63,166 nt of DNA from Calothrix sp. FI2-JRJ7 (GTDB lineage: Bacteria > Cyanobacteriota > Cyanobacteriia > Cyanobacteriales > Nostocaceae). A program made the translations under genes and the position numbers. The stretch covers positions 1-63,166 of the forward strand of contig JAHHGX010000077.1 of the NCBI GenBank assembly GCA_019359675.1. The letters are read 5' to 3'. Shown piece by piece: positions 1 to 63,166 of this stretch; position 1 is the stretch's first letter; every line of letters starts with the position of its first letter. A model generated the notes under the pieces. The model was not told the DNA's origin and made no database searches. It worked only from the letters and a program-made list of their open reading frames with translations.

Positions 1-321
1 GAGATGAATTTGATATTGTGCTGTTATTAGGCTGTTAAATTATTAATTGATTATTATGTTTAGAAGTAAATTTGAATTTATCGGTGATATAAGTAGTTTG
101 TTTTTGACAAAGTATTACAGTATTCAAGGTTGTATAGATTTTGAACAATAGCTTAATCCCCCCTAACCCCCGCGTGGAAGGGGGGAACAAGAGGTGAATC
201 TCAGCCTCCTTTAATAACGGGGAAACAAGAGTAATTCTTAGCCCCCCCTTATTAAGGGGGGGTTGGGGGGGATCAAATTTCAAACATTAAACAGCCATAG
301 GGGAAATGGGAAGAAACGATT
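1..321. repeat. Intergenic leader with C/G-run palindromic repeats
   Basis: No convincing gene. Positions 153-272 hold two copies of the dispersed cyanobacterial palindrome in which runs of C and G flank a short core such as TTATTAA or CGCGTGGAA. The same family recurs near 9190, 10625, 52815 and 58580. A short open frame ending at 38 (last residues DIVLLLGC) could be the 3' end of an upstream gene, but it is too short to name. Confidence 0.6.
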
Positions 322-2943
322 ATGAAAAGCGATACGGCAGTTGAATTGTTACGCCGCTACAAAGAATATGGTGAGTCGATACTTCAGTGTTTGAACCTGG
401 TTGCAGAAAATCCTCCTCCTACACAAGCTTGGGTGCAAACGACGATAAGTGAATCAATTCAAACCTTTCAGCACTACGCTCAAAAAACGATTGAAATTTC
501 TTCCTCTCCTGTCAAAATTGGCATTATGGGAGAGTTTAGCAGTGGTAAAACTCTGTTACTGGGTAGTTTAATTGGATATGCGGATGCTTTACCTGTAAGT
601 GAAACTCCCACTACTGGTAACGTGACGGCAATTCACTTAATACAGCAGCAGGGTTTGCAAACTACTAAAATTGGTCACTTTACTGTGCAGTATTTATCGC
701 ACGAAGGTGTGCGTGAGTGCTTGCGGTTTATGCTCAAAGAAGTTGAAATACGCGCGCAAGCAGCAAAGTTACCTCCGGCGCCAATTGCTACATTACGTTC
801 TTTGCAACCCACTACTTTTATTGATGCTAAAAGTATCCTGACATGGTGTGAGTTAGCTTGGAATCAAACCCAAAGTTTAGAGTTGCGGTGTTTACTGCGT
901 GAATTAGTTATCTTTGTACGAACTTACACTTTATATGGAACAGATATTTGTGGCAGAGTTTATCAAGTTGAGCAGTTAATTGCGAAAAAGGGGTTACGAC
1001 TTGTCGAACCACCGATGAATATTTTGGAACTTGAGTTTGAGCGCATACCTACTCCTTATAAACGTTGGAATAATTTACAGGCGCCTAATTCAGAAGATTT
1101 ACAACACACGTTTTCCCTGATTAGTCGAATTGATGTAACTGTCGAGTTATCGCGCGAAATTTGGGATTTATCGGGTTTACAAGGTACAAACGAGTTTATC
1201 TTGCTCGATTTTCCTGGATTAGGCGCCGCTGATTCTAGTGTTCGCGATACTTTTTTGTCTTTACGCGAACTAGCTGAAGTACAAACGATATTGCTGTTAC
1301 TCAATGGTAGATATCCAGGAGGCGCCACTGCGGCTAAGATTCGCAGTATGTTGGAACGTAATAAGGGTGAAGACCTCAAAGACCGCATTATTGTAGGTGT
1401 GGGACGGTTTAATCAGTTGCCGATGAGTCCTAGCGATGAGCGCGCGTTAGATATATTAGTGCAGCAAGTATCTGAACCTGGAGATAATGACGCAATATTT
1501 TCGGTGTTTAACGAACCGCTAAATGAAGAAGTTGTATTAGAACAATTACCGATTTTGCAATTGATTGTTGCGAGTGCGAGTAATTTAACGACAGAAAAGA
1601 AAAATATTGTTTTGTTGTCACAGCTACACGGTTTGAATAAGTTGGCTGAAATTTCACGGTTGGTACAAGTTTGTTCACCTGAGTTTTTGCCAGATTTAGA
1701 GATACCCAATAAATTAGAGGAATTGCGCGCACGCGATAAGTGGCAGCAGTTGAGCGAGTTATTACCAGCTTCTAGCACACTTTCTAAACAACTTAGTCAT
1801 TATATTGATGATGGTGGAATTAGTCGCTTACGTTCTTTACTTAAAGAACATGTGTCAGTTCACGGAATGAAGCAGTTACTCGAAGATGTGCAGCGAACTG
1901 CTCAAGTGTTGCGGAGTGAACAGGTGAAGTTAGAAAATACATTACAGGAAGTTGCTGCATACATGCCTGTTGTAGAGAATCCGGCATTTTTGACGTTAAG
2001 ACAAGCGGTGGAAACTTTGGTAGGTGTTTATAGGCAATTTCAAGACGATTTAGACAGACAACCTATTTTAACCAACCGTAGCGGTGTTTCAGTTAGCGAT
2101 ATTGTTAAAGATGAACTGACGAACAAGATATTTTTTGACTGGAGCGAGTGGACTTTGTTATTAGACCGTACCAAAGACGGTATTATCTCGCTTGATAAGG
2201 GTGAAAGGTTTTTTGAGGAAGATGAGTTTGATGACTCGATACCCACGACATCAGAAGATTTTTATCCAGCGTTTGTTCAGACTCTTCGCGAAATGCAAGC
2301 TTTTGCTCACGACCGCATTACAGAAGCTGTTATTGATTTGTTTGGTAAAATTTCTCGCAATGTCGAACTTGAACGCAGTAAAATCAACTCGATTATTCTT
2401 CCAGAAATGGAACAGTATATTCTGCATAATTATGGTAATAAACAAGCTCGTCTTTACCGTAATTTACTTAGAGCGATTGAGCCTGTAAGTAAGTGGCAAA
2501 AGTTAATTATTGAACGCAGTGCTTTATCTGGAAGCATTACACCAATTCAAGCGGATGCTTTATTTCCTCTAGCACAAAGAGATAACAAGCACAATAAATG
2601 TCAAATTTTTGACTGGAGTCCGCAAAAATCATATCCAGTTACACCACGACCCTTTAATCATCAAATTGCTGTTTTAAGGTTGCGCGATGAAATTACTACA
2701 AGTTCTGGTTTACATTTAATTCAGTATGTTAGTCAGTTAACTAAACAGGTTAAAGCTTCATTCACAGTTGCCACTAAAGAAATTGTTGATAGCTTACAAG
2801 ATTTACTCAAGTCTAAAAATGAGCCGTTACTCAGGTATATTGCATCTGCTGAAGAACGAAGTAACCGTGAAGGTAGGGCGCCACAACCACCTTGGTTAGA
2901 AGCTCTTTCGCAGATTGTTGCCATAAGTTATCCAGAAGAATAA
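322..2943 (+). CDS. Dynamin-like large GTPase (SrfC-like)
   Basis: 873 aa. A P-loop GTPase of the dynamin superfamily. The G1 loop GEFSSGKT lies at about residues 70-77, a G2-like TPTTGN at about 95-100 and the G3 motif DFPGLG near 296. A long, mostly helical C-terminal half follows, as in dynamin-like proteins that oligomerise or remodel membranes. No transmembrane segment is evident. The stop is 3 bp before the ATG of the Hsp70-like gene, so the two are almost surely cotranscribed. Large GTPase plus giant Hsp70/actin-fold protein recalls the SrfC/SrfB pair of proteobacteria, whose function is poorly known. The family call rests on the G motifs; the SrfC link is inference from architecture and gene order. 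Confidence 0.75.
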   Translation: MKSDTAVELLRRYKEYGESILQCLNLVAENPPPTQAWVQTTISESIQTFQHYAQKTIEISSSPVKIGIMGEFSSGKTLLLGSLIGYADALPVSETPTTGNVTAIHLIQQQGLQTTKIGHFTVQYLSHEGVRECLRFMLKEVEIRAQAAKLPPAPIATLRSLQPTTFIDAKSILTWCELAWNQTQSLELRCLLRELVIFVRTYTLYGTDICGRVYQVEQLIAKKGLRLVEPPMNILELEFERIPTPYKRWNNLQAPNSEDLQHTFSLISRIDVTVELSREIWDLSGLQGTNEFILLDFPGLGAADSSVRDTFLSLRELAEVQTILLLLNGRYPGGATAAKIRSMLERNKGEDLKDRIIVGVGRFNQLPMSPSDERALDILVQQVSEPGDNDAIFSVFNEPLNEEVVLEQLPILQLIVASASNLTTEKKNIVLLSQLHGLNKLAEISRLVQVCSPEFLPDLEIPNKLEELRARDKWQQLSELLPASSTLSKQLSHYIDDGGISRLRSLLKEHVSVHGMKQLLEDVQRTAQVLRSEQVKLENTLQEVAAYMPVVENPAFLTLRQAVETLVGVYRQFQDDLDRQPILTNRSGVSVSDIVKDELTNKIFFDWSEWTLLLDRTKDGIISLDKGERFFEEDEFDDSIPTTSEDFYPAFVQTLREMQAFAHDRITEAVIDLFGKISRNVELERSKINSIILPEMEQYILHNYGNKQARLYRNLLRAIEPVSKWQKLIIERSALSGSITPIQADALFPLAQRDNKHNKCQIFDWSPQKSYPVTPRPFNHQIAVLRLRDEITTSSGLHLIQYVSQLTKQVKASFTVATKEIVDSLQDLLKSKNEPLLRYIASAEERSNREGRAPQPPWLEALSQIVAISYPEE

Positions 2944-2946
2944 TCG

Positions 2947-5900
2947 ATGAGTATCAAAATTGAACTTTTAAACCGCTATCAATTACGTGCAAAGACGCAG
3001 GACTTACTTGTTTTACCTGTTATCGAAATCAAACCTGCTGACGGCGCCAATATTCCCTTTGTATCTCGAATTAATATCACAGTTGGCGGAGTTCCAGAAG
3101 ATTTAGCTATTGCAATTCAATCGGCGTATAAAAGTGTCGCTTTTAGCACCAATAAATTACTGAAATTAACTACTCCACAGCGATTGAAACAAGGTAATTG
3201 TACTTGGTATCAACCTTTACCAGCTGGGGTAAATTGTACAATGCTTGTGACAGTTGAATATTTTGAATCGGATGCTGCGGGCACTCCGGTTTTAACGGTA
3301 ATGAAAAAAACAACCGCTGAGTGTAATATTTGGACTTTCGCTGCTGAATCCTCACGTTTTGTGCAAATGACTGCAAAATTAATTCCACCCGAACCAATGC
3401 CTATTAAGTCACATCTTACCTACCCTGGTTGGTTTGCAATTGACTTTGGTACTTCAAACTCAACTGTGACGCTATATGACCCTAAAGTTATCGTCACTCC
3501 CGATACTTTACCTATTGAGCAAGAGACAAAACTGCGTGAACGTATTGCATCTTGGTTAAATAAGCGTCCTGTCGAAGAAGCTACTACCTCTAGTCGCGGC
3601 GCCTGGGATGTAGAATGGCAGAAGTTTCTTTCAGAATTAGGTAAAGATTATCCCTGTACTAATGCTGCAAATCGCTACAACTTTGGTGAGTTATTAATTC
3701 AAGGTGTAAATAGCATACAGCTACTAGAAGTAATTCGCCAAATCGAAATCTGTTTAGGTAAACGGATGGATTGGTTTCGTCGTGCAGCTAGTAAACATCT
3801 TAATTTGATATATCATGAGGTATTTCGAGTACCTGCATTAGAGTGGCAAAGTTTAATACCAGTAGAACTCGATAAAAATCGCCGTTCTACAGAAATACCA
3901 AGCGAATTAGAAGTTATTAGCTTGCATAAAGTCGCGACATCAGAAAAAGATGTTGAAGTCAAAGTTATTCTAGGTGAACAAGCCAAACAGCATCGGTTAG
4001 ATGCGATAAAAAGAGGTGAGGAAGATATTGAAGGAAGATTTTTACATTCACCTAAACGCTACTTCGGTCAAGATAGACCATGTAAAATTTCGCTCGATGG
4101 TGAAGTAGAGACAATACCTATCAATACTTTGTTGCAGTCAGCATATGCACACCTAATTGATTTAATTGAAAAATATCGCACGTCGAACGTAGGTAAATGT
4201 TCAGAAGGTAAATTTTACCGTGCGGTTGTGACGTATCCAACGATTGCATCACCGTTTGTAAGACGTGAAATTGAAAGTTTGGTACAAAAGCTTGATATTG
4301 CTGATGTCCAAATGGCTTATGATGAAGCCGTATCTGTCGCTATTTTCTTTTTATGGAGAGAGTTTAGCGGTGATTTGAATGTAGGAATTGAATCATTTAA
4401 AAGTCGTTGCCGTTATGACAACGAGAAGTGGTGGCAAAATGTATTAGTGTTAGATATTGGTGGGGGAACGACCGATTTAGCGCTAATTAGATTAACTTTG
4501 GAAGAAATTAATCCGTTTGAACCAGGAGAAGATAGAGGTGACGGTGGTCGATATTATAAGTTGACGCCAAAGTTATTGGGGTCATCGGGACATTTACAGT
4601 TAGGTGGGGAATTAATAACGCTACGGTTATTTTTGCTGTTAAAAGCTGCGGTTGCGGATTGTTTATTAACTGCTGTCGCTGATGACCGTATGGGCAAAGA
4701 CATTTTGAAGATACAACCAGAAGAGTTGAGCGATAGATTTTTAGAAAGCGGTAAATTTCATCCAGGTTCACTGCTTGCCTGTGTAGATAAAGAAATTCGC
4801 GAAGATGAAGCTTACAAAGAAGCACTTAATGCTGCTGAGAGAGTTATTCCGACAAGGTGGAAAAATTCACCTTCACGTGCTCAAAGCTTTTACAGTTTGT
4901 GGGAACATGCAGAAGATGCGAAATTAACGCTAGGGCAAAAGCGTCACAAAGATGCACCTGAACCAATGTATATTCTTGACGGACAGAAAATTGCTGAACT
5001 GCTCGCGCAAAATGATATTAAGCTACCAAGTGCGCTGATAGATAGTTTGAGCGTAACTCTTACAGTAGAACAATTTGAGAAAGCAACGGCGCCTGTAGTC
5101 AAAGAAGCTGTAGCTATTGCTCAGGGTTTGGTAGAAAATGCGCTCTCCCATAAATCCGGAACATCGCATCAATATCACGAGAAACCAAACTACAATCACT
5201 ACAACGAGCAAGTCGATTGGTTGATTCTTTCTGGTAAAACATGCAATTTAGATTTAGTCACCCGCGAACTATATAGAGTATTCAGCCAGTCTGACTATTT
5301 TATTTGGAACGAAGAACGAGTTACCTTTGAACCTGAGTATACTAAACTTGCCACATCCGCAGGCGCCTGTTTTGCCGAAAAGCTCCGTCAACTTGGGTTT
5401 GCACCGAAAGAATCTAAAGAACTATTGCGAAAAGGCGCCAATCAGTTATATGTAGATGTCAAAAATCTATTTTACTTTTTACCTTGTTCGTTTACACGCG
5501 AAGTAATAGGCGCCAGTCCAGAACCGATATTCAACGCAGGACAAGAACTCTACCAACTTCAACCCAAAGAAGGTATAGCTAAATTTCGTAGTGGTTGGCA
5601 GGGAATGCAGTTAACGAATAATATTATTCGTCAAGACTTTGAAAATATCAAACCCCAACTTTGGGGTAGTTATAACGGTGATGCATTGCGTAGACAGCTT
5701 GATATCAGTGAAGATGATTTTAAGAATCACATCAAAATCCAGTTTGAAATTAATCAGAAACTAGAGATTGATTTATTACTATGTCGCGGTACACCACATT
5801 ACTTTATCTCAAGCAATATCCCATATATCGACGCAGCTAAAGCCATTAATATTCCAATCATGGTGACAGATGACGGTAAAGTAGCAGGTGATATAGCAGT

Positions 5901-6345
5901 AAACATCATCGAATCAGCAAATGCCTTAAAAACTGACGCTCACACATTATTATTCTCAGGAGAAAAAGATTATAGTAATCTAATTGAAATCTTCCGCGAC
6001 GAAGAAAACACAACATCAGAATTTACTGGACTGATAGCAGAACTACCACCCTTCCCAATTAGCGGTAAACATACATTTTACTTTCAATATCACAACCCAA
6101 AATCGAAACAATGGGAACTAATTGGTGAACTACCCCAACCGCAAGTCAGTAGTGAATTTCCATGCAGGTATTATGTATCACTAACATCCAAAGGAATATT
6201 AAGAGTTCACGCCTTTGAAATTCCTTACTGGACATCAAATAGCTCTGAATGCCTACTCCAAGAAGGATGTGTATTTCGCGACGCGCTCCAACCTCAACCT
6301 AACGACATAGAAGCAAAACGCGACCCCTTCTCAGGAGAACATTAA
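2947..6345 (+). CDS. Giant Hsp70/actin-fold ATPase (SrfB-like)
   Basis: 1132 aa. Actin/Hsp70-type nucleotide-binding fold. The phosphate-1 motif AIDFGTSNSTV lies near residue 163 and the phosphate-2 motif VLDIGGGTTDLAL near 498, with a possible adenosine motif around LILSGKTCNL near 757. An N-terminal domain of about 160 aa precedes the fold, and the C-terminal 300 aa look beta-rich. It is about twice the size of DnaK and lacks the DnaK substrate-binding tail, so it is not a housekeeping chaperone. It is translationally close-coupled to the dynamin-like GTPase, which suggests one complex. SrfB-family proteins share this size and fold. Substrate and role are unknown. Confidence 0.72.
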   Translation: MSIKIELLNRYQLRAKTQDLLVLPVIEIKPADGANIPFVSRINITVGGVPEDLAIAIQSAYKSVAFSTNKLLKLTTPQRLKQGNCTWYQPLPAGVNCTMLVTVEYFESDAAGTPVLTVMKKTTAECNIWTFAAESSRFVQMTAKLIPPEPMPIKSHLTYPGWFAIDFGTSNSTVTLYDPKVIVTPDTLPIEQETKLRERIASWLNKRPVEEATTSSRGAWDVEWQKFLSELGKDYPCTNAANRYNFGELLIQGVNSIQLLEVIRQIEICLGKRMDWFRRAASKHLNLIYHEVFRVPALEWQSLIPVELDKNRRSTEIPSELEVISLHKVATSEKDVEVKVILGEQAKQHRLDAIKRGEEDIEGRFLHSPKRYFGQDRPCKISLDGEVETIPINTLLQSAYAHLIDLIEKYRTSNVGKCSEGKFYRAVVTYPTIASPFVRREIESLVQKLDIADVQMAYDEAVSVAIFFLWREFSGDLNVGIESFKSRCRYDNEKWWQNVLVLDIGGGTTDLALIRLTLEEINPFEPGEDRGDGGRYYKLTPKLLGSSGHLQLGGELITLRLFLLLKAAVADCLLTAVADDRMGKDILKIQPEELSDRFLESGKFHPGSLLACVDKEIREDEAYKEALNAAERVIPTRWKNSPSRAQSFYSLWEHAEDAKLTLGQKRHKDAPEPMYILDGQKIAELLAQNDIKLPSALIDSLSVTLTVEQFEKATAPVVKEAVAIAQGLVENALSHKSGTSHQYHEKPNYNHYNEQVDWLILSGKTCNLDLVTRELYRVFSQSDYFIWNEERVTFEPEYTKLATSAGACFAEKLRQLGFAPKESKELLRKGANQLYVDVKNLFYFLPCSFTREVIGASPEPIFNAGQELYQLQPKEGIAKFRSGWQGMQLTNNIIRQDFENIKPQLWGSYNGDALRRQLDISEDDFKNHIKIQFEINQKLEIDLLLCRGTPHYFISSNIPYIDAAKAINIPIMVTDDGKVAGDIAVNIIESANALKTDAHTLLFSGEKDYSNLIEIFRDEENTTSEFTGLIAELPPFPISGKHTFYFQYHNPKSKQWELIGELPQPQVSSEFPCRYYVSLTSKGILRVHAFEIPYWTSNSSECLLQEGCVFRDALQPQPNDIEAKRDPFSGEH

Positions 6346-6765
6346 GAAAGTTATAAGGTAGGGTGCGTGACGCTATAACAATTGTGGAAAAAAATGAATC
6401 ATCTAATAGCGTCACGCACCTTACGAGTTATGAATTAGGAATCTAAAAAACCCGGTTTCTGGGCTAAAACTAAAAACTCAAAAAGCTCTTTCTTAGATGT
6501 ACGTTTACGAATTATTTTAACACTACATCCTCAGATAAAGTTTGTGGCAGAGGCGGAGGAGGAACTGTAACTGTTTCACCATCTTCTAGTATTTCAGGTA
6601 TTTCAGACTCGTCATCAATCATATTTTCAATGTCTATCCATTAGTAGTTAGATACTATCACCACAATACTTTAAAACGATTAAATTCATATAAATAATAA
6701 TTTTTCAATAATCTTAACTATAATTTTGAACTTAATGTAATTTTTTGGCGCCTACACGGTTTATT
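6346..6765. repeat. Intergenic region with perfect 15-bp-arm hairpin
   Basis: Positions 6362-6376 (GGTGCGTGACGCTAT) are perfectly inverted at 6406-6420, giving a 15-bp stem with a 29-nt loop just after the Hsp70-like gene. Related hairpins occur between nifE and nifN and before cas1, so this is a dispersed repeat that may also end transcription. An AAACCCGGTTTCT unit lies at about 6449. A short minus-strand frame is listed separately. Confidence 0.7.
6512..6622 (-). CDS. Possible 36-aa acidic small ORF
   Basis: An ATG-initiated minus-strand frame encodes an acidic peptide with a PPPPLP proline run (starts MIDDESEIPEI, ends SEDVVLK). There is no clear Shine-Dalgarno. It lies in the gap between the Hsp70-like gene and the next gene. 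No family recognised. Composition is not random-looking, but the length makes this weak. Confidence 0.2.
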   Translation of the reverse strand: MIDDESEIPEILEDGETVTVPPPPLPQTLSEDVVLK

Positions 6766-7863
6766 ATGGAACATCTTACTAAATTATTAGCAATTGAAGA
6801 ATCACAGCTTGCTTGGGTACTGCGTTTGGGACTACATGGTTTGCGAAGTCAGTTGCAGCAAGCACTTGAATCTGTGGATTCTGATTTGGGTAGTAATGCT
6901 TGTCAAGCACTTGTTGAAGAACTTGATGTGCTTTTAGGGTCAGAAGAAATTTTAAAACCAGAAGATGTGTTTGAGCAAAACGTAAATGAACTGAAGCTAC
7001 AGCATATAGCTGATAAATTACTAGCTGATCGAGAGTTATCGCAGTATATCGGGGAGTATGAGTTTTGTAGTACAAATGATGCTGATTTGTGGAATGAAAT
7101 TCAAAGGTTGTTATTGCGAGTTCCTGAAAAACTTGCTGATAGCTGGCGCCATCTTTCGTTTACACTTGCCGAAGAAGTTGGCGCCGTTTTAGACCATCGT
7201 GTGTATAGACAGCTACCATTTAATCGCTGTGAAATTATGTTTCCAGGTTTGACGGGAAGTATTAAATCAACGGGTTTATGCTTGTCTGACCGGGCGCCGA
7301 TATCACAACAACTAGTCAGAGAAAATACAAGTGAGGAGTTAGTATTTCTGGCTGGAGTTGTTTCGACTTGTATAAAGTTTATTAATATTGATGCGTCACT
7401 GCATCATGCGCTTAAAAGTGTAGACCGCTTTGGAGTCAGGTCATTAAGCAGCGAAGACGAACGTTCTAAATATGTGACTGTTTTGATTGAAAGGTTTCGT
7501 CGCGTTCAAAGTACTATTGATAATTCTGACCCTATTGTTGTACTACGCACGCGACTAGATTTAGATGAAGCTATTCACTCATTAGTATATTTACCACCAT
7601 GTGACCGTTACTCATGGTGGGGCAAATTGCAACAAGAAACACGTCGTACTCTTGATACTGTTGTTGAACGCGCACGTAACGCTGGTCATCAAGTGCTACT
7701 TCGTCCACTATGGGGTACTTATGCCGATGTATACACGTGGTCAAAAGACGACTTGCAACTTGATATTGGTGGAGTACCAGGAGAAGTTTCGGCGTGCTTG
7801 CGTGTTTATGCCAAAATTAACGACGAAGTATTACCGGGACGAGTATTATTTCGTTCATCTTAA
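6766..7863 (+). CDS. Unrecognised 365-aa protein downstream of the GTPase/Hsp70 pair
   Basis: The ATG at 6766 (MEHLTKLLAIEE) is preferred over an in-frame TTG 21 bp upstream. Soluble and mixed helical, with no transmembrane segments. The best-ordered stretch is C-terminal, around WGKLQQETRRTLD and a segment with WSKDDLQLDIGGVPGEV. It may be a partner of the preceding two proteins because it is on the same strand, but a 420-bp gap with a strong hairpin separates them, so cotranscription is uncertain. No catalytic motif was identified and no function is claimed. Confidence 0.6.
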   Translation: MEHLTKLLAIEESQLAWVLRLGLHGLRSQLQQALESVDSDLGSNACQALVEELDVLLGSEEILKPEDVFEQNVNELKLQHIADKLLADRELSQYIGEYEFCSTNDADLWNEIQRLLLRVPEKLADSWRHLSFTLAEEVGAVLDHRVYRQLPFNRCEIMFPGLTGSIKSTGLCLSDRAPISQQLVRENTSEELVFLAGVVSTCIKFINIDASLHHALKSVDRFGVRSLSSEDERSKYVTVLIERFRRVQSTIDNSDPIVVLRTRLDLDEAIHSLVYLPPCDRYSWWGKLQQETRRTLDTVVERARNAGHQVLLRPLWGTYADVYTWSKDDLQLDIGGVPGEVSACLRVYAKINDEVLPGRVLFRSS

Positions 7864-7890
7864 TAGTTTTTGGGTAAACTATTTTGGTTT

Positions 7891-8520
7891 TTATATTTTC
7901 TTTCGCTGAATATCTCCTTTAATTTCTTCTAAATCGGTGTAGCAATCAGCAACATTGATTAAGCTATCGCTGGTCATTGATGCCAAGCTAACTACTTCGA
8001 CTTGCACACCTTTGTAAGCAATTGAATTTACTGCATAGGCAAGGTCGCCATCACCACTTAGAAGTACAATAGTATCACAGTGTTTTGATAAGGTAATCAT
8101 ATCAACAGCTATTTCAACGTCAAGATTGGCTTTTTTAGAACCATCGGGAAATTGAATTAACTCTTTTGTAACTACACGATAACCATTACGACTCATCCAC
8201 AGTAAGAAACCTTGCTGTTTATCGTTGGTGCTATCGCAAGCAGTATAAAAATAAGCTCGAACTAATTGACGGTCTTTAGCTAGGCAACGCAACAATTTGG
8301 CGTAATCAATTTCGAGGTTGAGTTGCATTGCTGCATAGAATAAATTTGCACCATCGATGAAAATAGCAACGCGACCTGCTTCAAGCTGAAAACGTTCTCG
8401 CCTATCACAATCTGGCTGCGATGGTTTCACAACCTCAAGATTTGGTGCTTCATTTGACTGCTCAGATTCTAGTTTTAATCGCAATCGATTATTCATCTGA
8501 GGTCGTGGAAGTAGCTGCAT
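7891..8520 (-). CDS. NYN-domain (LabA/DUF88-like) protein
   Basis: 209 aa. The NYN domain starts near residue 50 with VAIFIDGANLFYA and continues with DVEIAVDMITL and the acidic motif LLSGDGDLAYAV. These are the conserved Asp positions of PIN-like NYN nucleases of the LabA/DUF88 group. The first 45 residues are a polar, low-complexity extension. The family is predicted to be RNA-cleaving; in Synechococcus LabA affects circadian output, but that role cannot be transferred here. Convergent with the preceding gene (27 bp between stops). Confidence 0.8.
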   Translation of the reverse strand: MQLLPRPQMNNRLRLKLESEQSNEAPNLEVVKPSQPDCDRRERFQLEAGRVAIFIDGANLFYAAMQLNLEIDYAKLLRCLAKDRQLVRAYFYTACDSTNDKQQGFLLWMSRNGYRVVTKELIQFPDGSKKANLDVEIAVDMITLSKHCDTIVLLSGDGDLAYAVNSIAYKGVQVEVVSLASMTSDSLINVADCYTDLEEIKGDIQRKKI

Positions 8521-9281
8521 TCGGATACGGCTCCTCAGTACGTGAGAAATATTAAAATGAACTGTTGTAAGTAGATGGGTATCAATAAACTAAAGTTTGC
8601 TGTCAGTGGTTCACACTTTGAAGCAAGAAGCACGGACTTACGAACTTATAGAATTTTTGATATTTAAGAAAGCCCACGTACTTAAAAATGATTCGTGATT
8701 ATTAAGGAATTATTGCTCATATATTGGCTAAGTCAAATGGTAGATGAATAAAAGTAAAAATCCTGCTTTTAAAGAAAAATTCAGTCAAGGGATGAAAATA
8801 CCTTTAAAAACAGCTATCATCAGGCTTCTGCTAGTTTTCCCAATTGGGACTAGGGCGCGAGTACCTATCTAAGTTAACATTCAAGTTCAATTACAACTAC
8901 ATCTAACAAATATGTCAGAATCAGCAGAATTCTGCTATGAATTGAGCTTTAGAAACCAAAAGTAGATATACACGTATGCCTGTAGAGGCTAGATTTTATA
9001 TTTTCTTTATTTTTTACAGTTTTTCAACTCGGAAAACCAGATTTTTTAAAAGACTTTACAATAATTTATATTTCTTAATATTTTGTGGTTTTAATTATTT
9101 AAATTTGCAACCGGATTATACGCTATCTCGTTATCCTGACTCAAAAAAGATATTTAATATTTTTTTAAGATTTAAATAGACATCTTTTAATCCCCCCAAG
9201 CCCCCTTAGCAAGGGGGGCTAAATTTCCTTCTTGTCCCCCCCGAATTCGCGGGGGGTTAGGGGGATCAAATCTATATAGTA
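8521..9281. other. Gene-free stretch ending in palindromic repeats
   Basis: 760 bp between the divergently read NYN gene start and the cysK stop. Very AT-rich. A 67-codon open frame at 8976-9179 has no convincing start context or family and is not called. Positions 9190-9265 carry two C-run/G-run palindromes (cores TTAGCAA and AATTCGC), which could terminate cysK. Confidence 0.5.
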
Positions 9282-10241
9282 TTAACTAACTCCGGCAGGT
9301 TCCAATGCTAAATCTTGGAACATAGGGGTGCTAAGGTAACGTTCACCAAAGGAAGGTTGAATTACCACAATTAGCTTTCCAGCATTTTCGGGACGTTTGG
9401 CAATCTGTATTGCTGCACACAAGTTTGCTCCAGAAGAGACACCTGATAGTAAACCTTCTTCGCGCGCTAGTCTTCGTCCGTAAGCCATTGAGTCTTCATC
9501 ACTAACACGAATTACTTCGTCAATTATGTCTGTACGAAGAACATCGGGTACAAAACCGGCGCCTATACCTTGAATTTTATGTGGACCTGGATTCCCACCT
9601 GAAAGTACGGGACTATTGGCTGGTTCGACTGCGATGGCACGAAAACTTGGTTTGCGTTGTTTGATTACTTCTGCCACACCAGTTATTGTGCCACCAGTTC
9701 CAACACCTGCCACTATAAAATCTGCTTTTCCTTCGGTGTCGTGCCAAATTTCTTCTGCGGTGGTTTTACGATGTACTTCGGGGTTTGCGGGGTTACGAAA
9801 TTGTTGCAACATATACGCATCAGGAGTTTTTGAAACTATTTCTTCTGCGCGCGCTATTGCTCCTCGCATTCCTTCGCTGCCCGGAGTTAACTCTAATGAG
9901 GCGCCATATGCACGCAGCATTGACCGACGCTCATTGCTCATTGTTTCGGGCATCGTCAAAATCAATTTGTAGCCGCGCGCTGCTGCCACCATTGCTAGAG
10001 CAATTCCTGTATTCCCAGATGTTGGTTCTACCAAAATAGTTTTGCCTGGTTGAATAAATCCCTGTTCTTCAGCAGCTTTTATCATACTGGCGCCAATACG
10101 GTCTTTGACGGAAGCTGCGGGGTTCATCCCTTCGAGTTTAAGGACTATTGTGGCAACACATCCTTCGGAATAGGGAATTTTGTTGAGTTGAACTAGGGGA
10201 GTGCGTCCAATTAATTCTGTTACGTCACGAGCAATCCGCAT
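9282..10241 (-). CDS. cysK: Cysteine synthase A (O-acetylserine sulfhydrylase)
   Basis: 319 aa, normal family length. PLP fold-type II enzyme making cysteine from O-acetylserine and sulfide. The PLP lysine lies in [11 protein letters not shown], the substrate loop is [12 protein letters not shown] and the phosphate-binding loop is [11 protein letters not shown], all in the expected order. The C-terminal [11 protein letters not shown] is also present. The end [12 protein letters not shown] matches CysK rather than cystathionine beta-synthase. Cytosolic. It stands alone here and might supply cysteine sulfur for Fe-S cluster building, but that link is inference. Confidence 0.95.
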
Positions 10242-10679
10242 TTATATAACTCCTAAAATAATGAATTTACTACAACACGTACTTAAATCTTCTTTCTTAT
10301 ACTTTTATCAAAATTTGAACAATTGTTCTGTTTATCTTAAGCATGACTTGCTTGGCGCCACACTTTGTATATCTTAAGTCTGAATTAATAAGGCCAATCT
10401 TATAGGTGAGTACCGAAGAATGCTAGTACCCTAGATCGTAAAGTCTAGTCCCCTGTCCCGAAAATACTAGCACCCCTACCCTTATAAATTATTATATTGC
10501 TTATTGTACACAGGTTTGCACGCTGTCGGCGCCTGCGTAATAAATCTAATAAACTCAATTCGACTCGGTTTTTGAGTGGTGTTTTAGGGCAACTGATATA
10601 AACAGTATAGGATTTACGCAGAGATTCCCCTCTACCCCCCCAAGCAATTGGGGGGGACTTCTTATCTAAATAAATTCAA
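10242..10679. other. Intergenic region between cysK and small ORFs
   Basis: 440 bp. It must contain the cysK promoter (minus strand). I see no definite operator. Positions 10625-10655 hold a C-run/G-run palindrome of the dispersed family. Confidence 0.4.
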
Positions 10680-11078
10680 ATGAAAATGAAAGCCAAATTA
10701 CTAAATGCTTTTACAGTTTGTTTGGTGACTTTAGCAATACTTTCTCCTGAGATAGCTGTATTTGGCATTGTTTGGCACCAGCATTTACACTTAGAAAAAA
10801 CTAATTTATCTGTTAATAATACTAATTTTCACCTCAAAGATGTTCATATACTAGAAAAAGACTCTTTTTTACAGCCAAAAGAGCAATATAATGAATTTTT
10901 GTTTGTAATTAACAAATATAAAATAATTTTTATCCTAGAATCGTTATTAATATGTGTTCCTGTGAGTATCGGCGTAAGCATTTTCGCTTATGAGAAATAT
11001 CTTATCTACCGTGCTGAAGTTTACAGGAAACAGGTGGAAATATTAGAAAAAATGTGGCAAAAAAGTAACTACTGGTAA
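10680..11078 (+). CDS. Small membrane protein, unrecognised
   Basis: 132 aa. Two hydrophobic segments are visible: residues about 8-30 (starting LLNAFTVCLVTLAIL) and about 80-105 (IIFILESLLICVPVSIGV). A polar loop separates them, and a short basic tail includes a KQVEILEKMW heptad-like stretch. The layout suggests an inner-membrane protein with an exposed loop between two helices. First of three closely spaced plus-strand genes (4 bp to the next). No family recognised. Confidence 0.55.
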   Translation: MKMKAKLLNAFTVCLVTLAILSPEIAVFGIVWHQHLHLEKTNLSVNNTNFHLKDVHILEKDSFLQPKEQYNEFLFVINKYKIIFILESLLICVPVSIGVSIFAYEKYLIYRAEVYRKQVEILEKMWQKSNYW

Positions 11079-11082
11079 ATTT

Positions 11083-11367
11083 ATGAACCCAACTCCACAA
11101 CAAGAATCTCAGCAAGAGTCACCAGAAGAGCTAAATAAGTACTTTGAGTTAATTGATAAGTTACTTAATTGTCCAAGCGGTCAAGAGCCAGAAGTATTAG
11201 AAGATAACTTAGAGTTACTTGACGCCGGATTGATAAAAACTATGTTAAAGGTTGCGGCAATTTTTGTTCACGAAGATAATTCTGAAGGCGCCGAATTTTT
11301 AGTTCATATTGCCCGTGAGTTATCAAAGCAACTAGGTTTATACCCAGAAATTCCAGCAAAGGAGTAA
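11083..11367 (+). CDS. Small soluble hypothetical protein
   Basis: 94 aa, acidic and helical. It begins with a Gln/Glu-rich stretch (QQESQQESPEE) followed by helices around ELLDAGLIKTMLKVAAIF and HIARELSKQLG. The start lies 4 bp after the membrane-protein gene and the stop 2 bp before the next ORF, so a three-gene operon is likely. The central part is reminiscent of small helical partner proteins, but no family was identified. Confidence 0.55.
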   Translation: MNPTPQQESQQESPEELNKYFELIDKLLNCPSGQEPEVLEDNLELLDAGLIKTMLKVAAIFVHEDNSEGAEFLVHIARELSKQLGLYPEIPAKE

Positions 11368-11369
11368 TA

Positions 11370-11681
11370 ATGCTATTGTCTGCGAAACAAGCTGGCGATA
11401 TAGCGTATTCGTTTTTGATGGAAGAATGGAATATATCAGAGTTAGAATCAGACTGGTTTGTTGTTTTTAGCGCCCGGTTGTTAGGTCAGCATTGGTATGT
11501 AGTCGAAATAGGTGTTGAAGGATTGCCTGATAGGTGGTTTATTCAAGTCTATGATACTGGGGAGTGTGACCCAAATTATACTTTTACTTCTCCTATTAAC
11601 GGCTCTGATAAATACACCGACTTAGGACAAATTCCTCCTCTCATTGCTGAGATATTAGTATCTGAAAGAAATTGTCGTTAA
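11370..11681 (+). CDS. Small hypothetical protein
   Basis: 103 aa. Aromatic-rich alpha/beta pattern (WFVVFSARLLGQHWYVVEIGVEG, in two parts WFVVFSARLL and HWYVVEIGVE) resembling a single compact domain. Third gene of the small operon. It is followed directly by a pair of AAACCCGGTTTC repeats that could act as the terminator. No family recognised and no catalytic residues proposed. Confidence 0.5.
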   Translation: MLLSAKQAGDIAYSFLMEEWNISELESDWFVVFSARLLGQHWYVVEIGVEGLPDRWFIQVYDTGECDPNYTFTSPINGSDKYTDLGQIPPLIAEILVSERNCR

Positions 11682-11689
11682 TAATAAAC

Positions 11690-11762
11690 CGAAGAAACCC
11701 GGTTTCTATGTAAAATATTGTTTTTATTACAATATATCAACGAAGAAACCGGGTTTCTATTA
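11690..11762. repeat. Paired AAACCCGGTTTC dispersed repeat
   Basis: Two near-palindromic units (GAAACCCGGTTTC and GAAACCGGGTTTC) sit about 50 bp apart with an AT-rich spacer containing TTGTTTTTATTACAA. The same paired arrangement occurs before hupS, after ctaB, after the DUF1016 gene and after fusA. The second unit is followed by a T-rich run, so it could terminate the operon upstream. Confidence 0.75.
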
Positions 11763-11944
11763 TTTTTTAAGGGATAATATAATTATAAATAATTCAATAA
11801 ATCTTTAGATATAAAATAATAGCGTTAAAGATGAACTAATTGAATAAGTAGGAATCTAACTTTCGTGTCATATTTCGATAACATATTCATGTTATATTAT
11901 ATTGGTTAATGTGATGAGCGCTACGGAAATCGGTACTAACAACA

Positions 11945-12280
11945 ATGAATACTGAAGACCTTCTCGCAAAAGAATTCACTCGCATTTTAAAACAATACTA
12001 TCCCACAGTCGGCGAGTTATTAGACGGCTGCTATATTAAAGTTATTGTCTCTTATTGGGGGCGCCCTCCAAAACGCATTCGGTATGTAGGAATTTATTGT
12101 ACAGACGATATAATGCCCTACTTACAAGCGAAAAAAGAGGTTTTTAGAGAAATAGCAGATAACATGGGATTAATGCAAGTTGTGTTTTTAAACGCAACAC
12201 GATTATTGCGTGACCCCAAATCTAGCTTAAAAAATGCAGACCCACGTTTGTGGTTAGAATTGCACTTGATAGCAGCATAA
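11945..12280 (+). CDS. Hypothetical protein, 111 aa
   Basis: Soluble alpha/beta protein beginning MNTEDLLAKEFTRIL. A basic strand (SYWGRPPKRIRYVGIYC) precedes a Leu/Asp-rich C-terminus. Isolated gene with an AT-rich upstream region. No family recognised. The length and clean codon pattern, including one GGCGCC site inside, support a real gene. Confidence 0.5.
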   Translation: MNTEDLLAKEFTRILKQYYPTVGELLDGCYIKVIVSYWGRPPKRIRYVGIYCTDDIMPYLQAKKEVFREIADNMGLMQVVFLNATRLLRDPKSSLKNADPRLWLELHLIAA

Positions 12281-12491
12281 AAAACTTACAATAATCACAA
12301 CTTATATAGCTGTCATAAAATAGACAAGCAGGTGGCATTGGTGAAAAATTCGGAAAAATTAAGCTATCAACATTGAAGAGGAGTTAAGAGGAACGGATTA
12401 TAGAATTTATTTATTTATCAGGAGTGCTCATCACCTATAATTCATGACTCATAACTCCTCACTTGCAAACGCTAATAAAGGGTTTGAAACT

Positions 12492-12860
12492 ATGAATAAT
12501 TACTCACAGTCTCCCGATGATAAACCACCTGAAAATATTTCGCAGCTTGATAAAATGATGCAGGTTGAACTTGAGCGTTCGATTGCTAGGTGTGTCTATG
12601 AAGAATGCGACCGAATTACACAAGCATTATTATCAAACTGTCAGTGGTATGTCACAAACCAAGCTTCGGTGTTAAAGTTAATTATTGATTGCCCTGATGT
12701 TGTAAGTTATTGGCATATCGTCAGCAACATTCCTCAAATAGGTAGCCGACTTGAGCGCTTTTCTAAAAATGCCAAAATTCGAGTTTACCCTCCTACTGGT
12801 AAAGGAATGCCTTTTGAAATTAGTATTTCTGAAATTACAGCATACCGCGATTGGATTTAA
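12492..12860 (+). CDS. Hypothetical protein paralogous to the 19738 gene
   Basis: About 122 aa from ATG 12492, which has AAAGGG upstream. An earlier in-frame ATG at 12444 lies in a TAACTCCTCAC-type dispersed repeat and is disfavoured. The protein aligns along its whole length with the minus-strand gene at 19738-20115. Shared segments include VELERSIARCVYEECDR versus QLEHSIGKYFYNGCDR, C-x-WYVT, LIIDCPD versus LVVECPD, and AKIRVYPP / AKIRVCPP followed by G-(M/L)-PFE. A small cytosolic alpha/beta protein of unknown role; two copies flank the hydrogenase region. Confidence 0.6.
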   Translation: MNNYSQSPDDKPPENISQLDKMMQVELERSIARCVYEECDRITQALLSNCQWYVTNQASVLKLIIDCPDVVSYWHIVSNIPQIGSRLERFSKNAKIRVYPPTGKGMPFEISISEITAYRDWI

Positions 12861-12945
12861 TTTAGTATTTTAGTACTATTATGGTACTATTTAGAGGCGC
12901 CGTTGGTTACTGCGTCTCTAAGGGTTTGGTTTTGCAAAAGGGGAG

Positions 12946-13170
12946 TTATTTCATTTTGAAATTTTTGAATAAATATGGCATGAGAATACCAGTTAATAAG
13001 CTAGATATAACAACTGTTATTCCTAATGGTATTTGGACTTGTGCTAATGACAGAAATAGTAATAAACCAATTACTGTACCAAATACTACCTGTTTGATAA
13101 AGTTTACTGGGTCACGTAGTAATTTACCTTTGAGAAATAACCGCGTTGCGAACCATGCTATCTCTAACAT
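12946..13170 (-). CDS. Small membrane protein
   Basis: 74 aa with a good Shine-Dalgarno (AAAGGAGG) 5 bp before the ATG, which supports translation. Two hydrophobic stretches: about residues 28-45 (VVFGTVIGLLLFLSLAQV) and 49-66 (LGITVVISSLLTGILMPY). Last gene of a probable minus-strand operon with the 89-aa membrane protein and the TPR protein. No family recognised. Confidence 0.5.
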   Translation of the reverse strand: MLEIAWFATRLFLKGKLLRDPVNFIKQVVFGTVIGLLLFLSLAQVQIPLGITVVISSLLTGILMPYLFKNFKMK

Positions 13171-13188
13171 TTTTCCTCCTTTAAAATT

Positions 13189-13458
13189 TTAGTTTAAGTG
13201 TGTCAGTATATTCAATACCGAAAGCCCTATCAGCATTGTTGGTATGACTCCTGCTGGGCCAAAAAATCCTCCTAATATTGCTGATAGTTCGTAGCCTAAG
13301 TCTTTTCTGGCTAGTAATAAACCACCTATGGCGCCTCCTACCATTGAGACTATAATGGCTACAATTAACCAGACTAGTCCTGTAAAAAGGTTGATGTCGC
13401 CCACTGCTAAACTGATAAGCAGTTTATTTATAAGCGGGTCGTTGATAATTTCTTCCAT
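13189..13458 (-). CDS. Small Gly-rich membrane protein
   Basis: 89 aa. Two or three hydrophobic segments: LFTGLVWLIVAIIVSMVGG, then a Gly-rich turn, then ILGGFFGPAGVIPTMLIG. The pattern resembles small GlsB/YeaQ-like glycine-zipper membrane proteins, but the match is by composition only. It lies 10 bp after the TPR gene, so probably cotranscribed. Function unknown. Confidence 0.5.
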   Translation of the reverse strand: MEEIINDPLINKLLISLAVGDINLFTGLVWLIVAIIVSMVGGAIGGLLLARKDLGYELSAILGGFFGPAGVIPTMLIGLSVLNILTHLN

Positions 13459-13468
13459 TGTTTTTATC

Positions 13469-14419
13469 CTATGAAATTTCTAAAAGTGCTTGAGTAACTA
13501 TTTCTGCTTGTTCGGTTTGTTTGTGTTGGATGAAAATTGAGAGTGCTTGCTGATAGTTTTCGCGCGCTTGTGTCAAGTTTTTGGGGTTTCCTAGTTCTGG
13601 GTGTTCTAGGTTATCTGGAATGTTTGATAGAACGTTAGCTTTGTTGGCGATGGTGTTCGCATATTCAAGCGGTGTGTCGTATGAGTTGCGGACTTTTAAT
13701 GCTTCGTTATACGCTTCGAGCGCGCGTAGGTTATTCTCGACTGGATGCGAACTAGGTAGATACTGAAGTGCGTTGCCTAAGTTATTTTGGAGCATTGCAT
13801 ATTCGCGCTTGTGGTCTATCAAGTTGATGTGCTTGAGTGCTGTTTCAAATGATTGAACTGCTAAACCATGCTGTAGATACTCTTTCTCTGATGATAAAGG
13901 CATTGAAAGATATGCAATCGCTATATTATTGTGTAATATCGCGTACTCTTGTGGAAATTCCTGCCAAGTAAAGACTTTTAATGCTTCTTGATATGCTTTA
14001 ATGCTGTCGGTAATGCGCGCTAAGTTATGGTTTGCTAACGACTGCAATACTAGCCCTAAATTCATTTGAACTTCTGCGACTTCTTGCGGGATGTTTTCCG
14101 CTAACATTACTGACAAAGCTTCTTCGTAAGACTCTTTGGCTTGTAAAAGTATATCTGTTCCTGCTGTTGGTATCGCTTGTAAGGCGCCTGCCATTCCTAC
14201 TTTTGCTCTTGCTTTGAGCAAAGGATAATCGTTATTACATAACTCATATGCTTGATAGTACAGTGATACAGCCGAACGTAAATCTTTTGGTGTTTTAGGC
14301 GCCCTTTGACAACCCTGTGCCAATTCGATAAGCATTACTATCTTTTCTTCGGTTGTTGCATCGGATGCTATCGCTTCCATTGCTGCTTTGACTGTGAAAT
14401 CTGTAATACTAGAGGACAT
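13469..14419 (-). CDS. Tetratricopeptide-repeat protein
   Basis: 316 aa built from TPR-like helix pairs, for example YYQAYELCNNDYPLLKARAK, then repeated AxxNLGLxLQSL / YAILHNNIAIAYLSM / YAMLQNNLGNALQYLP units, ending with a TQARENYQQALSIF helix. No signal peptide or catalytic domain, so likely a protein-interaction scaffold in the cytosol. First gene of a three-gene minus-strand operon with two small membrane proteins, suggesting it may be recruited to the membrane. Confidence 0.75.
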   Translation of the reverse strand: MSSSITDFTVKAAMEAIASDATTEEKIVMLIELAQGCQRAPKTPKDLRSAVSLYYQAYELCNNDYPLLKARAKVGMAGALQAIPTAGTDILLQAKESYEEALSVMLAENIPQEVAEVQMNLGLVLQSLANHNLARITDSIKAYQEALKVFTWQEFPQEYAILHNNIAIAYLSMPLSSEKEYLQHGLAVQSFETALKHINLIDHKREYAMLQNNLGNALQYLPSSHPVENNLRALEAYNEALKVRNSYDTPLEYANTIANKANVLSNIPDNLEHPELGNPKNLTQARENYQQALSIFIQHKQTEQAEIVTQALLEIS

Positions 14420-14881
14420 GACGGCTACTTATGCGTGATTGTGTGAGGTAAGTATATAAGGTTTAATAAACAGTTATCCTTGCCGTGAAACCTAGTTTAT
14501 CACCTCAATCAATATATAGATTTGGTTAACAATTAATAGTTAACAGCTAACGTTTATGACGATTTTAATTATCAAAACTTTGCCGCAAAATAAATCTATT
14601 CTCAATATAAAACAATTTTTCTATAAACTTCTATAGGTCTTTTACAAATATTTTTTAGTTCATTAGTGTCATTATTATTACTAAAAAAAGTTTTTAATGA
14701 ACACTTTATATAATTTTGTTTTTTTCAATCAAGATACACTAAAAAAAGTATTTAATCCAATACAATACAATTATCACTAGCAAAGTCACGAAACCGGGTT
14801 TTTACCCAAAATTGTTGTTTTTATCACAAGATATCGATAAAAAACCCGGTTTTTGATAAACAATCGGAAAGTAGATAACAG
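14420..14881. promoter_or_regulatory. hupSL upstream region with paired palindromes
   Basis: 460-bp AT-rich region before hupS that must contain the hup promoter. I found no convincing GTA-N8-TAC NtcA site. Positions 14791-14853 carry the paired AAACCGGGTTTT / AAAACCCGGTTTT repeat about 25 bp before the hupS ATG, so it would lie in the 5' UTR and form a strong hairpin. GGAAAG upstream of the ATG is a weak ribosome-binding site. Confidence 0.5.
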
Positions 14882-15844
14882 ATGACTAACGTATTATGGC
14901 TGCAAGGTGGCGCCTGCTCCGGAAATACCATGTCTTTTTTAAACGCAAGTGACCCTACAGCTTGCGATTTAATCGCTGACTTTGGTATAAATTTACTTTG
15001 GCATCCGTCGCTAGGGCTGGAATTAGGTGAGAACCTTCAAACGTTGTTATGGAATTGTGTGTTGGGTAACACTCCTGTGGACATTTTGGTGTTTGAGGGT
15101 TCAGTAGTCAATGCACCAAATGGTACTGGTGAGTGGAATAGATTCGCTGACCGTCCAATGAAAGACTGGTTAGCTGATTTATCTAAAGTTGCTAACTATG
15201 TTGTGGCTGTGGGTGACTGTGCAACTTGGGGCGGTATACCAGCTATGGCGCCTAACCCAAGCGAATCTAAAGGTTTACAATTTCTTAAACGTTCGGAAGG
15301 TGGATTTTTAGGTAAAGAATTTAAGACTAAATCGGGATTACCTGTAATTAATATTCCCGGTTGCCCTGCTCACCCAGATTGGATAACTCAAATTTTAGTG
15401 GCAATAGCTACTGGACGTATTGGTGATATTGCCTTCGATGAACTTAATCGTCCCTTGACTTTCTTCAAGACTTATACTCAAACTGGCTGTACTCGTAATA
15501 TCCACTTTGCTTACAAAGCTTCTACAGGTGAATTTGGTCAACGTAAAGGTTGTCTATTTTATGACCTTGGCTGTCGTGGACCCATGACTCATTCTTCTTG
15601 TAACCGCATTCTCTGGAATCGTGTATCTTCAAAAACGCGCGCGGGAATGCCTTGTATTGGTTGCACTGAACCTGAGTTTCCTTTCTATGACCTTAAACCA
15701 GGGACGGTGTTTAAGACGCAAACGCTTATGGGTGTACCAAAAGATTTACCACCAGGTGTTAATAAAACTGGCTACGCAATTTTAACAATGGTGTCAAAAG
15801 ACACGATGCCTGAGTGGGCTGAAGAAGACTTTTTTACTGTTTAA
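14882..15844 (+). CDS. hupS: Uptake [NiFe] hydrogenase small subunit
   Basis: 320 aa. Carries the Fe-S clusters that pass electrons from H2 to the electron-transport chain; in heterocysts this recycles H2 made by nitrogenase. The cluster ligands are in the expected places: GGACSGNT near residue 10, VAVGDCATWGG, IPGCPAHPDW, and the distal cluster Cys in QRKGCLFYDLGCRGP, CNRILWN and PCIGCTEPEFPF. It starts without a twin-arginine signal peptide, as usual for cyanobacterial HupS. hupL follows after 20 bp. Confidence 0.96.
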   Translation: MTNVLWLQGGACSGNTMSFLNASDPTACDLIADFGINLLWHPSLGLELGENLQTLLWNCVLGNTPVDILVFEGSVVNAPNGTGEWNRFADRPMKDWLADLSKVANYVVAVGDCATWGGIPAMAPNPSESKGLQFLKRSEGGFLGKEFKTKSGLPVINIPGCPAHPDWITQILVAIATGRIGDIAFDELNRPLTFFKTYTQTGCTRNIHFAYKASTGEFGQRKGCLFYDLGCRGPMTHSSCNRILWNRVSSKTRAGMPCIGCTEPEFPFYDLKPGTVFKTQTLMGVPKDLPPGVNKTGYAILTMVSKDTMPEWAEEDFFTV

Positions 15845-15864
15845 AGCAACTAGAGAAGAAAACA

Positions 15865-17460
15865 ATGGGGACTCAAATATTAGATATTTCACCTGTTGGT
15901 AGAGTGGAAGGTGATTTAGATGTTCGGGTGGAAATAGAGGATGGGCAAGTTGTTAATGCTTGGACACATGCTGAACTTTTTCGCGGTTTTGAAGTAATTC
16001 TACGCGGTAAAGACCCTCAAGCTGGCTTGATTGTAACACCTCGCGTTTGTGGTATTTGCGGCGCCTCTCACTTAACGAGTGCAGCATGGGCGCTGGATAC
16101 TGCTTGGGGGACAGAGGTTCCACGTAATGCTATTTTGGCGCGCAATCTAGGACAATTAGCTGAGACGTTGCAAAGTATACCACGCTATTTCTATGGACTG
16201 TTTGCAATTGACTTGACGCACGAAAAATATCGTCATAGTCCTTATTACCCAGAAGCAGTTAAGCGTTTTTCTGCTTTTACAGGAAAATCTTACGAAAAGG
16301 GTATAACGCTTTCTGCCAAACCTGTAGAAATTTATGCGCTTTTTGGTGGACAGTGGCCACACTCAAGTTACATGGTACCAGGTGGTGTGATGTGCGCCCC
16401 AACTTTAACTGATGTAACACGCGCTTGGTCGATTTTAGAGTTTTTCCGACGTAATTGGATTGAGGAGGTGTGGTTAGGGTGTTCGTTGGAACGGTATGAA
16501 GAGATTCGTACCTACGATGATTTTATGGCTTGGTTGAATGAAAAGCCCGAACACTGGAATTCTGATTTGGGATTATATTGGCGAATGGGTTTAGATATTG
16601 GACTCGACAAATTTGGCGCCGGTGTTGGACGGTATATTAGTTGGGGATATTTACCACACGAAACTAAATATCAAAAACCCACTATTGAAGGTCGAAATTC
16701 GGCGATGATTATGAAGGGTGGTGTGTACGACAGCTTTAGTGATACTCACACTGCCATGAACCAAGAGTTTGTACGTGAAAACATGACTCATTCTTGGTAC
16801 GAAGAAAGCGAAACTGATATTCACCCTCTCGACCGCACTACCAAACCAAGTCCTAATAACAAGAAAGACTTTAATAACGCTTACTCTTGGTCAACTGCCG
16901 TACTGCATCAAAACCAAGGTAGACTTGAAGCTGGACCTCTAGCTCGTCAACTTGTTGCAGGTGGTAAACACGGTGAGTCTTGGCAGCATCGCGATGAATT
17001 TATTCTTGATGTTTTTAAGAAAATGCGTGGCGCCAATGTTCACTTACGACAACTCGCACGAATGCACGAAATCGTTAAACTTTATCGTCAAGCTGAACAT
17101 TGCCTGCGCGAATTTAGGCTCAACGATGACTGGTACGTAAAGCCCACAGAGCAAGATGGACGTGGTTGGGGCGCCACTGAAGCAGCACGCGGCGCCTTAT
17201 GTCATTGGATTGATGTTCAAGGTGGCAAAATTAAAAACTACCAAATTATCACACCTGGTAACTGGAACATTGGACCACGCGATAGTCAAGGAATGCGCGG
17301 TCCCATTGAAGAAGCTTTAATTGGTACCCCAGTTCAAAACCCTACTGACCCAATAGAAGTTGGACATGTTGCACGTTCTTTCGACTCATGTCTTGTTTGT
17401 ACAGTTCATGCTCATGATGCAAAAACAGGTGAGGAACTAGCGCGCTTTAGAACCGCATAA
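15865..17460 (+). CDS. hupL: Uptake [NiFe] hydrogenase large subunit, uninterrupted
   Basis: 531 aa, full length. Binds the Ni-Fe active site. The N-terminal ligand motif is RVCGICGASH near residue 60 and the C-terminal one is DSCLVCTVH, followed by a 16-residue tail (AHDAKTGEELARFRTA) that HupW-type proteases remove after the His. Unlike Anabaena PCC 7120, where hupL is split by an excision element, this gene is continuous. Cotranscribed with hupS (20-bp gap). Confidence 0.96.
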   Translation: MGTQILDISPVGRVEGDLDVRVEIEDGQVVNAWTHAELFRGFEVILRGKDPQAGLIVTPRVCGICGASHLTSAAWALDTAWGTEVPRNAILARNLGQLAETLQSIPRYFYGLFAIDLTHEKYRHSPYYPEAVKRFSAFTGKSYEKGITLSAKPVEIYALFGGQWPHSSYMVPGGVMCAPTLTDVTRAWSILEFFRRNWIEEVWLGCSLERYEEIRTYDDFMAWLNEKPEHWNSDLGLYWRMGLDIGLDKFGAGVGRYISWGYLPHETKYQKPTIEGRNSAMIMKGGVYDSFSDTHTAMNQEFVRENMTHSWYEESETDIHPLDRTTKPSPNNKKDFNNAYSWSTAVLHQNQGRLEAGPLARQLVAGGKHGESWQHRDEFILDVFKKMRGANVHLRQLARMHEIVKLYRQAEHCLREFRLNDDWYVKPTEQDGRGWGATEAARGALCHWIDVQGGKIKNYQIITPGNWNIGPRDSQGMRGPIEEALIGTPVQNPTDPIEVGHVARSFDSCLVCTVHAHDAKTGEELARFRTA

Positions 17461-18009
17461 TTTAAGCGTTGAGTTACTTAGGGATTTCAAAAAATTTAAT
17501 TCTCCTGTATTGTGGAATGGGCATCCCTGCCCGTTCTATTCCAAGGGTGTACTCGTACTGGCGCCACTTCTAAAATTAAGATTAACCGTAACCAGTAGTA
17601 CTATTCAATTAGGATTGTATTTGTTTAAATATATACTTATTTTCAAAATAAAAATCCGACTTTAGCTCAATATAAGTACTGAATTTCAAGGGTTAAATAA
17701 TTAAATTATACTAATTTCAGCGTTAAGTTACTTAAAGTCAGGCAATTTGGTACTACTGGTTTGCGTTAACCAGTAGTACTCGTGCAGGTACTAATTTTTT
17801 TTATTATTTTTTTACTGTTTAATTTAGGTAATATTCCAAAAGTTAGAATTATAATTTTCCTCTTGACAAATTAATGAATTTATACAGGTTTGCAGAAAAT
17901 ACAGAAAATCAAATTTGAATGATTAAAAATAGTATTTGATATTAGGGATTAAGCATCGGTAAGACAAATATTAACATCAAAAGCAAATTATAATCCAAAA
18001 GGAAAACTT
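17461..18009. repeat. Intergenic region after hupL with duplicated hairpin segments
   Basis: 550 bp without a gene. Two related segments each start with GCGTT(G/A)AGTTACTTA (near 17465 and 17721) and are followed by an AACCAGTAGTACT unit (17590 and 17768). At 17750-17779, GTACTACTGGTT is perfectly inverted as AACCAGTAGTAC with a 6-nt loop, a strong terminator-like hairpin but without a T run. A GGAATGGGCATCCCTGCCC hairpin lies near 17515. Confidence 0.6.
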
Positions 18010-18432
18010 GTGTCTAAATTAGAATTACATCCTTATCTTCCTCGTCTGTCGAATGAAGCACTCAAAGAATTTACCGAGTGGTGCGTGCTAGAACAAGCAG
18101 CAGAAGCAGGGTTTGAATTGATAACTGATAATAGTAAGTTAGTTGGTCTTGAAGCGCCGTATTATATAGAAGAACTTGTAGACCAGTTTATTCAAGCAAC
18201 AAGAAATACTATTGAAGGGGGTATGGCAGCTCTTGCAGCAGGTACACAAGCAGATAGTCACGGACTACAAGGAATACCAATAGTTGTTGATTTTATTTCG
18301 CTTTATATTAAATATTTAGTACCCAAAGGTCCAAAAAATCTTCTTACAGCCGATGAAAAATTAGCCCAAGCTGAACAACAACAGTTTGATAAGTTAAGTG
18401 AAATCGCCAAAAAGTACAATATTTCCCTGTAA
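18010..18432 (+). CDS. Hypothetical protein between hupL and hupW
   Basis: 140 aa from a GTG start with AAAAGGAAAAC upstream. Soluble, acidic and helical, with a repeated Glu/Ala pattern in WCVLEQAAEAGFELI and IEGGMAALAAGTQADSHG. No cofactor-binding motif is obvious. It sits between the hydrogenase structural genes and the maturation protease, which makes an accessory role conceivable, but this is position only. No family recognised. Confidence 0.6.
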   Translation: MSKLELHPYLPRLSNEALKEFTEWCVLEQAAEAGFELITDNSKLVGLEAPYYIEELVDQFIQATRNTIEGGMAALAAGTQADSHGLQGIPIVVDFISLYIKYLVPKGPKNLLTADEKLAQAEQQQFDKLSEIAKKYNISL

Positions 18433-18588
18433 AATACCTGTCGCCAGCGCCTGGAAACTCATCGACAGGCGCCGTGCATACAATAAAACAGTGTAGTATA
18501 ATAACTTCTTATCTGGTGTCTACCTAGCATACAAAACACACGACATCGTGATAGCATTCCCTGACATATTATTGGGGAATGGGATGCA

Positions 18589-19248
18589 ATGGCTACAGTA
18601 TGGTTAATTAGACACGGAGAAAGCGAAGCAAATTCTGGATTGCCTACCGACGACCAGGTTAATATCAAGCTAACCGAAAAGGGACACCAGCAAGCGAGAC
18701 AAATTGCTGTATACATAGAGCAGCAACCTTCATTAATCGTGACTTCGCCATTTCTGCGAACTAAACAAACCGCTCAACCGAGTATCGAACGCTTTGCCTC
18801 AACTCCACATACTGAGTGGCAAGTGCAGGAATTTAATTATTTAGCGACCGCACGACGCAAAAATACCACTCTCGCTCAACGAATTCCAATGGCTGACGAA
18901 TACTGGCAACGATGTGACCCTTTTTACGTTGACGGTGATGGCGCCGAGTCATTTGCCGAAATGGTGAGTCGTGTAAATAACTTAAAGAAGCAAATTCAAA
19001 ATCTTGATGAAGGGTTTGTAGTTGTATTTACTCACGGGATGTTTATGCGAGCTTTTTTATGGTCGCTGTTATTCAATGATATTGAAGCTAGTGTCGAGGG
19101 TATGCAACAAGTTAGAATTTTACTCGATTTATTCAAAATTCCTAATGGTGCGATTTTAAAATTATTTAACCGTAATCAGGAAATTTGGATGAGTGGCGTA
19201 CAAACTTCGCATCTGGTAGATTTAACAGCTTTAAGTAATGTAGATTAA
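18589..19248 (+). CDS. Histidine phosphatase family protein
   Basis: 219 aa. The catalytic RHGES motif is at residues 8-12, the second Arg region is SPFLRTKQTAQPS and the second catalytic His is in VVFTHGMFMRAFLW. These define the phosphoglycerate-mutase-like phosphatase superfamily. The substrate cannot be told from sequence. Ten base pairs separate it from hupW, so the two are probably cotranscribed. Confidence 0.85.
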   Translation: MATVWLIRHGESEANSGLPTDDQVNIKLTEKGHQQARQIAVYIEQQPSLIVTSPFLRTKQTAQPSIERFASTPHTEWQVQEFNYLATARRKNTTLAQRIPMADEYWQRCDPFYVDGDGAESFAEMVSRVNNLKKQIQNLDEGFVVVFTHGMFMRAFLWSLLFNDIEASVEGMQQVRILLDLFKIPNGAILKLFNRNQEIWMSGVQTSHLVDLTALSNVD

Positions 19249-19262
19249 GTTGGTGCGTTTTG

Positions 19263-19718
19263 ATGTTAGCAATAATTGGTTGCGGAAACCTAAACCGCTG
19301 TGATGACGGTGTTGGTGTAATAGTTGCCCAACGCTTGCAACAGTATTTAATTCAAAACCCTAATTCTAACGTGCGTGCTTACGATTGTGGTACTGGTGGA
19401 ATTGAGGTCATGTTTCTTGCCCGTGGTTGTACTAAATTGATAATTATTGATGCTAGTTCAATTAAAGACCAACCAGGCGCCGTATATAAAGTTCCTGGAG
19501 AAGAATTAGCAGCAGTACCAAATCGTGGCTACAGTTTGCATGATTTTCGTTGGGATAACGCTATTGCATCTGGGCGCCAAATTTTTCAAGATAGCTTCCC
19601 ACAAGATATAACTGTATACTTAATCGAAGCAGCATCGCTTAATTTTGGGTGGGAGTTAAGTCCAGCAGTACAAGGAGCAGCAGATTTTGTGTTTGAGGAG
19701 ATAATTAAAAGTTTATAG
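19263..19718 (+). CDS. hupW: Hydrogenase maturation protease
   Basis: 151 aa from ATG 19263 (an in-frame TTG precedes it directly). HyaD/HupW-family endopeptidase that clips the HupL C-terminal tail after Ni insertion. The N-terminal GCGNLNRCDDGVG contains the first conserved metal-sensing acidic residue region, LIIIDASS the second, and YSLHDF the conserved His. Its presence fits the intact HupL tail 1.8 kb upstream. Cyanobacterial uptake hydrogenases use HupW and bidirectional ones HoxW; the HupW assignment rests on the neighbours. Confidence 0.9.
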   Translation: MLAIIGCGNLNRCDDGVGVIVAQRLQQYLIQNPNSNVRAYDCGTGGIEVMFLARGCTKLIIIDASSIKDQPGAVYKVPGEELAAVPNRGYSLHDFRWDNAIASGRQIFQDSFPQDITVYLIEAASLNFGWELSPAVQGAADFVFEEIIKSL

Positions 19719-19737
19719 CCCCACCCGTTCTTTGCGT

Positions 19738-20115
19738 TTATGCACCTTCTTTATATTCTCTATAAACTCCTAATTCATCTACACGCATTTCAAAAGGTAG
19801 TCCTTGACCTTCAGGTGGACAGACGCGGATTTTTGCACTAGTTACCACTTGTTTGAGTAATTTGGCCATTGGTACCATTTTTCGTAAAACCTGCCAATTA
19901 GTAATTTGGTCAGGACACTCAACAACTAAAGTTAAGACACCCGAAATTGTAGTTACATACCATCTACATGCTGATAACAAATCTATGATGGTTCGGTCGC
20001 AACCATTATAGAAATATTTACCTATAGAATGCTCTAATTGCTGACGTAAAATAATATCTGCTGACGTGAGTTGAACTGGATGCGAATCGTCGTGGTTAAA
20101 AAAGTTTCTTGCCAT
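19738..20115 (-). CDS. Hypothetical protein, paralogue of the 12492 gene
   Basis: 125 aa from ATG 20115 (MARNFFNHDD). The frame is open to ATG 20226, adding 37 residues, but alignment with the 12492 paralogue begins at the internal ATG and AAGAG precedes it. Conserved core: QLEHSIGKYFYNGCDR, C-x-WYVT, VECPD, AKIRVCPP and GLPFEM. Convergent with hupW (19 bp between stops). Function unknown. Confidence 0.6.
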   Translation of the reverse strand: MARNFFNHDDSHPVQLTSADIILRQQLEHSIGKYFYNGCDRTIIDLLSACRWYVTTISGVLTLVVECPDQITNWQVLRKMVPMAKLLKQVVTSAKIRVCPPEGQGLPFEMRVDELGVYREYKEGA

Positions 20116-21098
20116 TGTACTTACTCTTAAGATTTGATATTCGTATAAATACACCCTTTGATTTATTTTTAAATGAAAATATTTAGTTTTAATTTCAGCC
20201 AAAAATGCTTCAACTGCTTTACACATGAAATAAGATTCTATTCATTTATAGCAGCGCTCACTCAATATATTTTGTTCAAAATAATCAAATAAACTAACAA
20301 ATTATTTACAAAATATCTATTCGTTTTGCGTAGGTAGATTACCTTATTTCAGAAATAGCTGTTAAATATTCATGCACTTACTATTTCAATACAGCTAGAC
20401 AATATAATAAAGGCAACTAATCAAAAAAAAGAATCCAATGATACTATTACATAGTTAAAAAAGATTCTTTTTGATTTGAGACATAGATATATGTTTTACT
20501 ACTAGAGAATTATTTGCAGGTATATAGATAATCATTGCTTGCAAATACATTTCCTACATGTTCAATCTTCATATAAGCTTTATATTTGTTTAGATATTTA
20601 ATCTCTGTCTATCGATAGATTTAGAGACGTCCAAAGAAAGATATTGTGGTTAGTAGTAGTAAAAGCTTTAAACAAGTTGCCCCTCTAGTCAAAGTGTAGG
20701 GGTAAAAATTAATTGAGAATATTTTTCATGTATTTTCCAAATAAAAACTCCTATTGAGTAAATCGCAAAGCATTATAAGCATTATTACTGTCTTGGTTTC
20801 GAGCATTTACATCTGCACCTGTATTAATTAATTCTTTGTAATCCAATATCACTATTTTGACCTAGCTAGTTTAAGTCAAGGTTATCGAATTCTTTAGTTA
20901 TCAACCAATATTTTGTTGTTTCGCTTAATTTGTACAAAATGCATGTAGCTCCATGCATTTTTACCTAGCTGTTTATGTACTTCTAGTTACCAATGCGAAA
21001 TATGTAGAGGGCAAGGCGCCTCTACATAACTCGATACACAGTGTTTTAGGTTTTAGATTTTAGAATTAGTTGTCAGTAGCGACTAATTCAAACATTAG
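20116..21098. other. Long gene-poor region
   Basis: About 980 bp with no intact gene, apart from the ankyrin remnant at 20754-20845 listed separately. AT-rich, including several short poly-A/T runs. A GGCGCC site lies at 21016. The region looks like gene decay between hupW and the truncated cyclase gene. Confidence 0.5.
20754..20845 (-). pseudogene. Ankyrin-repeat gene remnant
   Basis: The minus strand reads one ankyrin-like unit, with the diagnostic ELINTGADVNARN followed by a degenerate helix and a stop. No start codon or further repeats are present. Residual coding sequence only. Confidence 0.5.
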
Positions 21099-21929
21099 AC
21101 AGTTTGTGCAACTGCGGATGTAGCAACTGTGGTACCCGCTTGGTCTGCAAATAGTTCGCGTGCGGTTTTTTCTGGTTTTGGCGCCTATCACGCACCAAAA
21201 CAGATTTTCTTAGATTTCTCGTTTTTAAGCACGCTTCCCACCGCACAAGTTCGTAATGGAATGGCGGAGCTAGTCAAAATAGCAGTTGTCTCTAACTTAG
21301 AAGTATTCGAGTTGTTGGAAAAACACGGCGAAGCTTTACTATCAACACACTTCGGATATGTAAACGGTTCCAAAGAATTGCTAGAAGTTGCTCGTAAGGT
21401 TAATTACGAGTCGATTAAAACAATGTTGGAATTAGAAGCGCCTAATCTCCACGAAATTATGCTCGACCGTATAATTGCATATGGGCACACATGGAGTCCA
21501 ACATTAGAACTGGCGCCACCAGTTCCCTTACTGCACGGTCATGCAGTCAATATAGATATGGCACTTTCTGCCACCATTGCCGAACGTCGTGGATATATTA
21601 CTACCGACGAACGCGACCGTATTCTTGGATTAATGAGTCGAATAGGGCTTGCACTCGACCACCCTCTACTCGATGTTGAATTGCTTTGGCGTGCAACCCA
21701 GTCTATAACTTTAACTCGTGATGGTTTATTGCGCGCTGCGATGCCAAGACCAATTGGTAGCTGTTATTTTATGAATGACCTTGGTCGTGATGAACTAGAA
21801 CAAGCACTTGCAGAACACAGACGTTTATGTGCAGACTATCCGCGTGCAGGTGCAGGTGTAGACCAATATATTGACTGTGCCGAAAATAGTAACCTCACAA
21901 CCGAACCCGCATTAGTTGGCAACAGATGA
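21099..21929 (+). pseudogene. 5'-truncated sedoheptulose-7-phosphate cyclase (DDGS/mysA-like)
   Basis: The frame from about 21177 matches the C-terminal two thirds of 2-epi-5-epi-valiolone-type synthases, best recalled as demethyl-4-deoxygadusol synthase, first enzyme of mycosporine (sunscreen) synthesis. Landmarks are [42 protein letters not shown] (metal-binding His) and [12 protein letters not shown]. About 170 N-terminal residues, including the NAD-binding part, are missing. Upstream codons ([18 protein letters not shown]) do not look like this family. A GTG at 21129 could start a 266-aa product, but it would lack the cofactor site. No ATP-grasp partner follows, so this is a remnant. Confidence 0.8.
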
Positions 21930-21932
21930 TGA

Positions 21933-21988
21933 ACGGATGTAACGGATGAGTTATTTGTTCTATAAAACAACCTATCCGTTACATCTGT
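21933..21988. terminator. Inverted repeat between convergent genes
   Basis: ACGGATGTAACGGAT at 21933-21947 is inverted as ATCCGTTACATCTGT at 21974-21988 (one mismatch), overlapping the ctaB stop. It could terminate in both directions. The same ACGGATGTAACGGAT motif recurs near 52685 and, inverted, near 53000. Confidence 0.5.
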
Positions 21989-22917
21989 TGTATGCGTTGC
22001 AAGATTTGATGTGTAATCGAGAGACTATCCACTACCATAGATAGACACAGCAGTACCATGTAATAAATCGAATAAGTAAAAAGATTATGCGTTATTTTTT
22101 GATTATTGGGGTTTTCTAATACAGCCCAAGCTTTCTGGAGAAAAATTGCTCCCAAGATAAAAGCAGCACACATATAAAAGGCGCCTGTCATTTGTAATGG
22201 GTCATACATCAAAAATGTACTGAGAATTAATAAGACTGTGTATGTGAATATTTGGCGCCCGGTTTCAATGTTTCCAGAGACAGCAGGAAGCATCGGTATA
22301 CCAACTTTGGCGTAGTCGTCGCGCAGTGTTAATGCGAGTGCCCAAAAATGTGGTGGTGTCCACAAAAACAAAATTAAAAATATCCACCAGGCTGTTGAGC
22401 TTATTGTTCCTGTTACTGCTGCCCAACCAACTAAAGCACTCATTCCACCTGCGGCGCCGCCAATTACAATGTTTAATGAAGTATGACGCTTGAGAAAATG
22501 CGTGTAAACCACCACATAAAATACAATACCCAGCATTGCAAGCAGCGCACTAAATAAATTTACAAATGCTGCAAGTAAATAAAAAGAAGCGGCAGCAAGT
22601 ACAATTCCAAAAATTAACGCATGAATTGGTTGTATTTTCCCAGATGGTATTGGTCGATGGCGTGTGCGTTCCATCGAATAATCAATATCGCGGTCATAAA
22701 TACAATTTAGCGTTTGTGCGCTAGCAGATGCCAATGTACTGCCAGTTAGCGTCCACAGTAATAACATGGGGTCAACTTTACCATTACTTGCAATCCACAT
22801 ACTCGCCGCCGTTACCACTAATAACAATGGAATGATACGTGGTTGTGTTAGCTCGTAATAGTAAGCGATGACTGGCAGGATATTTCCATGCTCGCGCGCA
22901 ATGCTTATGCGTACCAT
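21979..22917 (-). CDS. ctaB: Protoheme IX farnesyltransferase (heme O synthase)
   Basis: 312 aa, family-typical. UbiA-superfamily integral membrane prenyltransferase that adds a farnesyl group to heme B for terminal oxidases. The first Asp motif is NCIYDRDIDYSMERT, followed by RHRPIPSG; the second is LRDDYAKVGIPMLP. Seven to nine hydrophobic helices are visible. Heterocysts need cytochrome oxidases to remove O2, but no cox genes lie in the window, so a heterocyst role is only inferred. Confidence 0.93.
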   Translation of the reverse strand: MVRISIAREHGNILPVIAYYYELTQPRIIPLLLVVTAASMWIASNGKVDPMLLLWTLTGSTLASASAQTLNCIYDRDIDYSMERTRHRPIPSGKIQPIHALIFGIVLAAASFYLLAAFVNLFSALLAMLGIVFYVVVYTHFLKRHTSLNIVIGGAAGGMSALVGWAAVTGTISSTAWWIFLILFLWTPPHFWALALTLRDDYAKVGIPMLPAVSGNIETGRQIFTYTVLLILSTFLMYDPLQMTGAFYMCAAFILGAIFLQKAWAVLENPNNQKITHNLFTYSIYYMVLLCLSMVVDSLSITHQILQRIQQM

Positions 22918-23486
22918 TTACTGATTCCTCATATACAAACAGTCATTTCTCATAATTCTTATATTTATTAATACTTCCTTTTTCTTGTAGTTCTATTAAA
23001 TTTACCTAACAATTTAATAAAGTTGAATCTATGCTTGTGTATAAATACCTAAATGCTTAAGAATAGCTTTGTTTCTAATGCATTCTAAATTTTTCATATC
23101 CAGTAAGGCTTTGAGGCATTACCTGTACATTAAATAAACACAGTGGATACAGTTTTTTTATATATTCTATAACCAAGCTAAATAGTTATTTATGACTTTA
23201 CTCATTTATCTTAAGCACGCTTACCAAAATTATTATGCTGAACGCTGCACTCAGAATGAAACATAGCTTAATATAGGCTTAACTTGTAACAATGTTAATA
23301 TAATTAATTTTTTCAAAAGTCAAATTCGCTACAAAATTAAAATTTTATAAAAAGTTTATCGGTTAATTAAATAAAACTTATGTTATTATAGATATTAGTT
23401 ATAGATAAATAAGAAGAAACCCGGTTTCTTGTTGATAAATTGTAATAGAAATGTAGATTTTGGGTAAAAACCTGGTTTCTAGAGCT
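22918..23486. repeat. Intergenic region with AAACCCGGTTTC pair
   Basis: 570 bp, AT-rich, between the ctaB start and the nif operon terminator. It must hold the ctaB promoter (minus strand). Positions 23413-23481 carry one AAACCCGGTTTC unit and one degenerate AAACCTGGTTTCT unit of the paired dispersed repeat. Nothing else recognised. Confidence 0.5.
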
Positions 23487-23519
23487 AAAAAAAAGCCATA
23501 GCTTGATTAAGCTATGACT
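23487..23519 (-). terminator. Intrinsic terminator of the nifE-fdxH operon
   Basis: On the minus strand, a stem AGTCATAGCTT / AAGCTATGGCT (11 bp with one G-T pair, 4-nt loop AATC) is followed immediately by eight T residues. It lies about 70 bp downstream of the fdxH stop, the expected end of the operon. Confidence 0.85.
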
Positions 23520-23590
23520 CTTAAAAATAAGCCAACGTAAGAACACAATCAAAAACACAAAATAAAAATATCAGTGATTACACTAATAAC

Positions 23591-23890
23591 TTAAACAAGG
23601 TAAGGTTCTTGATGGGTTTTGATAGTGCAGTTAGAACGAGGATAGGTAACACAAAGAAGTGCAAAACCTTTAGACATTTGCTCGTCATCTAAGAAAATTT
23701 GGTCAGACTGGTCTACTTCACCTTCAACAATTTTGCCTACGCAGCTAGAGCAAGAACCAGAGTGACATGAAAAAGGTAATTCTATACCAGCTTCTTCGGC
23801 GCCATCGAGGATGGTAGTATCTTCATCAACTTCGATAACTGTGTCGAGTTCTTCTTTTTTGTTGATTAATCTAACTTGATAGGTAGCCAT
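23591..23890 (-). CDS. fdxH: Heterocyst-type [2Fe-2S] ferredoxin
   Basis: 99 aa. Plant-type ferredoxin that delivers electrons to nitrogenase reductase. The cluster Cys lie in CHSGSCSSC and the distal LLCVTYP. The FdxH identity is supported by the charged N-terminus ([10 protein letters not shown]), [19 protein letters not shown], and its place at the end of the nif operon after hesB, as in Anabaena. Followed by an intrinsic terminator. Confidence 0.94.
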
Positions 23891-23991
23891 TTCACGTTTT
23901 CCTTAGAGTAAAAAAATTGACAAGTTATATCCGCGCGTTGATTGGCTAATAGCTATTTTTAATCAGCTACTAGCAATCGATGCGGGATGGT

Positions 23992-24366
23992 TTATGTACA
24001 AGGTGTTCCCTTGGGAGTGCAATCACCTGCGCTGAATGATTTACCGCAGCTGCAAGTATTGGTGGCATTGGGATTGGTAAATTTGAAACCGCTTTCCATC
24101 ACGCCTTCAACAAAATCGATTACCATCCCTTCTAATAACGGTGCGCTTTTGGCATCAAGGTAAATAAGCACATTACCTTGCAATAGAACGACATCATCGG
24201 GTTTGGGTGACGAAGTGACTTCCATTCCGTATTCGTAACCATTACAACCACCATCCTTAGCTGAGACGCGGATACCTTTATTTGTTGGCGCCGATATATC
24301 AGGTGTCGAACCAAGCAAAAACGTGCGTAAACGTGATTCTGCTTTTTCTGTTAAGGTAACTGCCAT
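23992..24366 (-). CDS. hesB: HesB/IscA-type Fe-S assembly protein
   Basis: 124 aa. A-type carrier for nascent Fe-S clusters. The three Cys ligands are in DGGCNGYEYG and in TCSCGKSF near the C-terminus. An additional Cys-containing tail (GDCTPKGTPC) is present. It lies between hesA and fdxH, the conserved order for heterocystous cyanobacteria, so a role in nitrogenase or ferredoxin cluster supply is likely. Confidence 0.93.
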   Translation of the reverse strand: MAVTLTEKAESRLRTFLLGSTPDISAPTNKGIRVSAKDGGCNGYEYGMEVTSSPKPDDVVLLQGNVLIYLDAKSAPLLEGMVIDFVEGVMESGFKFTNPNATNTCSCGKSFSAGDCTPKGTPCT

Positions 24367-24442
24367 TAATCCTCCGTGGGTTTAGATAAGATAGTTCTTT
24401 TTTGTGAGATGCGCGTGAAAAGAAAAGGGAATATAACTAGAC

Positions 24443-25240
24443 TTATTTACAATTGCTGGTAGTTTCTACTTGTTTAGAACAAGAGTAGCGCCACGGTGCA
24501 TTATTTCCGCATACTGGGCATTCACGGTCGCGATACGAACGTCGTTTAGCAAACTCCATTCGGTGTAGGTCTATTGTCAACAATTGGGATAGCAAAGGTT
24601 GACTAAACCCTGTAATTAATTTCACCGCTTCCAGTGCAGTTAAACATGCTAGTGTTCCCGAAACGGCGCCGAGAACTGAAAACGCGCGCTTATCCCAAAC
24701 AGGTTTTTCAGGGAACAAACACGATAAACAAGGGGTCACACCAGGAATAATCGTAGTTAAGTAAGCCTCCATTCCATCCATTGCCGCTTCAACCATAGGC
24801 TTACGCCAGCGCACGCACGCTTCGTTGAGCAAATCGCGTTCTGCAAAGTTGTGCGCGCAGTCGAGTGCCATATCAGCAGATTGCACCAAAGAATCCACGT
24901 TGTCTGAGGTGATGTAATCGAAGACCGCTTCTATTTGCACATCAGGGTTGATAGCTTGAAGCGTTTCTTTCGCTTTGAACACTCTTGGCTTGTTGACCCA
25001 ATCATCCGTCATTAAAACTTGACGGTTCATATCATCAAGCCGTAAGTCACCACCCCGAACTAAAATCAGCTTTCCAACGCCTGCAACAGCCAGATATAAT
25101 GCTGCTGTACCGCCTAGTCCTCCCACACCCGTAACTAGTACTGTGGCTGACTTGAGGCGCTTCTGTGCCATTTCGCCAAAGTTAGGAAGCATCATTTGGC
25201 GCCGATAACGTTCCAATTCGGTAGGCGTTAGGTCAATCAC
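24443..25240 (-). CDS. hesA: HesA, ThiF/MoeB-like adenylating enzyme
   Basis: 265 aa. E1-like ATP-dependent adenylyltransferase fold. Nucleotide loop VTGVGGLGGTAALYLAVAG near residue 35, the conserved Arg/Asn of DDMNRQVL, and the C-terminal zinc motif CPVCG with a second Cys region in WRYSC. The Cys pair CLSC is also present. The target protein is unknown; hesA is upregulated in heterocysts in Anabaena. Follows nifW after 10 bp. Confidence 0.92.
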   Translation of the reverse strand: MIDLTPTELERYRRQMMLPNFGEMAQKRLKSATVLVTGVGGLGGTAALYLAVAGVGKLILVRGGDLRLDDMNRQVLMTDDWVNKPRVFKAKETLQAINPDVQIEAVFDYITSDNVDSLVQSADMALDCAHNFAERDLLNEACVRWRKPMVEAAMDGMEAYLTTIIPGVTPCLSCLFPEKPVWDKRAFSVLGAVSGTLACLTALEAVKLITGFSQPLLSQLLTIDLHRMEFAKRRSYRDRECPVCGNNAPWRYSCSKQVETTSNCK

Positions 25241-25250
25241 TTTGTACCTC

Positions 25251-25568
25251 CTAATCAGACGTGATTTCTGTCAGCGTGACTACATTTTTAGGCTTCTGAT
25301 TAAACACTTTGAACAGCTTTTGTTCTTGAGGTGTTGAGTCAAGGAAAACCTCATAAGCTTTATTTAATGCAGCGCTATATAAATCGAGTTTTTCAGCGAA
25401 GCTCAAACTCGGATTTTGTTCGTCTATTTCTTTAATGTATAAAGAAAACTTTTTCAAAATATGTAAACGGTTAACATTTACAATTTTTGCGTCGTAGGGA
25501 AGCTCAAAAAACTTAAAATATTCTTCCGCGTCAACGATTTGTTTAAAGGTTTCAAAATCTTTACTCAT
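25251..25568 (-). CDS. nifW: Nitrogenase-stabilising/protective protein NifW
   Basis: 105 aa. Matches NifW: an N-terminal TFKQIVDAEEYFKFF-like segment, then RLHILKKFSLYI, and a helical middle ending in LFKVFNQ. NifW associates with MoFe protein and is thought to protect it from oxygen or aid its maturation. The ATG overlaps the stop of the upstream gene (ATGA), so translation is coupled. Confidence 0.92.
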   Translation of the reverse strand: MSKDFETFKQIVDAEEYFKFFELPYDAKIVNVNRLHILKKFSLYIKEIDEQNPSLSFAEKLDLYSAALNKAYEVFLDSTPQEQKLFKVFNQKPKNVVTLTEITSD

Positions 25569-25780
25569 TTTACCTTCTCCATCTGTTTTAATTGTTGCTT
25601 CATTTCATCTAATTTCCGAAAAATCTCATATGTTTCTGCTGCAACATCCATAAGTTGCTGGTAATTTGTCGGCAAACCCTCAGCTAAGTCATGTAAATCC
25701 ATTTTCATTTGACCTGCTTTACTGTTAAGGCGCCGAATTTGTGTCTTTAATTCTTCTACATCATTCGTAACTTGAGTCAT
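25565..25780 (-). CDS. DUF683 / CCE_0567-family small protein
   Basis: 71 aa from ATG 25780, with a strong GGAGGTG just upstream (the frame extends 4 codons further to a TTG). Helical hairpin with heptad-like EELKTQIRRLNSKAGQMK and KLDEMKQQLKQMEK; includes LAEGLPTNYQQL. The family is found in nif clusters next to the DUF269 gene, and its cyanothece member binds metal. Probably assists cofactor assembly. ATGA overlap with nifW. Confidence 0.88.
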   Translation of the reverse strand: MTQVTNDVEELKTQIRRLNSKAGQMKMDLHDLAEGLPTNYQQLMDVAAETYEIFRKLDEMKQQLKQMEKVK

Positions 25781-25796
25781 TAACACCTCCAATTAT

Positions 25797-25818
25797 GAGA
25801 CGCGATTCATCGCGTCTC
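25797..25818. repeat. GAGACGCGAT hairpin repeat
   Basis: GAGACGCGAT and ATCGCGTCTC are perfect 10-bp arms with a 2-nt loop. It lies inside the nif operon, touching the stop of the DUF269 gene. The same palindrome occurs at 54103-54125 and, looser, at 41391-41427. Confidence 0.8.
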
Positions 25819-26294
25819 TACAGTTTTGCGACTTCTGCGAATTGCTTTGCTATGTCTACGGCTTTTGTAACTAGTTTGTCGCCTTCTTCGGCGGTTTTTT
25901 CTAGAGAATCAAAACCAAAGCGATGAGCGTCGCGCATTGTTTTGCGAATTAGAATGAGATGACCTGCAAAAACTAATATCCAGCCAAAACCTTCATGATT
26001 TATATCAACGACGACTTGCGATAAAAATCCTGTTTCTTTTTCAATACAGGCAGCAGCGGCGCGGTAGAATGCATTAATCCGACTAATGGTCATCGGGTCA
26101 ACATCACCATCGACAGGTATTTCGCGCTTTTTAGGTTTACTAACTATATAAGGTTTTAGCAGTAATTCATCTGACCAACTACGGTAAACACCATAGGTAT
26201 CTTGACCGCGAATTTGTTGGGCAATAGCTTGTAGAAATGGTGAGTTTTTAACTTCAAAGGTACTATCTGGTTTAACGCTATTTGTATCGCTCAT
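25818..26294 (-). CDS. NifX-associated nitrogen fixation protein (DUF269)
   Basis: 158 aa. DUF269 family, always beside nifX. Landmarks: SPFLQAIAQQIRGQDTYGVYR, KPKKREIPVDGDVDP and GFLSQVVVDINHEGFGW. Proposed to help FeMo-cofactor assembly or trafficking. The start codon overlaps the nifX stop (ATGA), indicating coupled translation. Confidence 0.9.
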   Translation of the reverse strand: MSDTNSVKPDSTFEVKNSPFLQAIAQQIRGQDTYGVYRSWSDELLLKPYIVSKPKKREIPVDGDVDPMTISRINAFYRAAAACIEKETGFLSQVVVDINHEGFGWILVFAGHLILIRKTMRDAHRFGFDSLEKTAEEGDKLVTKAVDIAKQFAEVAKL

Positions 26295-26719
26295 ACTACT
26301 GTTTCCTCTTCTAAGTCATCCTCAAAGCTAGTTGGTTTTTGCTGTAATGCTTTGCGTAACCAAGGTGGTGGACTGCCTTTTAGAGTTAGTACTAATTTAT
26401 CTAATACGTCACGGATTTTATCGTCATCTGATTTGGCTTTAACTGGTGTTACACCGTTTTTAATCAATTTTGCTGCGGCTGTTCCACCAATGGCAGAAAC
26501 GTATACAATGGTGCAATCGTATAGTGCTTCGAGTTTTGGTGTAACTTTATCTTCGTTACCGTCTTGTTTAAGGTCTCCTTCAAATTTCAGTGTTTCGATA
26601 AATTCATATCCATTATCTGAAATTTCGTAGACATCTATTTGTTTTGCCCACCCAAAGTGAGCGTTAATATGTACGTTGTCACTTGTTGTAAAAGCAATCT
26701 TCACTGGCAACCTCATCAT
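26291..26719 (-). CDS. nifX: FeMo-cofactor biosynthesis protein NifX
   Basis: 142 aa. Carries NifB-co/VK-cluster between NifEN and other assembly proteins. The N-terminal KIAFTTSDNVHINAHFGWAKQ has the conserved His residues, and the NifX/NafY fold continues through VYVSAIGGTAAAKLIKNGV. It begins 5 bp after the nifN stop. MM at the start leaves two adjacent ATG choices. Confidence 0.93.
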   Translation of the reverse strand: MMRLPVKIAFTTSDNVHINAHFGWAKQIDVYEISDNGYEFIETLKFEGDLKQDGNEDKVTPKLEALYDCTIVYVSAIGGTAAAKLIKNGVTPVKAKSDDDKIRDVLDKLVLTLKGSPPPWLRKALQQKPTSFEDDLEEETVV

Positions 26720-26724
26720 AACAA

Positions 26725-28044
26725 TTACATTTCGTAACTTAATTCTCTGGCTTTTCTTTCTTCTGTTTCTAGCAAGATGTTGCCAATGTCGAATAAAATG
26801 TCCATTGTGCCTTTGTAACCAATTTTTGTAACTTGACCGTTGCCTAGGCGGTCATAAATTGGAATACCTTGACGATATAATGGAATTCCTAAACGTCTAG
26901 CAACATTTCCGGCATGAGAGTTACCAATTAATAAATCGGAACCTGCTGCTAGTTGTTCAAAGTCTTCATAGTCTCCAATAACTACTTTTTCAATTGGTAG
27001 GTTCTCTAAAAGTGGAGAACGTGTTGTAGTTACTGCTGCTTGAATTTCTGCCCCCATTGATTGTAAGAACAGAACTGTTGACCACAACAAATCTGGCTCT
27101 AATGCTAAAGATATACGTTTGCGTCCAAAATAAAAGTGCGTGTCTAACATCGCATCTTGTAATTGGCGCCGTTGCCATCTAAATTTATCTGGTACACTAA
27201 GTCCACTTAAGTCAGATAGTGCCTGCATAAATTCATCGACAGGTTGCAAACCAGTTAATTCGGTAAAGACTTCATAGGGAATTTGAAAACGTTCTTCTAA
27301 TATAGATGCTGCGGTGCGTACACTTTCACCTAATGCCAAAGTAAAAGCAGAACTTCCAATTTTTCGCAGTTCTTCTACAGTTGTACCACCAACGGTAATT
27401 GGACTCCAAGAATCAGCCAAATGTCCATCCATCGAAGCTGATAAGTCGGGTACAACAATAGGTATTAAGCCAAACTCAGTAACAATATCTTTAACTTGTT
27501 GAATATCACCAGGTGTAAACGCCGAACTCGCTAATATATTAACTTGTTGTGGTATTGTTCTTCCTGGTTGTGGTAATTCGCGAACAATCGCTTCTACTGC
27601 TGCGGCAAAACCATCTTGTAAGGCGCCTTTAAAATCTGGCGAAGACACTAATACAATAGGTAAATCATTCAATTCAGGATGACGCTTACGAAAATCTTTG
27701 AGGATACCTTGCATATCATCCCCGCGCGTTTCTGTAAGTGCAGTAGTACACAACCCAATAATTTCGGGTTGAGACTTTTGCATCAACGTCAAAATTGCCT
27801 GGGTAATATTTTCTTCACCACCAAGAATAGTAGTAACTTCGGTCATTGCAGTAGTAGCAAGGGGTATTGCCTCGCGAAAGTGTCGCACCATAATTACTTT
27901 CGCAAACGCAGTACAGCCTTGGGAACCATGTAAAAGTGGTATCATCCCCTTGAGTCCTAAAAAAGCCATCGCTGCACCTAACGTCTGACTTTGCTTAAGA
28001 GGATTAACAACAACGGGTTTATTTGGATTTGATACTATCGCCAT
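26725..28044 (-). CDS. nifN: Nitrogenase cofactor scaffold subunit NifN
   Basis: 439 aa. Beta subunit of the NifEN scaffold on which the FeMo-cofactor matures. N-terminal NPLKQSQTLGAAMAFLG and the ligand-bearing GSQGCTAFAKV match NifN; the C-terminal part (LLIGNSHAGNVARRLGIPL) matches the NifK/NifN fold. Between it and nifE lie 225 bp containing two large hairpins that could tune relative expression. Confidence 0.95.
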   Translation of the reverse strand: MAIVSNPNKPVVVNPLKQSQTLGAAMAFLGLKGMIPLLHGSQGCTAFAKVIMVRHFREAIPLATTAMTEVTTILGGEENITQAILTLMQKSQPEIIGLCTTALTETRGDDMQGILKDFRKRHPELNDLPIVLVSSPDFKGALQDGFAAAVEAIVRELPQPGRTIPQQVNILASSAFTPGDIQQVKDIVTEFGLIPIVVPDLSASMDGHLADSWSPITVGGTTVEELRKIGSSAFTLALGESVRTAASILEERFQIPYEVFTELTGLQPVDEFMQALSDLSGLSVPDKFRWQRRQLQDAMLDTHFYFGRKRISLALEPDLLWSTVLFLQSMGAEIQAAVTTTRSPLLENLPIEKVVIGDYEDFEQLAAGSDLLIGNSHAGNVARRLGIPLYRQGIPIYDRLGNGQVTKIGYKGTMDILFDIGNILLETEERKARELSYEM

Positions 28045-28111
28045 AAGTGGAGTTATGAGTTATCAATGTAGAGACGTGATATTAGGACGGGAGCAATTGG
28101 CACATAATAAC

Positions 28112-28272
28112 CGTAGGGTGTGTGACGCTATGAAAAATTTCACTCCCTGTGATAAGACTTGTAGCGTCACGCACCAAATTCTAATTGTGACAATATCGTA
28201 AGTTGGGTGGTGCGTGAAAGCACTTTAATTTTCCGTTACGTTGATTGATTGTAATAGCTTTCACGCACCCTA
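28112..28272. repeat. Two hairpin repeats between nifE and nifN
   Basis: A first hairpin pairs GTGTGTGACGCTA near 28117 with TAGCGTCACGCACC near 28162-28175. A second pairs GGTGCGTGAAAGC near 28209 with GCTTTCACGCACC near 28257-28269. The first belongs to the family seen at 6362 and 46200. They lie inside the transcript between two obligatory partner genes. Confidence 0.75.
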
Positions 28273-29700
28273 CACTAAAACTTCTTCTGACAAATCAAAT
28301 ACATCGAAATCAATCGAATCAGAAAGAATTTCATTTTCCATGTCCCAAGGCGCCGGTTTGCGTATTTGTTCCCATACAGGACTATGCAACGCTTCATCTA
28401 ATTCGCGCGCCATTTCTACCATTCCACTGTAGCCAGCATAGGTATGATGGCGTTCTTGGTTGATATCTAAGAAAGGAATTCGAGCTTTGAGCGCGGTATA
28501 TTGGTTGCGACCTCCCGCAATCAACATTTCGGCATTTGTATCTCTAATAACTCGCAGAATTTCTTGGGGATTACCTTTTTCTAGAGTAATACCATCTGTT
28601 CCTAATAACTGTTTAATACGAGCTTTGTCTTCTTCTGTACTCTTCTTAGTACTAGTTGCTACAACGTCCATTCCTAAGTCTTGAGCGGCTGAGATAATAG
28701 ACCAACTTTTTACGCCCCCAGTATATATAACAACACGTCTACCTTTGAGGCGAGCGCGATATGGCGCCAGTTCAACATTAAGTCTTGCAGTTTCTTCGGC
28801 AATTAATTGTTCTGCACGTTCTTGTAATTTGGGGTCTCCGAGTTTAGCTGCGATATTCCGTAAACAACGGTTCATATCCTCAACACCGTAGAATGACTCT
28901 TCGATGTAAGGAATACCATAGCGTTCTTCCATCTTGCGTGCCATGTTGATTAATGCTTTCGAGCAAATCATTAGATTTAACTTGGCACGGTGAGCGTAAC
29001 AAATTTCTTGATAGCGTGCGTCACCTGTAATTTTTGATAAAACGCGAACACCTAATTTTTTAAGCAGTGGTAAAATGTTCCACATCTCACCAGCGATATT
29101 ATATTCACCAATGATGTTAATATCATATGGTGTGGTATATTCAGGTTCCGCAGTACCGATAACATATTCGAGTAAAGCTTCACCACCAATACGATTACCT
29201 AGGTTTTTACTACCTACGAAGCCAGCAGCATTAACTGGAATAATGGGTATGTTAATTTTCTTTGCTGCCGCTTGGCACACCGCGTCCATATCTTCGCCGA
29301 TGAGCGCGGTGACACAGGTCGAATATACGAATATTGCTGCGGGGTTGTAGCGACTATGAATATCCAAGATAGCTTTATAGAGCTTTTTTTCGGCGCCGAA
29401 TATGACATCATTTTCACTTAAATCGGTTGTAAAGCCCATTTTATAAAGTGTTGGGCCAGATGATAAACTGCCACGGCTGCCCCAAGAATTACCAGCACAA
29501 GCAATGGGTCCATGAACTAAATGAGCAGCATCGGTAATAGGTACAAGAGCAATCATGGCGCCATCAAAAGCACAACCACCTTGCGCGGCGCCGGGTTGAG
29601 CTTGTTGACTACAAGCCTTTTTCTTCTCTCCAATTTTTTGATTATGCTCGCAACCTGGTTCACTCAAAAGTTCGTTAATTTTTGCTTGAGTAATTTTCAT
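28270..29700 (-). CDS. nifE: Nitrogenase cofactor scaffold subunit NifE
   Basis: 476 aa. Alpha subunit of NifEN. Cys motifs: [24 protein letters not shown] and [33 protein letters not shown] near the C-terminus is diagnostic. First gene of the minus-strand nifE-to-fdxH operon. It lies 300 bp after the nifK 3' end, the usual gene order. Confidence 0.96.
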
Positions 29701-30002
29701 AGATTTGATGAGATAGAGTAATGTGTAATGCTTAATTGAATATCTTCTTTATAAACATCTAGATAGTACCTGTAAGGTGGGCAATGCCCACCCTACTTGA
29801 AAGATAGTACCTGTAAGGTGGGCAATGCCCACCCTACTTAAAAGAAAAAAGGTAAAGGAAAGTAATTGGTTAACAGTAATTGGTAAGTGGTAATAGGTAA
29901 GAGAGTGAATATTCTGTGATTACCTATTACCGATTACCGATTACGTTCCTACCTCAAACCTTTTCCTTTGCCTTATTCGGCACGCTGCATTTGAACTAAT
30001 TC
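29701..30002. repeat. nifK-nifE intergenic region with tandem 41-bp hairpin repeat
   Basis: Two tandem 41-bp copies (29761-29801 and 29802-29842), each with GGTGGGCAATGCCCACC, a perfect hairpin. A further inverted pair (GGTAATAGGTAAGAG / TTACCTATTACCGATTACC) lies at about 29888-29942. They could attenuate readthrough from nifHDK into nifE. The nifE promoter must be here if it has its own. Confidence 0.65.
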
Positions 30003-30262
30003 TTAACGAATTAAGTCGAAGGAGATATCTGTTACACCAGTAATATTGCTATTACGATCCATTTCATCGAGCAATGTATTAACAACCCAGTTGAGGAGGT
30101 TTAAGCCACCTTGGTAGCCAAGGGTTGCATAACGGTGTAAGTGGTGACGGTCAAACAAAGGATAACCAATGCGAACCATAGGAATTTTGGTGTCACGCCA
30201 CAAGTACTTACCGTAGGAGTTACCAATGAAGAAGTCAACAGGCTCGGTGAACAACAGTGAAC
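30003..30262 (-). CDS. nifK: NifK, 3' (C-terminal) part
   Basis: C-terminal 84 or so residues of the nitrogenase MoFe beta subunit: LFTEPVDFFIGNSYGKYL, then IRVGYPLF-type sequence (MVRIGYPLFDRHHLHRY), then the C-terminal FDLIR. No start codon of its own is plausible. The reading frame joins the 5' part (58887-60166) across a GTTC-N-CT core to give 511 residues in all. Separated from it by the 28.6-kb element. Confidence 0.95.
30256..30262. other. Left element attachment core
   Basis: On the nifK coding strand this reads GTTCACT, and the opposite end (58884-58890) reads GTTCCCT. The shared GTTC-N-CT is short, as usual for serine recombinases, which need only a central dinucleotide identity. 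Joining at GTTC restores the nifK frame exactly. Confidence 0.75.
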
Positions 30263-30324
30263 CAATGCGCCGACAATCAGATAATATTGGTTAATATTAA
30301 AATATTCCTCTCCAAAATTGATAT

Positions 30325-31869
30325 ATGGATGTTTGGGCTTACGCGCGCGTATCGACAGACGAACAAGCCGAAGATGAAGGCGCCCTAATTAAGCAGATGC
30401 GTCGATTGCGTACTGCTGGCGCCACCAAGATATATTACGATGTTGAAAGTCGTACCAGCGATAAACGCAAAGGACTTACCCAGTTAATCGAAGACATTAA
30501 TGCATTAGTACCAGGCAAAGTCTCAAAATTATTATTTATTAGAATAGACCGTTTAACATCCTCATCAATGACCTTTTATCGTTTGATGGATGCCTTAAAA
30601 AAGAAAAGCATACAGCCAACAGCGATAGATGAACCATTTGATATATCAAGTATAGGCGGAGAATTAACAATAGATGTACGACTAGCAGCGAGTAAATATG
30701 AGGTAAAAATGTTAGGTATGCGAGTAAAAAAAGAACGAGATACCCGCAAAGCAAATAAAAAACCTCACTGGAACACTCCACTAGGATATGCAATAGAAAA
30801 CGACAAATATATAATAGATAATCAACTTTGTGTTTGTTTAATCGAGGCAAAGCAAGAATTAACAAGAGCGCAACTAATGCGATTAGTATTCGACACATTC
30901 TTAGAAGTAGGCACAATATCACAAACCGTTAGAAAATTGCACGATACATTTGGCATTCAAGCCAACGCCACACCAAAAGACAGCAACAGTCAAATTAATT
31001 TATTAAACGAAGAAGACGAAATAATATTTGAAAATATCAACAAAACCCGTAGTACTAGCTTACGTTATCCCCACACAGGATTAAAATGGTCAGTTTCTGG
31101 TTTACGTTCCATATTAGTAAACCCCATTTACGCAGGAGGAACACTCTACGACACAGTAGTTCGTCCCAAAGGACATCGTAAACCCTTCGACGAATGGGAA
31201 ATAGCATGGGGAACTCACACCGATGAATCCATTATTACCCGTGAAGAACACGAACAAATCAAAGCCATAATTCGCGGCAACCGCAATAACCGCTGGGCAA
31301 ACGAGCAAAAATACACAAACCCATTCGCCAACTTAGTAAAATGCGCTCATTGTGGCGCCGCATATAGTCGTCAGTGTAAAAAACTAGTCAAGAAAAAGAA
31401 CTTCGTCAGACATCACTACCAATGCAGCTTTTACCGAACAGGCGCCTGTACTAACGGACGCATGATATCCTCAGACGAACTAGAAAAACAAGTTATAAAT
31501 TACATCATTGGTGAAGCCGAACGACTCGCCACCATAGTCGAACAAGAAGTAACAATAACAGGAGAATCTCCACAAGTAAAAACACTTAGAGCATCATTAA
31601 CCACCCTCGAAGCATTACCATCCAACCCCGCAATAGAAACAGCCAAACAAGACATTAGAATGCAGATAGCAGAAGCAATTGCAACCACAAACAACAATTC
31701 TAAACAATATCTAATAGCCAAAGAACGAGTAACACGCGCATTTGCCAACCCAAAATACTGGGAAGGACTAGAAACCGAAGACAAAAGAACCCTACTACAA
31801 GGCTGTGTAAAAAAAATAATCGTAGATGGTAGCCTAGTCACAACAGTAGAACTACTACACCTAAATTAA
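30325..31869 (+). CDS. Large serine recombinase (XisF-like)
   Basis: 514 aa. The resolvase domain opens with YARVSTDEQ, whose Ser10 is the nucleophile; the catalytic Arg region is FIRIDRLTSSSM. A recombinase domain follows (PLGYAIENDKY, then SVSGLRSILVNPIYAGG), then a zinc ribbon (CAHCG and CSFYRTGACTNG) and a coiled-coil tail. Same size class as Anabaena XisF, which excises the fdxN element. It is the obvious enzyme for excising this element. XisH and XisI, partners of XisF, were not found here. It reads inward from the left end. Confidence 0.92.
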   Translation: MDVWAYARVSTDEQAEDEGALIKQMRRLRTAGATKIYYDVESRTSDKRKGLTQLIEDINALVPGKVSKLLFIRIDRLTSSSMTFYRLMDALKKKSIQPTAIDEPFDISSIGGELTIDVRLAASKYEVKMLGMRVKKERDTRKANKKPHWNTPLGYAIENDKYIIDNQLCVCLIEAKQELTRAQLMRLVFDTFLEVGTISQTVRKLHDTFGIQANATPKDSNSQINLLNEEDEIIFENINKTRSTSLRYPHTGLKWSVSGLRSILVNPIYAGGTLYDTVVRPKGHRKPFDEWEIAWGTHTDESIITREEHEQIKAIIRGNRNNRWANEQKYTNPFANLVKCAHCGAAYSRQCKKLVKKKNFVRHHYQCSFYRTGACTNGRMISSDELEKQVINYIIGEAERLATIVEQEVTITGESPQVKTLRASLTTLEALPSNPAIETAKQDIRMQIAEAIATTNNNSKQYLIAKERVTRAFANPKYWEGLETEDKRTLLQGCVKKIIVDGSLVTTVELLHLN

Positions 31870-32291
31870 GTAGAACATCTTGTGGAACAGGCATCCCTGC
31901 CTGTCACATATTTAAGAGGGCGGGCAAGGATGCCCACCCCACAAAAAAATTTTAGGTCATCAACAAAAATCATCTAGCATATATATAGTCAAAACTGTCA
32001 TTCTGAACGTAGTGAAGAATCTCTACAACTTTGATACTAAAGCAGTCACCAACTAACAGAGTAATACCAGATTCTGAACGTAGTGAAGAATCTCTACAAC
32101 TTTGATACTGATGTAATCGAGTTTAACGACTTCATTGCAGCAGCATTTGTAAGTGAAGAATCTCTACAACTTTGATACTGATGTAATCGGTGAGTTGTTA
32201 GGTCAAAACTGTCATTCTGAGAATCTCTACTGGTCTTGCTGCGTGAAAATGGCGCCAAATACCCATAGACACTGCATAGCTTTTCCAACAA
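31870..32291. repeat. Intergenic region with GAATCTCTACAACTTTGATAC direct repeats
   Basis: After a GGCATCCCTGCC / GGGCAAGGATGCCC hairpin (31885-31945), three direct copies of a roughly 40-bp unit (GTGAAGAATCTCTACAAC, TTTGATACTGATGTAATCG) lie at about 32010, 32085 and 32152. Units with AACGTAGTGAAG are dispersed in the window (also 62106). No gene. Confidence 0.6.
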
Positions 32292-32541
32292 TACCGCGAA
32301 CCACAGGGTGTTTTTGAAAGGGGACATTAATTTTCGCCTAAAACGCTTACCCCGTCCAGCTTTGAAATATTTTATCCACAAATTAGGTTCGCGGTAACTC
32401 CAAAACACTTATCAGGTAATGATTTCAGCAATTTTGACACATACCCATCTTGACATCCCAAGCTCTAGAAAGCTATTCTTACTCTAGGTTCGCAGAACAG
32501 CACCTTGAAAACCAAATACAGCAACACTCCTACATTAAGCA
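32292..32541 (+). promoter_or_regulatory. Leader of CRISPR array 1
   Basis: 250 bp directly upstream of the first repeat, homologous along its length to the leader of array 2 (47915-48164). It contains a perfect 11-bp inverted repeat, TACCGCGAACC at 32292-32302 and GGTTCGCGGTA at 32386-32396. The proximal segment AAGCTATTCTTACTCTAGG and the last 40 bp are nearly identical between leaders. It should drive pre-crRNA transcription and mark the insertion end. The degenerate last repeat at the far end confirms orientation. Confidence 0.85.
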
Positions 32542-33731
32542 GTTTAAACTTTAAATAATCCCTTCAAGGGATTGAAACATGAAAATAAATATAATGACTA
32601 ATATTTCAACCGCGTTTAAACTTTAAATAATCCCTTCAAGGGATTGAAACTTGAGCAAGACATTACGTTTTATATTGAAGCAAGTTTAAACTTTAAATAA
32701 TCCCTTCAAGGGATTGAAACTAAACAGTTAGCGACAGAAGAGAATTTAAGAAAGGTTTAAACTTTAAATAATCCCTTCAAGGGATTGAAACTTAGTTTGC
32801 AACTCTCGTACTTTTGGAGTATCGGTTTAAACTTTAAATAATCCCTTCAAGGGATTGAAACAGTATGGCAACAACTATTCCCAAACTTCGCAGCAGGTTT
32901 AAACTTTAAATAATCCCTTCAAGGGATTGAAACGACCTATTACTAATGGTTTGCCTTGGAAAAGCCCATTACGTTTAAACTTTAAATAATCCCTTCAAGG
33001 GATTGAAACCCACTTACCATTACGAGAATCAAACACTTTCTTACGTTTAAACTTTAAATAATCCCTTCAAGGGATTGAAACTTGATTTATATTTCTAGGT
33101 TCCCATTCCTGATGTTTAAACTTTAAATAATCCCTTCAAGGGATTGAAATACGAGCATCGTTGTTAAATAATCTTCTCAAACATGTTTAAACTTTAAATA
33201 ATCCCTTCAAGGGATTGAAACTCAGGAGATATTTGTACTACAGTTTTCTGGATGTTTGAAGTTTAAACTTTAAATAATCCCTTCAAGGGATTGAAACGAT
33301 TCATAAAGAAGAAGCCTGCTATTGGCACTACGTTTAAACTTTAAATAATCCCTTCAAGGGATTGAAACTTGATGGTTGATTGCCGATAAAAAACAAGCAT
33401 CATTAAGTTTAAACTTTAAATAATCCCTTCAAGGGATTGAAACTAATAATTGCTTGCACTTGTGCTTTCACTTCTGTTTAAACTTTAAATAATCCCTTCA
33501 AGGGATTGAAACTTGGAGTAATCAAAACTCTATACAATCCATCATCGTAGTTTAAACTTTAAATAATCCCTTCAAGGGATTGAAACTTTCTTCACTAATC
33601 CTTAAGCCCGCAAAATCGCCCCTAGTTTAAACTTTAAATAATCCCTTCAAGGGATTGAAACAAGCCTAAAGAAGCTGGAGGAAAAGCAACAGATGTTTAA
33701 ACTTTAAATAATCCCTTCAAGGGATTGGAAC
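32542..33731 (+). CRISPR. CRISPR array 1, 17 repeats and 16 spacers
   Basis: Repeats are 37 bp, opening GTTTAAACTTTAAATAATCC and closing CTTCAAGGGATTGAAAC. The core AATCCCTT-C-AAGGGATT forms a hairpin, and the GATTGAAAC end is the usual 8-nt crRNA handle region of type I. Spacers are 32 to 39 bp. The ninth repeat ends GAAAT and the last ends GGAAC, decay expected at the trailer end. Repeats differ from array 2 at five positions. Cas6 at 50302 is the likely processing enzyme. No spacer was seen to match elsewhere in the window, though this was not searched exhaustively. Confidence 0.98.
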
Positions 33732-33951
33732 GGAACTTAGCGAGCTTTTTCTTGGCTTTAAAATTTATTTGCTAACTTATCATTAAAACGGTTTATAACT
33801 TGACTCTTAAATAAGTATAAATAAGTATAAAAAATCTTTAAGATGCTACCCTACGGGGAAAGCTCCGCTTTACGTTCCTCAGCATGACATTAGTCTAGAT
33901 TTGATTCGTTTACAGTATAAATTTGGAACGGGCAAGATGCCCATTCCACTT
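33732..33951. repeat. Trailer region with dispersed repeat
   Basis: An AAATAAGTAT duplication is followed at about 33840-33890 by AAGATGCTACCCTACGGG and a GTTCCTCAGCATGACA segment. The same pair occurs at about 52035-52083. No gene. Confidence 0.5.
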
Positions 33952-34788
33952 TTATAGAAAATTTAAGCTTTGAACTTCTTGGACTGTTAATGAAAGAATT
34001 TGTGCAATTTGTTCGATGCTCATTCCTGTTTGTAGTAGCTGAGATGCTGCGTTTAATCTTGCTTGCCGCTCAGTATCCGCACGTTGCTGTTCGGCATCTG
34101 CGCGTTGTTGTTTGGCATTAGCACGTTGCTGTTCAGCGTCAGCACGTTGTTGTTCAGCGTCAGCACGTTGTTGTTCGGCATCTGCGCGTTGTTGTTCACG
34201 TTGGTATAATTCGTCGAGTTCTACGGGAGTTACGAACTTGCGACCGTCTGGACGGTAAATTTCTAGTGTTGTTGGCGCCAACACAAATTTGATTTGCAAA
34301 CGTGGACTCACCCAATTGTTTATATTCTTAATGGGTTTGAGAGTTTTGTTTGAGCGTAGCCAGCCTTTTAAAATATTTTTATCTGGGTCATATATATAGT
34401 ATTCTTCGGCGCCGTATTTTTGGTAAAAGTCGAACTTGTCGTCCATTTCTTGTTTTCTGTTGCCAGGTGACAATACTTCAAATATTACCTGTGGTGCTAT
34501 ATTACCTTCGCGCGCTTGAACATATGAACCTCGATGACCTTTTGGTCTGCCGAATACTACCATTGCATCAGGGGCATATTTTGTATCAATATCACCTGCT
34601 ATTGGATACCAAAATAAATCTCCAGCAACAAATACATCTGGGTTTGAAGCAAATAGTATCTCTAAACCTTCTTTGATAAGTACAATCCAAATAAACTGTA
34701 ACGTGTTTTGTGCCATCGGTTCACCGTCGGTTTCTGGGTAAATAACCAAGTCGTCGGCGGCATCAAATTCTGTAACTTGTCGTACCAT
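33952..34788 (-). CDS. Uma2-family (DUF820) putative endonuclease
   Basis: 278 aa. PD-(D/E)XK fold of the Uma2 type, abundant in cyanobacteria: DVFVAGDLFWYPI, PDAMVVFG, then the active-site strand VIFEVLSPGNRKQEM and the helix DKFDFYQKYGAEEYYIYDP. The C-terminal 80 aa are a coiled coil of seven-residue tandem units (QQRADAE, QQRANAK and so on), followed by a helix-turn-helix-like end (GMSIEQIAQILSLTVQEV). Function of the family is unproven. It lies in the defence region of the element. Confidence 0.85.
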   Translation of the reverse strand: MVRQVTEFDAADDLVIYPETDGEPMAQNTLQFIWIVLIKEGLEILFASNPDVFVAGDLFWYPIAGDIDTKYAPDAMVVFGRPKGHRGSYVQAREGNIAPQVIFEVLSPGNRKQEMDDKFDFYQKYGAEEYYIYDPDKNILKGWLRSNKTLKPIKNINNWVSPRLQIKFVLAPTTLEIYRPDGRKFVTPVELDELYQREQQRADAEQQRADAEQQRADAEQQRANAKQQRADAEQQRADTERQARLNAASQLLQTGMSIEQIAQILSLTVQEVQSLNFL

Positions 34789-34937
34789 GTTGCAGCACCT
34801 CTAAGTTTATTGAGGTTATTACCCCTCAGTTTAAATCGTAGATGGGTAGATTTCCACCGTTGTTATCAGTAATAAATTACTATACAAAGATTCAGTACTA
34901 GTTTGCAGCTTGTGACACATTTTCAACTGTACAGGTT

Positions 34938-35801
34938 TTAAATATCGTAGTGCTGACAAAGTGATTTGAGTTTTTCCTTGAAACGCGACCTTACGCTCTC
35001 AGGCGCCACAATTTCGCAGTCTTCAGCATATTTCATTACATCGCGAATTAACCAAAACGGATGCGGTGCCTTTTTGACGACATGACGCACACCGTCTATA
35101 ACTTCGTTGCTTATATCTTTATTTATAGATGCGGCTTTTGCTTCGTATGCTTTGACCATTCCTTTGTAAAAGTGTAAGTACACTTCTAAATAATCTAAGC
35201 CCTGATGGCGCCAGTGCCCACTCATTGGCAAGATAGTCTTGATTCTATCGAGACGTAAACAACGATTGTGTATAAGTTCTGGGTACTCAGGATTTGGAAT
35301 ATCGTCAGTCTCATCGCACCATATATACAGATAAAAGCCCCTGTTATCTTCAAAGGCTACTTCAGCATAACGAACCGTATACGCTAAATCTTCACCCTGA
35401 GCATTTGTATAAAGCAATTGGAACGGTTGCTGGTTTTGAAGATGTTGTTCAACAATAACTCGCCATGCTTCGGTTGGTTGGCTAATTGTTTGTAGTACTT
35501 GCTGACGCATCGGCGCCTCTAGTTCGCCACGTTCAAGCAATAATCTTGAAAGCGTTTGTGCTTCACCTGTGTTACCAGAGTCATTGAGAAAGCGAATACC
35601 TTGGAGTAAGGCGCCGATTTGAGTCGAGTTAAACGTAAAGGGCTTACCAACTTCGTATGTTTTCTCAGCAATAGCGACGAGTAAACCTGAAATACTGGGA
35701 GACTTTCCCCAGAAAATGTTTAAGCGACGGGCTATTTCCTCTAATTGTTCTTTAGTCCCATCAGGTATTGACAGTGTGATTGTGTCCTTTTTTCTGGGCA
35801 T
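34938..35801 (-). CDS. WYL-domain transcriptional regulator
   Basis: 287 aa. An N-terminal basic DNA-binding segment of ribbon-helix-helix type (TITLSIPDGTKEQLEEIAR) is followed by a WYL domain around IVEQHLQNQQPFQLLYTN to HNRCLRLDRIKTILPM and a C-terminal WCX-like region ending FKEKLKSLCQHYDI. In Synechocystis the WYL protein Sll7009 sits beside a type I-D locus and represses crRNA accumulation. This protein is in the equivalent position, between array 1 and the I-D cas genes, so the same job is likely. It is divergent from the toxin-antitoxin pair. Confidence 0.85.
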   Translation of the reverse strand: MPRKKDTITLSIPDGTKEQLEEIARRLNIFWGKSPSISGLLVAIAEKTYEVGKPFTFNSTQIGALLQGIRFLNDSGNTGEAQTLSRLLLERGELEAPMRQQVLQTISQPTEAWRVIVEQHLQNQQPFQLLYTNAQGEDLAYTVRYAEVAFEDNRGFYLYIWCDETDDIPNPEYPELIHNRCLRLDRIKTILPMSGHWRHQGLDYLEVYLHFYKGMVKAYEAKAASINKDISNEVIDGVRHVVKKAPHPFWLIRDVMKYAEDCEIVAPESVRSRFKEKLKSLCQHYDI

Positions 35802-35981
35802 TTCTAAATTTGTAATTATACTATTGACATAAAAGGGGATATACAGTTATTGTATCTGTAATAGAGTTTGTGAACAGCTAATTACATAAAAAATATTTAC
35901 ATTTGTTGAGTAGATGCTCAACAGGCACATTAGAAGCAGAAGAGAGATATATAAAGACATTGACTACAAAGGGTAAAAGCC

Positions 35982-36239
35982 ATGTCCCAAGATGACTTAC
36001 TATCAAGAATATCCATCGACCCAAACATCTGCTTTGGTACACCCTGCATTCGCGGGCATCGCATCTGGGTATCGATGATTTTAGATTACTTGGCAGGAGG
36101 TGAAACCATAGAAGCAATTTTAGAAGAATATCCCGGTATAGAACGAGAGGATATTTTAGCTTGTATCGCTTATGGTGCCGAAATGGCGCGCGGCGCTTTT
36201 GTTGAACTCCCTCTTAATAAAAAAAAGGAACCAGCGTGA
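35982..36239 (+). CDS. DUF433 antitoxin
   Basis: 85 aa. Typical DUF433: RISIDPNICFGTPCIRGHRI followed by VSMILDYLAGGETIEAILEEYP and a terminal IACIAYGAEMARG helix. DUF433 proteins are winged-helix antitoxins paired with PIN-like DUF5615 toxins, and the next gene overlaps by 4 bp (GTGA), the normal arrangement. Confidence 0.9.
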   Translation: MSQDDLLSRISIDPNICFGTPCIRGHRIWVSMILDYLAGGETIEAILEEYPGIEREDILACIAYGAEMARGAFVELPLNKKKEPA

Positions 36240-36613
36240 ACATTAAAGTAGATGAACATCTTGGTAACTTGAGGGTTGTTACGTGGTTGCGTGCTGCGGG
36301 ACATAATGTAGCAACAGTAAGGGAACAAAGTTTAACTTCAGCACCAGACGAAGAGTTAATAGCTGTTTGTAGCTCGGAGGGTCGATGCTTAATTACTTGC
36401 AATAGAGGTTTTAGTAATCGCTTAAAGTATAATCCTTCCAACTATGCAGGAATCGTAGTAATTCGTTTACCTTCCCGTCATGACTTTAATGATTTGCAAG
36501 AAGCTATTGATACTTTAATTGCCGCATTAGAAACTACTGAAGTAACAGGAAAGCTATGGATTATTAGAAACGGTAGCACTCAAGAATACGAACCTATCGA
36601 TTCAGATACATGA
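36236..36613 (+). CDS. DUF5615 PIN-like toxin
   Basis: 125 aa from a GTG start overlapping the antitoxin stop. Matches DUF5615: IKVDEHLGNLRVVTWLRAAGHNV, APDEELIAVCSSEGRCLIT, then SNYAGIVVIRLP. The usual acidic strand end reads LITCNRGFSN here, where Asp is common in relatives, so nuclease activity may be weakened. A plasmid-addiction role would stabilise the element in vegetative cells; that role is inferred. Confidence 0.85.
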   Translation: MNIKVDEHLGNLRVVTWLRAAGHNVATVREQSLTSAPDEELIAVCSSEGRCLITCNRGFSNRLKYNPSNYAGIVVIRLPSRHDFNDLQEAIDTLIAALETTEVTGKLWIIRNGSTQEYEPIDSDT

Positions 36614-36633
36614 TTACTGATTCACATTACATG

Positions 36634-36818
36634 CTAGAGCGCCAGTCGAGTAATATATATTGAAGAAAGCTTGGATTTATGAAGTGGTAAAAACGCTGAT
36701 TATTAGATTAAATCCTCGGCGCTCTTGCATCGATAAGAACGGCACCTTAATACTCGATTATAGCGACACACATAATTCGACCTTTATGTCAACCACTTCT
36801 ACTCGATCGGCGCTCTAG
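36634..36818. repeat. Nested inverted-repeat element, about 185 bp
   Basis: Outer arms CTAGAGCGCCAGTCGAGTA (36634-36652) and TACTCGATCGGCGCTCTAG (36800-36818) are inverted with two mismatches. Inner arms GAAGTGGT (about 36680) and ACCACTTC (about 36792) extend the pairing. The centre contains another GGCGCTCTT. It could be a miniature transposable element or the template of a long structured RNA. No obvious target duplication. Confidence 0.55.
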
Positions 36819-36895
36819 AAACCTTGAAGATATAAAATAAAGTTTACTCCAAATTGGGGGCAAAATTTCCAGCAAAATGCAGTTAGGTTTTGAAT

Positions 36896-37333
36896 ATGAT
36901 AAATACTCATCAAGTCTCTTTACAAACAAAACTAGAAACAATAGTCCAGTGTATGGATATACTCAAGCGATATGAGAACGTATCACTTCAAGAATATCTA
37001 AGTGATTACGAGACTCGATCCGTTGTAGAGAGGGCTATACAGTCAATAATTCTAATAGCAATACGCATAAGCTGTTCCATATTGTCACACCTTAATCTCG
37101 AAAAATCGGCTATTAGTTCCGATGAGGCATTTATTGAACTTGGTAAATGTGGTGTAATCGCTTCAGAACTTGCAAAACAACTGGCGCCAACAGTTGGTTT
37201 AGCAAACCATCTTACTTATGAATATGACTGTATACACCATAACAGAGTGTTTGGAGCAATTAAATCAACTCTCCGACAATATTCACTGTATGTGCAGCAA
37301 ATAAACACTTACCTCACTTCTACGTTAGCATAA
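36896..37333 (+). CDS. HepT-like HEPN protein with altered catalytic motif
   Basis: 145 aa from ATG 36896. HEPN (DUF86/HepT) family by SLQEYLSDYETRSVVERAIQ, the helix around DEAFIELGKCGVI, and HHNRVFGAIKSTLRQY. The RNase motif of HepT, R-x4-6-H-x-Y, should fall at GLRNRLVHxYD. Here it reads GLANHLTYEYD, so the Arg and His are replaced and toxin activity is probably lost. It precedes a broken MNT gene by 38 bp, the usual module order. Confidence 0.75.
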   Translation: MINTHQVSLQTKLETIVQCMDILKRYENVSLQEYLSDYETRSVVERAIQSIILIAIRISCSILSHLNLEKSAISSDEAFIELGKCGVIASELAKQLAPTVGLANHLTYEYDCIHHNRVFGAIKSTLRQYSLYVQQINTYLTSTLA

Positions 37334-37371
37334 GCGTAAAGCACGACTACTGAAATCAAAAGTTATCCATT

Positions 37372-37814
37372 ATGGAAACACTTACAATCGAAAAATTGAG
37401 AGAATTATCACAGCAGCTTCCTGATAAAATCCCATATTTAAAAATGTTGGTTTTATTTGGCTCTAGAGCTACTGGCAATATTCATGAAAAAAGTGACTGG
37501 GATTTTGCTGCTCTTTATGATAAAGATAAATATAATAATTCTACAAGTAACACATTAATTGAGTTTTAATTAGCTATGGTGCTGAGTAATATATTTGGTA
37601 TCAACTCAGTCAACATAGATATTGTATAACTCAATTATTGCTCATGGTTACTTGCTCATTTTATTGCTCGCGATGGCGTTTTAATTTTTGAGAAATATCA
37701 AATATTTTTGAATCTTTTCGTTCAATATAATTAAAAACTGATTCAGAATTAAAACAATACCGTAGAGAACGCTATAAGTCTATTGCAAGCAATTTAAAAA
37801 GGTGGAATATATGA
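37372..37814 (+). pseudogene. MntA-like nucleotidyltransferase, broken
   Basis: The first 65 codons encode the start of a minimal nucleotidyltransferase with GSRATGNIHEKSDWDFA, the G-S-x10-D-x-D motif of MNT antitoxins. A TAA follows IEF. The same frame continues with LAMVLSNIFGINSVNIDIV, another TAA, then LNYCSWLLAHFIARDGVLIF. A frameshift leads into ELKQYRRERYKSIASNLKRW, the normal family C-terminus. At least two nonsense changes and one frameshift make it non-functional. Confidence 0.8.
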
Positions 37815-37920
37815 GCCAAATTAACGTTGATGCTGTTACAAAGAGATTTGATTCAATTTCATTATGCTGCGTTCATTTAGAAAATTTTTACCACAGTATG
37901 AAAAGAGAAGAGAATTCTCG
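37811..37920 (+). pseudogene. N-terminal remnant of a second HepT gene
   Basis: ATG overlaps the broken MNT stop (ATATGA) and begins MSQINVDAVTKRFDSISLCC, resembling HepT N-termini. The frame dissolves after about 36 residues into a sequence with CRISPR-repeat-like palindromes. The module seems cut by the degenerate repeat region. Confidence 0.5.
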
Positions 37921-37924
37921 TCAT

Positions 37925-38030
37925 ATCCCTAACAGGGATTTTTACGCCTTGCAATATATGCAAGTGGGAGAAAGTTAAACTGATATTGAGTAACTCGTAT
38001 TTCAATCCCTAATAGGGATTAAGCCTCAAT
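37925..38030 (-). CRISPR. Vestigial CRISPR repeats of another type
   Basis: Two degenerate units in minus orientation: ATCCCTAACAGGGATTTTTA near 37926 and TTTCAATCCCTAATAGGGAT near 38010. The palindrome ATCCCT-AA-AGGGAT and the GTTTCAATC end (inverse of GATTGAAAC) resemble cyanobacterial repeats, but differ from arrays 1 and 2. About 60 bp lie between them. Probably a dead array. Confidence 0.45.
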
Positions 38031-38293
38031 TGAGGGAATAATTCTTTCTCCTAGTTTATAAACTTACTACAAATTGTTATCTTTTATCAACTAATGTTTA
38101 TATTAATTTTTGCTTAGTCTAAACTCTAGCATGTACACCATAAATAATCTAGTATGTCAACACATAACCAGGCAAATGTAATATATCTTAATTTTTTCTT
38201 CAAACTTCAAGATAGTCATAAAATAGTTACGAGGTACTCAATAAATGCTTAGTCGTCCAAAGATTATCTCCATAACCAACAAAAGGAGTGTTT

Positions 38294-38584
38294 ATGTCTG
38301 GTCAGAACAACGACCCCCGCCTAACCAACTTGATATTACACGCCGATATCGAGCAGGTAAACCATCTGTTGATGCTTCGCCTATTAGCTGAACAGTGTAA
38401 GCAGAGCCATTGTATATCTGATTTGGAAGCAAGACATTCTGATTCGGAAGCAAGGCATAAAGAAATATTGCAGAGGGTTGAAAAATTGGAGGAATTTTAT
38501 GGTTTGATAAGTTATTTTAGACATCTTGCTGCCCGAAATGAGGAATTGCAAGACGTTGTAGATTCTTTCTGCCCACCTGATTAA
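38294..38584 (+). CDS. Small coiled-coil hypothetical protein before csc3
   Basis: 96 aa from ATG 38294, with AAAAGGAG 5 bp upstream. Helical; a tandem repeat of seven-residue units reads DLEARHS DSEARHK, followed by EILQRVEKLEEFYG. No transmembrane part. About 100 bp ahead of csc3 on the same strand, so it may belong to the CRISPR operon, but no Cas family was recognised. Confidence 0.55.
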   Translation: MSGQNNDPRLTNLILHADIEQVNHLLMLRLLAEQCKQSHCISDLEARHSDSEARHKEILQRVEKLEEFYGLISYFRHLAARNEELQDVVDSFCPPD

Positions 38585-38686
38585 GACAAAGTAACTCAAA
38601 AAAAAGTAGTCACTTAGGCAGTACAAGTGATACATGTACTAGTCAAATTTGCTACATAAATCAATATTGAATTTAGGTATTTGCAT

Positions 38687-41368
38687 ATGGTATTGCGTAC
38701 CAGCCTTTTGAACCGTGCCCCGAAAAGTTTAGAAGAGCGCTATTTTAGTCAGGTTCGTCCCAAGCTGTATGAACTTCACGGATGCCATGAGCAGTATGGT
38801 GTTAGGAAAGGGACGACTCTGGCAGAGCATCTCGACTCAGCTTGTCAGTTTATCTTGACAGTTAGTCGGATAGGAGGAGTGCCTGAAGATAAAAGACCTC
38901 CTCTGTTAGCCACGGCTGCGGTTCATGATTTGAATAAGCTAGATGAGCGAGAGCGCAACGTTAAAACTCTTGCTAGAAATCGAGATTTTTTACGTGAACA
39001 GCTTGAAAAAGCTTGTGTAGATGGCTTTGTAATTACAGACGAAGATTATGAATTGGTCAGAAAGCTTATTGAGCGTCATTCTGGTCATCATGTTAGCGAT
39101 GGAGCAATATTTTTACCCGAAGACCCAAATATTAAAAGATGGGCAGCAATGCTGACAGCAGCAGATTTATTTGATTTGGGTATTCCAGATGCCAAGCGTT
39201 TTCGGAAGTTGGAAACTGAGTTGACTGTTGCGTTTAATAGACCATGCAATCTCTTTCGTATCCGTTTAGCAGAAGATAGGGGTTACATGACTGCGCTGTT
39301 ACTCGGCGCCTGTGAAGAGGTGTTACAAAGCTATAAAATGCATCCTATTGCGATATTTCCAGATGGTGAACTTTTTGAGGGAGATATACCGCAGGATGAT
39401 TTAGTGCAGCAAATAGCAGCAACATGGCAAAGTAAAATTGACCAAGTTTTTGGCAACAATATTCAACAACTTGTTAGACCAACTAAAGATGGTATTAAAG
39501 TTGCTCAACAAGCTATTCAACAAAATCTGGATGAGGTGTTAATCAATGTTAACGCTCTTTTAGAGAAGAAAAAAGCCGGATATAAACAAGATAAGATTAG
39601 TAAAGATATTACTAAATGGAGTGAAGATGCAGGCGCCGATGCGTTAAAAAATGCAACTCAACTTGGCTTGATACCTGTGAGTAGTGCTGAAGAGTTTGCT
39701 ATTGCGGAAGCATTAAAAGCTGCATATTTGAGTTATCGTGAAGCTAAATTAAGCCCTAAAGACGCATGGGATAAAATTGCTGCTCATACAGGTATATCTC
39801 CAGAGCAACTTACTGCACTTGAACAATTTAACGGCCAATATGGGCGCCCATTATTTGCGGCAAAAGCTGTAAGTACGGGAATGGAAGGTATACAAGCAGC
39901 GTTGCGCGAGTCTTTGGAGTTAAGGAAAGGTAATACACAACAGTCAGACCTGAGTGAAGCTTCTGAAGAAATGGTTGCTGCTGTTAGTCGTATGTTGAAT
40001 TTACCATCTGCAAGTAAAGTTGACGGTCACTCATATTTAGAAGCTTACATTGAGGCGCCTAATCAAAGATGCTCTTTAGGTTCAAATTCTAATGATATTA
40101 ACGAACTAATTTCTGCTAACATGCCTCCAGGCACAAAAGTACAAGCCTTTTCAAATCGCTTACCTGGTGGAACTAGTTCAGAACCAAAACGACAAGCTGA
40201 CTCAATTGCAGCTTTAGCATATCATTTAATGACAGTCGGCGCCAACTTTCCTGCCGTTAAAAAGCAAGAGCTACTATATTTACACTTCTCATTACCTAAA
40301 GGTTCATCACCGGAATTACTGAGAATATGGCGTGGTTTTCTAGAACGTGCCGCTGAAACTAATGCCGAAGGTGGTACAGTCACAGTTGATGAACTACAGC
40401 TTTATCGAGATAATATTATAGAATTTAAATCTAATAAAGTTGTTGGTTTCGCATTTCCCAAGCGTCCAGACTTTGTACATAATAATGTAATTATTCCTTT
40501 AGTTTGGGGAGATGCAAATGCTTCGGTAGCTTTGCTCAAATCGCTACGTTTAGGTTTAGAATTGTCTTTATCTTTAGAGTTTGGTTTTCCCTTTAGCATC
40601 GGAGGAAACTTAGAAATAGAGTTATCTGATAATATCTATGGTCGAGTTGAAGGAATACCAGCAGCACTGCAACCTTTATTAAAGACAGGACAATACAACC
40701 GTCAAGAAGCAGAGAAAATTCTCGAACGACTGAGAAATATAGGTAAACTTGCTACATCTGTTGCCAGTATTCAAAAAGTAGATGATTGTTCATACGACTT
40801 AGCACGTGCGTGTGCAAGACCATTAGATTTATATTACGTCATACTACGCTGGGTATTACGCGAACAAGATGAGCCAAATTTAAATTTAACCTGGAGTCGA
40901 ATTCGTGAACCATTAAATAATTTACTGGAGAGTCTTATGCCGAATGATAATTCACTTTTGACCAAATATTTAAAAGAAGCAGCCAAAATAGCTGCTGAAG
41001 CAAACTTAAGGGGAAGTTCCTTCAAGCGCACATCTTTATCCGAACCGTTTACAGCATTTACCTCAGCAGTGCGTTCGCAGAAAACCTATATGGACTTAGA
41101 GTTTATGTTTGCCGTACTCGCGCAGCAATACCATACACGTTTAGACCGTATTCGTGAACATGGTGTAGGTAATACAAAATTTGAACAAATTAAGTCTTTT
41201 TACAAGGTATTACAAAATCTCTATGAACAAGTATATCAATCCCGTCCAGAAAAACTGCTTTCCGACCAAGACAAATTAGAGGCAGCATATTTATTTTTCT
41301 ATCAAGAAGCTTATCAACAGCTTCCCAAGAAAAAGAATGAAGAAGAGACAGTTGAAACAAATATATAG
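38687..41368 (+). CDS. csc3: Type I-D large subunit Cas10d (Csc3) with HD nuclease domain
   Basis: 893 aa from ATG 38687. In subtype I-D the HD nuclease is on Cas10d, not Cas3. The HD region spans LAEHLDSACQFIL to HDLNKLDERER near residue 86 and IERHSGHH near 133. The middle and C-terminal parts match Csc3, and no classical GGDD cyclase motif is evident, as usual for Cas10d. It is the signature gene of I-D and leads the operon csc3-csc2-csc1-cas3-cas4. It contains an internal translation start for Cas11d. Confidence 0.92.
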   Translation: MVLRTSLLNRAPKSLEERYFSQVRPKLYELHGCHEQYGVRKGTTLAEHLDSACQFILTVSRIGGVPEDKRPPLLATAAVHDLNKLDERERNVKTLARNRDFLREQLEKACVDGFVITDEDYELVRKLIERHSGHHVSDGAIFLPEDPNIKRWAAMLTAADLFDLGIPDAKRFRKLETELTVAFNRPCNLFRIRLAEDRGYMTALLLGACEEVLQSYKMHPIAIFPDGELFEGDIPQDDLVQQIAATWQSKIDQVFGNNIQQLVRPTKDGIKVAQQAIQQNLDEVLINVNALLEKKKAGYKQDKISKDITKWSEDAGADALKNATQLGLIPVSSAEEFAIAEALKAAYLSYREAKLSPKDAWDKIAAHTGISPEQLTALEQFNGQYGRPLFAAKAVSTGMEGIQAALRESLELRKGNTQQSDLSEASEEMVAAVSRMLNLPSASKVDGHSYLEAYIEAPNQRCSLGSNSNDINELISANMPPGTKVQAFSNRLPGGTSSEPKRQADSIAALAYHLMTVGANFPAVKKQELLYLHFSLPKGSSPELLRIWRGFLERAAETNAEGGTVTVDELQLYRDNIIEFKSNKVVGFAFPKRPDFVHNNVIIPLVWGDANASVALLKSLRLGLELSLSLEFGFPFSIGGNLEIELSDNIYGRVEGIPAALQPLLKTGQYNRQEAEKILERLRNIGKLATSVASIQKVDDCSYDLARACARPLDLYYVILRWVLREQDEPNLNLTWSRIREPLNNLLESLMPNDNSLLTKYLKEAAKIAAEANLRGSSFKRTSLSEPFTAFTSAVRSQKTYMDLEFMFAVLAQQYHTRLDRIREHGVGNTKFEQIKSFYKVLQNLYEQVYQSRPEKLLSDQDKLEAAYLFFYQEAYQQLPKKKNEEETVETNI
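40937..41368 (+). CDS. cas11d: Probable internally translated small subunit Cas11d
   Basis: An in-frame ATG at codon 751 of csc3 (MPNDNSLLTKYLKEAAK) is preceded by GGAG with a 6-nt spacer, a good Shine-Dalgarno inside the gene. Translation from here gives a 143-aa helical protein. In type I-D systems the small subunit Cas11d is made by internal initiation within cas10d, and this start is at the right place and size. The site is seen directly; use is inferred. Confidence 0.7.
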   Translation: MPNDNSLLTKYLKEAAKIAAEANLRGSSFKRTSLSEPFTAFTSAVRSQKTYMDLEFMFAVLAQQYHTRLDRIREHGVGNTKFEQIKSFYKVLQNLYEQVYQSRPEKLLSDQDKLEAAYLFFYQEAYQQLPKKKNEEETVETNI

Positions 41369-41377
41369 CAACCCGCG

Positions 41378-41430
41378 TGTAAAGACGCGATATATTCCCT
41401 GCGGGACACTGCGTGAACGCGTCTCTACAT
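41378..41430. repeat. AGACGCG hairpin repeat between csc3 and csc2
   Basis: AAAGACGCG at about 41391 pairs with CGCGTCT at about 41420, with a CCTGCGGGACACTGCGTGAA loop region. Same dispersed family as 25797. csc2 has its own AAGGAG site downstream. Confidence 0.6.
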
Positions 41431-41488
41431 TTTTCTTCCTTTGTGTACGAGCGTGGTTTATCACATTAAATAATCTAAGGAGTCTACA

Positions 41489-42538
41489 ATGTCCATTCAA
41501 AAACTATCTTCCGTACTTGCCCAAAAATACGAAAACTTCCCCAAAGGTAAATTTATCACCTTAGTCATCTTAAGAACCACCCAATCCGAAACAATATTCC
41601 GCACTGAAGGTTCAGGTGAAAGAATTTGTAGCGAAGCAGTTCAAGCAGGCGCCCCCCAAAATGGTTACGATGAAAGCACCATCCAACGTTTAGTTATGAC
41701 CAAACGTAAACAAGTGGCGCCAGAAAGACGTTTTGGACGCGAACACCTGCGCGCGCACGAACTTTTACATACTAATAAAGATGGTTCACTTTGTTCTTTA
41801 AACACAAACGCACCTTGCGAAATGTGTGTAGACTGTTTCCTTTATGGTTTTGCCGCAGGTGGAGGTGGCGCCCAAAAAAGCCGCATCTGGACAGAAGATG
41901 CTTTTAGTGTTTTGCCTTCTACAGATACATTGGCAGATAGAACCATTAACGCTATCTATGAAAATGGCACTATGCGTTTGAAACGAGAAGAAGACACCAA
42001 AGCATCTACTTCTTTAAATACAAGCGAATATATTAAACCTGGAGTTCACTTTCTCGATGTCGTTACTCTCAAAGATGTAACCTCTGATGAAATGCGCTAC
42101 ATTATCGGTAATATATTATTTACATCCCGGTACGGCGCCGTTTCTAGTCGTGTCGGACGAATGGAAAATCAAATATTGGGTGTTTTTGGCAGCATTTGCG
42201 AACTTCCTAGTTCATTAGAACTTGTACAAGCAACTTATGATGCATTACCCAAACCCTTAGAACATCCTTTAAATACCAAGCGTTTAATTCAAGCCAGCAA
42301 AGAAGTTATTTCAACATGGAAAAATAAAAGAGGTGTATCAGTGCAGCTATCTGAAGATGAGATTACAGCATTAATAGCTGATGTTGAACAACATTGGTCA
42401 GAAGAAGAACGCGATAACTTCTTAAAACGTCTCAATCAATCTTACGAACCCTGGCGCCAAGTTGCAACCGAGTCGAAAAAAGGTAAGGGTAAAGCTAAAA
42501 AAGAAGATGCTAGTGTTGTAGGTAACGTAGGTAATTAG
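41489..42538 (+). CDS. csc2: Type I-D backbone protein Csc2 (Cas7d)
   Basis: 349 aa, normal for Csc2. Cas7-family protein that polymerises along the crRNA. Strong AAGGAG 8 bp before the ATG. Landmarks: ITLVILRTTQSETIFRTEGSG, RRFGREHLRAHELLHTNKDG, and a Cys-rich CEMCVDCFLYGFAAGGGGAQ. The next gene starts 3 bp after the stop. Confidence 0.92.
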   Translation: MSIQKLSSVLAQKYENFPKGKFITLVILRTTQSETIFRTEGSGERICSEAVQAGAPQNGYDESTIQRLVMTKRKQVAPERRFGREHLRAHELLHTNKDGSLCSLNTNAPCEMCVDCFLYGFAAGGGGAQKSRIWTEDAFSVLPSTDTLADRTINAIYENGTMRLKREEDTKASTSLNTSEYIKPGVHFLDVVTLKDVTSDEMRYIIGNILFTSRYGAVSSRVGRMENQILGVFGSICELPSSLELVQATYDALPKPLEHPLNTKRLIQASKEVISTWKNKRGVSVQLSEDEITALIADVEQHWSEEERDNFLKRLNQSYEPWRQVATESKKGKGKAKKEDASVVGNVGN

Positions 42539-42541
42539 ATC

Positions 42542-43285
42542 ATGTCAACAATTCCTTTTCAACAGGCAAAGCTAGTAGAGTTACATTGTCTCGAACCAGT
42601 ATTTTTTGCCTCTAGGGAGTTGTCTGACACCTACTATACTGAAGGGTTGATAGGGAATTACGCTTTAGCTTATGCGTTGGGTTGGGTAAACTCTCCCTAT
42701 CGTCTTCAAGGTCAGGCAACAGGAAGACCTAGTTACAAAGAAGATTTTATAGCACTCAAAGATAGCTGTTATATATTACCAGCTTCACCCAAAGGTAGAG
42801 TTACCTTTCGGTTTGAACGTTTTAATGCGCTTTCTGATGCTTATTGGTATGCAATGACTAATAACCGAGTAGCAACTGCAAGAGAAGATGTACCATTACA
42901 TCGTCAAGGTAAAAAGCCAAATTCTTTTAGACCTAGTAACTTTCCTCAAACTGGGCGCCTGCGAATGATTGAACGCGGTAATATATTTGAAACCCTGGTA
43001 TTTGGAGATTGTGAGTTACCTCCTTATATCCGTGTCGGTAAATTCATGAGCAAAGTTAAGGTCAACGTTATCAATACCTTCAACATTACTTTACTAAAAG
43101 AAGGGGAATATCAAACTCACTTTTATCTCAATTCTGCTGATTTACCATCCAGCTTACAACCATTCTCTTTTGACTTAATCTCAATGGCTCCTGCACCTAT
43201 CATTAAAAATCTACGCTTTCGAGGCGCCGCTTGGCAAGTGGGAGAAGCTATTGTTCCAGCAGGATTATCTTTTTGTGGTCAATGA
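42542..43285 (+). CDS. csc1: Type I-D Cas5-like protein Csc1
   Basis: 247 aa. Csc1/Cas5d caps the 5' handle of the crRNA. Landmarks: LHCLEPVFFASRELSDTYY, YALAYALGWVNSPYRL, ERGNIFETLVFGD and RVGKFMSKVKV. The stop overlaps the cas3 start as ATGA, indicating translational coupling. Confidence 0.92.
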   Translation: MSTIPFQQAKLVELHCLEPVFFASRELSDTYYTEGLIGNYALAYALGWVNSPYRLQGQATGRPSYKEDFIALKDSCYILPASPKGRVTFRFERFNALSDAYWYAMTNNRVATAREDVPLHRQGKKPNSFRPSNFPQTGRLRMIERGNIFETLVFGDCELPPYIRVGKFMSKVKVNVINTFNITLLKEGEYQTHFYLNSADLPSSLQPFSFDLISMAPAPIIKNLRFRGAAWQVGEAIVPAGLSFCGQ

Positions 43286-45570
43286 GTAAACAAAATATGC
43301 TAATTAACCTCGAACCCCGCAGCATTTCTGCAAGTACTAATTTACCACATGAGTTAGAATTCATGGGTGATGCACTACAGCACCAGGTAGATGTATTTGA
43401 GCAATCTCGCGATGCTAATATTATCCTTGATTTGGCGCCGACTGGTACAGGTAAAACGAAAGCTGGATTTACGGTATTATTACATCAACCAAATTCAAGC
43501 GCTATATACATAGCACCGACTAATGCTTTGGTTCACCAACAAACTGAAGCAGCATCCAAGTTTGTTAAAGAAGCAGGTTTACCCCATGTCGTAAAATCTG
43601 CTTCTGCAAAAGATATAAAAGGTTGGTCTAACGATAAAGTTGGTAGACGCTCTGGAGAAAAGCTTTATAATGTGTTGCGTAACCCCAGTACAATTTTCCC
43701 AGAAGTCGGCGCCAATAAACCGATTTTACTCGTTACAAATCCGGATATCTTCTACTATGCTACGTTTTTTACGTATAACAGGTTAGATAGAGACAACATT
43801 GCAAGTAGTTTTTATACACAATTCGCTACGGTAATTATTGATGAATTTCACCTATATGATGCGAAAAAGCTTGTAGGATTATTATTTTACATTGCTTATT
43901 TCCATATATTTGGATTCTTCAAACATCAGAGACGTGTTGTATTATTAACAGCAACACCTGAACCAGCTTGTGAAGCTGCGTTAGAAAGTCTTGGGAAACA
44001 AGGAGTAAGAATAGCTAGAGTTGATGGTGAATATCAAAACTCATCGAACTTACTACCTTCGCAAACAGCAGTAAATTTAGAACTGCGACCGATACCTGAG
44101 AAGAAAGACGATTTTTTATCAAGTATAACTTCACAGGTAGTTCAACTTATTCAGGAAAAACCTAATCATAACGGCGCCGTAATTTTGGATTCCAAAGACC
44201 ATATCAATCGATTAGCTGATATACTCAAAGCCAGAGGACTAGATGGAAAATTTGGACGCATCACAGGTTCTACACCACAACTCGAACGTCAGTCAGCAGC
44301 ACAGAAACAAATTATTTTGGCAACGAGTACAGTTGATGTTGGGTTTAACTTTGAGAAAACTCCCGCACCTACACGTCAAAATTTAGATTGGTTGATATTT
44401 TCTGCACGTGAACGCGCTTCATTTTGGCAGAGACTAGGACGAGTTGGACGGGTACTAGGAAAAACTCAGACAGATATAGCTTCCTTGGCAATAGCGTACT
44501 TACCAAATGAAGCTTGGCAGCAAGGTTTAGAAAATCTTGATATAACAGGAGGACGAAATGCATTAAAAACAACACTTGAGAGTTTACGTTGTTTAGATAA
44601 ACCGTTTTTGCGCGTTTACTGGTGTTCAGAAGCATTTTTAGAAATCGCGCGTCCACTGCTAGAATTAGAAGTCAAGTTAGAAGGTTTAGACGGTAGCGAG
44701 TACATACCTCTATTATTTAACACGATGCGTGAAACTTTAGGAGGAAAGCGTACCTGGGATGATTACCGCTGGCGTATGAAAATTTTACAAGGCGCCGAAA
44801 ATATTGCCAATGCTTCTGTAAAGAATATTAAGAAAGACTGGAAGTATATCAAAGGTGGTCAAGCTTTACTTAGTACTTTCATCAAAGTACATTCTCCTGA
44901 TGATTGGGAAGACATCCAAACCAAAAGAACTACTTTAACTGAGTATGAAAAAGTTCTGTTAGAAGATGAGGATTTTGCAGAAGAACTTTGTGAATTTGCA
45001 GAAATTTGGAGAGCTAGTTATTCTCCTTTATTTCAATTCCGTGATAGCTTATTCGAGAGCTTGAATATTTATGACCCACACGGCTTATTATTGGATGAGT
45101 TAGATGAAACTATTTTAGACCCCATCCATTTACTGAGATATTACGAATTTGGGCAAAAAGACGAACTAATTCAAGTAACCGCGCGTGCAGCAGAAATATA
45201 CGAAATTAGCTTTAGGTTACGTTATCACGGTGAGCTTCAAGATTTCGTCAACACACAACTTAACAAATTAACAGCTTTTAGAAACTGTCACATTATACGA
45301 CGACTAGAAGGCGCCGTTTCTCCAACACCCCTTCTTAAAGAGCTTGAAAAAAGTCTATTGCCAGGAGTCATTATTTGTCCTACAGCAAATGCAGCAGTAG
45401 TTTTTCAACTACGTAAACTCGGTGTAATATCATACCCAATTAAACTTGAGTGTAACGACTTTAGCAGGGATTACATTATATTACCTGGTTTATCAGGAAT
45501 ACTAACACTAGCAATGAAATACAAACAATTAAAGCTTCCAGATAATGAATGTTTCATAGCATGTTTATAG
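43282..45570 (+). CDS. cas3: Type I-D Cas3 helicase
   Basis: 762 aa starting at ATG 43282, which overlaps the csc1 stop; an upstream extension of the frame lies within csc1 and is not used. SF2 helicase without HD domain, as in I-D. Walker A LAPTGTGKTKA near residue 50, motif II VIIDEFHLYD near 185, motif III LTATPE near 222, motif VI FWQRLGRVGRV near 385. It unwinds target DNA recruited by Cascade while Cas10d supplies the nuclease. Ends 3 bp before cas4. Confidence 0.93.
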   Translation: MSKQNMLINLEPRSISASTNLPHELEFMGDALQHQVDVFEQSRDANIILDLAPTGTGKTKAGFTVLLHQPNSSAIYIAPTNALVHQQTEAASKFVKEAGLPHVVKSASAKDIKGWSNDKVGRRSGEKLYNVLRNPSTIFPEVGANKPILLVTNPDIFYYATFFTYNRLDRDNIASSFYTQFATVIIDEFHLYDAKKLVGLLFYIAYFHIFGFFKHQRRVVLLTATPEPACEAALESLGKQGVRIARVDGEYQNSSNLLPSQTAVNLELRPIPEKKDDFLSSITSQVVQLIQEKPNHNGAVILDSKDHINRLADILKARGLDGKFGRITGSTPQLERQSAAQKQIILATSTVDVGFNFEKTPAPTRQNLDWLIFSARERASFWQRLGRVGRVLGKTQTDIASLAIAYLPNEAWQQGLENLDITGGRNALKTTLESLRCLDKPFLRVYWCSEAFLEIARPLLELEVKLEGLDGSEYIPLLFNTMRETLGGKRTWDDYRWRMKILQGAENIANASVKNIKKDWKYIKGGQALLSTFIKVHSPDDWEDIQTKRTTLTEYEKVLLEDEDFAEELCEFAEIWRASYSPLFQFRDSLFESLNIYDPHGLLLDELDETILDPIHLLRYYEFGQKDELIQVTARAAEIYEISFRLRYHGELQDFVNTQLNKLTAFRNCHIIRRLEGAVSPTPLLKELEKSLLPGVIICPTANAAVVFQLRKLGVISYPIKLECNDFSRDYIILPGLSGILTLAMKYKQLKLPDNECFIACL

Positions 45571-45573
45571 CAT

Positions 45574-46158
45574 ATGACAGAATATATACCAATTGCGGCA
45601 TTAAACCAATATGCCTACTGTTCGCATCGTTGCTGGAGAATGTTTTGCCTTGGTGAATTTACTGATAACCAGTACACAATTGAAGGTACAAGTTTACACG
45701 AAAATGTTCACACAACAAGCGAAATATACCGGGAAGAAACATTTCAAGTCAGAGCAATATGGCTAAAATCTGAGCAGTATAAATTAATTGGCAAATCAGA
45801 TTTGATTGAACTTGAAAGTGGAGAAATTTATCCCGTTGAATACAAACGTGGACATAAAGGTGAATGGGATAACGATGAATTACAAGTTTGCGCGCAAGCT
45901 TTATGTTTAGAGGAGATGACAGGAAAAACAATCTCAACTGGATACGTTTATTATGCTCTAACCCATCAACGTCAAACGGTAGAACTTTCTCAGGACTTAC
46001 GACAATATACAATTGCCACAATTGGTGATGTAAATAGATTAATCGAAACAGGCGCCATGCCGCAAGCAATTTACAGCAAGCGTTGTAAAGGATGCAGTTT
46101 ACACGACCAATGTTTGCCGAAAGCGATAGAAAAAGTCTCACGCTATCAAGAAGAATAA
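45574..46158 (+). CDS. cas4: CRISPR adaptation exonuclease Cas4
   Basis: 194 aa. RecB-like nuclease with the four-Cys Fe-S cluster: YCSHRCWR at residues 15-22 and CKGCSLHDQC near 172. Nuclease core EIYPVEYKRGHKGEW and DELQVCAQALCLEEM. Cas4 trims prespacers and selects PAM in I-D. The start is 3 bp after the cas3 stop. Confidence 0.93.
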   Translation: MTEYIPIAALNQYAYCSHRCWRMFCLGEFTDNQYTIEGTSLHENVHTTSEIYREETFQVRAIWLKSEQYKLIGKSDLIELESGEIYPVEYKRGHKGEWDNDELQVCAQALCLEEMTGKTISTGYVYYALTHQRQTVELSQDLRQYTIATIGDVNRLIETGAMPQAIYSKRCKGCSLHDQCLPKAIEKVSRYQEE

Positions 46159-46325
46159 ACCTCTCCCCAACCCTCTCCTACAAGAAGAGGGAGCAAGAGT
46201 AGGGTGAGTGACGGCATGAAAAAATTATAAATTAAAACGATAAATAAAATGCCGTCACGCACCATTGCCATAAATTAAACGGGCAAGATGCCCATTCCAC
46301 AAAACAATCATTTACAACTAAAAAT
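46159..46325. repeat. cas4-cas1 gap with dispersed hairpins
   Basis: CTCTCCCC repeats are followed by a hairpin in which GGTGAGTGACGGCAT (46203) pairs with ATGCCGTCACGCACC (46249-46263), the family of 6362. GGGCAAGATGCCCATTCC follows near 46280. It separates the interference operon from the adaptation genes, so cas1-cas2 may be expressed separately. Confidence 0.7.
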
Positions 46326-47332
46326 ATGGGAACAGTCTACGTTATTCAAGAAGACGCTTTTATTGCGAAAGTAGATGAAAGACTCTGCGTTAAGTTTGAA
46401 AAGCAAACACTCATCGATTTACCATTAATCAAAATCAAGGGTGTTGTCATAATGGGACGTGCGAGTATTTCTCCTGCTGCAATATCCGAACTCATCAATC
46501 AAAAAATTCCCCTAACTTTTTTAACACTCAACGGTAAATATATCGCACGTTTGGAACCAGAAATGACTAAAAACATCTTTTTACGTTCTGCACAGTGGAA
46601 AGCAGCAGGAGAAACTTCGCAAGCAATACATTTAACGAAAGCTTTTGTGCGAGGTAAACTCAAAAATTACCGCTATGCACTTCTCAAAACTCAGCGCAGC
46701 TACCAAGATATAGATATGAGTGCAGGTTTATCGCAGCTAGCAACCTCTATAGCATCCCTTGAAACTGCCACTAATATTAACTCAATTCGCGGTTGCGAAG
46801 GCGCCGGAAGTGCGGCATACTTTAGCTGTTTCGACAAATTTATTCGCGTCGAAGGTTTTAGCTTCCATAACCGTAACCGTCGTCCACCCGTAGATGAAGT
46901 TAATTCCTTACTAGTTTAGGTTACTCTTTATTACGCGCGGATGTACAAAGTGCATTAAATATAGTAGGTTTCGACCCATATTTAGGATATCTCCACACCG
47001 AACGTTACGGTAGACCATCATTAGCACTCGACTTAATGGAAGAATTCCGTCCACTAGTAGTTGACGCAGTAGTTCTCAATGCAATTAACCGTCGTATCCT
47101 CAAACCATCTGATTTTATCAAAGAACCGATAAGCGGCGCCGTTTCTTTAACAAAAGAAGGACTACAAACCTTCTTACGCTTGTACCAAGAGAAAAAACTC
47201 ACCAAATTTAAACACCCAGTCATGCAAAAGCAAGAAAACTACCAAGAAGCATTTGAAACACAAGCAAGACTTTTAGGTAAATATCTTATGGGAGAAACCG
47301 AAAAATATCCACCACTCGTATTTAACAAATAA
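46326..47332 (+). pseudogene. cas1: Cas1 integrase, frameshifted
   Basis: Cas1 endonuclease/integrase, about 335 aa if joined. The first frame (46326-46919) carries IRGCEGAGSAAYF with the catalytic Glu and stops at LLV-TAG. The second begins GYSLLRADVQSALN one frame away and carries YLHTERYGRPSLALDLMEEF with the catalytic His and acidic residue. One extra base at CTA-GTTTAGG would restore LLSLGYSLLR, so this is a one-base deletion in the middle of the active site. There is no long homopolymer or classical slippery heptamer. Sequencing error cannot be excluded. Confidence 0.9.
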
Positions 47333-47334
47333 CC

Positions 47335-47607
47335 ATGTTTGTAGTCGTATCTTACGATATACCCGAAGACAGGCGCCGGACTAAGATTCACAAAACCCTC
47401 AAATCATACGGACAATGGATGCAGTACTCTGTATTTGAGTGTGACCTAACAGAAACACAATACGCCAAATTACGCTCACGCTTGTCAAAACTAATCAAAC
47501 CAAAAGAAGACAGCATCCGCTTCTACTTTCTTTGTAAATGCTGCCAAGGTAAAGTAGAACGTATAGGTGGCGAAATGCCCATAGACACAACCGTCTTTTT
47601 CGCATAA
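47335..47607 (+). CDS. cas2: CRISPR adaptation protein Cas2
   Basis: 90 aa. Ferredoxin-fold partner of Cas1. FVVVSYDIPEDRRRTKIHK with the conserved Asp, then YSVFECDLTETQYAKLRSRL and DSIRFYFLCKCC. It starts 2 bp after the cas1 frame ends. Intact although cas1 is broken. Its last 30 bp are duplicated downstream. Confidence 0.95.
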   Translation: MFVVVSYDIPEDRRRTKIHKTLKSYGQWMQYSVFECDLTETQYAKLRSRLSKLIKPKEDSIRFYFLCKCCQGKVERIGGEMPIDTTVFFA

Positions 47608-47914
47608 CTCCAACCTATACCTTCGATTCGATTTAAGCGTGCATCGATACCAGCGACACAACCATCTTTTTCGCATAACTCCAACATATACTGCAAACTG
47701 TGTCATGCTGAGTCAAACTCTAGAATGTAGAAAATTAGTAAATCTAATCTTTTTCGCATAACTCCAACATATACTGCAAACTGTGTCATGCTGAGGTACG
47801 AAGCATCTCTCTTGTGCCATGCCGAAAAACGAAGCATCTCTCTTGCGTCATGCTGAGGTACGAAGCATCTCTAAGAGTGTCATGCTTAGAAAGAAAGTAA
47901 AGTAATAATCCATT
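47586..47914. repeat. Triplicated cas2 3' end and short repeats
   Basis: The end of cas2 (CTTTTTCGCATAACTCCAAC) recurs at about 47667 and 47751, the last two followed by ATATACTGCAAACTGTGTCA. Between and after them are units with TCATGCTGAGGTACGAAGC at 47788, 47818 and 47847. This is local tandem duplication between cas2 and the leader of array 2. No gene. Confidence 0.75.
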
Positions 47915-48164
47915 TACCGCGAACCACAGGGTGTTTTTGAAATGCCAGATAAATTTACGACTAAAACGCTTACCCCGTCTAAATTTGAAGCATTTCAACC
48001 ACTAAATAGGTTCGCGGTAACTGCAAAACCCTTATCAATCAACCATTCCAGCGATTTTGATACATACCCATCTTGACACCCCAACCTCTAGAAAGCTATT
48101 CTTACTCTAGGTTCGCGGAACTGTACCTTGAAAACCAAATACAGCAACGCTTCTACATCGAGCA
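47915..48164 (+). promoter_or_regulatory. Leader of CRISPR array 2
   Basis: 250 bp, homologous to the array 1 leader, with the same 11-bp inverted repeat (TACCGCGAACC at 47915-47925 and GGTTCGCGGTA at 48009-48019) and the same proximal AAGCTATTCTTACTCTAGG. It is presumed to hold the promoter and integration signals. Confidence 0.85.
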
Positions 48165-49218
48165 GTTTAAACTTATCAAAATCCCTTTAAGGGATTGAAA
48201 CAAAACATGACGTACTCCCAAAGCTTCGCGCTAGGTTTAAACTTATCAAAATCCCTTTAAGGGATTGAAACAAGTATTATATCCAGGTGTAGTCCTGAGT
48301 ATTCAAGTTTAAACTTATCAAAATCCCTTTAAGGGATTGAAACAAATGTATTAAAGATTATGTGAAAGGTAGAATCGTTTAAACTTATCAAAATCCCTTT
48401 AAGGGATTGAAACTCGGCAAACGCCTGACACTCAGGGTCTTGGAACGCCCCAGTTTAAACTTATCAAAATCCCTTTAAGGGATTGAAACTCTGCTACTCG
48501 TGCTTGTAATTTATCAGTTAAGTTTAAACTTATCAAAATCCCTTTAAGGGATTGAAACTCAAGACTCAGGAGCAATGAAGGGGAGTTTTACCAAGAAGTT
48601 TAAACTTATCAAAATCCCTTTAAGGGATTGAAACTTTATTCCCCACTTTAAAAATGAATGCCTATCAAAAGTTTAAACTTATCAAAATCCCTTTAAGGGA
48701 TTGAAACCTAATATGTCTTTACCGATATTGGAACATCCTTGATGTTTAAACTTATCAAAATCCCTTTAAGGGATTGAAACCTAGGGGCGGTATGCTAGCA
48801 GGCGCCGGAACTGGTTTAAACTTATCAAAATCCCTTTAAGGGATTGAAACTCGTGCCATAATTAATGTGACTCTAATTTTGGGGTCGTTTAGTTTAAACT
48901 TATCAAAATCCCTTTAAGGGATTGAAACCTCTAGCTTCTGCTTTTTGTAAATAGTTATTTAAGGTTTAAACTTATCAAAATCCCTTTAAGGGATTGAAAC
49001 TAGCTCGTTCTGGTTTACTTCCTAAACTGGATGTTGGTTTAAACTTATCAAAATCCCTTTAAGGGATTGAAACGAAAACTAGTTCAATTGGTTCAGATGT
49101 TTGGTCAAGTTTAAACTTATCAAAATCCCTTTAAGGGATTGAAACATACACAATATCCTCTCTTCGTAGAGGAATATAGTAGTTTAAACTTATCAAAATC
49201 CCTTTAAGGGATTGAAAC
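48165..49218 (+). CRISPR. CRISPR array 2, 15 repeats and 14 spacers
   Basis: Repeats are 37 bp, opening GTTTAAACTTATCAAAATCC and closing CTTTAAGGGATTGAAAC. All 15 copies look identical, unlike array 1. Spacers are 32 to 41 bp; the ninth contains a GGCGCC. The last repeat is not degenerate and runs straight into the DUF1016 reading frame, so the original trailer appears lost. Same strand and handle as array 1. Confidence 0.98.
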
Positions 49219-50147
49219 TTTCCAACAATGATTACGCGCTTTATTGGGATATTGGTAAGATGATTGTTGGGCGCCAGCAGGGTAATAGCTGGGGTAAATC
49301 AGTCGTTGAGCAGTTAGCGAAGGACTTACAAGCTGAGTTTGCTGGTATTAGTGGATTTTCTGCCGCTAATTTATGGCGAATGAGGCTTTTTTACGAAAGT
49401 TTTGGCGATAATGAAAAACTCGCGCCATTGGTGCGAGAAATTGGTTGGACTCATAATATAGTCATTTTAGAAAAGTGTAAAGATGATTTAGAACGAGAAT
49501 TTTATATTAGAATGACTAAAAAATTTGGATGGACTAAAAATGTTTTAATTCACCAAATAGAGAACCAAACTTATGAAAAAACTTTACTTAACCAAACAAA
49601 TTTTCAGCAGACTGTTTCAGAAGAAATCCGCAATCAAGCAAAGTTAGCTGTTAAGGATGAGTATATTTTTGACTTTTTAGAGCTAGGAGACGAGCATAGC
49701 GAATCTCAACTAGAAAAAGCTATTTTAGCAAGAGTTGAGCCATTTTTACAGGAAATGGGGGGAATGTTTGCTTTCATGGGTAGTCAATATCGGCTTGAGA
49801 TTGATGATGAAGAATATTTTATAGACATTTTATTATACCATAGGCTCTTGAAATGCTTGGTAGCTGTAGAACTGAAGATTGGTAAGTTTTTACCTGAGTA
49901 TGTAGGTAAAATGCAATTTTATTTAGCTGCTTTAGATGACACAGTAAAACAACCAGATGAAAATCCATCGATTGGAATTATTCTTTGTAAGTCTAAAAAT
50001 AAAACAATTGTAGAGTATGCGCTTAGAGAGTCTAATAAACCAATTGGTGTAGCAAGTTATCAAATAGTTTCTTCTGTCCCACAAGAACTCAAAAATAAAC
50101 TTCCCGCTCCCGAACAAGTTTCTAAGCTATTAGAGGGAATCGAGTAA
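49212..50147 (+). CDS. DUF1016 (YhcG-like) PD-(D/E)XK nuclease, 5'-truncated
   Basis: Up to 311 aa. DUF1016 family: YALYWDIGKMIVGRQQGNSW, ANLWRMRLFYESF in the N-terminal domain, then the nuclease core DEEYFIDILLYHRLLKCLVAVELKIG with the D-E-x-K residues and MQFYLAALDD. Family members usually begin 30-40 residues earlier. Here the only start is a TTG inside the last CRISPR repeat, or an internal codon. The gene was thus cut at its 5' end by the array. The nuclease domain is intact, but expression is doubtful unless array transcription reads through. Confidence 0.85.
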   Translation: MKLSNNDYALYWDIGKMIVGRQQGNSWGKSVVEQLAKDLQAEFAGISGFSAANLWRMRLFYESFGDNEKLAPLVREIGWTHNIVILEKCKDDLEREFYIRMTKKFGWTKNVLIHQIENQTYEKTLLNQTNFQQTVSEEIRNQAKLAVKDEYIFDFLELGDEHSESQLEKAILARVEPFLQEMGGMFAFMGSQYRLEIDDEEYFIDILLYHRLLKCLVAVELKIGKFLPEYVGKMQFYLAALDDTVKQPDENPSIGIILCKSKNKTIVEYALRESNKPIGVASYQIVSSVPQELKNKLPAPEQVSKLLEGIE

Positions 50148-50164
50148 AAGTAATTAGGACTTAC

Positions 50165-50258
50165 GTAAAGAAACCGGGTTTCTACACGTTCATTGTCGCA
50201 GACAAATCATTGTTTGTATTACAGGTTATCGACTCATATTCCCGGTTTCTAATGCTCT
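50165..50258. repeat. AAACCGGGTTTC paired repeat
   Basis: GAAACCGGGTTTCTAC at about 50170 and TTCCCGGTTTCTAA at about 50243 flank an AT-rich spacer with ATTGTTTGTATTACAGG, another copy of the paired family seen at 11690. Confidence 0.65.
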
Positions 50259-50301
50259 GGAGGGTGTTTAATAAATTTAAAGTCTAATAATTTTAAGCCA
50301 A

Positions 50302-51129
50302 ATGCCTCACAGTTTAGTTCTCAACCTACTACCTCAGTCAAGCATCTATCCACAATTTTTAACTGGTAGACATTATCATGCTTTATTTCTCAACCTTGTT
50401 AGTTCAGTAGATAAGAGTTTAGGCGATATCCTTCATGATACAACCACAGATAAAGCTTTTACGCTTTCCCCCATACAAATACACCGTAGACAACCAGCAC
50501 TTAAAAACAATATTCTACAATGGCAGCACCAAGAACCTATACTACCTGAGACACCTTGCTGGTGGCGCCTGTCTTTACTTGATGACACTTTATTTGGTAA
50601 GCTCACACAGCTTTGGTTAAATATAAATCCTGAAAAAGCTTGGCATTTAGGTTCTGCTGACTTGTTTATTACTAGTATCCAAGTTACACCTCAGTCAAAC
50701 CAACCTTGGGCAAACGCCTGTACTTATGCCCAACTATTTGAACAAGCAAGTGGCACCGAACGAAGTATCAATTTTACATTTGCCACACCTACAGCTTTTC
50801 GGCAAGGAAACTTCGATACAGCATTACCCAGTAAAGAATCAGTATTCAAAAGTTTACTACAACGCTGGAACAAATATAGTGGCATAGAAATATCGCCTGA
50901 AATAATAGATTGCATTTTTCCCAGCTTTTTCAACATCCGCACAGAAATAGCGAGTGACTCGCGCAGTAAATTTATAGGTTGTGTTGGGCAAGTAAGCTAT
51001 AAAATTATGGGAGAAGTCGAACCAGAAGTCATCAAACAAATTAACGCTATAGCTGATTTTGCCTTATACGCAGGAGTCGGAAGGAAAACACCAATGGGAA
51101 TGGGAATGGTACGCAGGCAAACTAATTAG
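50302..51129 (+). CDS. cas6: CRISPR pre-crRNA endoribonuclease Cas6
   Basis: 275 aa. Cleaves pre-crRNA in the repeat stem. N-terminal RAMP segment LTGRHYHALFLNLV contains candidate catalytic His residues; the C-terminal glycine-rich loop YAGVGRKTPMGMGMVR is characteristic. An additional family segment is SINFTFATPTAFRQGN. It lies apart from the main cas operon, beyond array 2 and the DUF1016 gene, next to a dead array of another repeat type, so its origin may differ from the I-D set. Confidence 0.9.
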   Translation: MPHSLVLNLLPQSSIYPQFLTGRHYHALFLNLVSSVDKSLGDILHDTTTDKAFTLSPIQIHRRQPALKNNILQWQHQEPILPETPCWWRLSLLDDTLFGKLTQLWLNINPEKAWHLGSADLFITSIQVTPQSNQPWANACTYAQLFEQASGTERSINFTFATPTAFRQGNFDTALPSKESVFKSLLQRWNKYSGIEISPEIIDCIFPSFFNIRTEIASDSRSKFIGCVGQVSYKIMGEVEPEVIKQINAIADFALYAGVGRKTPMGMGMVRRQTN

Positions 51130-51153
51130 ACAACATTTTGGCTAATTTTTCCC

Positions 51154-51249
51154 ATAATAATCCCTTTCAGGGATTGAAACGTTTGATTGCAAAGTAGCTT
51201 TTATGTTTGCTTATTGCAATTTCTAATAATTCTTTTCAGGGATTGAGGC
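51154..51249 (+). CRISPR. Vestigial two-repeat CRISPR beside cas6
   Basis: The partial repeat TAATAATCCCTTTCAGGGAT-TGAAAC ends at 51180; a second degenerate copy at 51216-51249 opens GCAATTTCTAATAATT and ends GATTGAGGC. They enclose a 35-bp spacer. The GCAATTTCTAATAAT start is common in cyanobacterial repeats and distinct from arrays 1 and 2. A residual array that was possibly once served by the adjacent cas6. Confidence 0.7.
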
Positions 51250-51505
51250 ATTTTCAAAAATGTTTAGGAGCTACAGATGCCAATACTGCTAGGTTAAGCT
51301 AAAAATATGAAAATTTGTAGGTTGGGTTGAGGAATGAAACCCAACGTTTATAAGGTTTTGTTGGGTTCCACTTCGTTCCACCGCTTTGATTGCCTATAGG
51401 TACCGGGTGATATGTTCGTTTATAAGGTTTTGTTGGGTTCCACTTCGTTCCACCCAACCTACGATTATTCTTATCCGAGCAGTGTTGTGACAGATGCTTC
51501 ACTTT
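51250..51505. repeat. Direct repeat pair before the acetyltransferase
   Basis: Two direct copies containing GTTTATAAGGTTTTGTTGGG and TTCCACTTCGTTCCACC lie at about 51345-51401 and 51417-51456. Dispersed intergenic repeat; no gene. Confidence 0.6.
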
Positions 51506-52009
51506 TCATTTAATTTGTAGAGACATATAGTCTATGTCAAAATATTGATTGTTGAGTTTGTACGCCATTTTCTCTATTCCATATGTTTTAAAGCCAAATG
51601 ATAAATAAAGTTGTTTTGCTGGTAAATTATTTGTTACGACATCGAGTAATAGTATTTCTATATCGTTAATAGCTTTTGCTTTTTCAATTAGTTCAGTTAG
51701 TAGTAATTCACCTATACCTTGGCGCCGATATTCTTGTTTGACGTACATGCTACGAATGTAGGCTTTATGCTTTGTTTTTATTCTTGATTCTTGATGAAAT
51801 GCTACTATTGCAATTAGTTTTTTATTTTCATAGCAGCCTAATATAAAGTTGTTGTTATCTACTGGTATTTTATCCCTAAAGTCGTCTATTGTTTTGATTG
51901 CTTCTTCTTGATGCATTGTGCCAAATGAGTCTGGGTTATTATGTAAGGATTCTAGTCTGATTTGACTGTAATCTTCTGCGTCATGTTTTGTTAGTCTTTT
52001 TATTATCAT
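51506..52009 (-). CDS. GNAT-family N-acetyltransferase
   Basis: 167 aa. Acetyl-CoA-binding motif A: YIRSMYVKQEYRRQGIGELLL with the R-R-x-x-G-I-G loop. Motif B is around NLPAKQLYLSFGFKTYGIE. Substrate unknown. Alone on the minus strand in the cargo region. Intact length for the family. Confidence 0.85.
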   Translation of the reverse strand: MIIKRLTKHDAEDYSQIRLESLHNNPDSFGTMHQEEAIKTIDDFRDKIPVDNNNFILGCYENKKLIAIVAFHQESRIKTKHKAYIRSMYVKQEYRRQGIGELLLTELIEKAKAINDIEILLLDVVTNNLPAKQLYLSFGFKTYGIEKMAYKLNNQYFDIDYMSLQIK

Positions 52010-52127
52010 GGAATTAAATGTATATTTAAAATTTATAAGATGCTATCCTGCCGGAAAACTGCGTTAACGTTCCTCAGCATGACAGTACCATATCCCAAAG
52101 TTGAGGGAAAACGTTTTGCCGCAGTTT

Positions 52128-52677
52128 TTATATAGATTCGCCTATTAGGGTGAATGCTGCCCAATCTTCGGGGTTGGGATATTGTTTCATGGTTGCCGTT
52201 TCGACGTACTACCGCTAAAGCTTTGTTACAATATTCAAGCGCGCGCTTAGAATCACCACTATCTCCATAAGTAAGTCCTACATTAGATAATATACGCGCT
52301 TCTAAACCAGTATCACCTGTCGCTTTTGCAACCTTTAAACCCTGTTGATAATAACTAATAGCTTGCTACGCTTGATTCAAATCAGCATATATATTACCAA
52401 TATTATTGAGTGCCTTACCTTCAAATGCTTTGTCCTTATTTTTACGAGCAATACTTAAAGCTTCTTCAAACTTTTTCAAGGCAGCTTGCAACTGATTTGT
52501 ATCACGTAATTTTTCACCTTGTTTTATCAGCTTATCAGCTTGATTGTTGCTATCACTACTCGTTTGTGCCACAGCTTGTGATATGTTATGAGGCTCAACC
52601 GAAAATACGCTTAAAGGCGCCGAAACAGCCAGCAATATTAAGAACGATTGCACACGAATAGGGAGCATAATAGGCAA
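52128..52677 (-). pseudogene. TPR-CHAT protein, nonsense mutation and internal deletion
   Basis: Starts with a signal-peptide-like segment (LPIRVQSFLILLAVSAPLSV), then TPR units (LRDTNQLQAALKKFEEALSI, GKALNNIGNIYADLNQA). A TAG replaces a Gln codon after NQA, but the same frame resumes with QAISYYQQGLKVAKATGDTG and ILSNVGLTYGDSGD. After ALAVVRR the frame changes to YPNPEDWAAFTLIGESI, the C-terminal end of a CHAT caspase-like domain. So most TPRs and the CHAT catalytic part are deleted. A decayed member of a family often linked with defence or cell death. Confidence 0.8.
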
Positions 52678-53036
52678 CGGATATAACGGATGTAACGGAT
52701 AGTTTATCTTACAAAAGTAAGTATCATTATCAGGATACGTATTGTTTTAACAAATCATTTATCCGTTAGAGGTTGTTGGAAAAGTCTAAAATTATACTGT
52801 AGCTTTGTAAAATCCCCCCAACCCCCCTTAATAAGGGGGCTAGAAACGCTCTTTTCCCCCCTTATTAAGGGGGCTAGAAACGCTCTTTTCCCCCCTTATT
52901 AAGGGGGGCTAGAAACGCTCTTTTCCCCCCTTATTAAGGGGGGCTAGGGGGGATTAAACTCAGGATTATGTGTTAAATATTACTTTTCAAACAGCCTCTT
53001 ACATCCGTTGTATCCGTTGCTAACTGACCTATTATT
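52678..53036. repeat. Tandem palindromic repeats
   Basis: Positions 52812-52963 hold four palindromes of the CCCCCTTATTAAGGGGG type separated by CTAGAAACGCTCTTTT, a tandem array with period about 35 bp. On either side are ACGGATGTAACGGAT (52688) and TTACATCCGTTGTATCCGTT (53000) arms. No gene. Confidence 0.8.
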
Positions 53037-53165
53037 TTAAGCAGCTTTAGACTTACGACGCTTGGGTTTGTGTTGTATCGATGAGGCTTGTTGTAGCTGT
53101 GCCTCGCGTTTTTCAAACTCAATTACAGTCCGAGCTACCAATTCAGCTAGGGTTTCACGTTTCAT
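53037..53165 (-). CDS. Possible 42-aa basic small ORF
   Basis: ATG-initiated frame [20 protein letters not shown] continuing with a Gln-rich segment and a basic [10 protein letters not shown] tail. Too short for confident calling and has no clear Shine-Dalgarno. It could be a small DNA-binding peptide or a fragment of a larger gene. Confidence 0.3.
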
Positions 53166-53179
53166 ACTTGATTGTTATC

Positions 53180-53660
53180 GCTTCTAGTACAATAACTGCG
53201 GTGTTGAAAAATTCTGTTAGCGGCAAGCTTTTGCGCTTCTTTGCGTTAGAACTAAAAGTTCAAGAACGTACTAATGAACTATCACAAGCACTCGTACAAC
53301 TTCAGCAAACTCAGACCCAATTAATTCAAAGTGAAAAAATGTCAGCAATGGGGCAAATAGTTGCAGGAGTTGCACACGAAATTAATAACCCTGCCAATTT
53401 TATCAATGGTAACATTACCCATCTAAACAATTACGCTCAAGATTTATTACAAGAAATTCATAGTAAATTATTTGACCCCTTCTTTACTACTAAACCCGTT
53501 GGTAAAGGTACTGGTTTAGGATTGTCTACTAGCTATCAAATCGTTGTCAATAAACATGGTGGTCGATTGTGGTGTAACTCTACTTTAGGGAAAAAACGAA
53601 ATTTGTACTAGAAATTCCTATTAAAACCTCAACCGTAGGGCTAAAAACGGTAAACTAAGG
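53180..53660 (+). pseudogene. Histidine kinase remnant with internal deletion
   Basis: A coiled coil [19 protein letters not shown] leads into the HisKA H-box [19 protein letters not shown]. The frame then jumps straight to the G-box [20 protein letters not shown], skipping the N-box and most of the ATPase domain. After STLGKK the frame shifts in an A6 run; the other frame carries the normal ending [11 protein letters not shown]. The sensor part is missing. Clearly not a working kinase. Confidence 0.85.
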
Positions 53661-53683
53661 GAAATTGCTAGAGGGAAGCATTA

Positions 53684-54061
53684 ATGGCTAAGTCAAATGG
53701 GGCAAAAAGCGGAACATCCGTGGAGTCTGAGATTTCAGACGCAGAAGACCTGGCGCCAGTTAAAGATTCGTCTGAACTAGTAGAGGGCGCCCAAGATATT
53801 GACGAAATCTTAAACTCGCTAAAAGCTTTACTGGGTGCGTTAGAAAAACTCCAAAAAGCTCGTCAAGAAGTAGGCGATATCAAACCTTTAGTTGGGCGAA
53901 TGCTCGATGGAGAAATGCTTGGAGGAGAAGAACTTGAGCAACTCAAGGCAGGTGTAAGCGGTCTTTCTAAGCTTGTTCGTTCTTATAGCGACCATCAAGC
54001 AGCACTCGCTAAAGCACAACCTGCAAGAAACCTGTTAGATCAAGTTATCAAAGAAGGATAA
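53684..54061 (+). CDS. Hypothetical acidic helical protein, 125 aa
   Basis: Begins MAKSNGAKSGTSVESEISDA with a polar N-terminus, then long amphipathic helices (IDEILNSLKALLGALEKLQK, LKAGVSGLSKLVRSYSDHQA). Likely coiled-coil or helical bundle. Two GGCGCC sites lie in the first third. It precedes the EF-G gene by 540 bp. No family recognised. Confidence 0.6.
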   Translation: MAKSNGAKSGTSVESEISDAEDLAPVKDSSELVEGAQDIDEILNSLKALLGALEKLQKARQEVGDIKPLVGRMLDGEMLGGEELEQLKAGVSGLSKLVRSYSDHQAALAKAQPARNLLDQVIKEG

Positions 54062-54599
54062 TATACCCACAACAGCCGCAATCAGGAATATAATATATAT
54101 ATGAGACGCGATTAAATCGCGTCTCTACGTTTGAACCTTGTTTGTTTATATACTTGATTTAAAAATAAAAAGTCGATATTTCCTCAATATAAATACGTAA
54201 AATGACATATTTGTGTAATTAAAGTTACTTGTATTGATGTAATTGCCTTTATTCTTTAACCAAATTAATATACAGCACTTTGGAACTACAAGCGTGCCAG
54301 TAAACTCGGCGCCTCTGACCTTTAGCACAAAATGCCCCACATTGCAGAAAATTTATGCTAGCTTAATCCGAGACATAAATTAAGTCCCTTAGCTTTTTTG
54401 TGCCCGAACCAACCTGTGAAAGACAGGTTAGCTTATAATTAATGTGTAATTATTAAGTTTTCTAAAAACATCAGGACTACTTCCGGTGTTCTATGTTAAG
54501 AAAATCCAGCCCTTGCTGGTGCTCACAGGCAACTCAAGTTAATTCTATAGTGCCATTTTAGAGCTATTCGCCAACGGTTTCTAGTAGTTTAGTTAAAAC
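54062..54599. promoter_or_regulatory. EF-G upstream region with hairpins
   Basis: 540 bp without a gene. GAGACGCGATT at 54103 is inverted at 54116-54125. Hairpins AACCTGT-GAAAG-ACAGGTT (54411-54429) and CCAGC-CCTT-GCTGG (near 54510) lie in the 200 bp before the EF-G ATG and could form a structured 5' UTR. No recognised riboswitch. No clear Shine-Dalgarno directly before the ATG. Confidence 0.4.
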
Positions 54600-56690
54600 A
54601 TGAAAGACCTCACTCGTTATCGGAATATCGGTATCTTCGCCCACGTAGACGCTGGTAAAACCACCACAACAGAAAGAATCCTGAAACTGACAGGAAAAAT
54701 CCACAAAATTGGTGAGGTGCATGAAGGTGCGGCGACGACCGACTTCATGGAACAAGAACAAGAGCGAGGCATTACGATTCAATCTGCTGCTACCACCTGT
54801 TTTTGGAACGATCACCAATTCAATATTATTGATACCCCTGGACACGTTGACTTTACCATTGAAGTTTACCGTTCGCTGAAAGTGCTTGATGGTGGTGTCG
54901 GTGTATTTTGCGCTAGTGGTGGTGTAGAACCTCAATCTGAAACCAACTGGCGTTATGCCAATGACTCTAAGGTCGCTCGCGTCGTTTACATTAACAAACT
55001 TGACCGTATTGGCGCCGATTTTTACCGAGTTGTCAAGCAAATTAATGATGTCCTAGCAGCGAAACCGTTGGTGATGGTACTACCAATTGGTACAGAGAAC
55101 GATTTTGTAGGCGTGGTAGATTTATTAACCCGTAAAGCATGGGTATGGGATGATTCCGGCGACCCAATGAGCTACGAAATCAAAGAAGTTCCCGCCGAAA
55201 TGAAAGATGATGTCGAAAAGTACCGCGAGATGCTGATTGAGACAGCTGTCGAGCAAGACGACGAATTGATGGAAAAATATTTAGAAGGCGAAGAACTTTC
55301 CATCGACGAAATTAAGCGTTGTATTCGTAAGGGCACTATTAATCTGTCCTTCTTCCCCACCTATTGCGGTTCTTCGTTTAAAAACAAGGGTGTGCAGTTA
55401 GTACTCGATGCTGTTGTTGACTACTTGCCCAACCCAACAGAAGTAAAACCACAACCAGAAGTAGATTTAGAAGGTAATGAAACTGGCGAATTTGCTATTG
55501 TAGACCCAACGAAACCGTTGCGGGCACTGGCGTTCAAAATTATGGATGACCGTTTCGGCGCCCTCACCTTTACCCGCCTTTACTCTGGTGTATTAAATAA
55601 GGGTGATACAATTCTCAATACCGCAACAGGTAAAACCGAACGTATTAGCCGTTTGGTTGAGATGCACGCTAACGACCGTCAAGAAATTGATTCCGCTCAA
55701 GCTGGGGACATTGTAGCTATTGTAGGGATGAAAAACGTCCAAACCGGACACACCCTTTGCGACCCCAAAGCTCCCGCAACCTTAGAACCAATGGTGTTCC
55801 CAGAGCCAGTTATTTCCATCTCGGTGACACCTACCAAGAAAGGTACCTCCGAAAAAATGGGGGTTGCACTCGGTAAAATGGTACAGGAAGATCCATCATT
55901 CCGCGTCGAAACTGATTCCGAAAGTGGCGAAACCATCATTAAAGGGATGGGTGAGTTACATTTGGATATTAAAGTTGACATTCTTAGACGTACCCACGGT
56001 GTTGAAGTTGAAGTTGGTAAACCTCAAGTTGCTTACCGTGAGTCTGTTACCAAGCGCGTTGAAGATGGCTACGTCCACAAGAAACAATCTGGTGGTTCTG
56101 GTCAATACGCTAAAATCGATTACATTGTTGAACCCGGTGAACCTGGTAGTGGTTTCCAATTCGAGACGAAGGTAACTGGTGGTAGCGTACCTAGAGAATA
56201 CTGGCCTGCAGTTCAAAAAGGTTTTGCAAGCAGTATCGATAAAGGTGTATTAGCAGGATTCCCTTGCGTAGATTTGAAATTTACCTTGGTTGATGGTGGT
56301 TTCCACCCTGTTGACTCATCAGCTATTGCTTTTGAAATCGCTGCTAAAGCTGCTTATCGTCAAACCTTGCCTAAAGCTTCTCCTCAATTGCTTGAACCCA
56401 TCATGAAAGTCGATGTGTTTACACCTGAAGATTACATGGGTGATGCAATTGGTGACTTAAACCGTCGTCGTGGACTCATTAAATCGCAAGAAACAGGCCC
56501 TACTGGCGCCCGTATTAAAGCGGATGTACCATTAAGCGAAATGTTTGGTTACATTGGTGACCTGCGAACCATGACTTCCGGTCGTGGTCAGTTTTCAATG
56601 GAATTTTCTCATTACGCACCATGTCCTGCGAACGTAGCAGAGACCGTAATTAAAGAAACCAAAGAACGCGAAGCTGCTGCTGCGAAATAG
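54600..56690 (+). CDS. Translation elongation factor G paralogue
   Basis: 696 aa, full length. GTPase that translocates tRNA and mRNA on the ribosome. G1 [15 protein letters not shown], switch [13 protein letters not shown]3 DTPGHVDF, G4 NKLD, then domains II to V ending with [20 protein letters not shown]. All catalytic residues including the switch His of PGHVD are present. It differs from the main cyanobacterial EF-G (N-terminus [20 protein letters not shown]) and, from memory, resembles a second EF-G lineage common in gammaproteobacteria and some cyanobacteria. An intact EF-G on an excisable element is unusual. Confidence 0.93.
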
Positions 56691-56830
56691 TAAAGAAACC
56701 TGGTTTCTGAAGAAACCAGGTTTCTAGACGGAAAATTTTCCGTTCCAATTGAACCGAATTAGAACTTACACATAGAATGATAGAAGCCGGGTTTCTAGTT
56801 TAGAACTCGGCTTTTATGTGTAAATCCTAA
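56691..56830. repeat. AAACCTGGTTTC hairpin cluster after EF-G
   Basis: AAGAAACCTGGTTTCTGAAG and GAAACCAGGTTTCTAG are adjacent inverted units (56692-56726), then a GAAGCCGGGTTTCTAG unit near 56782. Possible terminator of the EF-G gene; member of the dispersed family. Confidence 0.7.
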
Positions 56831-56837
56831 AAGTGTT

Positions 56838-58598
56838 ATGACCGATATAACCGATATTAACGACATATCAACAGATAGCTCCTTAGTCGATCCAGAAAAT
56901 GACTTGCTAGGTCATGCCAGCTTTGCTAAGTATCTAGCAGACAGCATTTGCGAAATGAACTTTCCTGAAGGTTTCATAATTGGAATTTACGGTTCTTGGA
57001 ACTCTGGCAAATCAACACTATTAAACTTTATAGGTCATTATCTTCAGCAAAAGCCAGAGGACGAGCAACCAATTATTGTTCCTTTTAATCCCTGGCTATT
57101 TTCTGGACACCAGAATATTACAAGACGCTTTTTTGAACAATTACAAAACGTTTTAAGCAAAGAAAAAGCCGTGCCAAGAGGTATAAGAAAGACACTTGCT
57201 GATTTTGCCGGAATTATTTCAGAAATTCCTTTACCTTATGCTCAAACTGGCAAGGCATTAGTAACATTATTAGATGATAAAGACAAGGAAGCTTCGCAAT
57301 TTAAAGAAGAAGTAGAAAAGACGCTTGCAAAGCAGGATAAACGCATAGTTGTAACAGTTGATGATATAGATAGGTTGCCTGGTGAGGATATTAAGCAGCT
57401 ATTTCGGATATTTAAAGCTATTCCAAATTTTTCTAACGTTGTTTATGTTTTAGCCTTTAATAAAGAAGCTGTAATGGAAACAATTACAGAAACCGATACA
57501 GTATCCAAAGAATCATACTTACAACAAATTATTCAAGCTGAGTTTGAGTTACCTACTCCAAGTAAAACCTTACTTCGCAAGCTGTTTTTTAAAAAACTGA
57601 ATAGAGTATTTGCTGACATACCAAAAGAAGAATTTAATCAAGCACGCTGGAGTAGTATTTACTTCCAAGGAATAGACCATTTTATTAATAACATACCTGC
57701 CATTAGTCGTTTAACTAACACTTTAACAGTTACATATCCAGCAGTAAAAGGCGAAGTCAATCCAATTGATTTTATTGCTATTGAGTGTTTGCGAATCTTT
57801 TGCCCAGCCATATATGACATAATCTACCAAAATCCTTATGCTTTCGCAGGTGAGGTCAACACTACAACAGACGAATTGAAAAATTTACTTAATACCTGGA
57901 TTGCTCAACTACCCCCCGAAGACAAGCAACCTGTACAAAATCTTCTCATGCAGCTTTTTCCAAAATTAAAACATGTTTGGAGTAATAGCTCTCCCTCGGA
58001 GAAAGAGTCTGAATCGCATAAGCAACTACGTGTGTGTAGTTTAGAAATATTTCCAACCTACTTCCGTCTAGCCTTATCAGCATACGAATTATCTAACACT
58101 CAAATAAAAGCTATGCTTGCTTTGGCTTACGATACAGAAAGGTTTAAAGAACATCTAATAGAACTTGTTAAGCAAAAACGTACTGAAGGTATCGCACAAA
58201 CTAGCATTTTTCTAGAACAGCTTCAAAGCACCGCTCAAGAAATTCCTGCAAATGCCATTCCCTCGGTTGTGGAAGCTTTATTTGATGCCAGCGAAGAATT
58301 CTTGTTGGGTCAAGAAGATGAATATAATAATGACATTTTCGATTTGAGCAACGAAGTTATAGTTAGTCGTTATATCTCACAACTATTGCGTCGAATTGAA
58401 GAACCACAACGATTTGAATTGTTAAAAAAAGCAATTAGTCAAAGTAAAGCATTACCAATAATTAATCAACAAATAGCAACAGTAAAAGAACAGCAAACTC
58501 AGTCTAGTTCCGATGAGGACTTAAATGAGGAAAGCCTTCTGAGCGCAGAACACCTTGAAGAACTTGAACAAATCGATCCCCCCCTAACCCCCCCTTAA
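56838..58598 (+). CDS. KAP-family P-loop NTPase
   Basis: 586 aa. Walker A IIGIYGSWNSGKSTLLNF near residue 50 and Walker B RIVVTVDDIDRLPGEDI near 170. KAP-specific segments are PFNPWLFSGH and FSNVVYVLAFNKEAV. KAP NTPases often have membrane helices inserted in the P-loop domain; none is obvious here. Several KAP proteins are anti-phage factors, fitting the island. The frame ends inside a C-run palindrome (tail IDPPLTPP), so its original stop may have been altered by the repeat. Confidence 0.85.
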   Translation: MTDITDINDISTDSSLVDPENDLLGHASFAKYLADSICEMNFPEGFIIGIYGSWNSGKSTLLNFIGHYLQQKPEDEQPIIVPFNPWLFSGHQNITRRFFEQLQNVLSKEKAVPRGIRKTLADFAGIISEIPLPYAQTGKALVTLLDDKDKEASQFKEEVEKTLAKQDKRIVVTVDDIDRLPGEDIKQLFRIFKAIPNFSNVVYVLAFNKEAVMETITETDTVSKESYLQQIIQAEFELPTPSKTLLRKLFFKKLNRVFADIPKEEFNQARWSSIYFQGIDHFINNIPAISRLTNTLTVTYPAVKGEVNPIDFIAIECLRIFCPAIYDIIYQNPYAFAGEVNTTTDELKNLLNTWIAQLPPEDKQPVQNLLMQLFPKLKHVWSNSSPSEKESESHKQLRVCSLEIFPTYFRLALSAYELSNTQIKAMLALAYDTERFKEHLIELVKQKRTEGIAQTSIFLEQLQSTAQEIPANAIPSVVEALFDASEEFLLGQEDEYNNDIFDLSNEVIVSRYISQLLRRIEEPQRFELLKKAISQSKALPIINQQIATVKEQQTQSSSDEDLNEESLLSAEHLEELEQIDPPLTPP

Positions 58599-58862
58599 TA
58601 AGGCTACGGTGTACACACATCTCTCATCGCGGGTTAAATAGGCGGGAAAGAAACGAATGGTTCTATCCCAAACCCGATATTTTACGTTTCTGCTTATCAA
58701 TAAAAGAGAGTTATTGATAATGAAGTCGGCGCCGCTTAATGCTTATCTAGTAAGGCTTGAGTCATACTAGACGAGCTTTTTAAGACTTGTGTGTACACCG
58801 TAGCCTTAATAAGGGGGGGAACAAGATTTAAAGCCGCCCGCGTGGAAGGGGGGTTGGGGATC
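58575..58862. repeat. C-run/G-run palindromes at the element's right edge
   Basis: A CCTTAATAAGG palindrome of the dispersed family, split by the 200-bp MITE-like insertion, and a second unit with CGCGTGGAAGG near 58840. They lie within 30 bp of the nifK junction. Confidence 0.75.
58604..58803. mobile_element. 200-bp MITE-like insertion with perfect inverted ends
   Basis: Ends CTACGGTGTACACACA and its exact inverse (16 bp) bound a 200-bp segment. It is flanked by CCTTAATAAGG at 58593-58603 and 58804-58814, an 11-bp duplication (or 9 bp if part of the arms is counted). It therefore inserted into a pre-existing C-run/G-run palindrome. No transposase inside; probably an internally deleted insertion sequence mobilised in trans. 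Confidence 0.85.
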
Positions 58863-58883
58863 AAGCTTGATACCCAGCACATT

Positions 58884-58890
58884 AGGGAAC
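58884..58890. other. Right element attachment core
   Basis: Reads GTTCCCT on the nifK coding strand, matching GTTCACT at the left end except for one base. Recombination here would leave HFRS-LLFTEP in NifK, the conserved family sequence. Confidence 0.75.
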
Positions 58891-60166
58891 GGAAGTGCCA
58901 CAAATCTTTTTGAATCCAAACAGTGGCGCCTTGACCGAATGGGCTAGCTTTGAGCATTTCTTCCATTTCAGCCTTAAATTCTTGGTCACCGTTGTTGCAA
59001 AGAATGTGAACAGGTTCGGCGCCCATTTCGAGCAAGAATGAAGTTACGCTGTAAACAAGGTCAGGGTCGCCGTAGATAGCGAACTTCTTACCGTGAATCC
59101 ACGCATAAGAGTCAGTCATCGCGTCAACTAAACGACCGCGTTCAACTTCCAACTCTTTAGGAATAGCCTTACCAGTAATTTCTGATATAGCCATCAAGAA
59201 TTCGTCAGTACCCTTAACACCGAAAGGACGTTTAACTTGTGTAGGTTGGTTCCAGTTTTTCTCGATGTACTCGCGAGTTTTCTGTGTGGTGTAGCGTTGT
59301 AAACAAACAGTTGCTTTCGCGTTGATGGTATCAGCTACATCTTCAATCTTGGTACCACCTGGGTACATTTGGTACTCACCATCGTTAGGAGCATCAAAGT
59401 AATCGCTGGTGTCAGAAACGATGGTATGCTCAACTCCCATCAAGCCAAGCATATGCTTAACTTCACGGTTGTTACCTACATAGGTATCAAAACCAGAGAT
59501 AATATTTACTTTACCGTTGGCTGCGCCCTTCTTACCTTCAGTGAGGTTAAGAAGAATACCCTTCATCATGTTGTCGTAGCCAGTGGTGTGTGAACCAACA
59601 AAGCTAGGAGTGTGAGCGAAAGGAACTGGTAAATCTTGGGGTACAGCACCAGCACCTTTAGCGTTGGTAATGAAGGCGCCAAGGTCATCTCCAATAACTT
59701 CCGCCATACAGGTTGTGCAAACAGCAATCATTTTGGGCTTATAAAGTTTGTAAGAAACTTCCAAACCTTCAATCATGTTGTTCAAACCACCGAATACAGC
59801 CGCGTCTTCAGTCATCGAAGAAGAAACTGCCGAGCAAGGCTCTTTGTAGTGACGGCTAAGGTGTGTACGGAAATATGCCACACAACCTTGTGAACCTTGA
59901 ACGAAAGGAAGAGTTCCTTCAATACCCAGTGCTGCGAACATGGCGCCTACTGGTTGGCAACCTTTAGCTGGGTTAACAGTTAATGCTTCACGAGCAAAGT
60001 TCTTTTCGCGGTATTCCCAAGATTTTGTCCACTCAGAAACACGTTGTACTTCTTCAGCTGGGTGGGCGCCTTCAAATTGGTCGTGCTTGTTCTTGAAGAG
60101 TTGAGTGTATTCTTCTTGCTTGAATAGCTCTAAGTGGTCAACGATTCTTTCTGGATTCTGTGGCAT
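58887..60166 (-). CDS. nifK: NifK, 5' (N-terminal) part, interrupted
   Basis: Nitrogenase MoFe protein beta subunit; holds half of the P-cluster. First 427 residues up to DLWHFRSL. P-cluster Cys regions: AKGCQPVGAMFA, GSQGCVAYFRTH and VCTTCMAEVIGDD. Beyond the junction the frame runs on for 48 foreign residues to a stop at 58736, which would replace the conserved C-terminus, so vegetative cells could make only a defective protein. Joined to 30003-30258 it gives exactly 512 codons including the stop. Confidence 0.96.
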
Positions 60167-60335
60167 TTTCTTTATCTCTTTTGTAGCGTAATGGGTTGAT
60201 GAGGAAAGTTAGGAGTTATGAGTTATGAGTTTTGTAGAGTTAGGGGAGTTAGGAGCCACAGATAAACAAACTAGCTGTTAACTCTTAACTCCTCACTCCT
60301 AACTCTTAACTATTAACGAATTCTTAACTTTTTGA
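60167..60335. other. nifD-nifK intergenic region
   Basis: 169 bp. Contains GAGTTATGAGTTATGAGTT and TAACTCCTCACTCCTAACTC arms that form a long imperfect hairpin, a common type of intergenic repeat in these genomes and possibly a stabiliser or attenuator between nifD and nifK. Confidence 0.55.
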
Positions 60336-60473
60336 TTAAGCAGCTTTAGCAGTAACTTCAGCTTTTTTCCAAGGAGTGTTGATTAATCCCCAGGTAGGAC
60401 TGTTGAGTGCTAAGTCCATGTCACGTGCGAAGATTGCAAATCCGTCGTAACCGTGATAAGGGCCGGAGTATTC
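60336..60473 (-). CDS. nifD: NifD, 3' (C-terminal) fragment
   Basis: Encodes the last 45 or so residues of the MoFe alpha subunit, [20 protein letters not shown] then [14 protein letters not shown] and an Ala-rich end. Homology begins exactly at TACTCCG (YSG). The codons before it (MHFLE) do not fit NifD, which has WDYSGP. The rest of nifD lies beyond the window, past the second element. Confidence 0.93.
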
Positions 60474-60676
60474 TAAGAAATGCATTAGTATTTAATGTTA
60501 GATGTTAGCAGTGTTTATCTAATACATTGTTTATTGATAACACATATATTTATAGGCTGAATGTAGGCTAAATTGATTATCAGGGTAAATACATCTACTC
60601 TTCAAATGATGTGTTAAAGTCATTCCTGCATTGTTAAAAAGGCGCCACATTTCTATTTCATTTTTTCAACGAGTGT

Positions 60677-61981
60677 ATGCAAGCAAAAATACAACAAGAG
60701 TTAGAGATAGTTAATCAACGGTTGAAAGCAGCAAAAGCAAAAGTAACAATTCGGGAATCACATGGAAGCTTACAGTTACGCGCGACATTACCACTCAAAC
60801 CAGGTGATAAAAACACAAACGGCGCCGATAGAAAACAGTATAATATCAGCTTAAATATTCCCGCTAACTTAGACGGATTAAAAACAGCAGAAGAAGAAGC
60901 ATATGAACTAGGTAAATTAATTGCACGTAAAACCTTTGAATGGAATCATAAATACTTAGGTAACGAAGCAATAAAAAAAGATTTTCAAAAAATCGGTGAA
61001 TTATTAGAACAATTTGAACACGAGTATTTTAAAACACATAAACGCACTACCAAAAGCGAACATACATTTTTTTATTATTATTCTCGAACAAAGCGCATCA
61101 CTAACCCTGAAGATATAGCCACTACCGAAAACCTAATCGCTTATATTGAAAAACTCGATAAAGACTGGGTAAGATACAATGCAGCAAGAGCAATATCTGC
61201 TTTTTGTCAAACATTTAAAATAGACATAGATTTATCAAAATATTCTAAAATGCCAGAGCGCAATTCTAGAAATATACCCTCTGACGAGGAAATCTCTACA
61301 GGATTTACTAAATTTGAAGATTATCTATATAATAGAGGCAATCAAGTTAATCAAGATGTACAAGATAGCTGGCAGCTATGGCGATGGACATACGGAATGC
61401 TAGCAGTCTTTGGTTTACGTCCGCGCGAGCTTTTTATTAACCCTGATATTACATGGTGGTTAAGCCAAGAAAATATAGATTTAACATGGAAAGTTCACAA
61501 AGACTGTAAAACCGGAGAAAGACAAGCATTACCCTTACATAAACAATGGATTGAAGATTTTGACTTGAGAAATCCTAAATCTTTAAAGATGCTAGCAACA
61601 GCAATAAGTAAAAAAGACAAGACTAAACATGCTGATATAACAGCATTAACACAACGAGTAAGCTGGTGGTTTAGAAAAGTAGGACTAGATTTTAAACCAT
61701 ATGACTTACGTCACGCTTGGGCAATACGCGCACATGTTTTGGGAATACCAATCAAAGCAGCAGCAGATAATTTAGGTCATAGCGTGCAGGTGCATACCGA
61801 AACCTATCAACGATGGTTTTCGCTAGATATGCGGAAATTAGCAATTAATCAAGCTTTAAATAAGAGAAATGAGATTGAAGTAATTAGGGGTGAGAATGCG
61901 AGCTTGAGCCTAGAGAATGAGAAGTTAAAGCTGGAAATTGAGAAGCTGAAGATGGAATTGGTTTATAAGCTAAGTTTATAA
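60677..61981 (+). CDS. xisA: Tyrosine recombinase XisA-like
   Basis: 434 aa. Excises the nifD element in heterocysts in relatives. Catalytic Arg I in FGLRPRELFIN, the H-x-x-R box in YDLRHAWAIRAHVLG, the second His in LGHSVQVH and the nucleophile Tyr in HTETYQRWF. The C-terminal 40 residues form a leucine/Glu heptad coil (ENASLSLENEKLKLEIEKLK). Size and position next to the nifD junction match XisA rather than XisC, which acts on hupL. Confidence 0.92.
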   Translation: MQAKIQQELEIVNQRLKAAKAKVTIRESHGSLQLRATLPLKPGDKNTNGADRKQYNISLNIPANLDGLKTAEEEAYELGKLIARKTFEWNHKYLGNEAIKKDFQKIGELLEQFEHEYFKTHKRTTKSEHTFFYYYSRTKRITNPEDIATTENLIAYIEKLDKDWVRYNAARAISAFCQTFKIDIDLSKYSKMPERNSRNIPSDEEISTGFTKFEDYLYNRGNQVNQDVQDSWQLWRWTYGMLAVFGLRPRELFINPDITWWLSQENIDLTWKVHKDCKTGERQALPLHKQWIEDFDLRNPKSLKMLATAISKKDKTKHADITALTQRVSWWFRKVGLDFKPYDLRHAWAIRAHVLGIPIKAAADNLGHSVQVHTETYQRWFSLDMRKLAINQALNKRNEIEVIRGENASLSLENEKLKLEIEKLKMELVYKLSL

Positions 61982-62464
61982 GACCTCTCCCCAACCCCTC
62001 TCCGAGGCGGAGAGGGGCACTAATTTATTCGTTAAAATACAATATAGCAATACTAAATTGTCATGCCAAATGCTAAATTATCATGCTAAATGATAAATTG
62101 TCATGCTGAACGTAGTGAAGCATCTTATGGATATCGATATTTATAAAAATCTACTGTTTATATCGTCTGCTATAAAAGTTAACAGTAATTTATATTATTA
62201 ATTTTAACCAGTTGTAATATAGATTAAGGCGCCGTAAGAGTGATATACTTTTCTACCACAGAGGCACAGAGTCGACACAAAGAAGAGAAATTAACCACAT
62301 AATCCGGAGGATTTCCCGCTCTTTAGACACAAAGGACACAAAGAATTATATAAGATATCAACGCATCAAAATTAAAAGGCTGGCAGAACCGAGGTTGGAC
62401 ATCAGATGCTAATTATGAGTGGAAATCACATACTGATAATTTAAGATGGAATTAGTAATTATAT
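61982..62464. other. Intergenic repeats inside the nifD element
   Basis: CCTCTCCCCAACCCCTCTCC with its GGAGAGGGG arm (61983-62018) may terminate xisA. Then ATGCTAAAT-TGTCATG direct repeats (62061-62107) and an AACGTAGTGAAGCATCTTA unit. A GGCGCC at 62229. No gene recognised. Confidence 0.5.
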
Positions 62465-62588
62465 ATTGAAATATGCCAAATAAAAAAAATTATTACAAAT
62501 TTAATCAATGAACAAGAAGCTTTGATTCCTGAATATCGAGAAAAATGGCGTTGTATTCAGAATTCGGTAGAACTTATTACTGGAGTTT
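62465..62588 (+). pseudogene. N-terminal fragment of a conserved cyanobacterial protein
   Basis: The frame KIITNLINEQEALIPEYREK followed by WRCIQNSVELITGV resembles the first 35 residues of a widespread cyanobacterial protein that opens (K)LTPEQEALIPxYREKW. It stops at a TAG and nothing of the rest remains. Low-certainty family memory. Confidence 0.45.
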
Positions 62589-62617
62589 AGACTAAATGGC
62601 TTCAGCCCAAGAAAAAA

Positions 62618-62649
62618 ATAAGGGGTCTGATTAAATACAGGCCCCTTTT
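62618..62649. terminator. Terminator-like hairpin
   Basis: AAGGGGTCTG pairs with CAGGCCCCTTTT around an AT-rich 10-nt loop, ending in a T run on the plus strand. It stands between gene fragments. Confidence 0.4.
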
Positions 62650-62699
62650 GACAGATGCTGAGATAAGAACCACCAAATCTCACCCTGCCAATATGAAAT

Positions 62700-63060
62700 C
62701 TGACTTTCCTTCGAGAATTCCGTCAAGCAGCTTACAAGCTTCTAGGCAAAGCACACGACGCAACATTTGAACTAACAGACGCAATATTAACTACACGTAA
62801 TGCTTACAGTTTGGCAGATTTGTCTCTGTCTTGAAAAGTCTCGCGCCGGGAAACCCGGACGCGCGAGCTTTTCGCTATCACCGTTCTTTCGACGCAAGTG
62901 GCAAGCGCATTTATGAGGCGCGACAAGATAGTAGACCGAAACGAAATAAATTGATGCAGTTATACATTAAACAGATACCCACCTCCCAGAGGCGCCATTA
63001 CTGGCGGGAGACCATACTGCATGGTCTCGCCCCAACGCAGTAACTCATATCTTGCACCTG
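62700..63060 (+). pseudogene. IS701/IS4-like transposase N-terminal remnant
   Basis: LTFLREFRQAAYKLLGKAHD continues as ATFELTDAILTTRNAYSLADLSLS, then a stop. The next frame has YEARQDSRPKRNKLMQLYIK and QIPT, and a third frame gives LPEAPLLAGDHTAWSRPNAVT. Together these are the first 100 residues or so of an NF41-type DDE transposase, with GDHTAW holding the first catalytic Asp. At least two frameshifts; a hairpin (TCTCGCGCCGGG / CCCGGACGCGCGAG) interrupts it. Non-functional. Confidence 0.75.
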
Positions 63061-63166
63061 GAAATTTGAATGTCAATTCCTTGACTCAGTGCCAGTTTTC
63101 TAAGTCGTTCAATGTCTTGTAAAAGAAGTAACACTACTAAATTGGGAAATATAGTAAGGAGCTGCA

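Follow-up and report, generated by a model that had tools for sequence, protein, structure and literature searches.

A subtype I-D CRISPR-Cas locus within a putatively excisable nifK element of Calothrix sp. FI2-JRJ7, with differing cassettes in related strains

Introduction

Nitrogenase and sporulation genes are known cases of programmed DNA loss in the terminal cells of bacteria and, to our knowledge, little is known about the role of most of the cargo that is lost in such excision. The closest described systems are the nifK elements of heterocyst-forming cyanobacteria, which, according to the passages of Hilton et al. (2016, PMC4874684) dealing with them, interrupt the same gene and carry an XisF-related recombinase; an EF-G paralog had already been noted there in the nifK elements of Calothrix PCC 7103 and PCC 7102. 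The term CRISPR does not occur in the main text of that study, and what is described here as new is the CRISPR cargo of these strains' nifK elements together with its differing cassettes. The recombinase analysed here is also like XisF of the fdxN element of Nostoc/Anabaena PCC 7120, in that it passes the NCBIfam XisF equivalog cut-off, but the fdxN element has another target gene.

Outside cyanobacteria, the sections of PMC4191935 on the skin element (sigK) and the SP-beta prophage (spsM) of Bacillus subtilis describe how a split gene becomes whole again through excision in a terminal cell. There, the lineage cell keeps the insert, as is proposed here, whereas the excising cell is the mother cell instead of the heterocyst. 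With regard to the cargo, the locus has the same Cas10d, Csc2, Csc1, Cas3d, Cas6d, Cas4, Cas1, Cas2 and arrays as cyanobacterial subtype I-D systems, but lies inside an insert that, judging from its genes and ends, would be developmentally excisable. In Anabaena sp. 90, as given in the replicon descriptions of PMC3542288, the I-D locus is found on plasmid B and the nif operon, with its elements, on chromosome I.

The interrupted nifK gene and its recombinase

The window, that is, the whole 63,166-nucleotide stretch of DNA that was analysed, contains two nifK halves placed in the same orientation on either side of an insert of ~28.6 kb (Table 1). It had been claimed in the first-pass annotation that this insert carried a serine recombinase, the I-D cas genes, two arrays and other defence genes, which was borne out, and the borders that it had given (30256 and 58890) turned out to be the outer bases of an imperfect 7-bp direct repeat, GTTC(C/A)CT, present at 58884-58890 and 30256-30262 as the att half-sites. 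As in heterocyst excision elements, one gene is thus interrupted into two halves of one orientation, and recombination of the end repeats would restore the reading frame, since the joined halves comprise 511 codons without a stop. The resulting 511-aa NifK is identical at 482 of 511 positions (94%) to that of the intact nifK of a congener (G426). An intact nifK elsewhere in the genome, which according to the same annotation would speak against its reading, was looked for by a profile search of the 8.66-Mb, 91-contig assembly, and no second nifK was found above the cut-off; a gene pair on contig C85 was rejected as a candidate, as it scored as NifE/NifN (NifE under its own cut-off).

Table 1. 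Features of the nifK insert and of the flanking nifK halves, in window positions
Feature	Position	Strand	Basis
nifK C-terminal part, ...LFTEPVD... to stop	30003..30262	-	TIGR01286 positions 426-516
Large serine recombinase, XisF family, 514 aa	30325..31869	+	Pfam Resolvase/Recombinase/Zn_ribbon; NCBIfam recomb_XisF
CRISPR array 1, DR5-type, 17 repeats, 16 spacers	32542..33731	+	Repeat detection, Rfam CRISPR-DR5
Uma2-family putative nuclease	33952..34788	-	Pfam Uma2; 5/6 clade elements
WYL/WCX regulator adjoining cas genes	34938..35801	-	Pfam WCX, PADLOC WYL
DUF433 / DUF5615 pair	35982..36613	+	Pfam
HepT-like ribonuclease	36890..37333	+	Pfam
cas10d	38681..41368	+	PADLOC Cas10_Id 1657 bits
csc2 (cas7d)	41489..42538	+	Pfam Csc2 368 bits; PADLOC
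csc1 (cas5d)	42542..43285	+	PADLOC Cas5d E 2.4e-94
cas3d helicase	43231..45570	+	PADLOC Cas3d 1335 bits
cas4	45574..46158	+	Profile match, PADLOC
cas1, two ORFs	46326..47332	+	1-bp frameshift near 46907
cas2	47335..47607	+	Profile match, PADLOC
CRISPR array 2, 15 repeats, 14 spacers	48165..49218	+	Repeat detection, Rfam CRISPR-DR5
YhcG/DUF1016 PD-(D/E)XK nuclease (listed ORF; true start may be later)	49212..50147	+	Pfam YhcG_C, DUF1016_N; PADLOC PDC-S02
cas6d	50302..51129	+	PADLOC Cas6d 495 bits
GNAT acetyltransferase	51506..52009	-	Pfam
125-aa protein	53684..54061	+	No match to family profiles; found in 6/6 clade elements
EF-G paralog	54600..56690	+	NCBIfam EF-G
KAP-family P-loop ATPase, PifA-like	56838..58598	+	Pfam KAP_NTPase; PADLOC PifA E 1.3e-85
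nifK N-terminal part, ends ...WHFRSL	58884..60166	-	TIGR01286 positions 1-433, 742 bits

A chance event or a mis-assembly is unlikely because all 21 elements compared, from 21 genomes, interrupt nifK at the same codon, and an assembly artefact was rejected, as six assemblies agree, two of which (PCC 7716 and NIES-4105) are titled complete or nearly complete. It was also considered whether one assembly (G441), with an intact nifK and an interrupted C-terminal part, held the forms before and after excision; its matching stretches are merely 82-90% identical and therefore represent two genes or strains.

The recombinase scored 522.6 bits against the NCBIfam recomb_XisF equivalog cut-off of 375. 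Its orthologs (at least 71% identity) were found in 25 of 118 family genomes, every one within 250 bases of the C-terminal part of nifK, and also at 33 named loci, 32 of which held this nifK part within the stretch. At the inner ends of the element, inverted arms (about AATGYGYTNNCTATCAGGT) share one register across all 21 elements, and in 15 of these they were equalled by at most 10 of 1000 shuffles. The arms are weak in the Calothrix clade (12-16 of 24 matches, equalled by 4 to 233 of 1000 shuffles), with 13 of 24 matches and 56 of 1000 shuffles in this strain. The helper genes XisH/XisI, needed alongside XisF in Nostoc 7120 as reported in PMC4874684, were absent from the 24 ORFs of the element that were searched with Pfam, which is a further difference from the fdxN element; the XisF-family label fits the recombinase only, and the element is not classed as an fdxN element.

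The CRISPR-Cas locus and the other cargo

The effector genes are those that define subtype I-D (Cas10d, Csc2, Csc1 and Cas3d), and arrays with spacers adjoin the cas genes. Rfam CRISPR-DR5 was passed by 31 of the 32 repeats of the two arrays, and CRISPR repeats alone reached Rfam gathering scores within 29900-60200; no tRNA was found in the window. All 30 genome matches of the array repeat pattern would leave the chromosome with the element. Between 30200 and 39000, promoter-like sites numbered 20 against 27.4 in shuffles, and terminator-like sites 11 against 6.0.

The cas set and the two arrays that had been annotated at first are present, but with two corrections. First, cas1, a single full-length ORF in the other five of five clade elements, is frameshifted in this assembly; the adaptation genes are therefore not all intact, which a working system would require although the subtype does not. 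Second, two degenerate repeats adjoining cas6 (~51155-51250) seem to be what is left of a third array, the equivalent of which counts 7 repeats in HK-06 and 21 repeats in PCC 7716. The cas6d gene is the sole cas6 in this element, whereas HK-06, PCC 7103 and PCC 7102 have a second, array-side cas6; its product is 95-99% identical in HK-06, PCC 7103, PCC 7716 and, across 200 aa, PCC 7102. The strain also harbors a second, I-A-like CRISPR-Cas locus outside the element, on contig C80.

The remaining cargo includes several nucleases, a DUF433/DUF5615 pair that we take to be toxin-antitoxin-like, and, in this strain, a truncated TPR-CHAT gene. The most conserved cargo protein is the EF-G paralog (96-100% aa identity across the six clade elements; dN/dS 0.049), and the PifA-like ATPase is 82-94% identical across the same elements.

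Signs of decay could mean that in this strain the element has become a fossil, with att sites and cas1 degenerating and nifK no longer restored. The cas1 frameshift, the weak inner arms, the decayed third array and the truncated TPR-CHAT gene are what such a reading would expect, but the recombinase has a dN/dS of 0.10-0.12, the joined nifK reads through without a stop and shares 94% identity with an intact homolog, and the assembly holds no other nifK above the cut-off, which makes it very improbable.

It may also be supposed that the insert is a degenerate mobile element whose defence cargo (CRISPR-Cas, the PifA-like ATPase and the nucleases) serves its own warfare, excluding rival elements and phages from the cell lineage. 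Several defence-like genes do lie together, and the serine recombinase is of mobile-element type. However, replication, transfer and virion families were absent among the 24 element ORFs scanned, and the 284 spacers of the clade elements, none common to two strains, gave 387 matches in 160 sequence records, all in array context and none outside arrays, so that this supposition is considered unlikely. Nine apparent cross-strain matches sit in L128, which is HK-06 itself. Likewise, neither array of this strain had a protospacer match in phages and plasmids, nor did three arrays from three relatives (NIES-4105, HK-06 and PCC 7102) in phages. Matches of 60-80% between arrays and array-like stretches were read as repeat matches, and the cores of 4 of this strain's 30 spacers gave a single 17-18-nt match in one viral contig, which does not extend along the spacer and was taken as chance.

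Distribution and exchange of CRISPR cassettes

Twenty-eight elements were located in genomes, seven of them on broken contigs and not end to end (G398, G450, G390, G452, G399, G441 and G366); among the 21 compared, the halves are inverted in two (G434 and G356), which may be incomplete. All six nifK elements examined from this Calothrix clade carry cas genes and arrays. In the 15 same-site elements outside the clade (13 end to end, 541 kb), neither an array nor a match to Cas1 or an effector was detected, in a scan that used the clade's proteins as tblastn queries and required three exact 23-mers for an array, and that other CRISPR types could escape; one of them (G394) has a lone Cas6-like gene, plus DpdE. 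The stretches examined at 28 of the 33 named recombinase loci likewise lacked arrays and matches to Cas1 or effectors. It had been suggested at first that the element spreads CRISPR systems by way of the nifK site, and these two surveys leave that suggestion unsupported; what was found, rather, is differing cassettes within a common frame.

In the six clade elements, the recombinase, EF-G and ATPase are conserved and the effector cassettes differ, with three I-D types and one I-B (Cas8b/Cas7b/Cas5b, in NIES-4105). Between this strain and the other I-D elements, Csc2 and Csc1 share 26-36% identity, but the Cas4/Cas1/Cas2 of this strain are 94-98% identical to those of PCC 7716, with which the DNA match restarts at 45573, at cas4. 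Cas1 of the clade elements occupies three places in a Cas1 tree of 58 rows, in which the starred branches force three label changes and a single change was found in 0% of bootstrap trees; these three changes could also be one gain and two losses. A single, unchanged CRISPR founder was rejected by this tree, which does not separate gains from losses. Over 20 gene-pair comparisons, a set without this strain's own effector genes (which have no close element relative), dN/dS was 0.03-0.24, a range that indicates purifying selection on the gene pairs tested.

A simpler account would be that of a hitch-hiker: nif elements would be tolerated parking places where cargo accumulates, in one of which a CRISPR locus landed in the clade ancestor and stayed, later changes being ordinary CRISPR-locus recombination and heterocyst excision having no consequence for immunity. 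Among the 21 elements compared, CRISPR-Cas is indeed confined to a single clade, CRISPR is widespread across the family (Csc2 in 97 and Cas1 in at least 108 of 118 genomes), and end-to-end elements range from 4 to 116 kb, that of G394 bearing other defence-like genes. This account, which we regard as evenly poised, leaves unexplained when taken alone why all six elements are occupied despite three Cas1 tree places and four effector cassettes. On sequence grounds, the element seems to be a long-standing resident whose CRISPR slot has been re-stocked, and not a vehicle seen spreading CRISPR.

Proposed course and implications for cell-type immunity

The reading that we consider quite probable is that of a resident nifK element excised in heterocysts with its I-D genes, the CRISPR slot of which is kept filled while its cassettes are exchanged. 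Points that count against it are the weak inner arms, the short and imperfect direct repeat, the absence of XisH/XisI among the 24 ORFs searched, the cas1 frameshift, the second CRISPR system and the lack of protospacer matches for the arrays and spacers compared. During vegetative division, the interruption element with its XisF-family recombinase would sit in nifK, and the I-D genes would be inherited and presumably active. In a cell becoming a heterocyst (HetR is present in this strain), the recombinase would recombine the two att half-sites, the 28.6-kb insert would depart as a circle, and nifK would become one reading frame. The I-D cas genes and both arrays would depart with it, and heterocysts therefore probably lack the I-D locus on their chromosome. 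In Nostoc sp. N6, RNA-seq has confirmed that nifD and fdxN elements are excised (PMC5987646). The element would have long resided in this Calothrix clade, with its central slot filled in all six strains, and the effector and adaptation cassettes would have been swapped, the most likely partners being CRISPR loci on chromosomes within the family.

Excision yields a circle that may persist, as with the nifD element. Were the circle to stay and be transcribed, heterocysts would retain I-D immunity from an episome, which the EF-G paralog and the ATPase would serve. The conservation of EF-G fits this, and EF-G paralogs have been proposed, in the relevant passage of PMC4874684, to help make excised-element proteins. 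Against it, the expression data of PMC1079853 on CYP110, which is encoded by the nifD element of Anabaena 7120, gave detection in vegetative cells and not in heterocysts; retention of immunity in this way is possible, though we lean away from it, and loss or dilution of the I-D system in heterocysts would be expected instead.

The first-pass annotation also proposed that, if the insert behaves like other nif elements, each heterocyst would delete its adaptive immune system. The excisable type of the nifK element and the removal of the I-D genes by excision agree with this, but the wording is too broad: given the second, I-A-like locus, a heterocyst would be deprived of one adaptive system and not necessarily of every one. 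For Calothrix sp. HK-06, the matches listed for the assembly (E up to 1e-10) include no Cas1 other than the element's own, and the idea of a germline-like immunity is therefore strongest there. It is put forward tentatively, and with more doubt than confidence, that adaptive immunity in this clade is germline-like, CRISPR-Cas being selected in a slot that is discarded at terminal differentiation, with heterocysts left without it (HK-06-like strains possibly without any) and the lineage's cassette re-stocked there.

The lost cargo is in this case a recognisable immune system, in the same place in six strains and with differing working parts. If the insert is excised in heterocysts, the cell types of a single filament may not share the same immunity, which raises the testable questions of whether the two do differ in adaptive immunity and whether such a difference is a cost, a benefit or neutral. 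Because heterocysts are terminal cells, spacers acquired in them would not be inheritable, and these filaments would thus be a natural place to ask whether bacterial immune memory is treated by evolution as a germline trait.

The Interrupted nifK Gene and the Element Ends

In this strain, whose assembly comprises 8.66 Mb in 91 contigs, of which C77 is the window, nifK is split into two parts around an element of ~28.6 kb (see the table). An imperfect repeat, GTTC(C/A)CT, is common to both element ends, and the ends proposed in the first-pass annotation fall on it. Joining the halves at this repeat resulted in 511 codons with no stops (...WHFRSLLFTEPVD...), and the joined NifK was identical at 482 of 511 residues to that of a congener (G426), in which nifK is intact. 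A second intact nifK, which the first-pass annotation regarded as a finding that would argue against its proposal, was found nowhere over the cut-off in the assembly; two look-alikes on contig C85 were rejected as NifE/NifN-like. HetR was also found in this strain.

Features of the interrupted nif region
Feature	Position	Strand	Remarks
nifK C-terminal part	30262 to 30003	-	nifK model positions 426-516
End repeat	30256-30262
Large serine recombinase	30325-31869		over the NCBIfam XisF cut-off
Array 1	32542-33731		17 repeats
cas1 frame shift	near 46907		1 bp out of frame
TPR-CHAT protein, truncated	52366-52677
C/G-rich hairpin unit	52822-52942		~34 nt, three tandem copies
MITE-like unit	58599-58810		inverted ends (TAAGGCTACGGTGTACACAC); between ATPase gene and nifK junction
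End repeat	58884-58890
nifK N-terminal part	60166 to 58884	-	nifK model positions 1-433
NifD C-terminus-like stretch	~60336-60500	-	recognised by eye
Integrase-like ORF	60677-61981	+	Pfam Phage_integrase below cut-off
Interrupted nifD region	60336-63166		its element reaches window end

It was also observed that nifD is interrupted, the integrase-like ORF adjoining the NifD C-terminus-like stretch.

A Single Insertion Site

Genome searches located 28 such elements, of which 21 were fetched, the other seven lying on broken contigs. Nineteen of the fetched elements were recovered end to end with both nifK halves in one orientation, and two (G434 and G356) had inverted halves, an arrangement that the available text of PMC4874684 reports for some assemblies. 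nifK was broken at the identical codon in all 21, and inverted arms were found at the element ends in the same register in every one. These arms were equalled by at most 10 of 1000 shuffles in 15 of the 21, and those of the clade formed by six Calothrix strains (this strain, HK-06, PCC 7103, NIES-4105, PCC 7102 and PCC 7716) were weak, with 12-16 of 24 matches equalled by 4 to 233 of 1000 shuffles (this strain, 13/24 and 56/1000). HK-06, PCC 7103 and NIES-4105 belong to the genus by taxonomy, and PCC 7102 and PCC 7716 are included by name and sequence only.

Recombinase orthologs (at least 71% identity, the next-best match being 52%) were present in 25 of 118 family genomes, each at most 250 bases from the nifK C-terminal part, and a scan of named genomes retrieved 33 recombinase loci, 32 of them with that part in the stretch.

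Contents of the Element in This Strain

The recombinase is followed by array 1, Uma2, a WYL/WCX regulator, DUF433/DUF5615 and HepT, and then by Cas10d, Csc2, Csc1, Cas3d, Cas4, Cas1, Cas2 and array 2 (15 repeats), beyond which lie YhcG, Cas6d, GNAT, a 125-aa protein, an EF-G paralog and a KAP/PifA-like ATPase. The Rfam CRISPR-DR5 model was passed by 31 of the 32 repeats, and all 30 repeat-pattern matches in the genome fell inside the element. Array 1 is similar to part of Nostoc phage N1 (KU234532.1), at 68% identity, probably owing to the repeats. The cas1 shift, seen against the PCC 7716 relative, may be either a real mutation or an assembly error. The TPR-CHAT protein is full length (~1042 aa) in the PCC 7716, PCC 7102 and NIES-4105 elements (L088:6663-9791).

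CRISPR Cargo within and outside the Clade

Cas genes and arrays were present in all six clade elements, whereas the 15 elements outside the clade yielded no arrays and nothing matching Cas1, Cas2, Cas3, Cas4 or the effectors of the clade (DNA compared: 541,508 bases from 13 of the 15, versus 213,813 from the six). The suggestion that the element spreads CRISPR systems by way of nifK is thus not supported. Among the 33 named loci, whose stretches reach at most ~10 kb into the element, cas genes occurred in five, those of the five named clade strains. In the nearest outside relative read, NIES-4101 (recombinase 82%, NifK 94%), the element is 8.6 kb long and without CRISPR, and an I-D locus lies elsewhere on the chromosome. 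One outside element (G394, L075:529-8941) carries a Cas6-like gene with a fused HTH domain, adjoining a DpdE-like helicase gene and two PDC-M02-like genes (a PDC-M02A/B-like pair), so that carriage of defence-like genes, though not of a complete CRISPR system, extends to at least one nifK element beyond the clade. Other loci showed relatives of the element's genes: an EF-G (95% identical) on the recombinase's element side in L045, another (87%) in L037, beyond the nifK C-terminal part and outside this element, and, in L034, a relative of the ATPase (55%), again on the element side.

As for the published record, the available text of PMC4874684, a survey of nif elements, notes EF-G for the nifK elements of PCC 7103 and PCC 7102, and the word CRISPR does not appear in the main text of that survey. 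In the available texts, PMC3542288 describes nif elements and a plasmid-borne I-D locus in Anabaena sp. 90, PMC5987646 gives separate tabulations of arrays and of nif elements, and PMC8987985 holds nothing on CRISPR-Cas in a nif element. No such report was among the literature matches listed, in a coverage that mostly leaves out subscription journals, so novelty is unproven.

A Conserved Frame with Differing Cassettes

All six clade elements share the recombinase (90-98% aa identity), EF-G (96-100%), the ATPase (82-94%) and the 125-aa protein, and the effector cassette between the WYL regulator and cas4 varies. Three I-D cassettes were distinguished: A in this strain, B in HK-06, PCC 7103 and PCC 7102 (95-99% to each other) and C in PCC 7716 (45-83% to B); cassette D, in NIES-4105, is of type I-B, with Cas8b, Cas7b and Cas5b. 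This strain and PCC 7716 share Cas4, Cas1 and Cas2 (94-98% aa) and WYL (95%) but not the effectors, the DNA match resuming at the cas4 start.

In a Cas1 tree of 58 rows, the six element proteins required three label changes on well-supported branches, which may equal one gain and two losses, and no bootstrap tree had a single change. The Cas1 of the NIES-4105 element grouped with chromosomal Cas1 proteins from NIES-4101 and others, with which it shares 87-89% identity. The tree therefore indicates that no single Cas1 lineage was kept unchanged in the six since their common ancestor, and in our reading of the sequences the cassettes would have been replaced repeatedly from a chromosomal pool. 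As for the frame, identity in each of four genes (recombinase, EF-G, ATPase and nifK) places NIES-4105 farthest from the other five; since finer branching is weakly supported and varies by gene, vertical descent of the element within the clade is likely, not proved.

The cargo appears to be constrained, as dN/dS was 0.03-0.24 in 20 comparisons (0.03-0.14 for cas genes), a set that excludes this strain's own effectors, which have no close element relative. While recombinase, EF-G, ATPase and nifK share 86-98% DNA identity among the six, none of 284 spacers (including 27 of this strain's 30, the pattern having missed variant repeats) was common to any two elements at ≥80% of length and >88% identity, which fits continued spacer turnover. 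Protospacers were sought for the arrays and spacers tested, and none was found.

Excision and Cell-Type Immunity

Judging from known elements, excision in heterocysts would restore nifK and take the I-D locus off the chromosome. The first-pass annotation went further, proposing that each heterocyst would delete its adaptive immune system; this would apply to the I-D locus, which excision would remove, but not to all CRISPR in this strain, since an I-A-like locus lies on contig C80 (L094). That locus comprises Cas8a, Cas5a, Cas7, Cas6 and Cas1, with Cas4 and Cas2 detected by tblastn, Cas3 in two ORFs and two arrays of a different repeat; C85 (L095) carries a decayed I-D remnant. In HK-06 (L128), the element's Cas1 was the sole Cas1 among the matches listed. 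The available text of PMC4874684 raises the possibility that EF-G paralogs act for the element once it has been excised, which counts against a clean loss.

The original observation is real and wider than first noted, in that this developmental nifK element has a CRISPR slot, filled in all six clade strains examined. If it behaves as known elements do, it is plausible that the cell types of one filament would differ in immunity.
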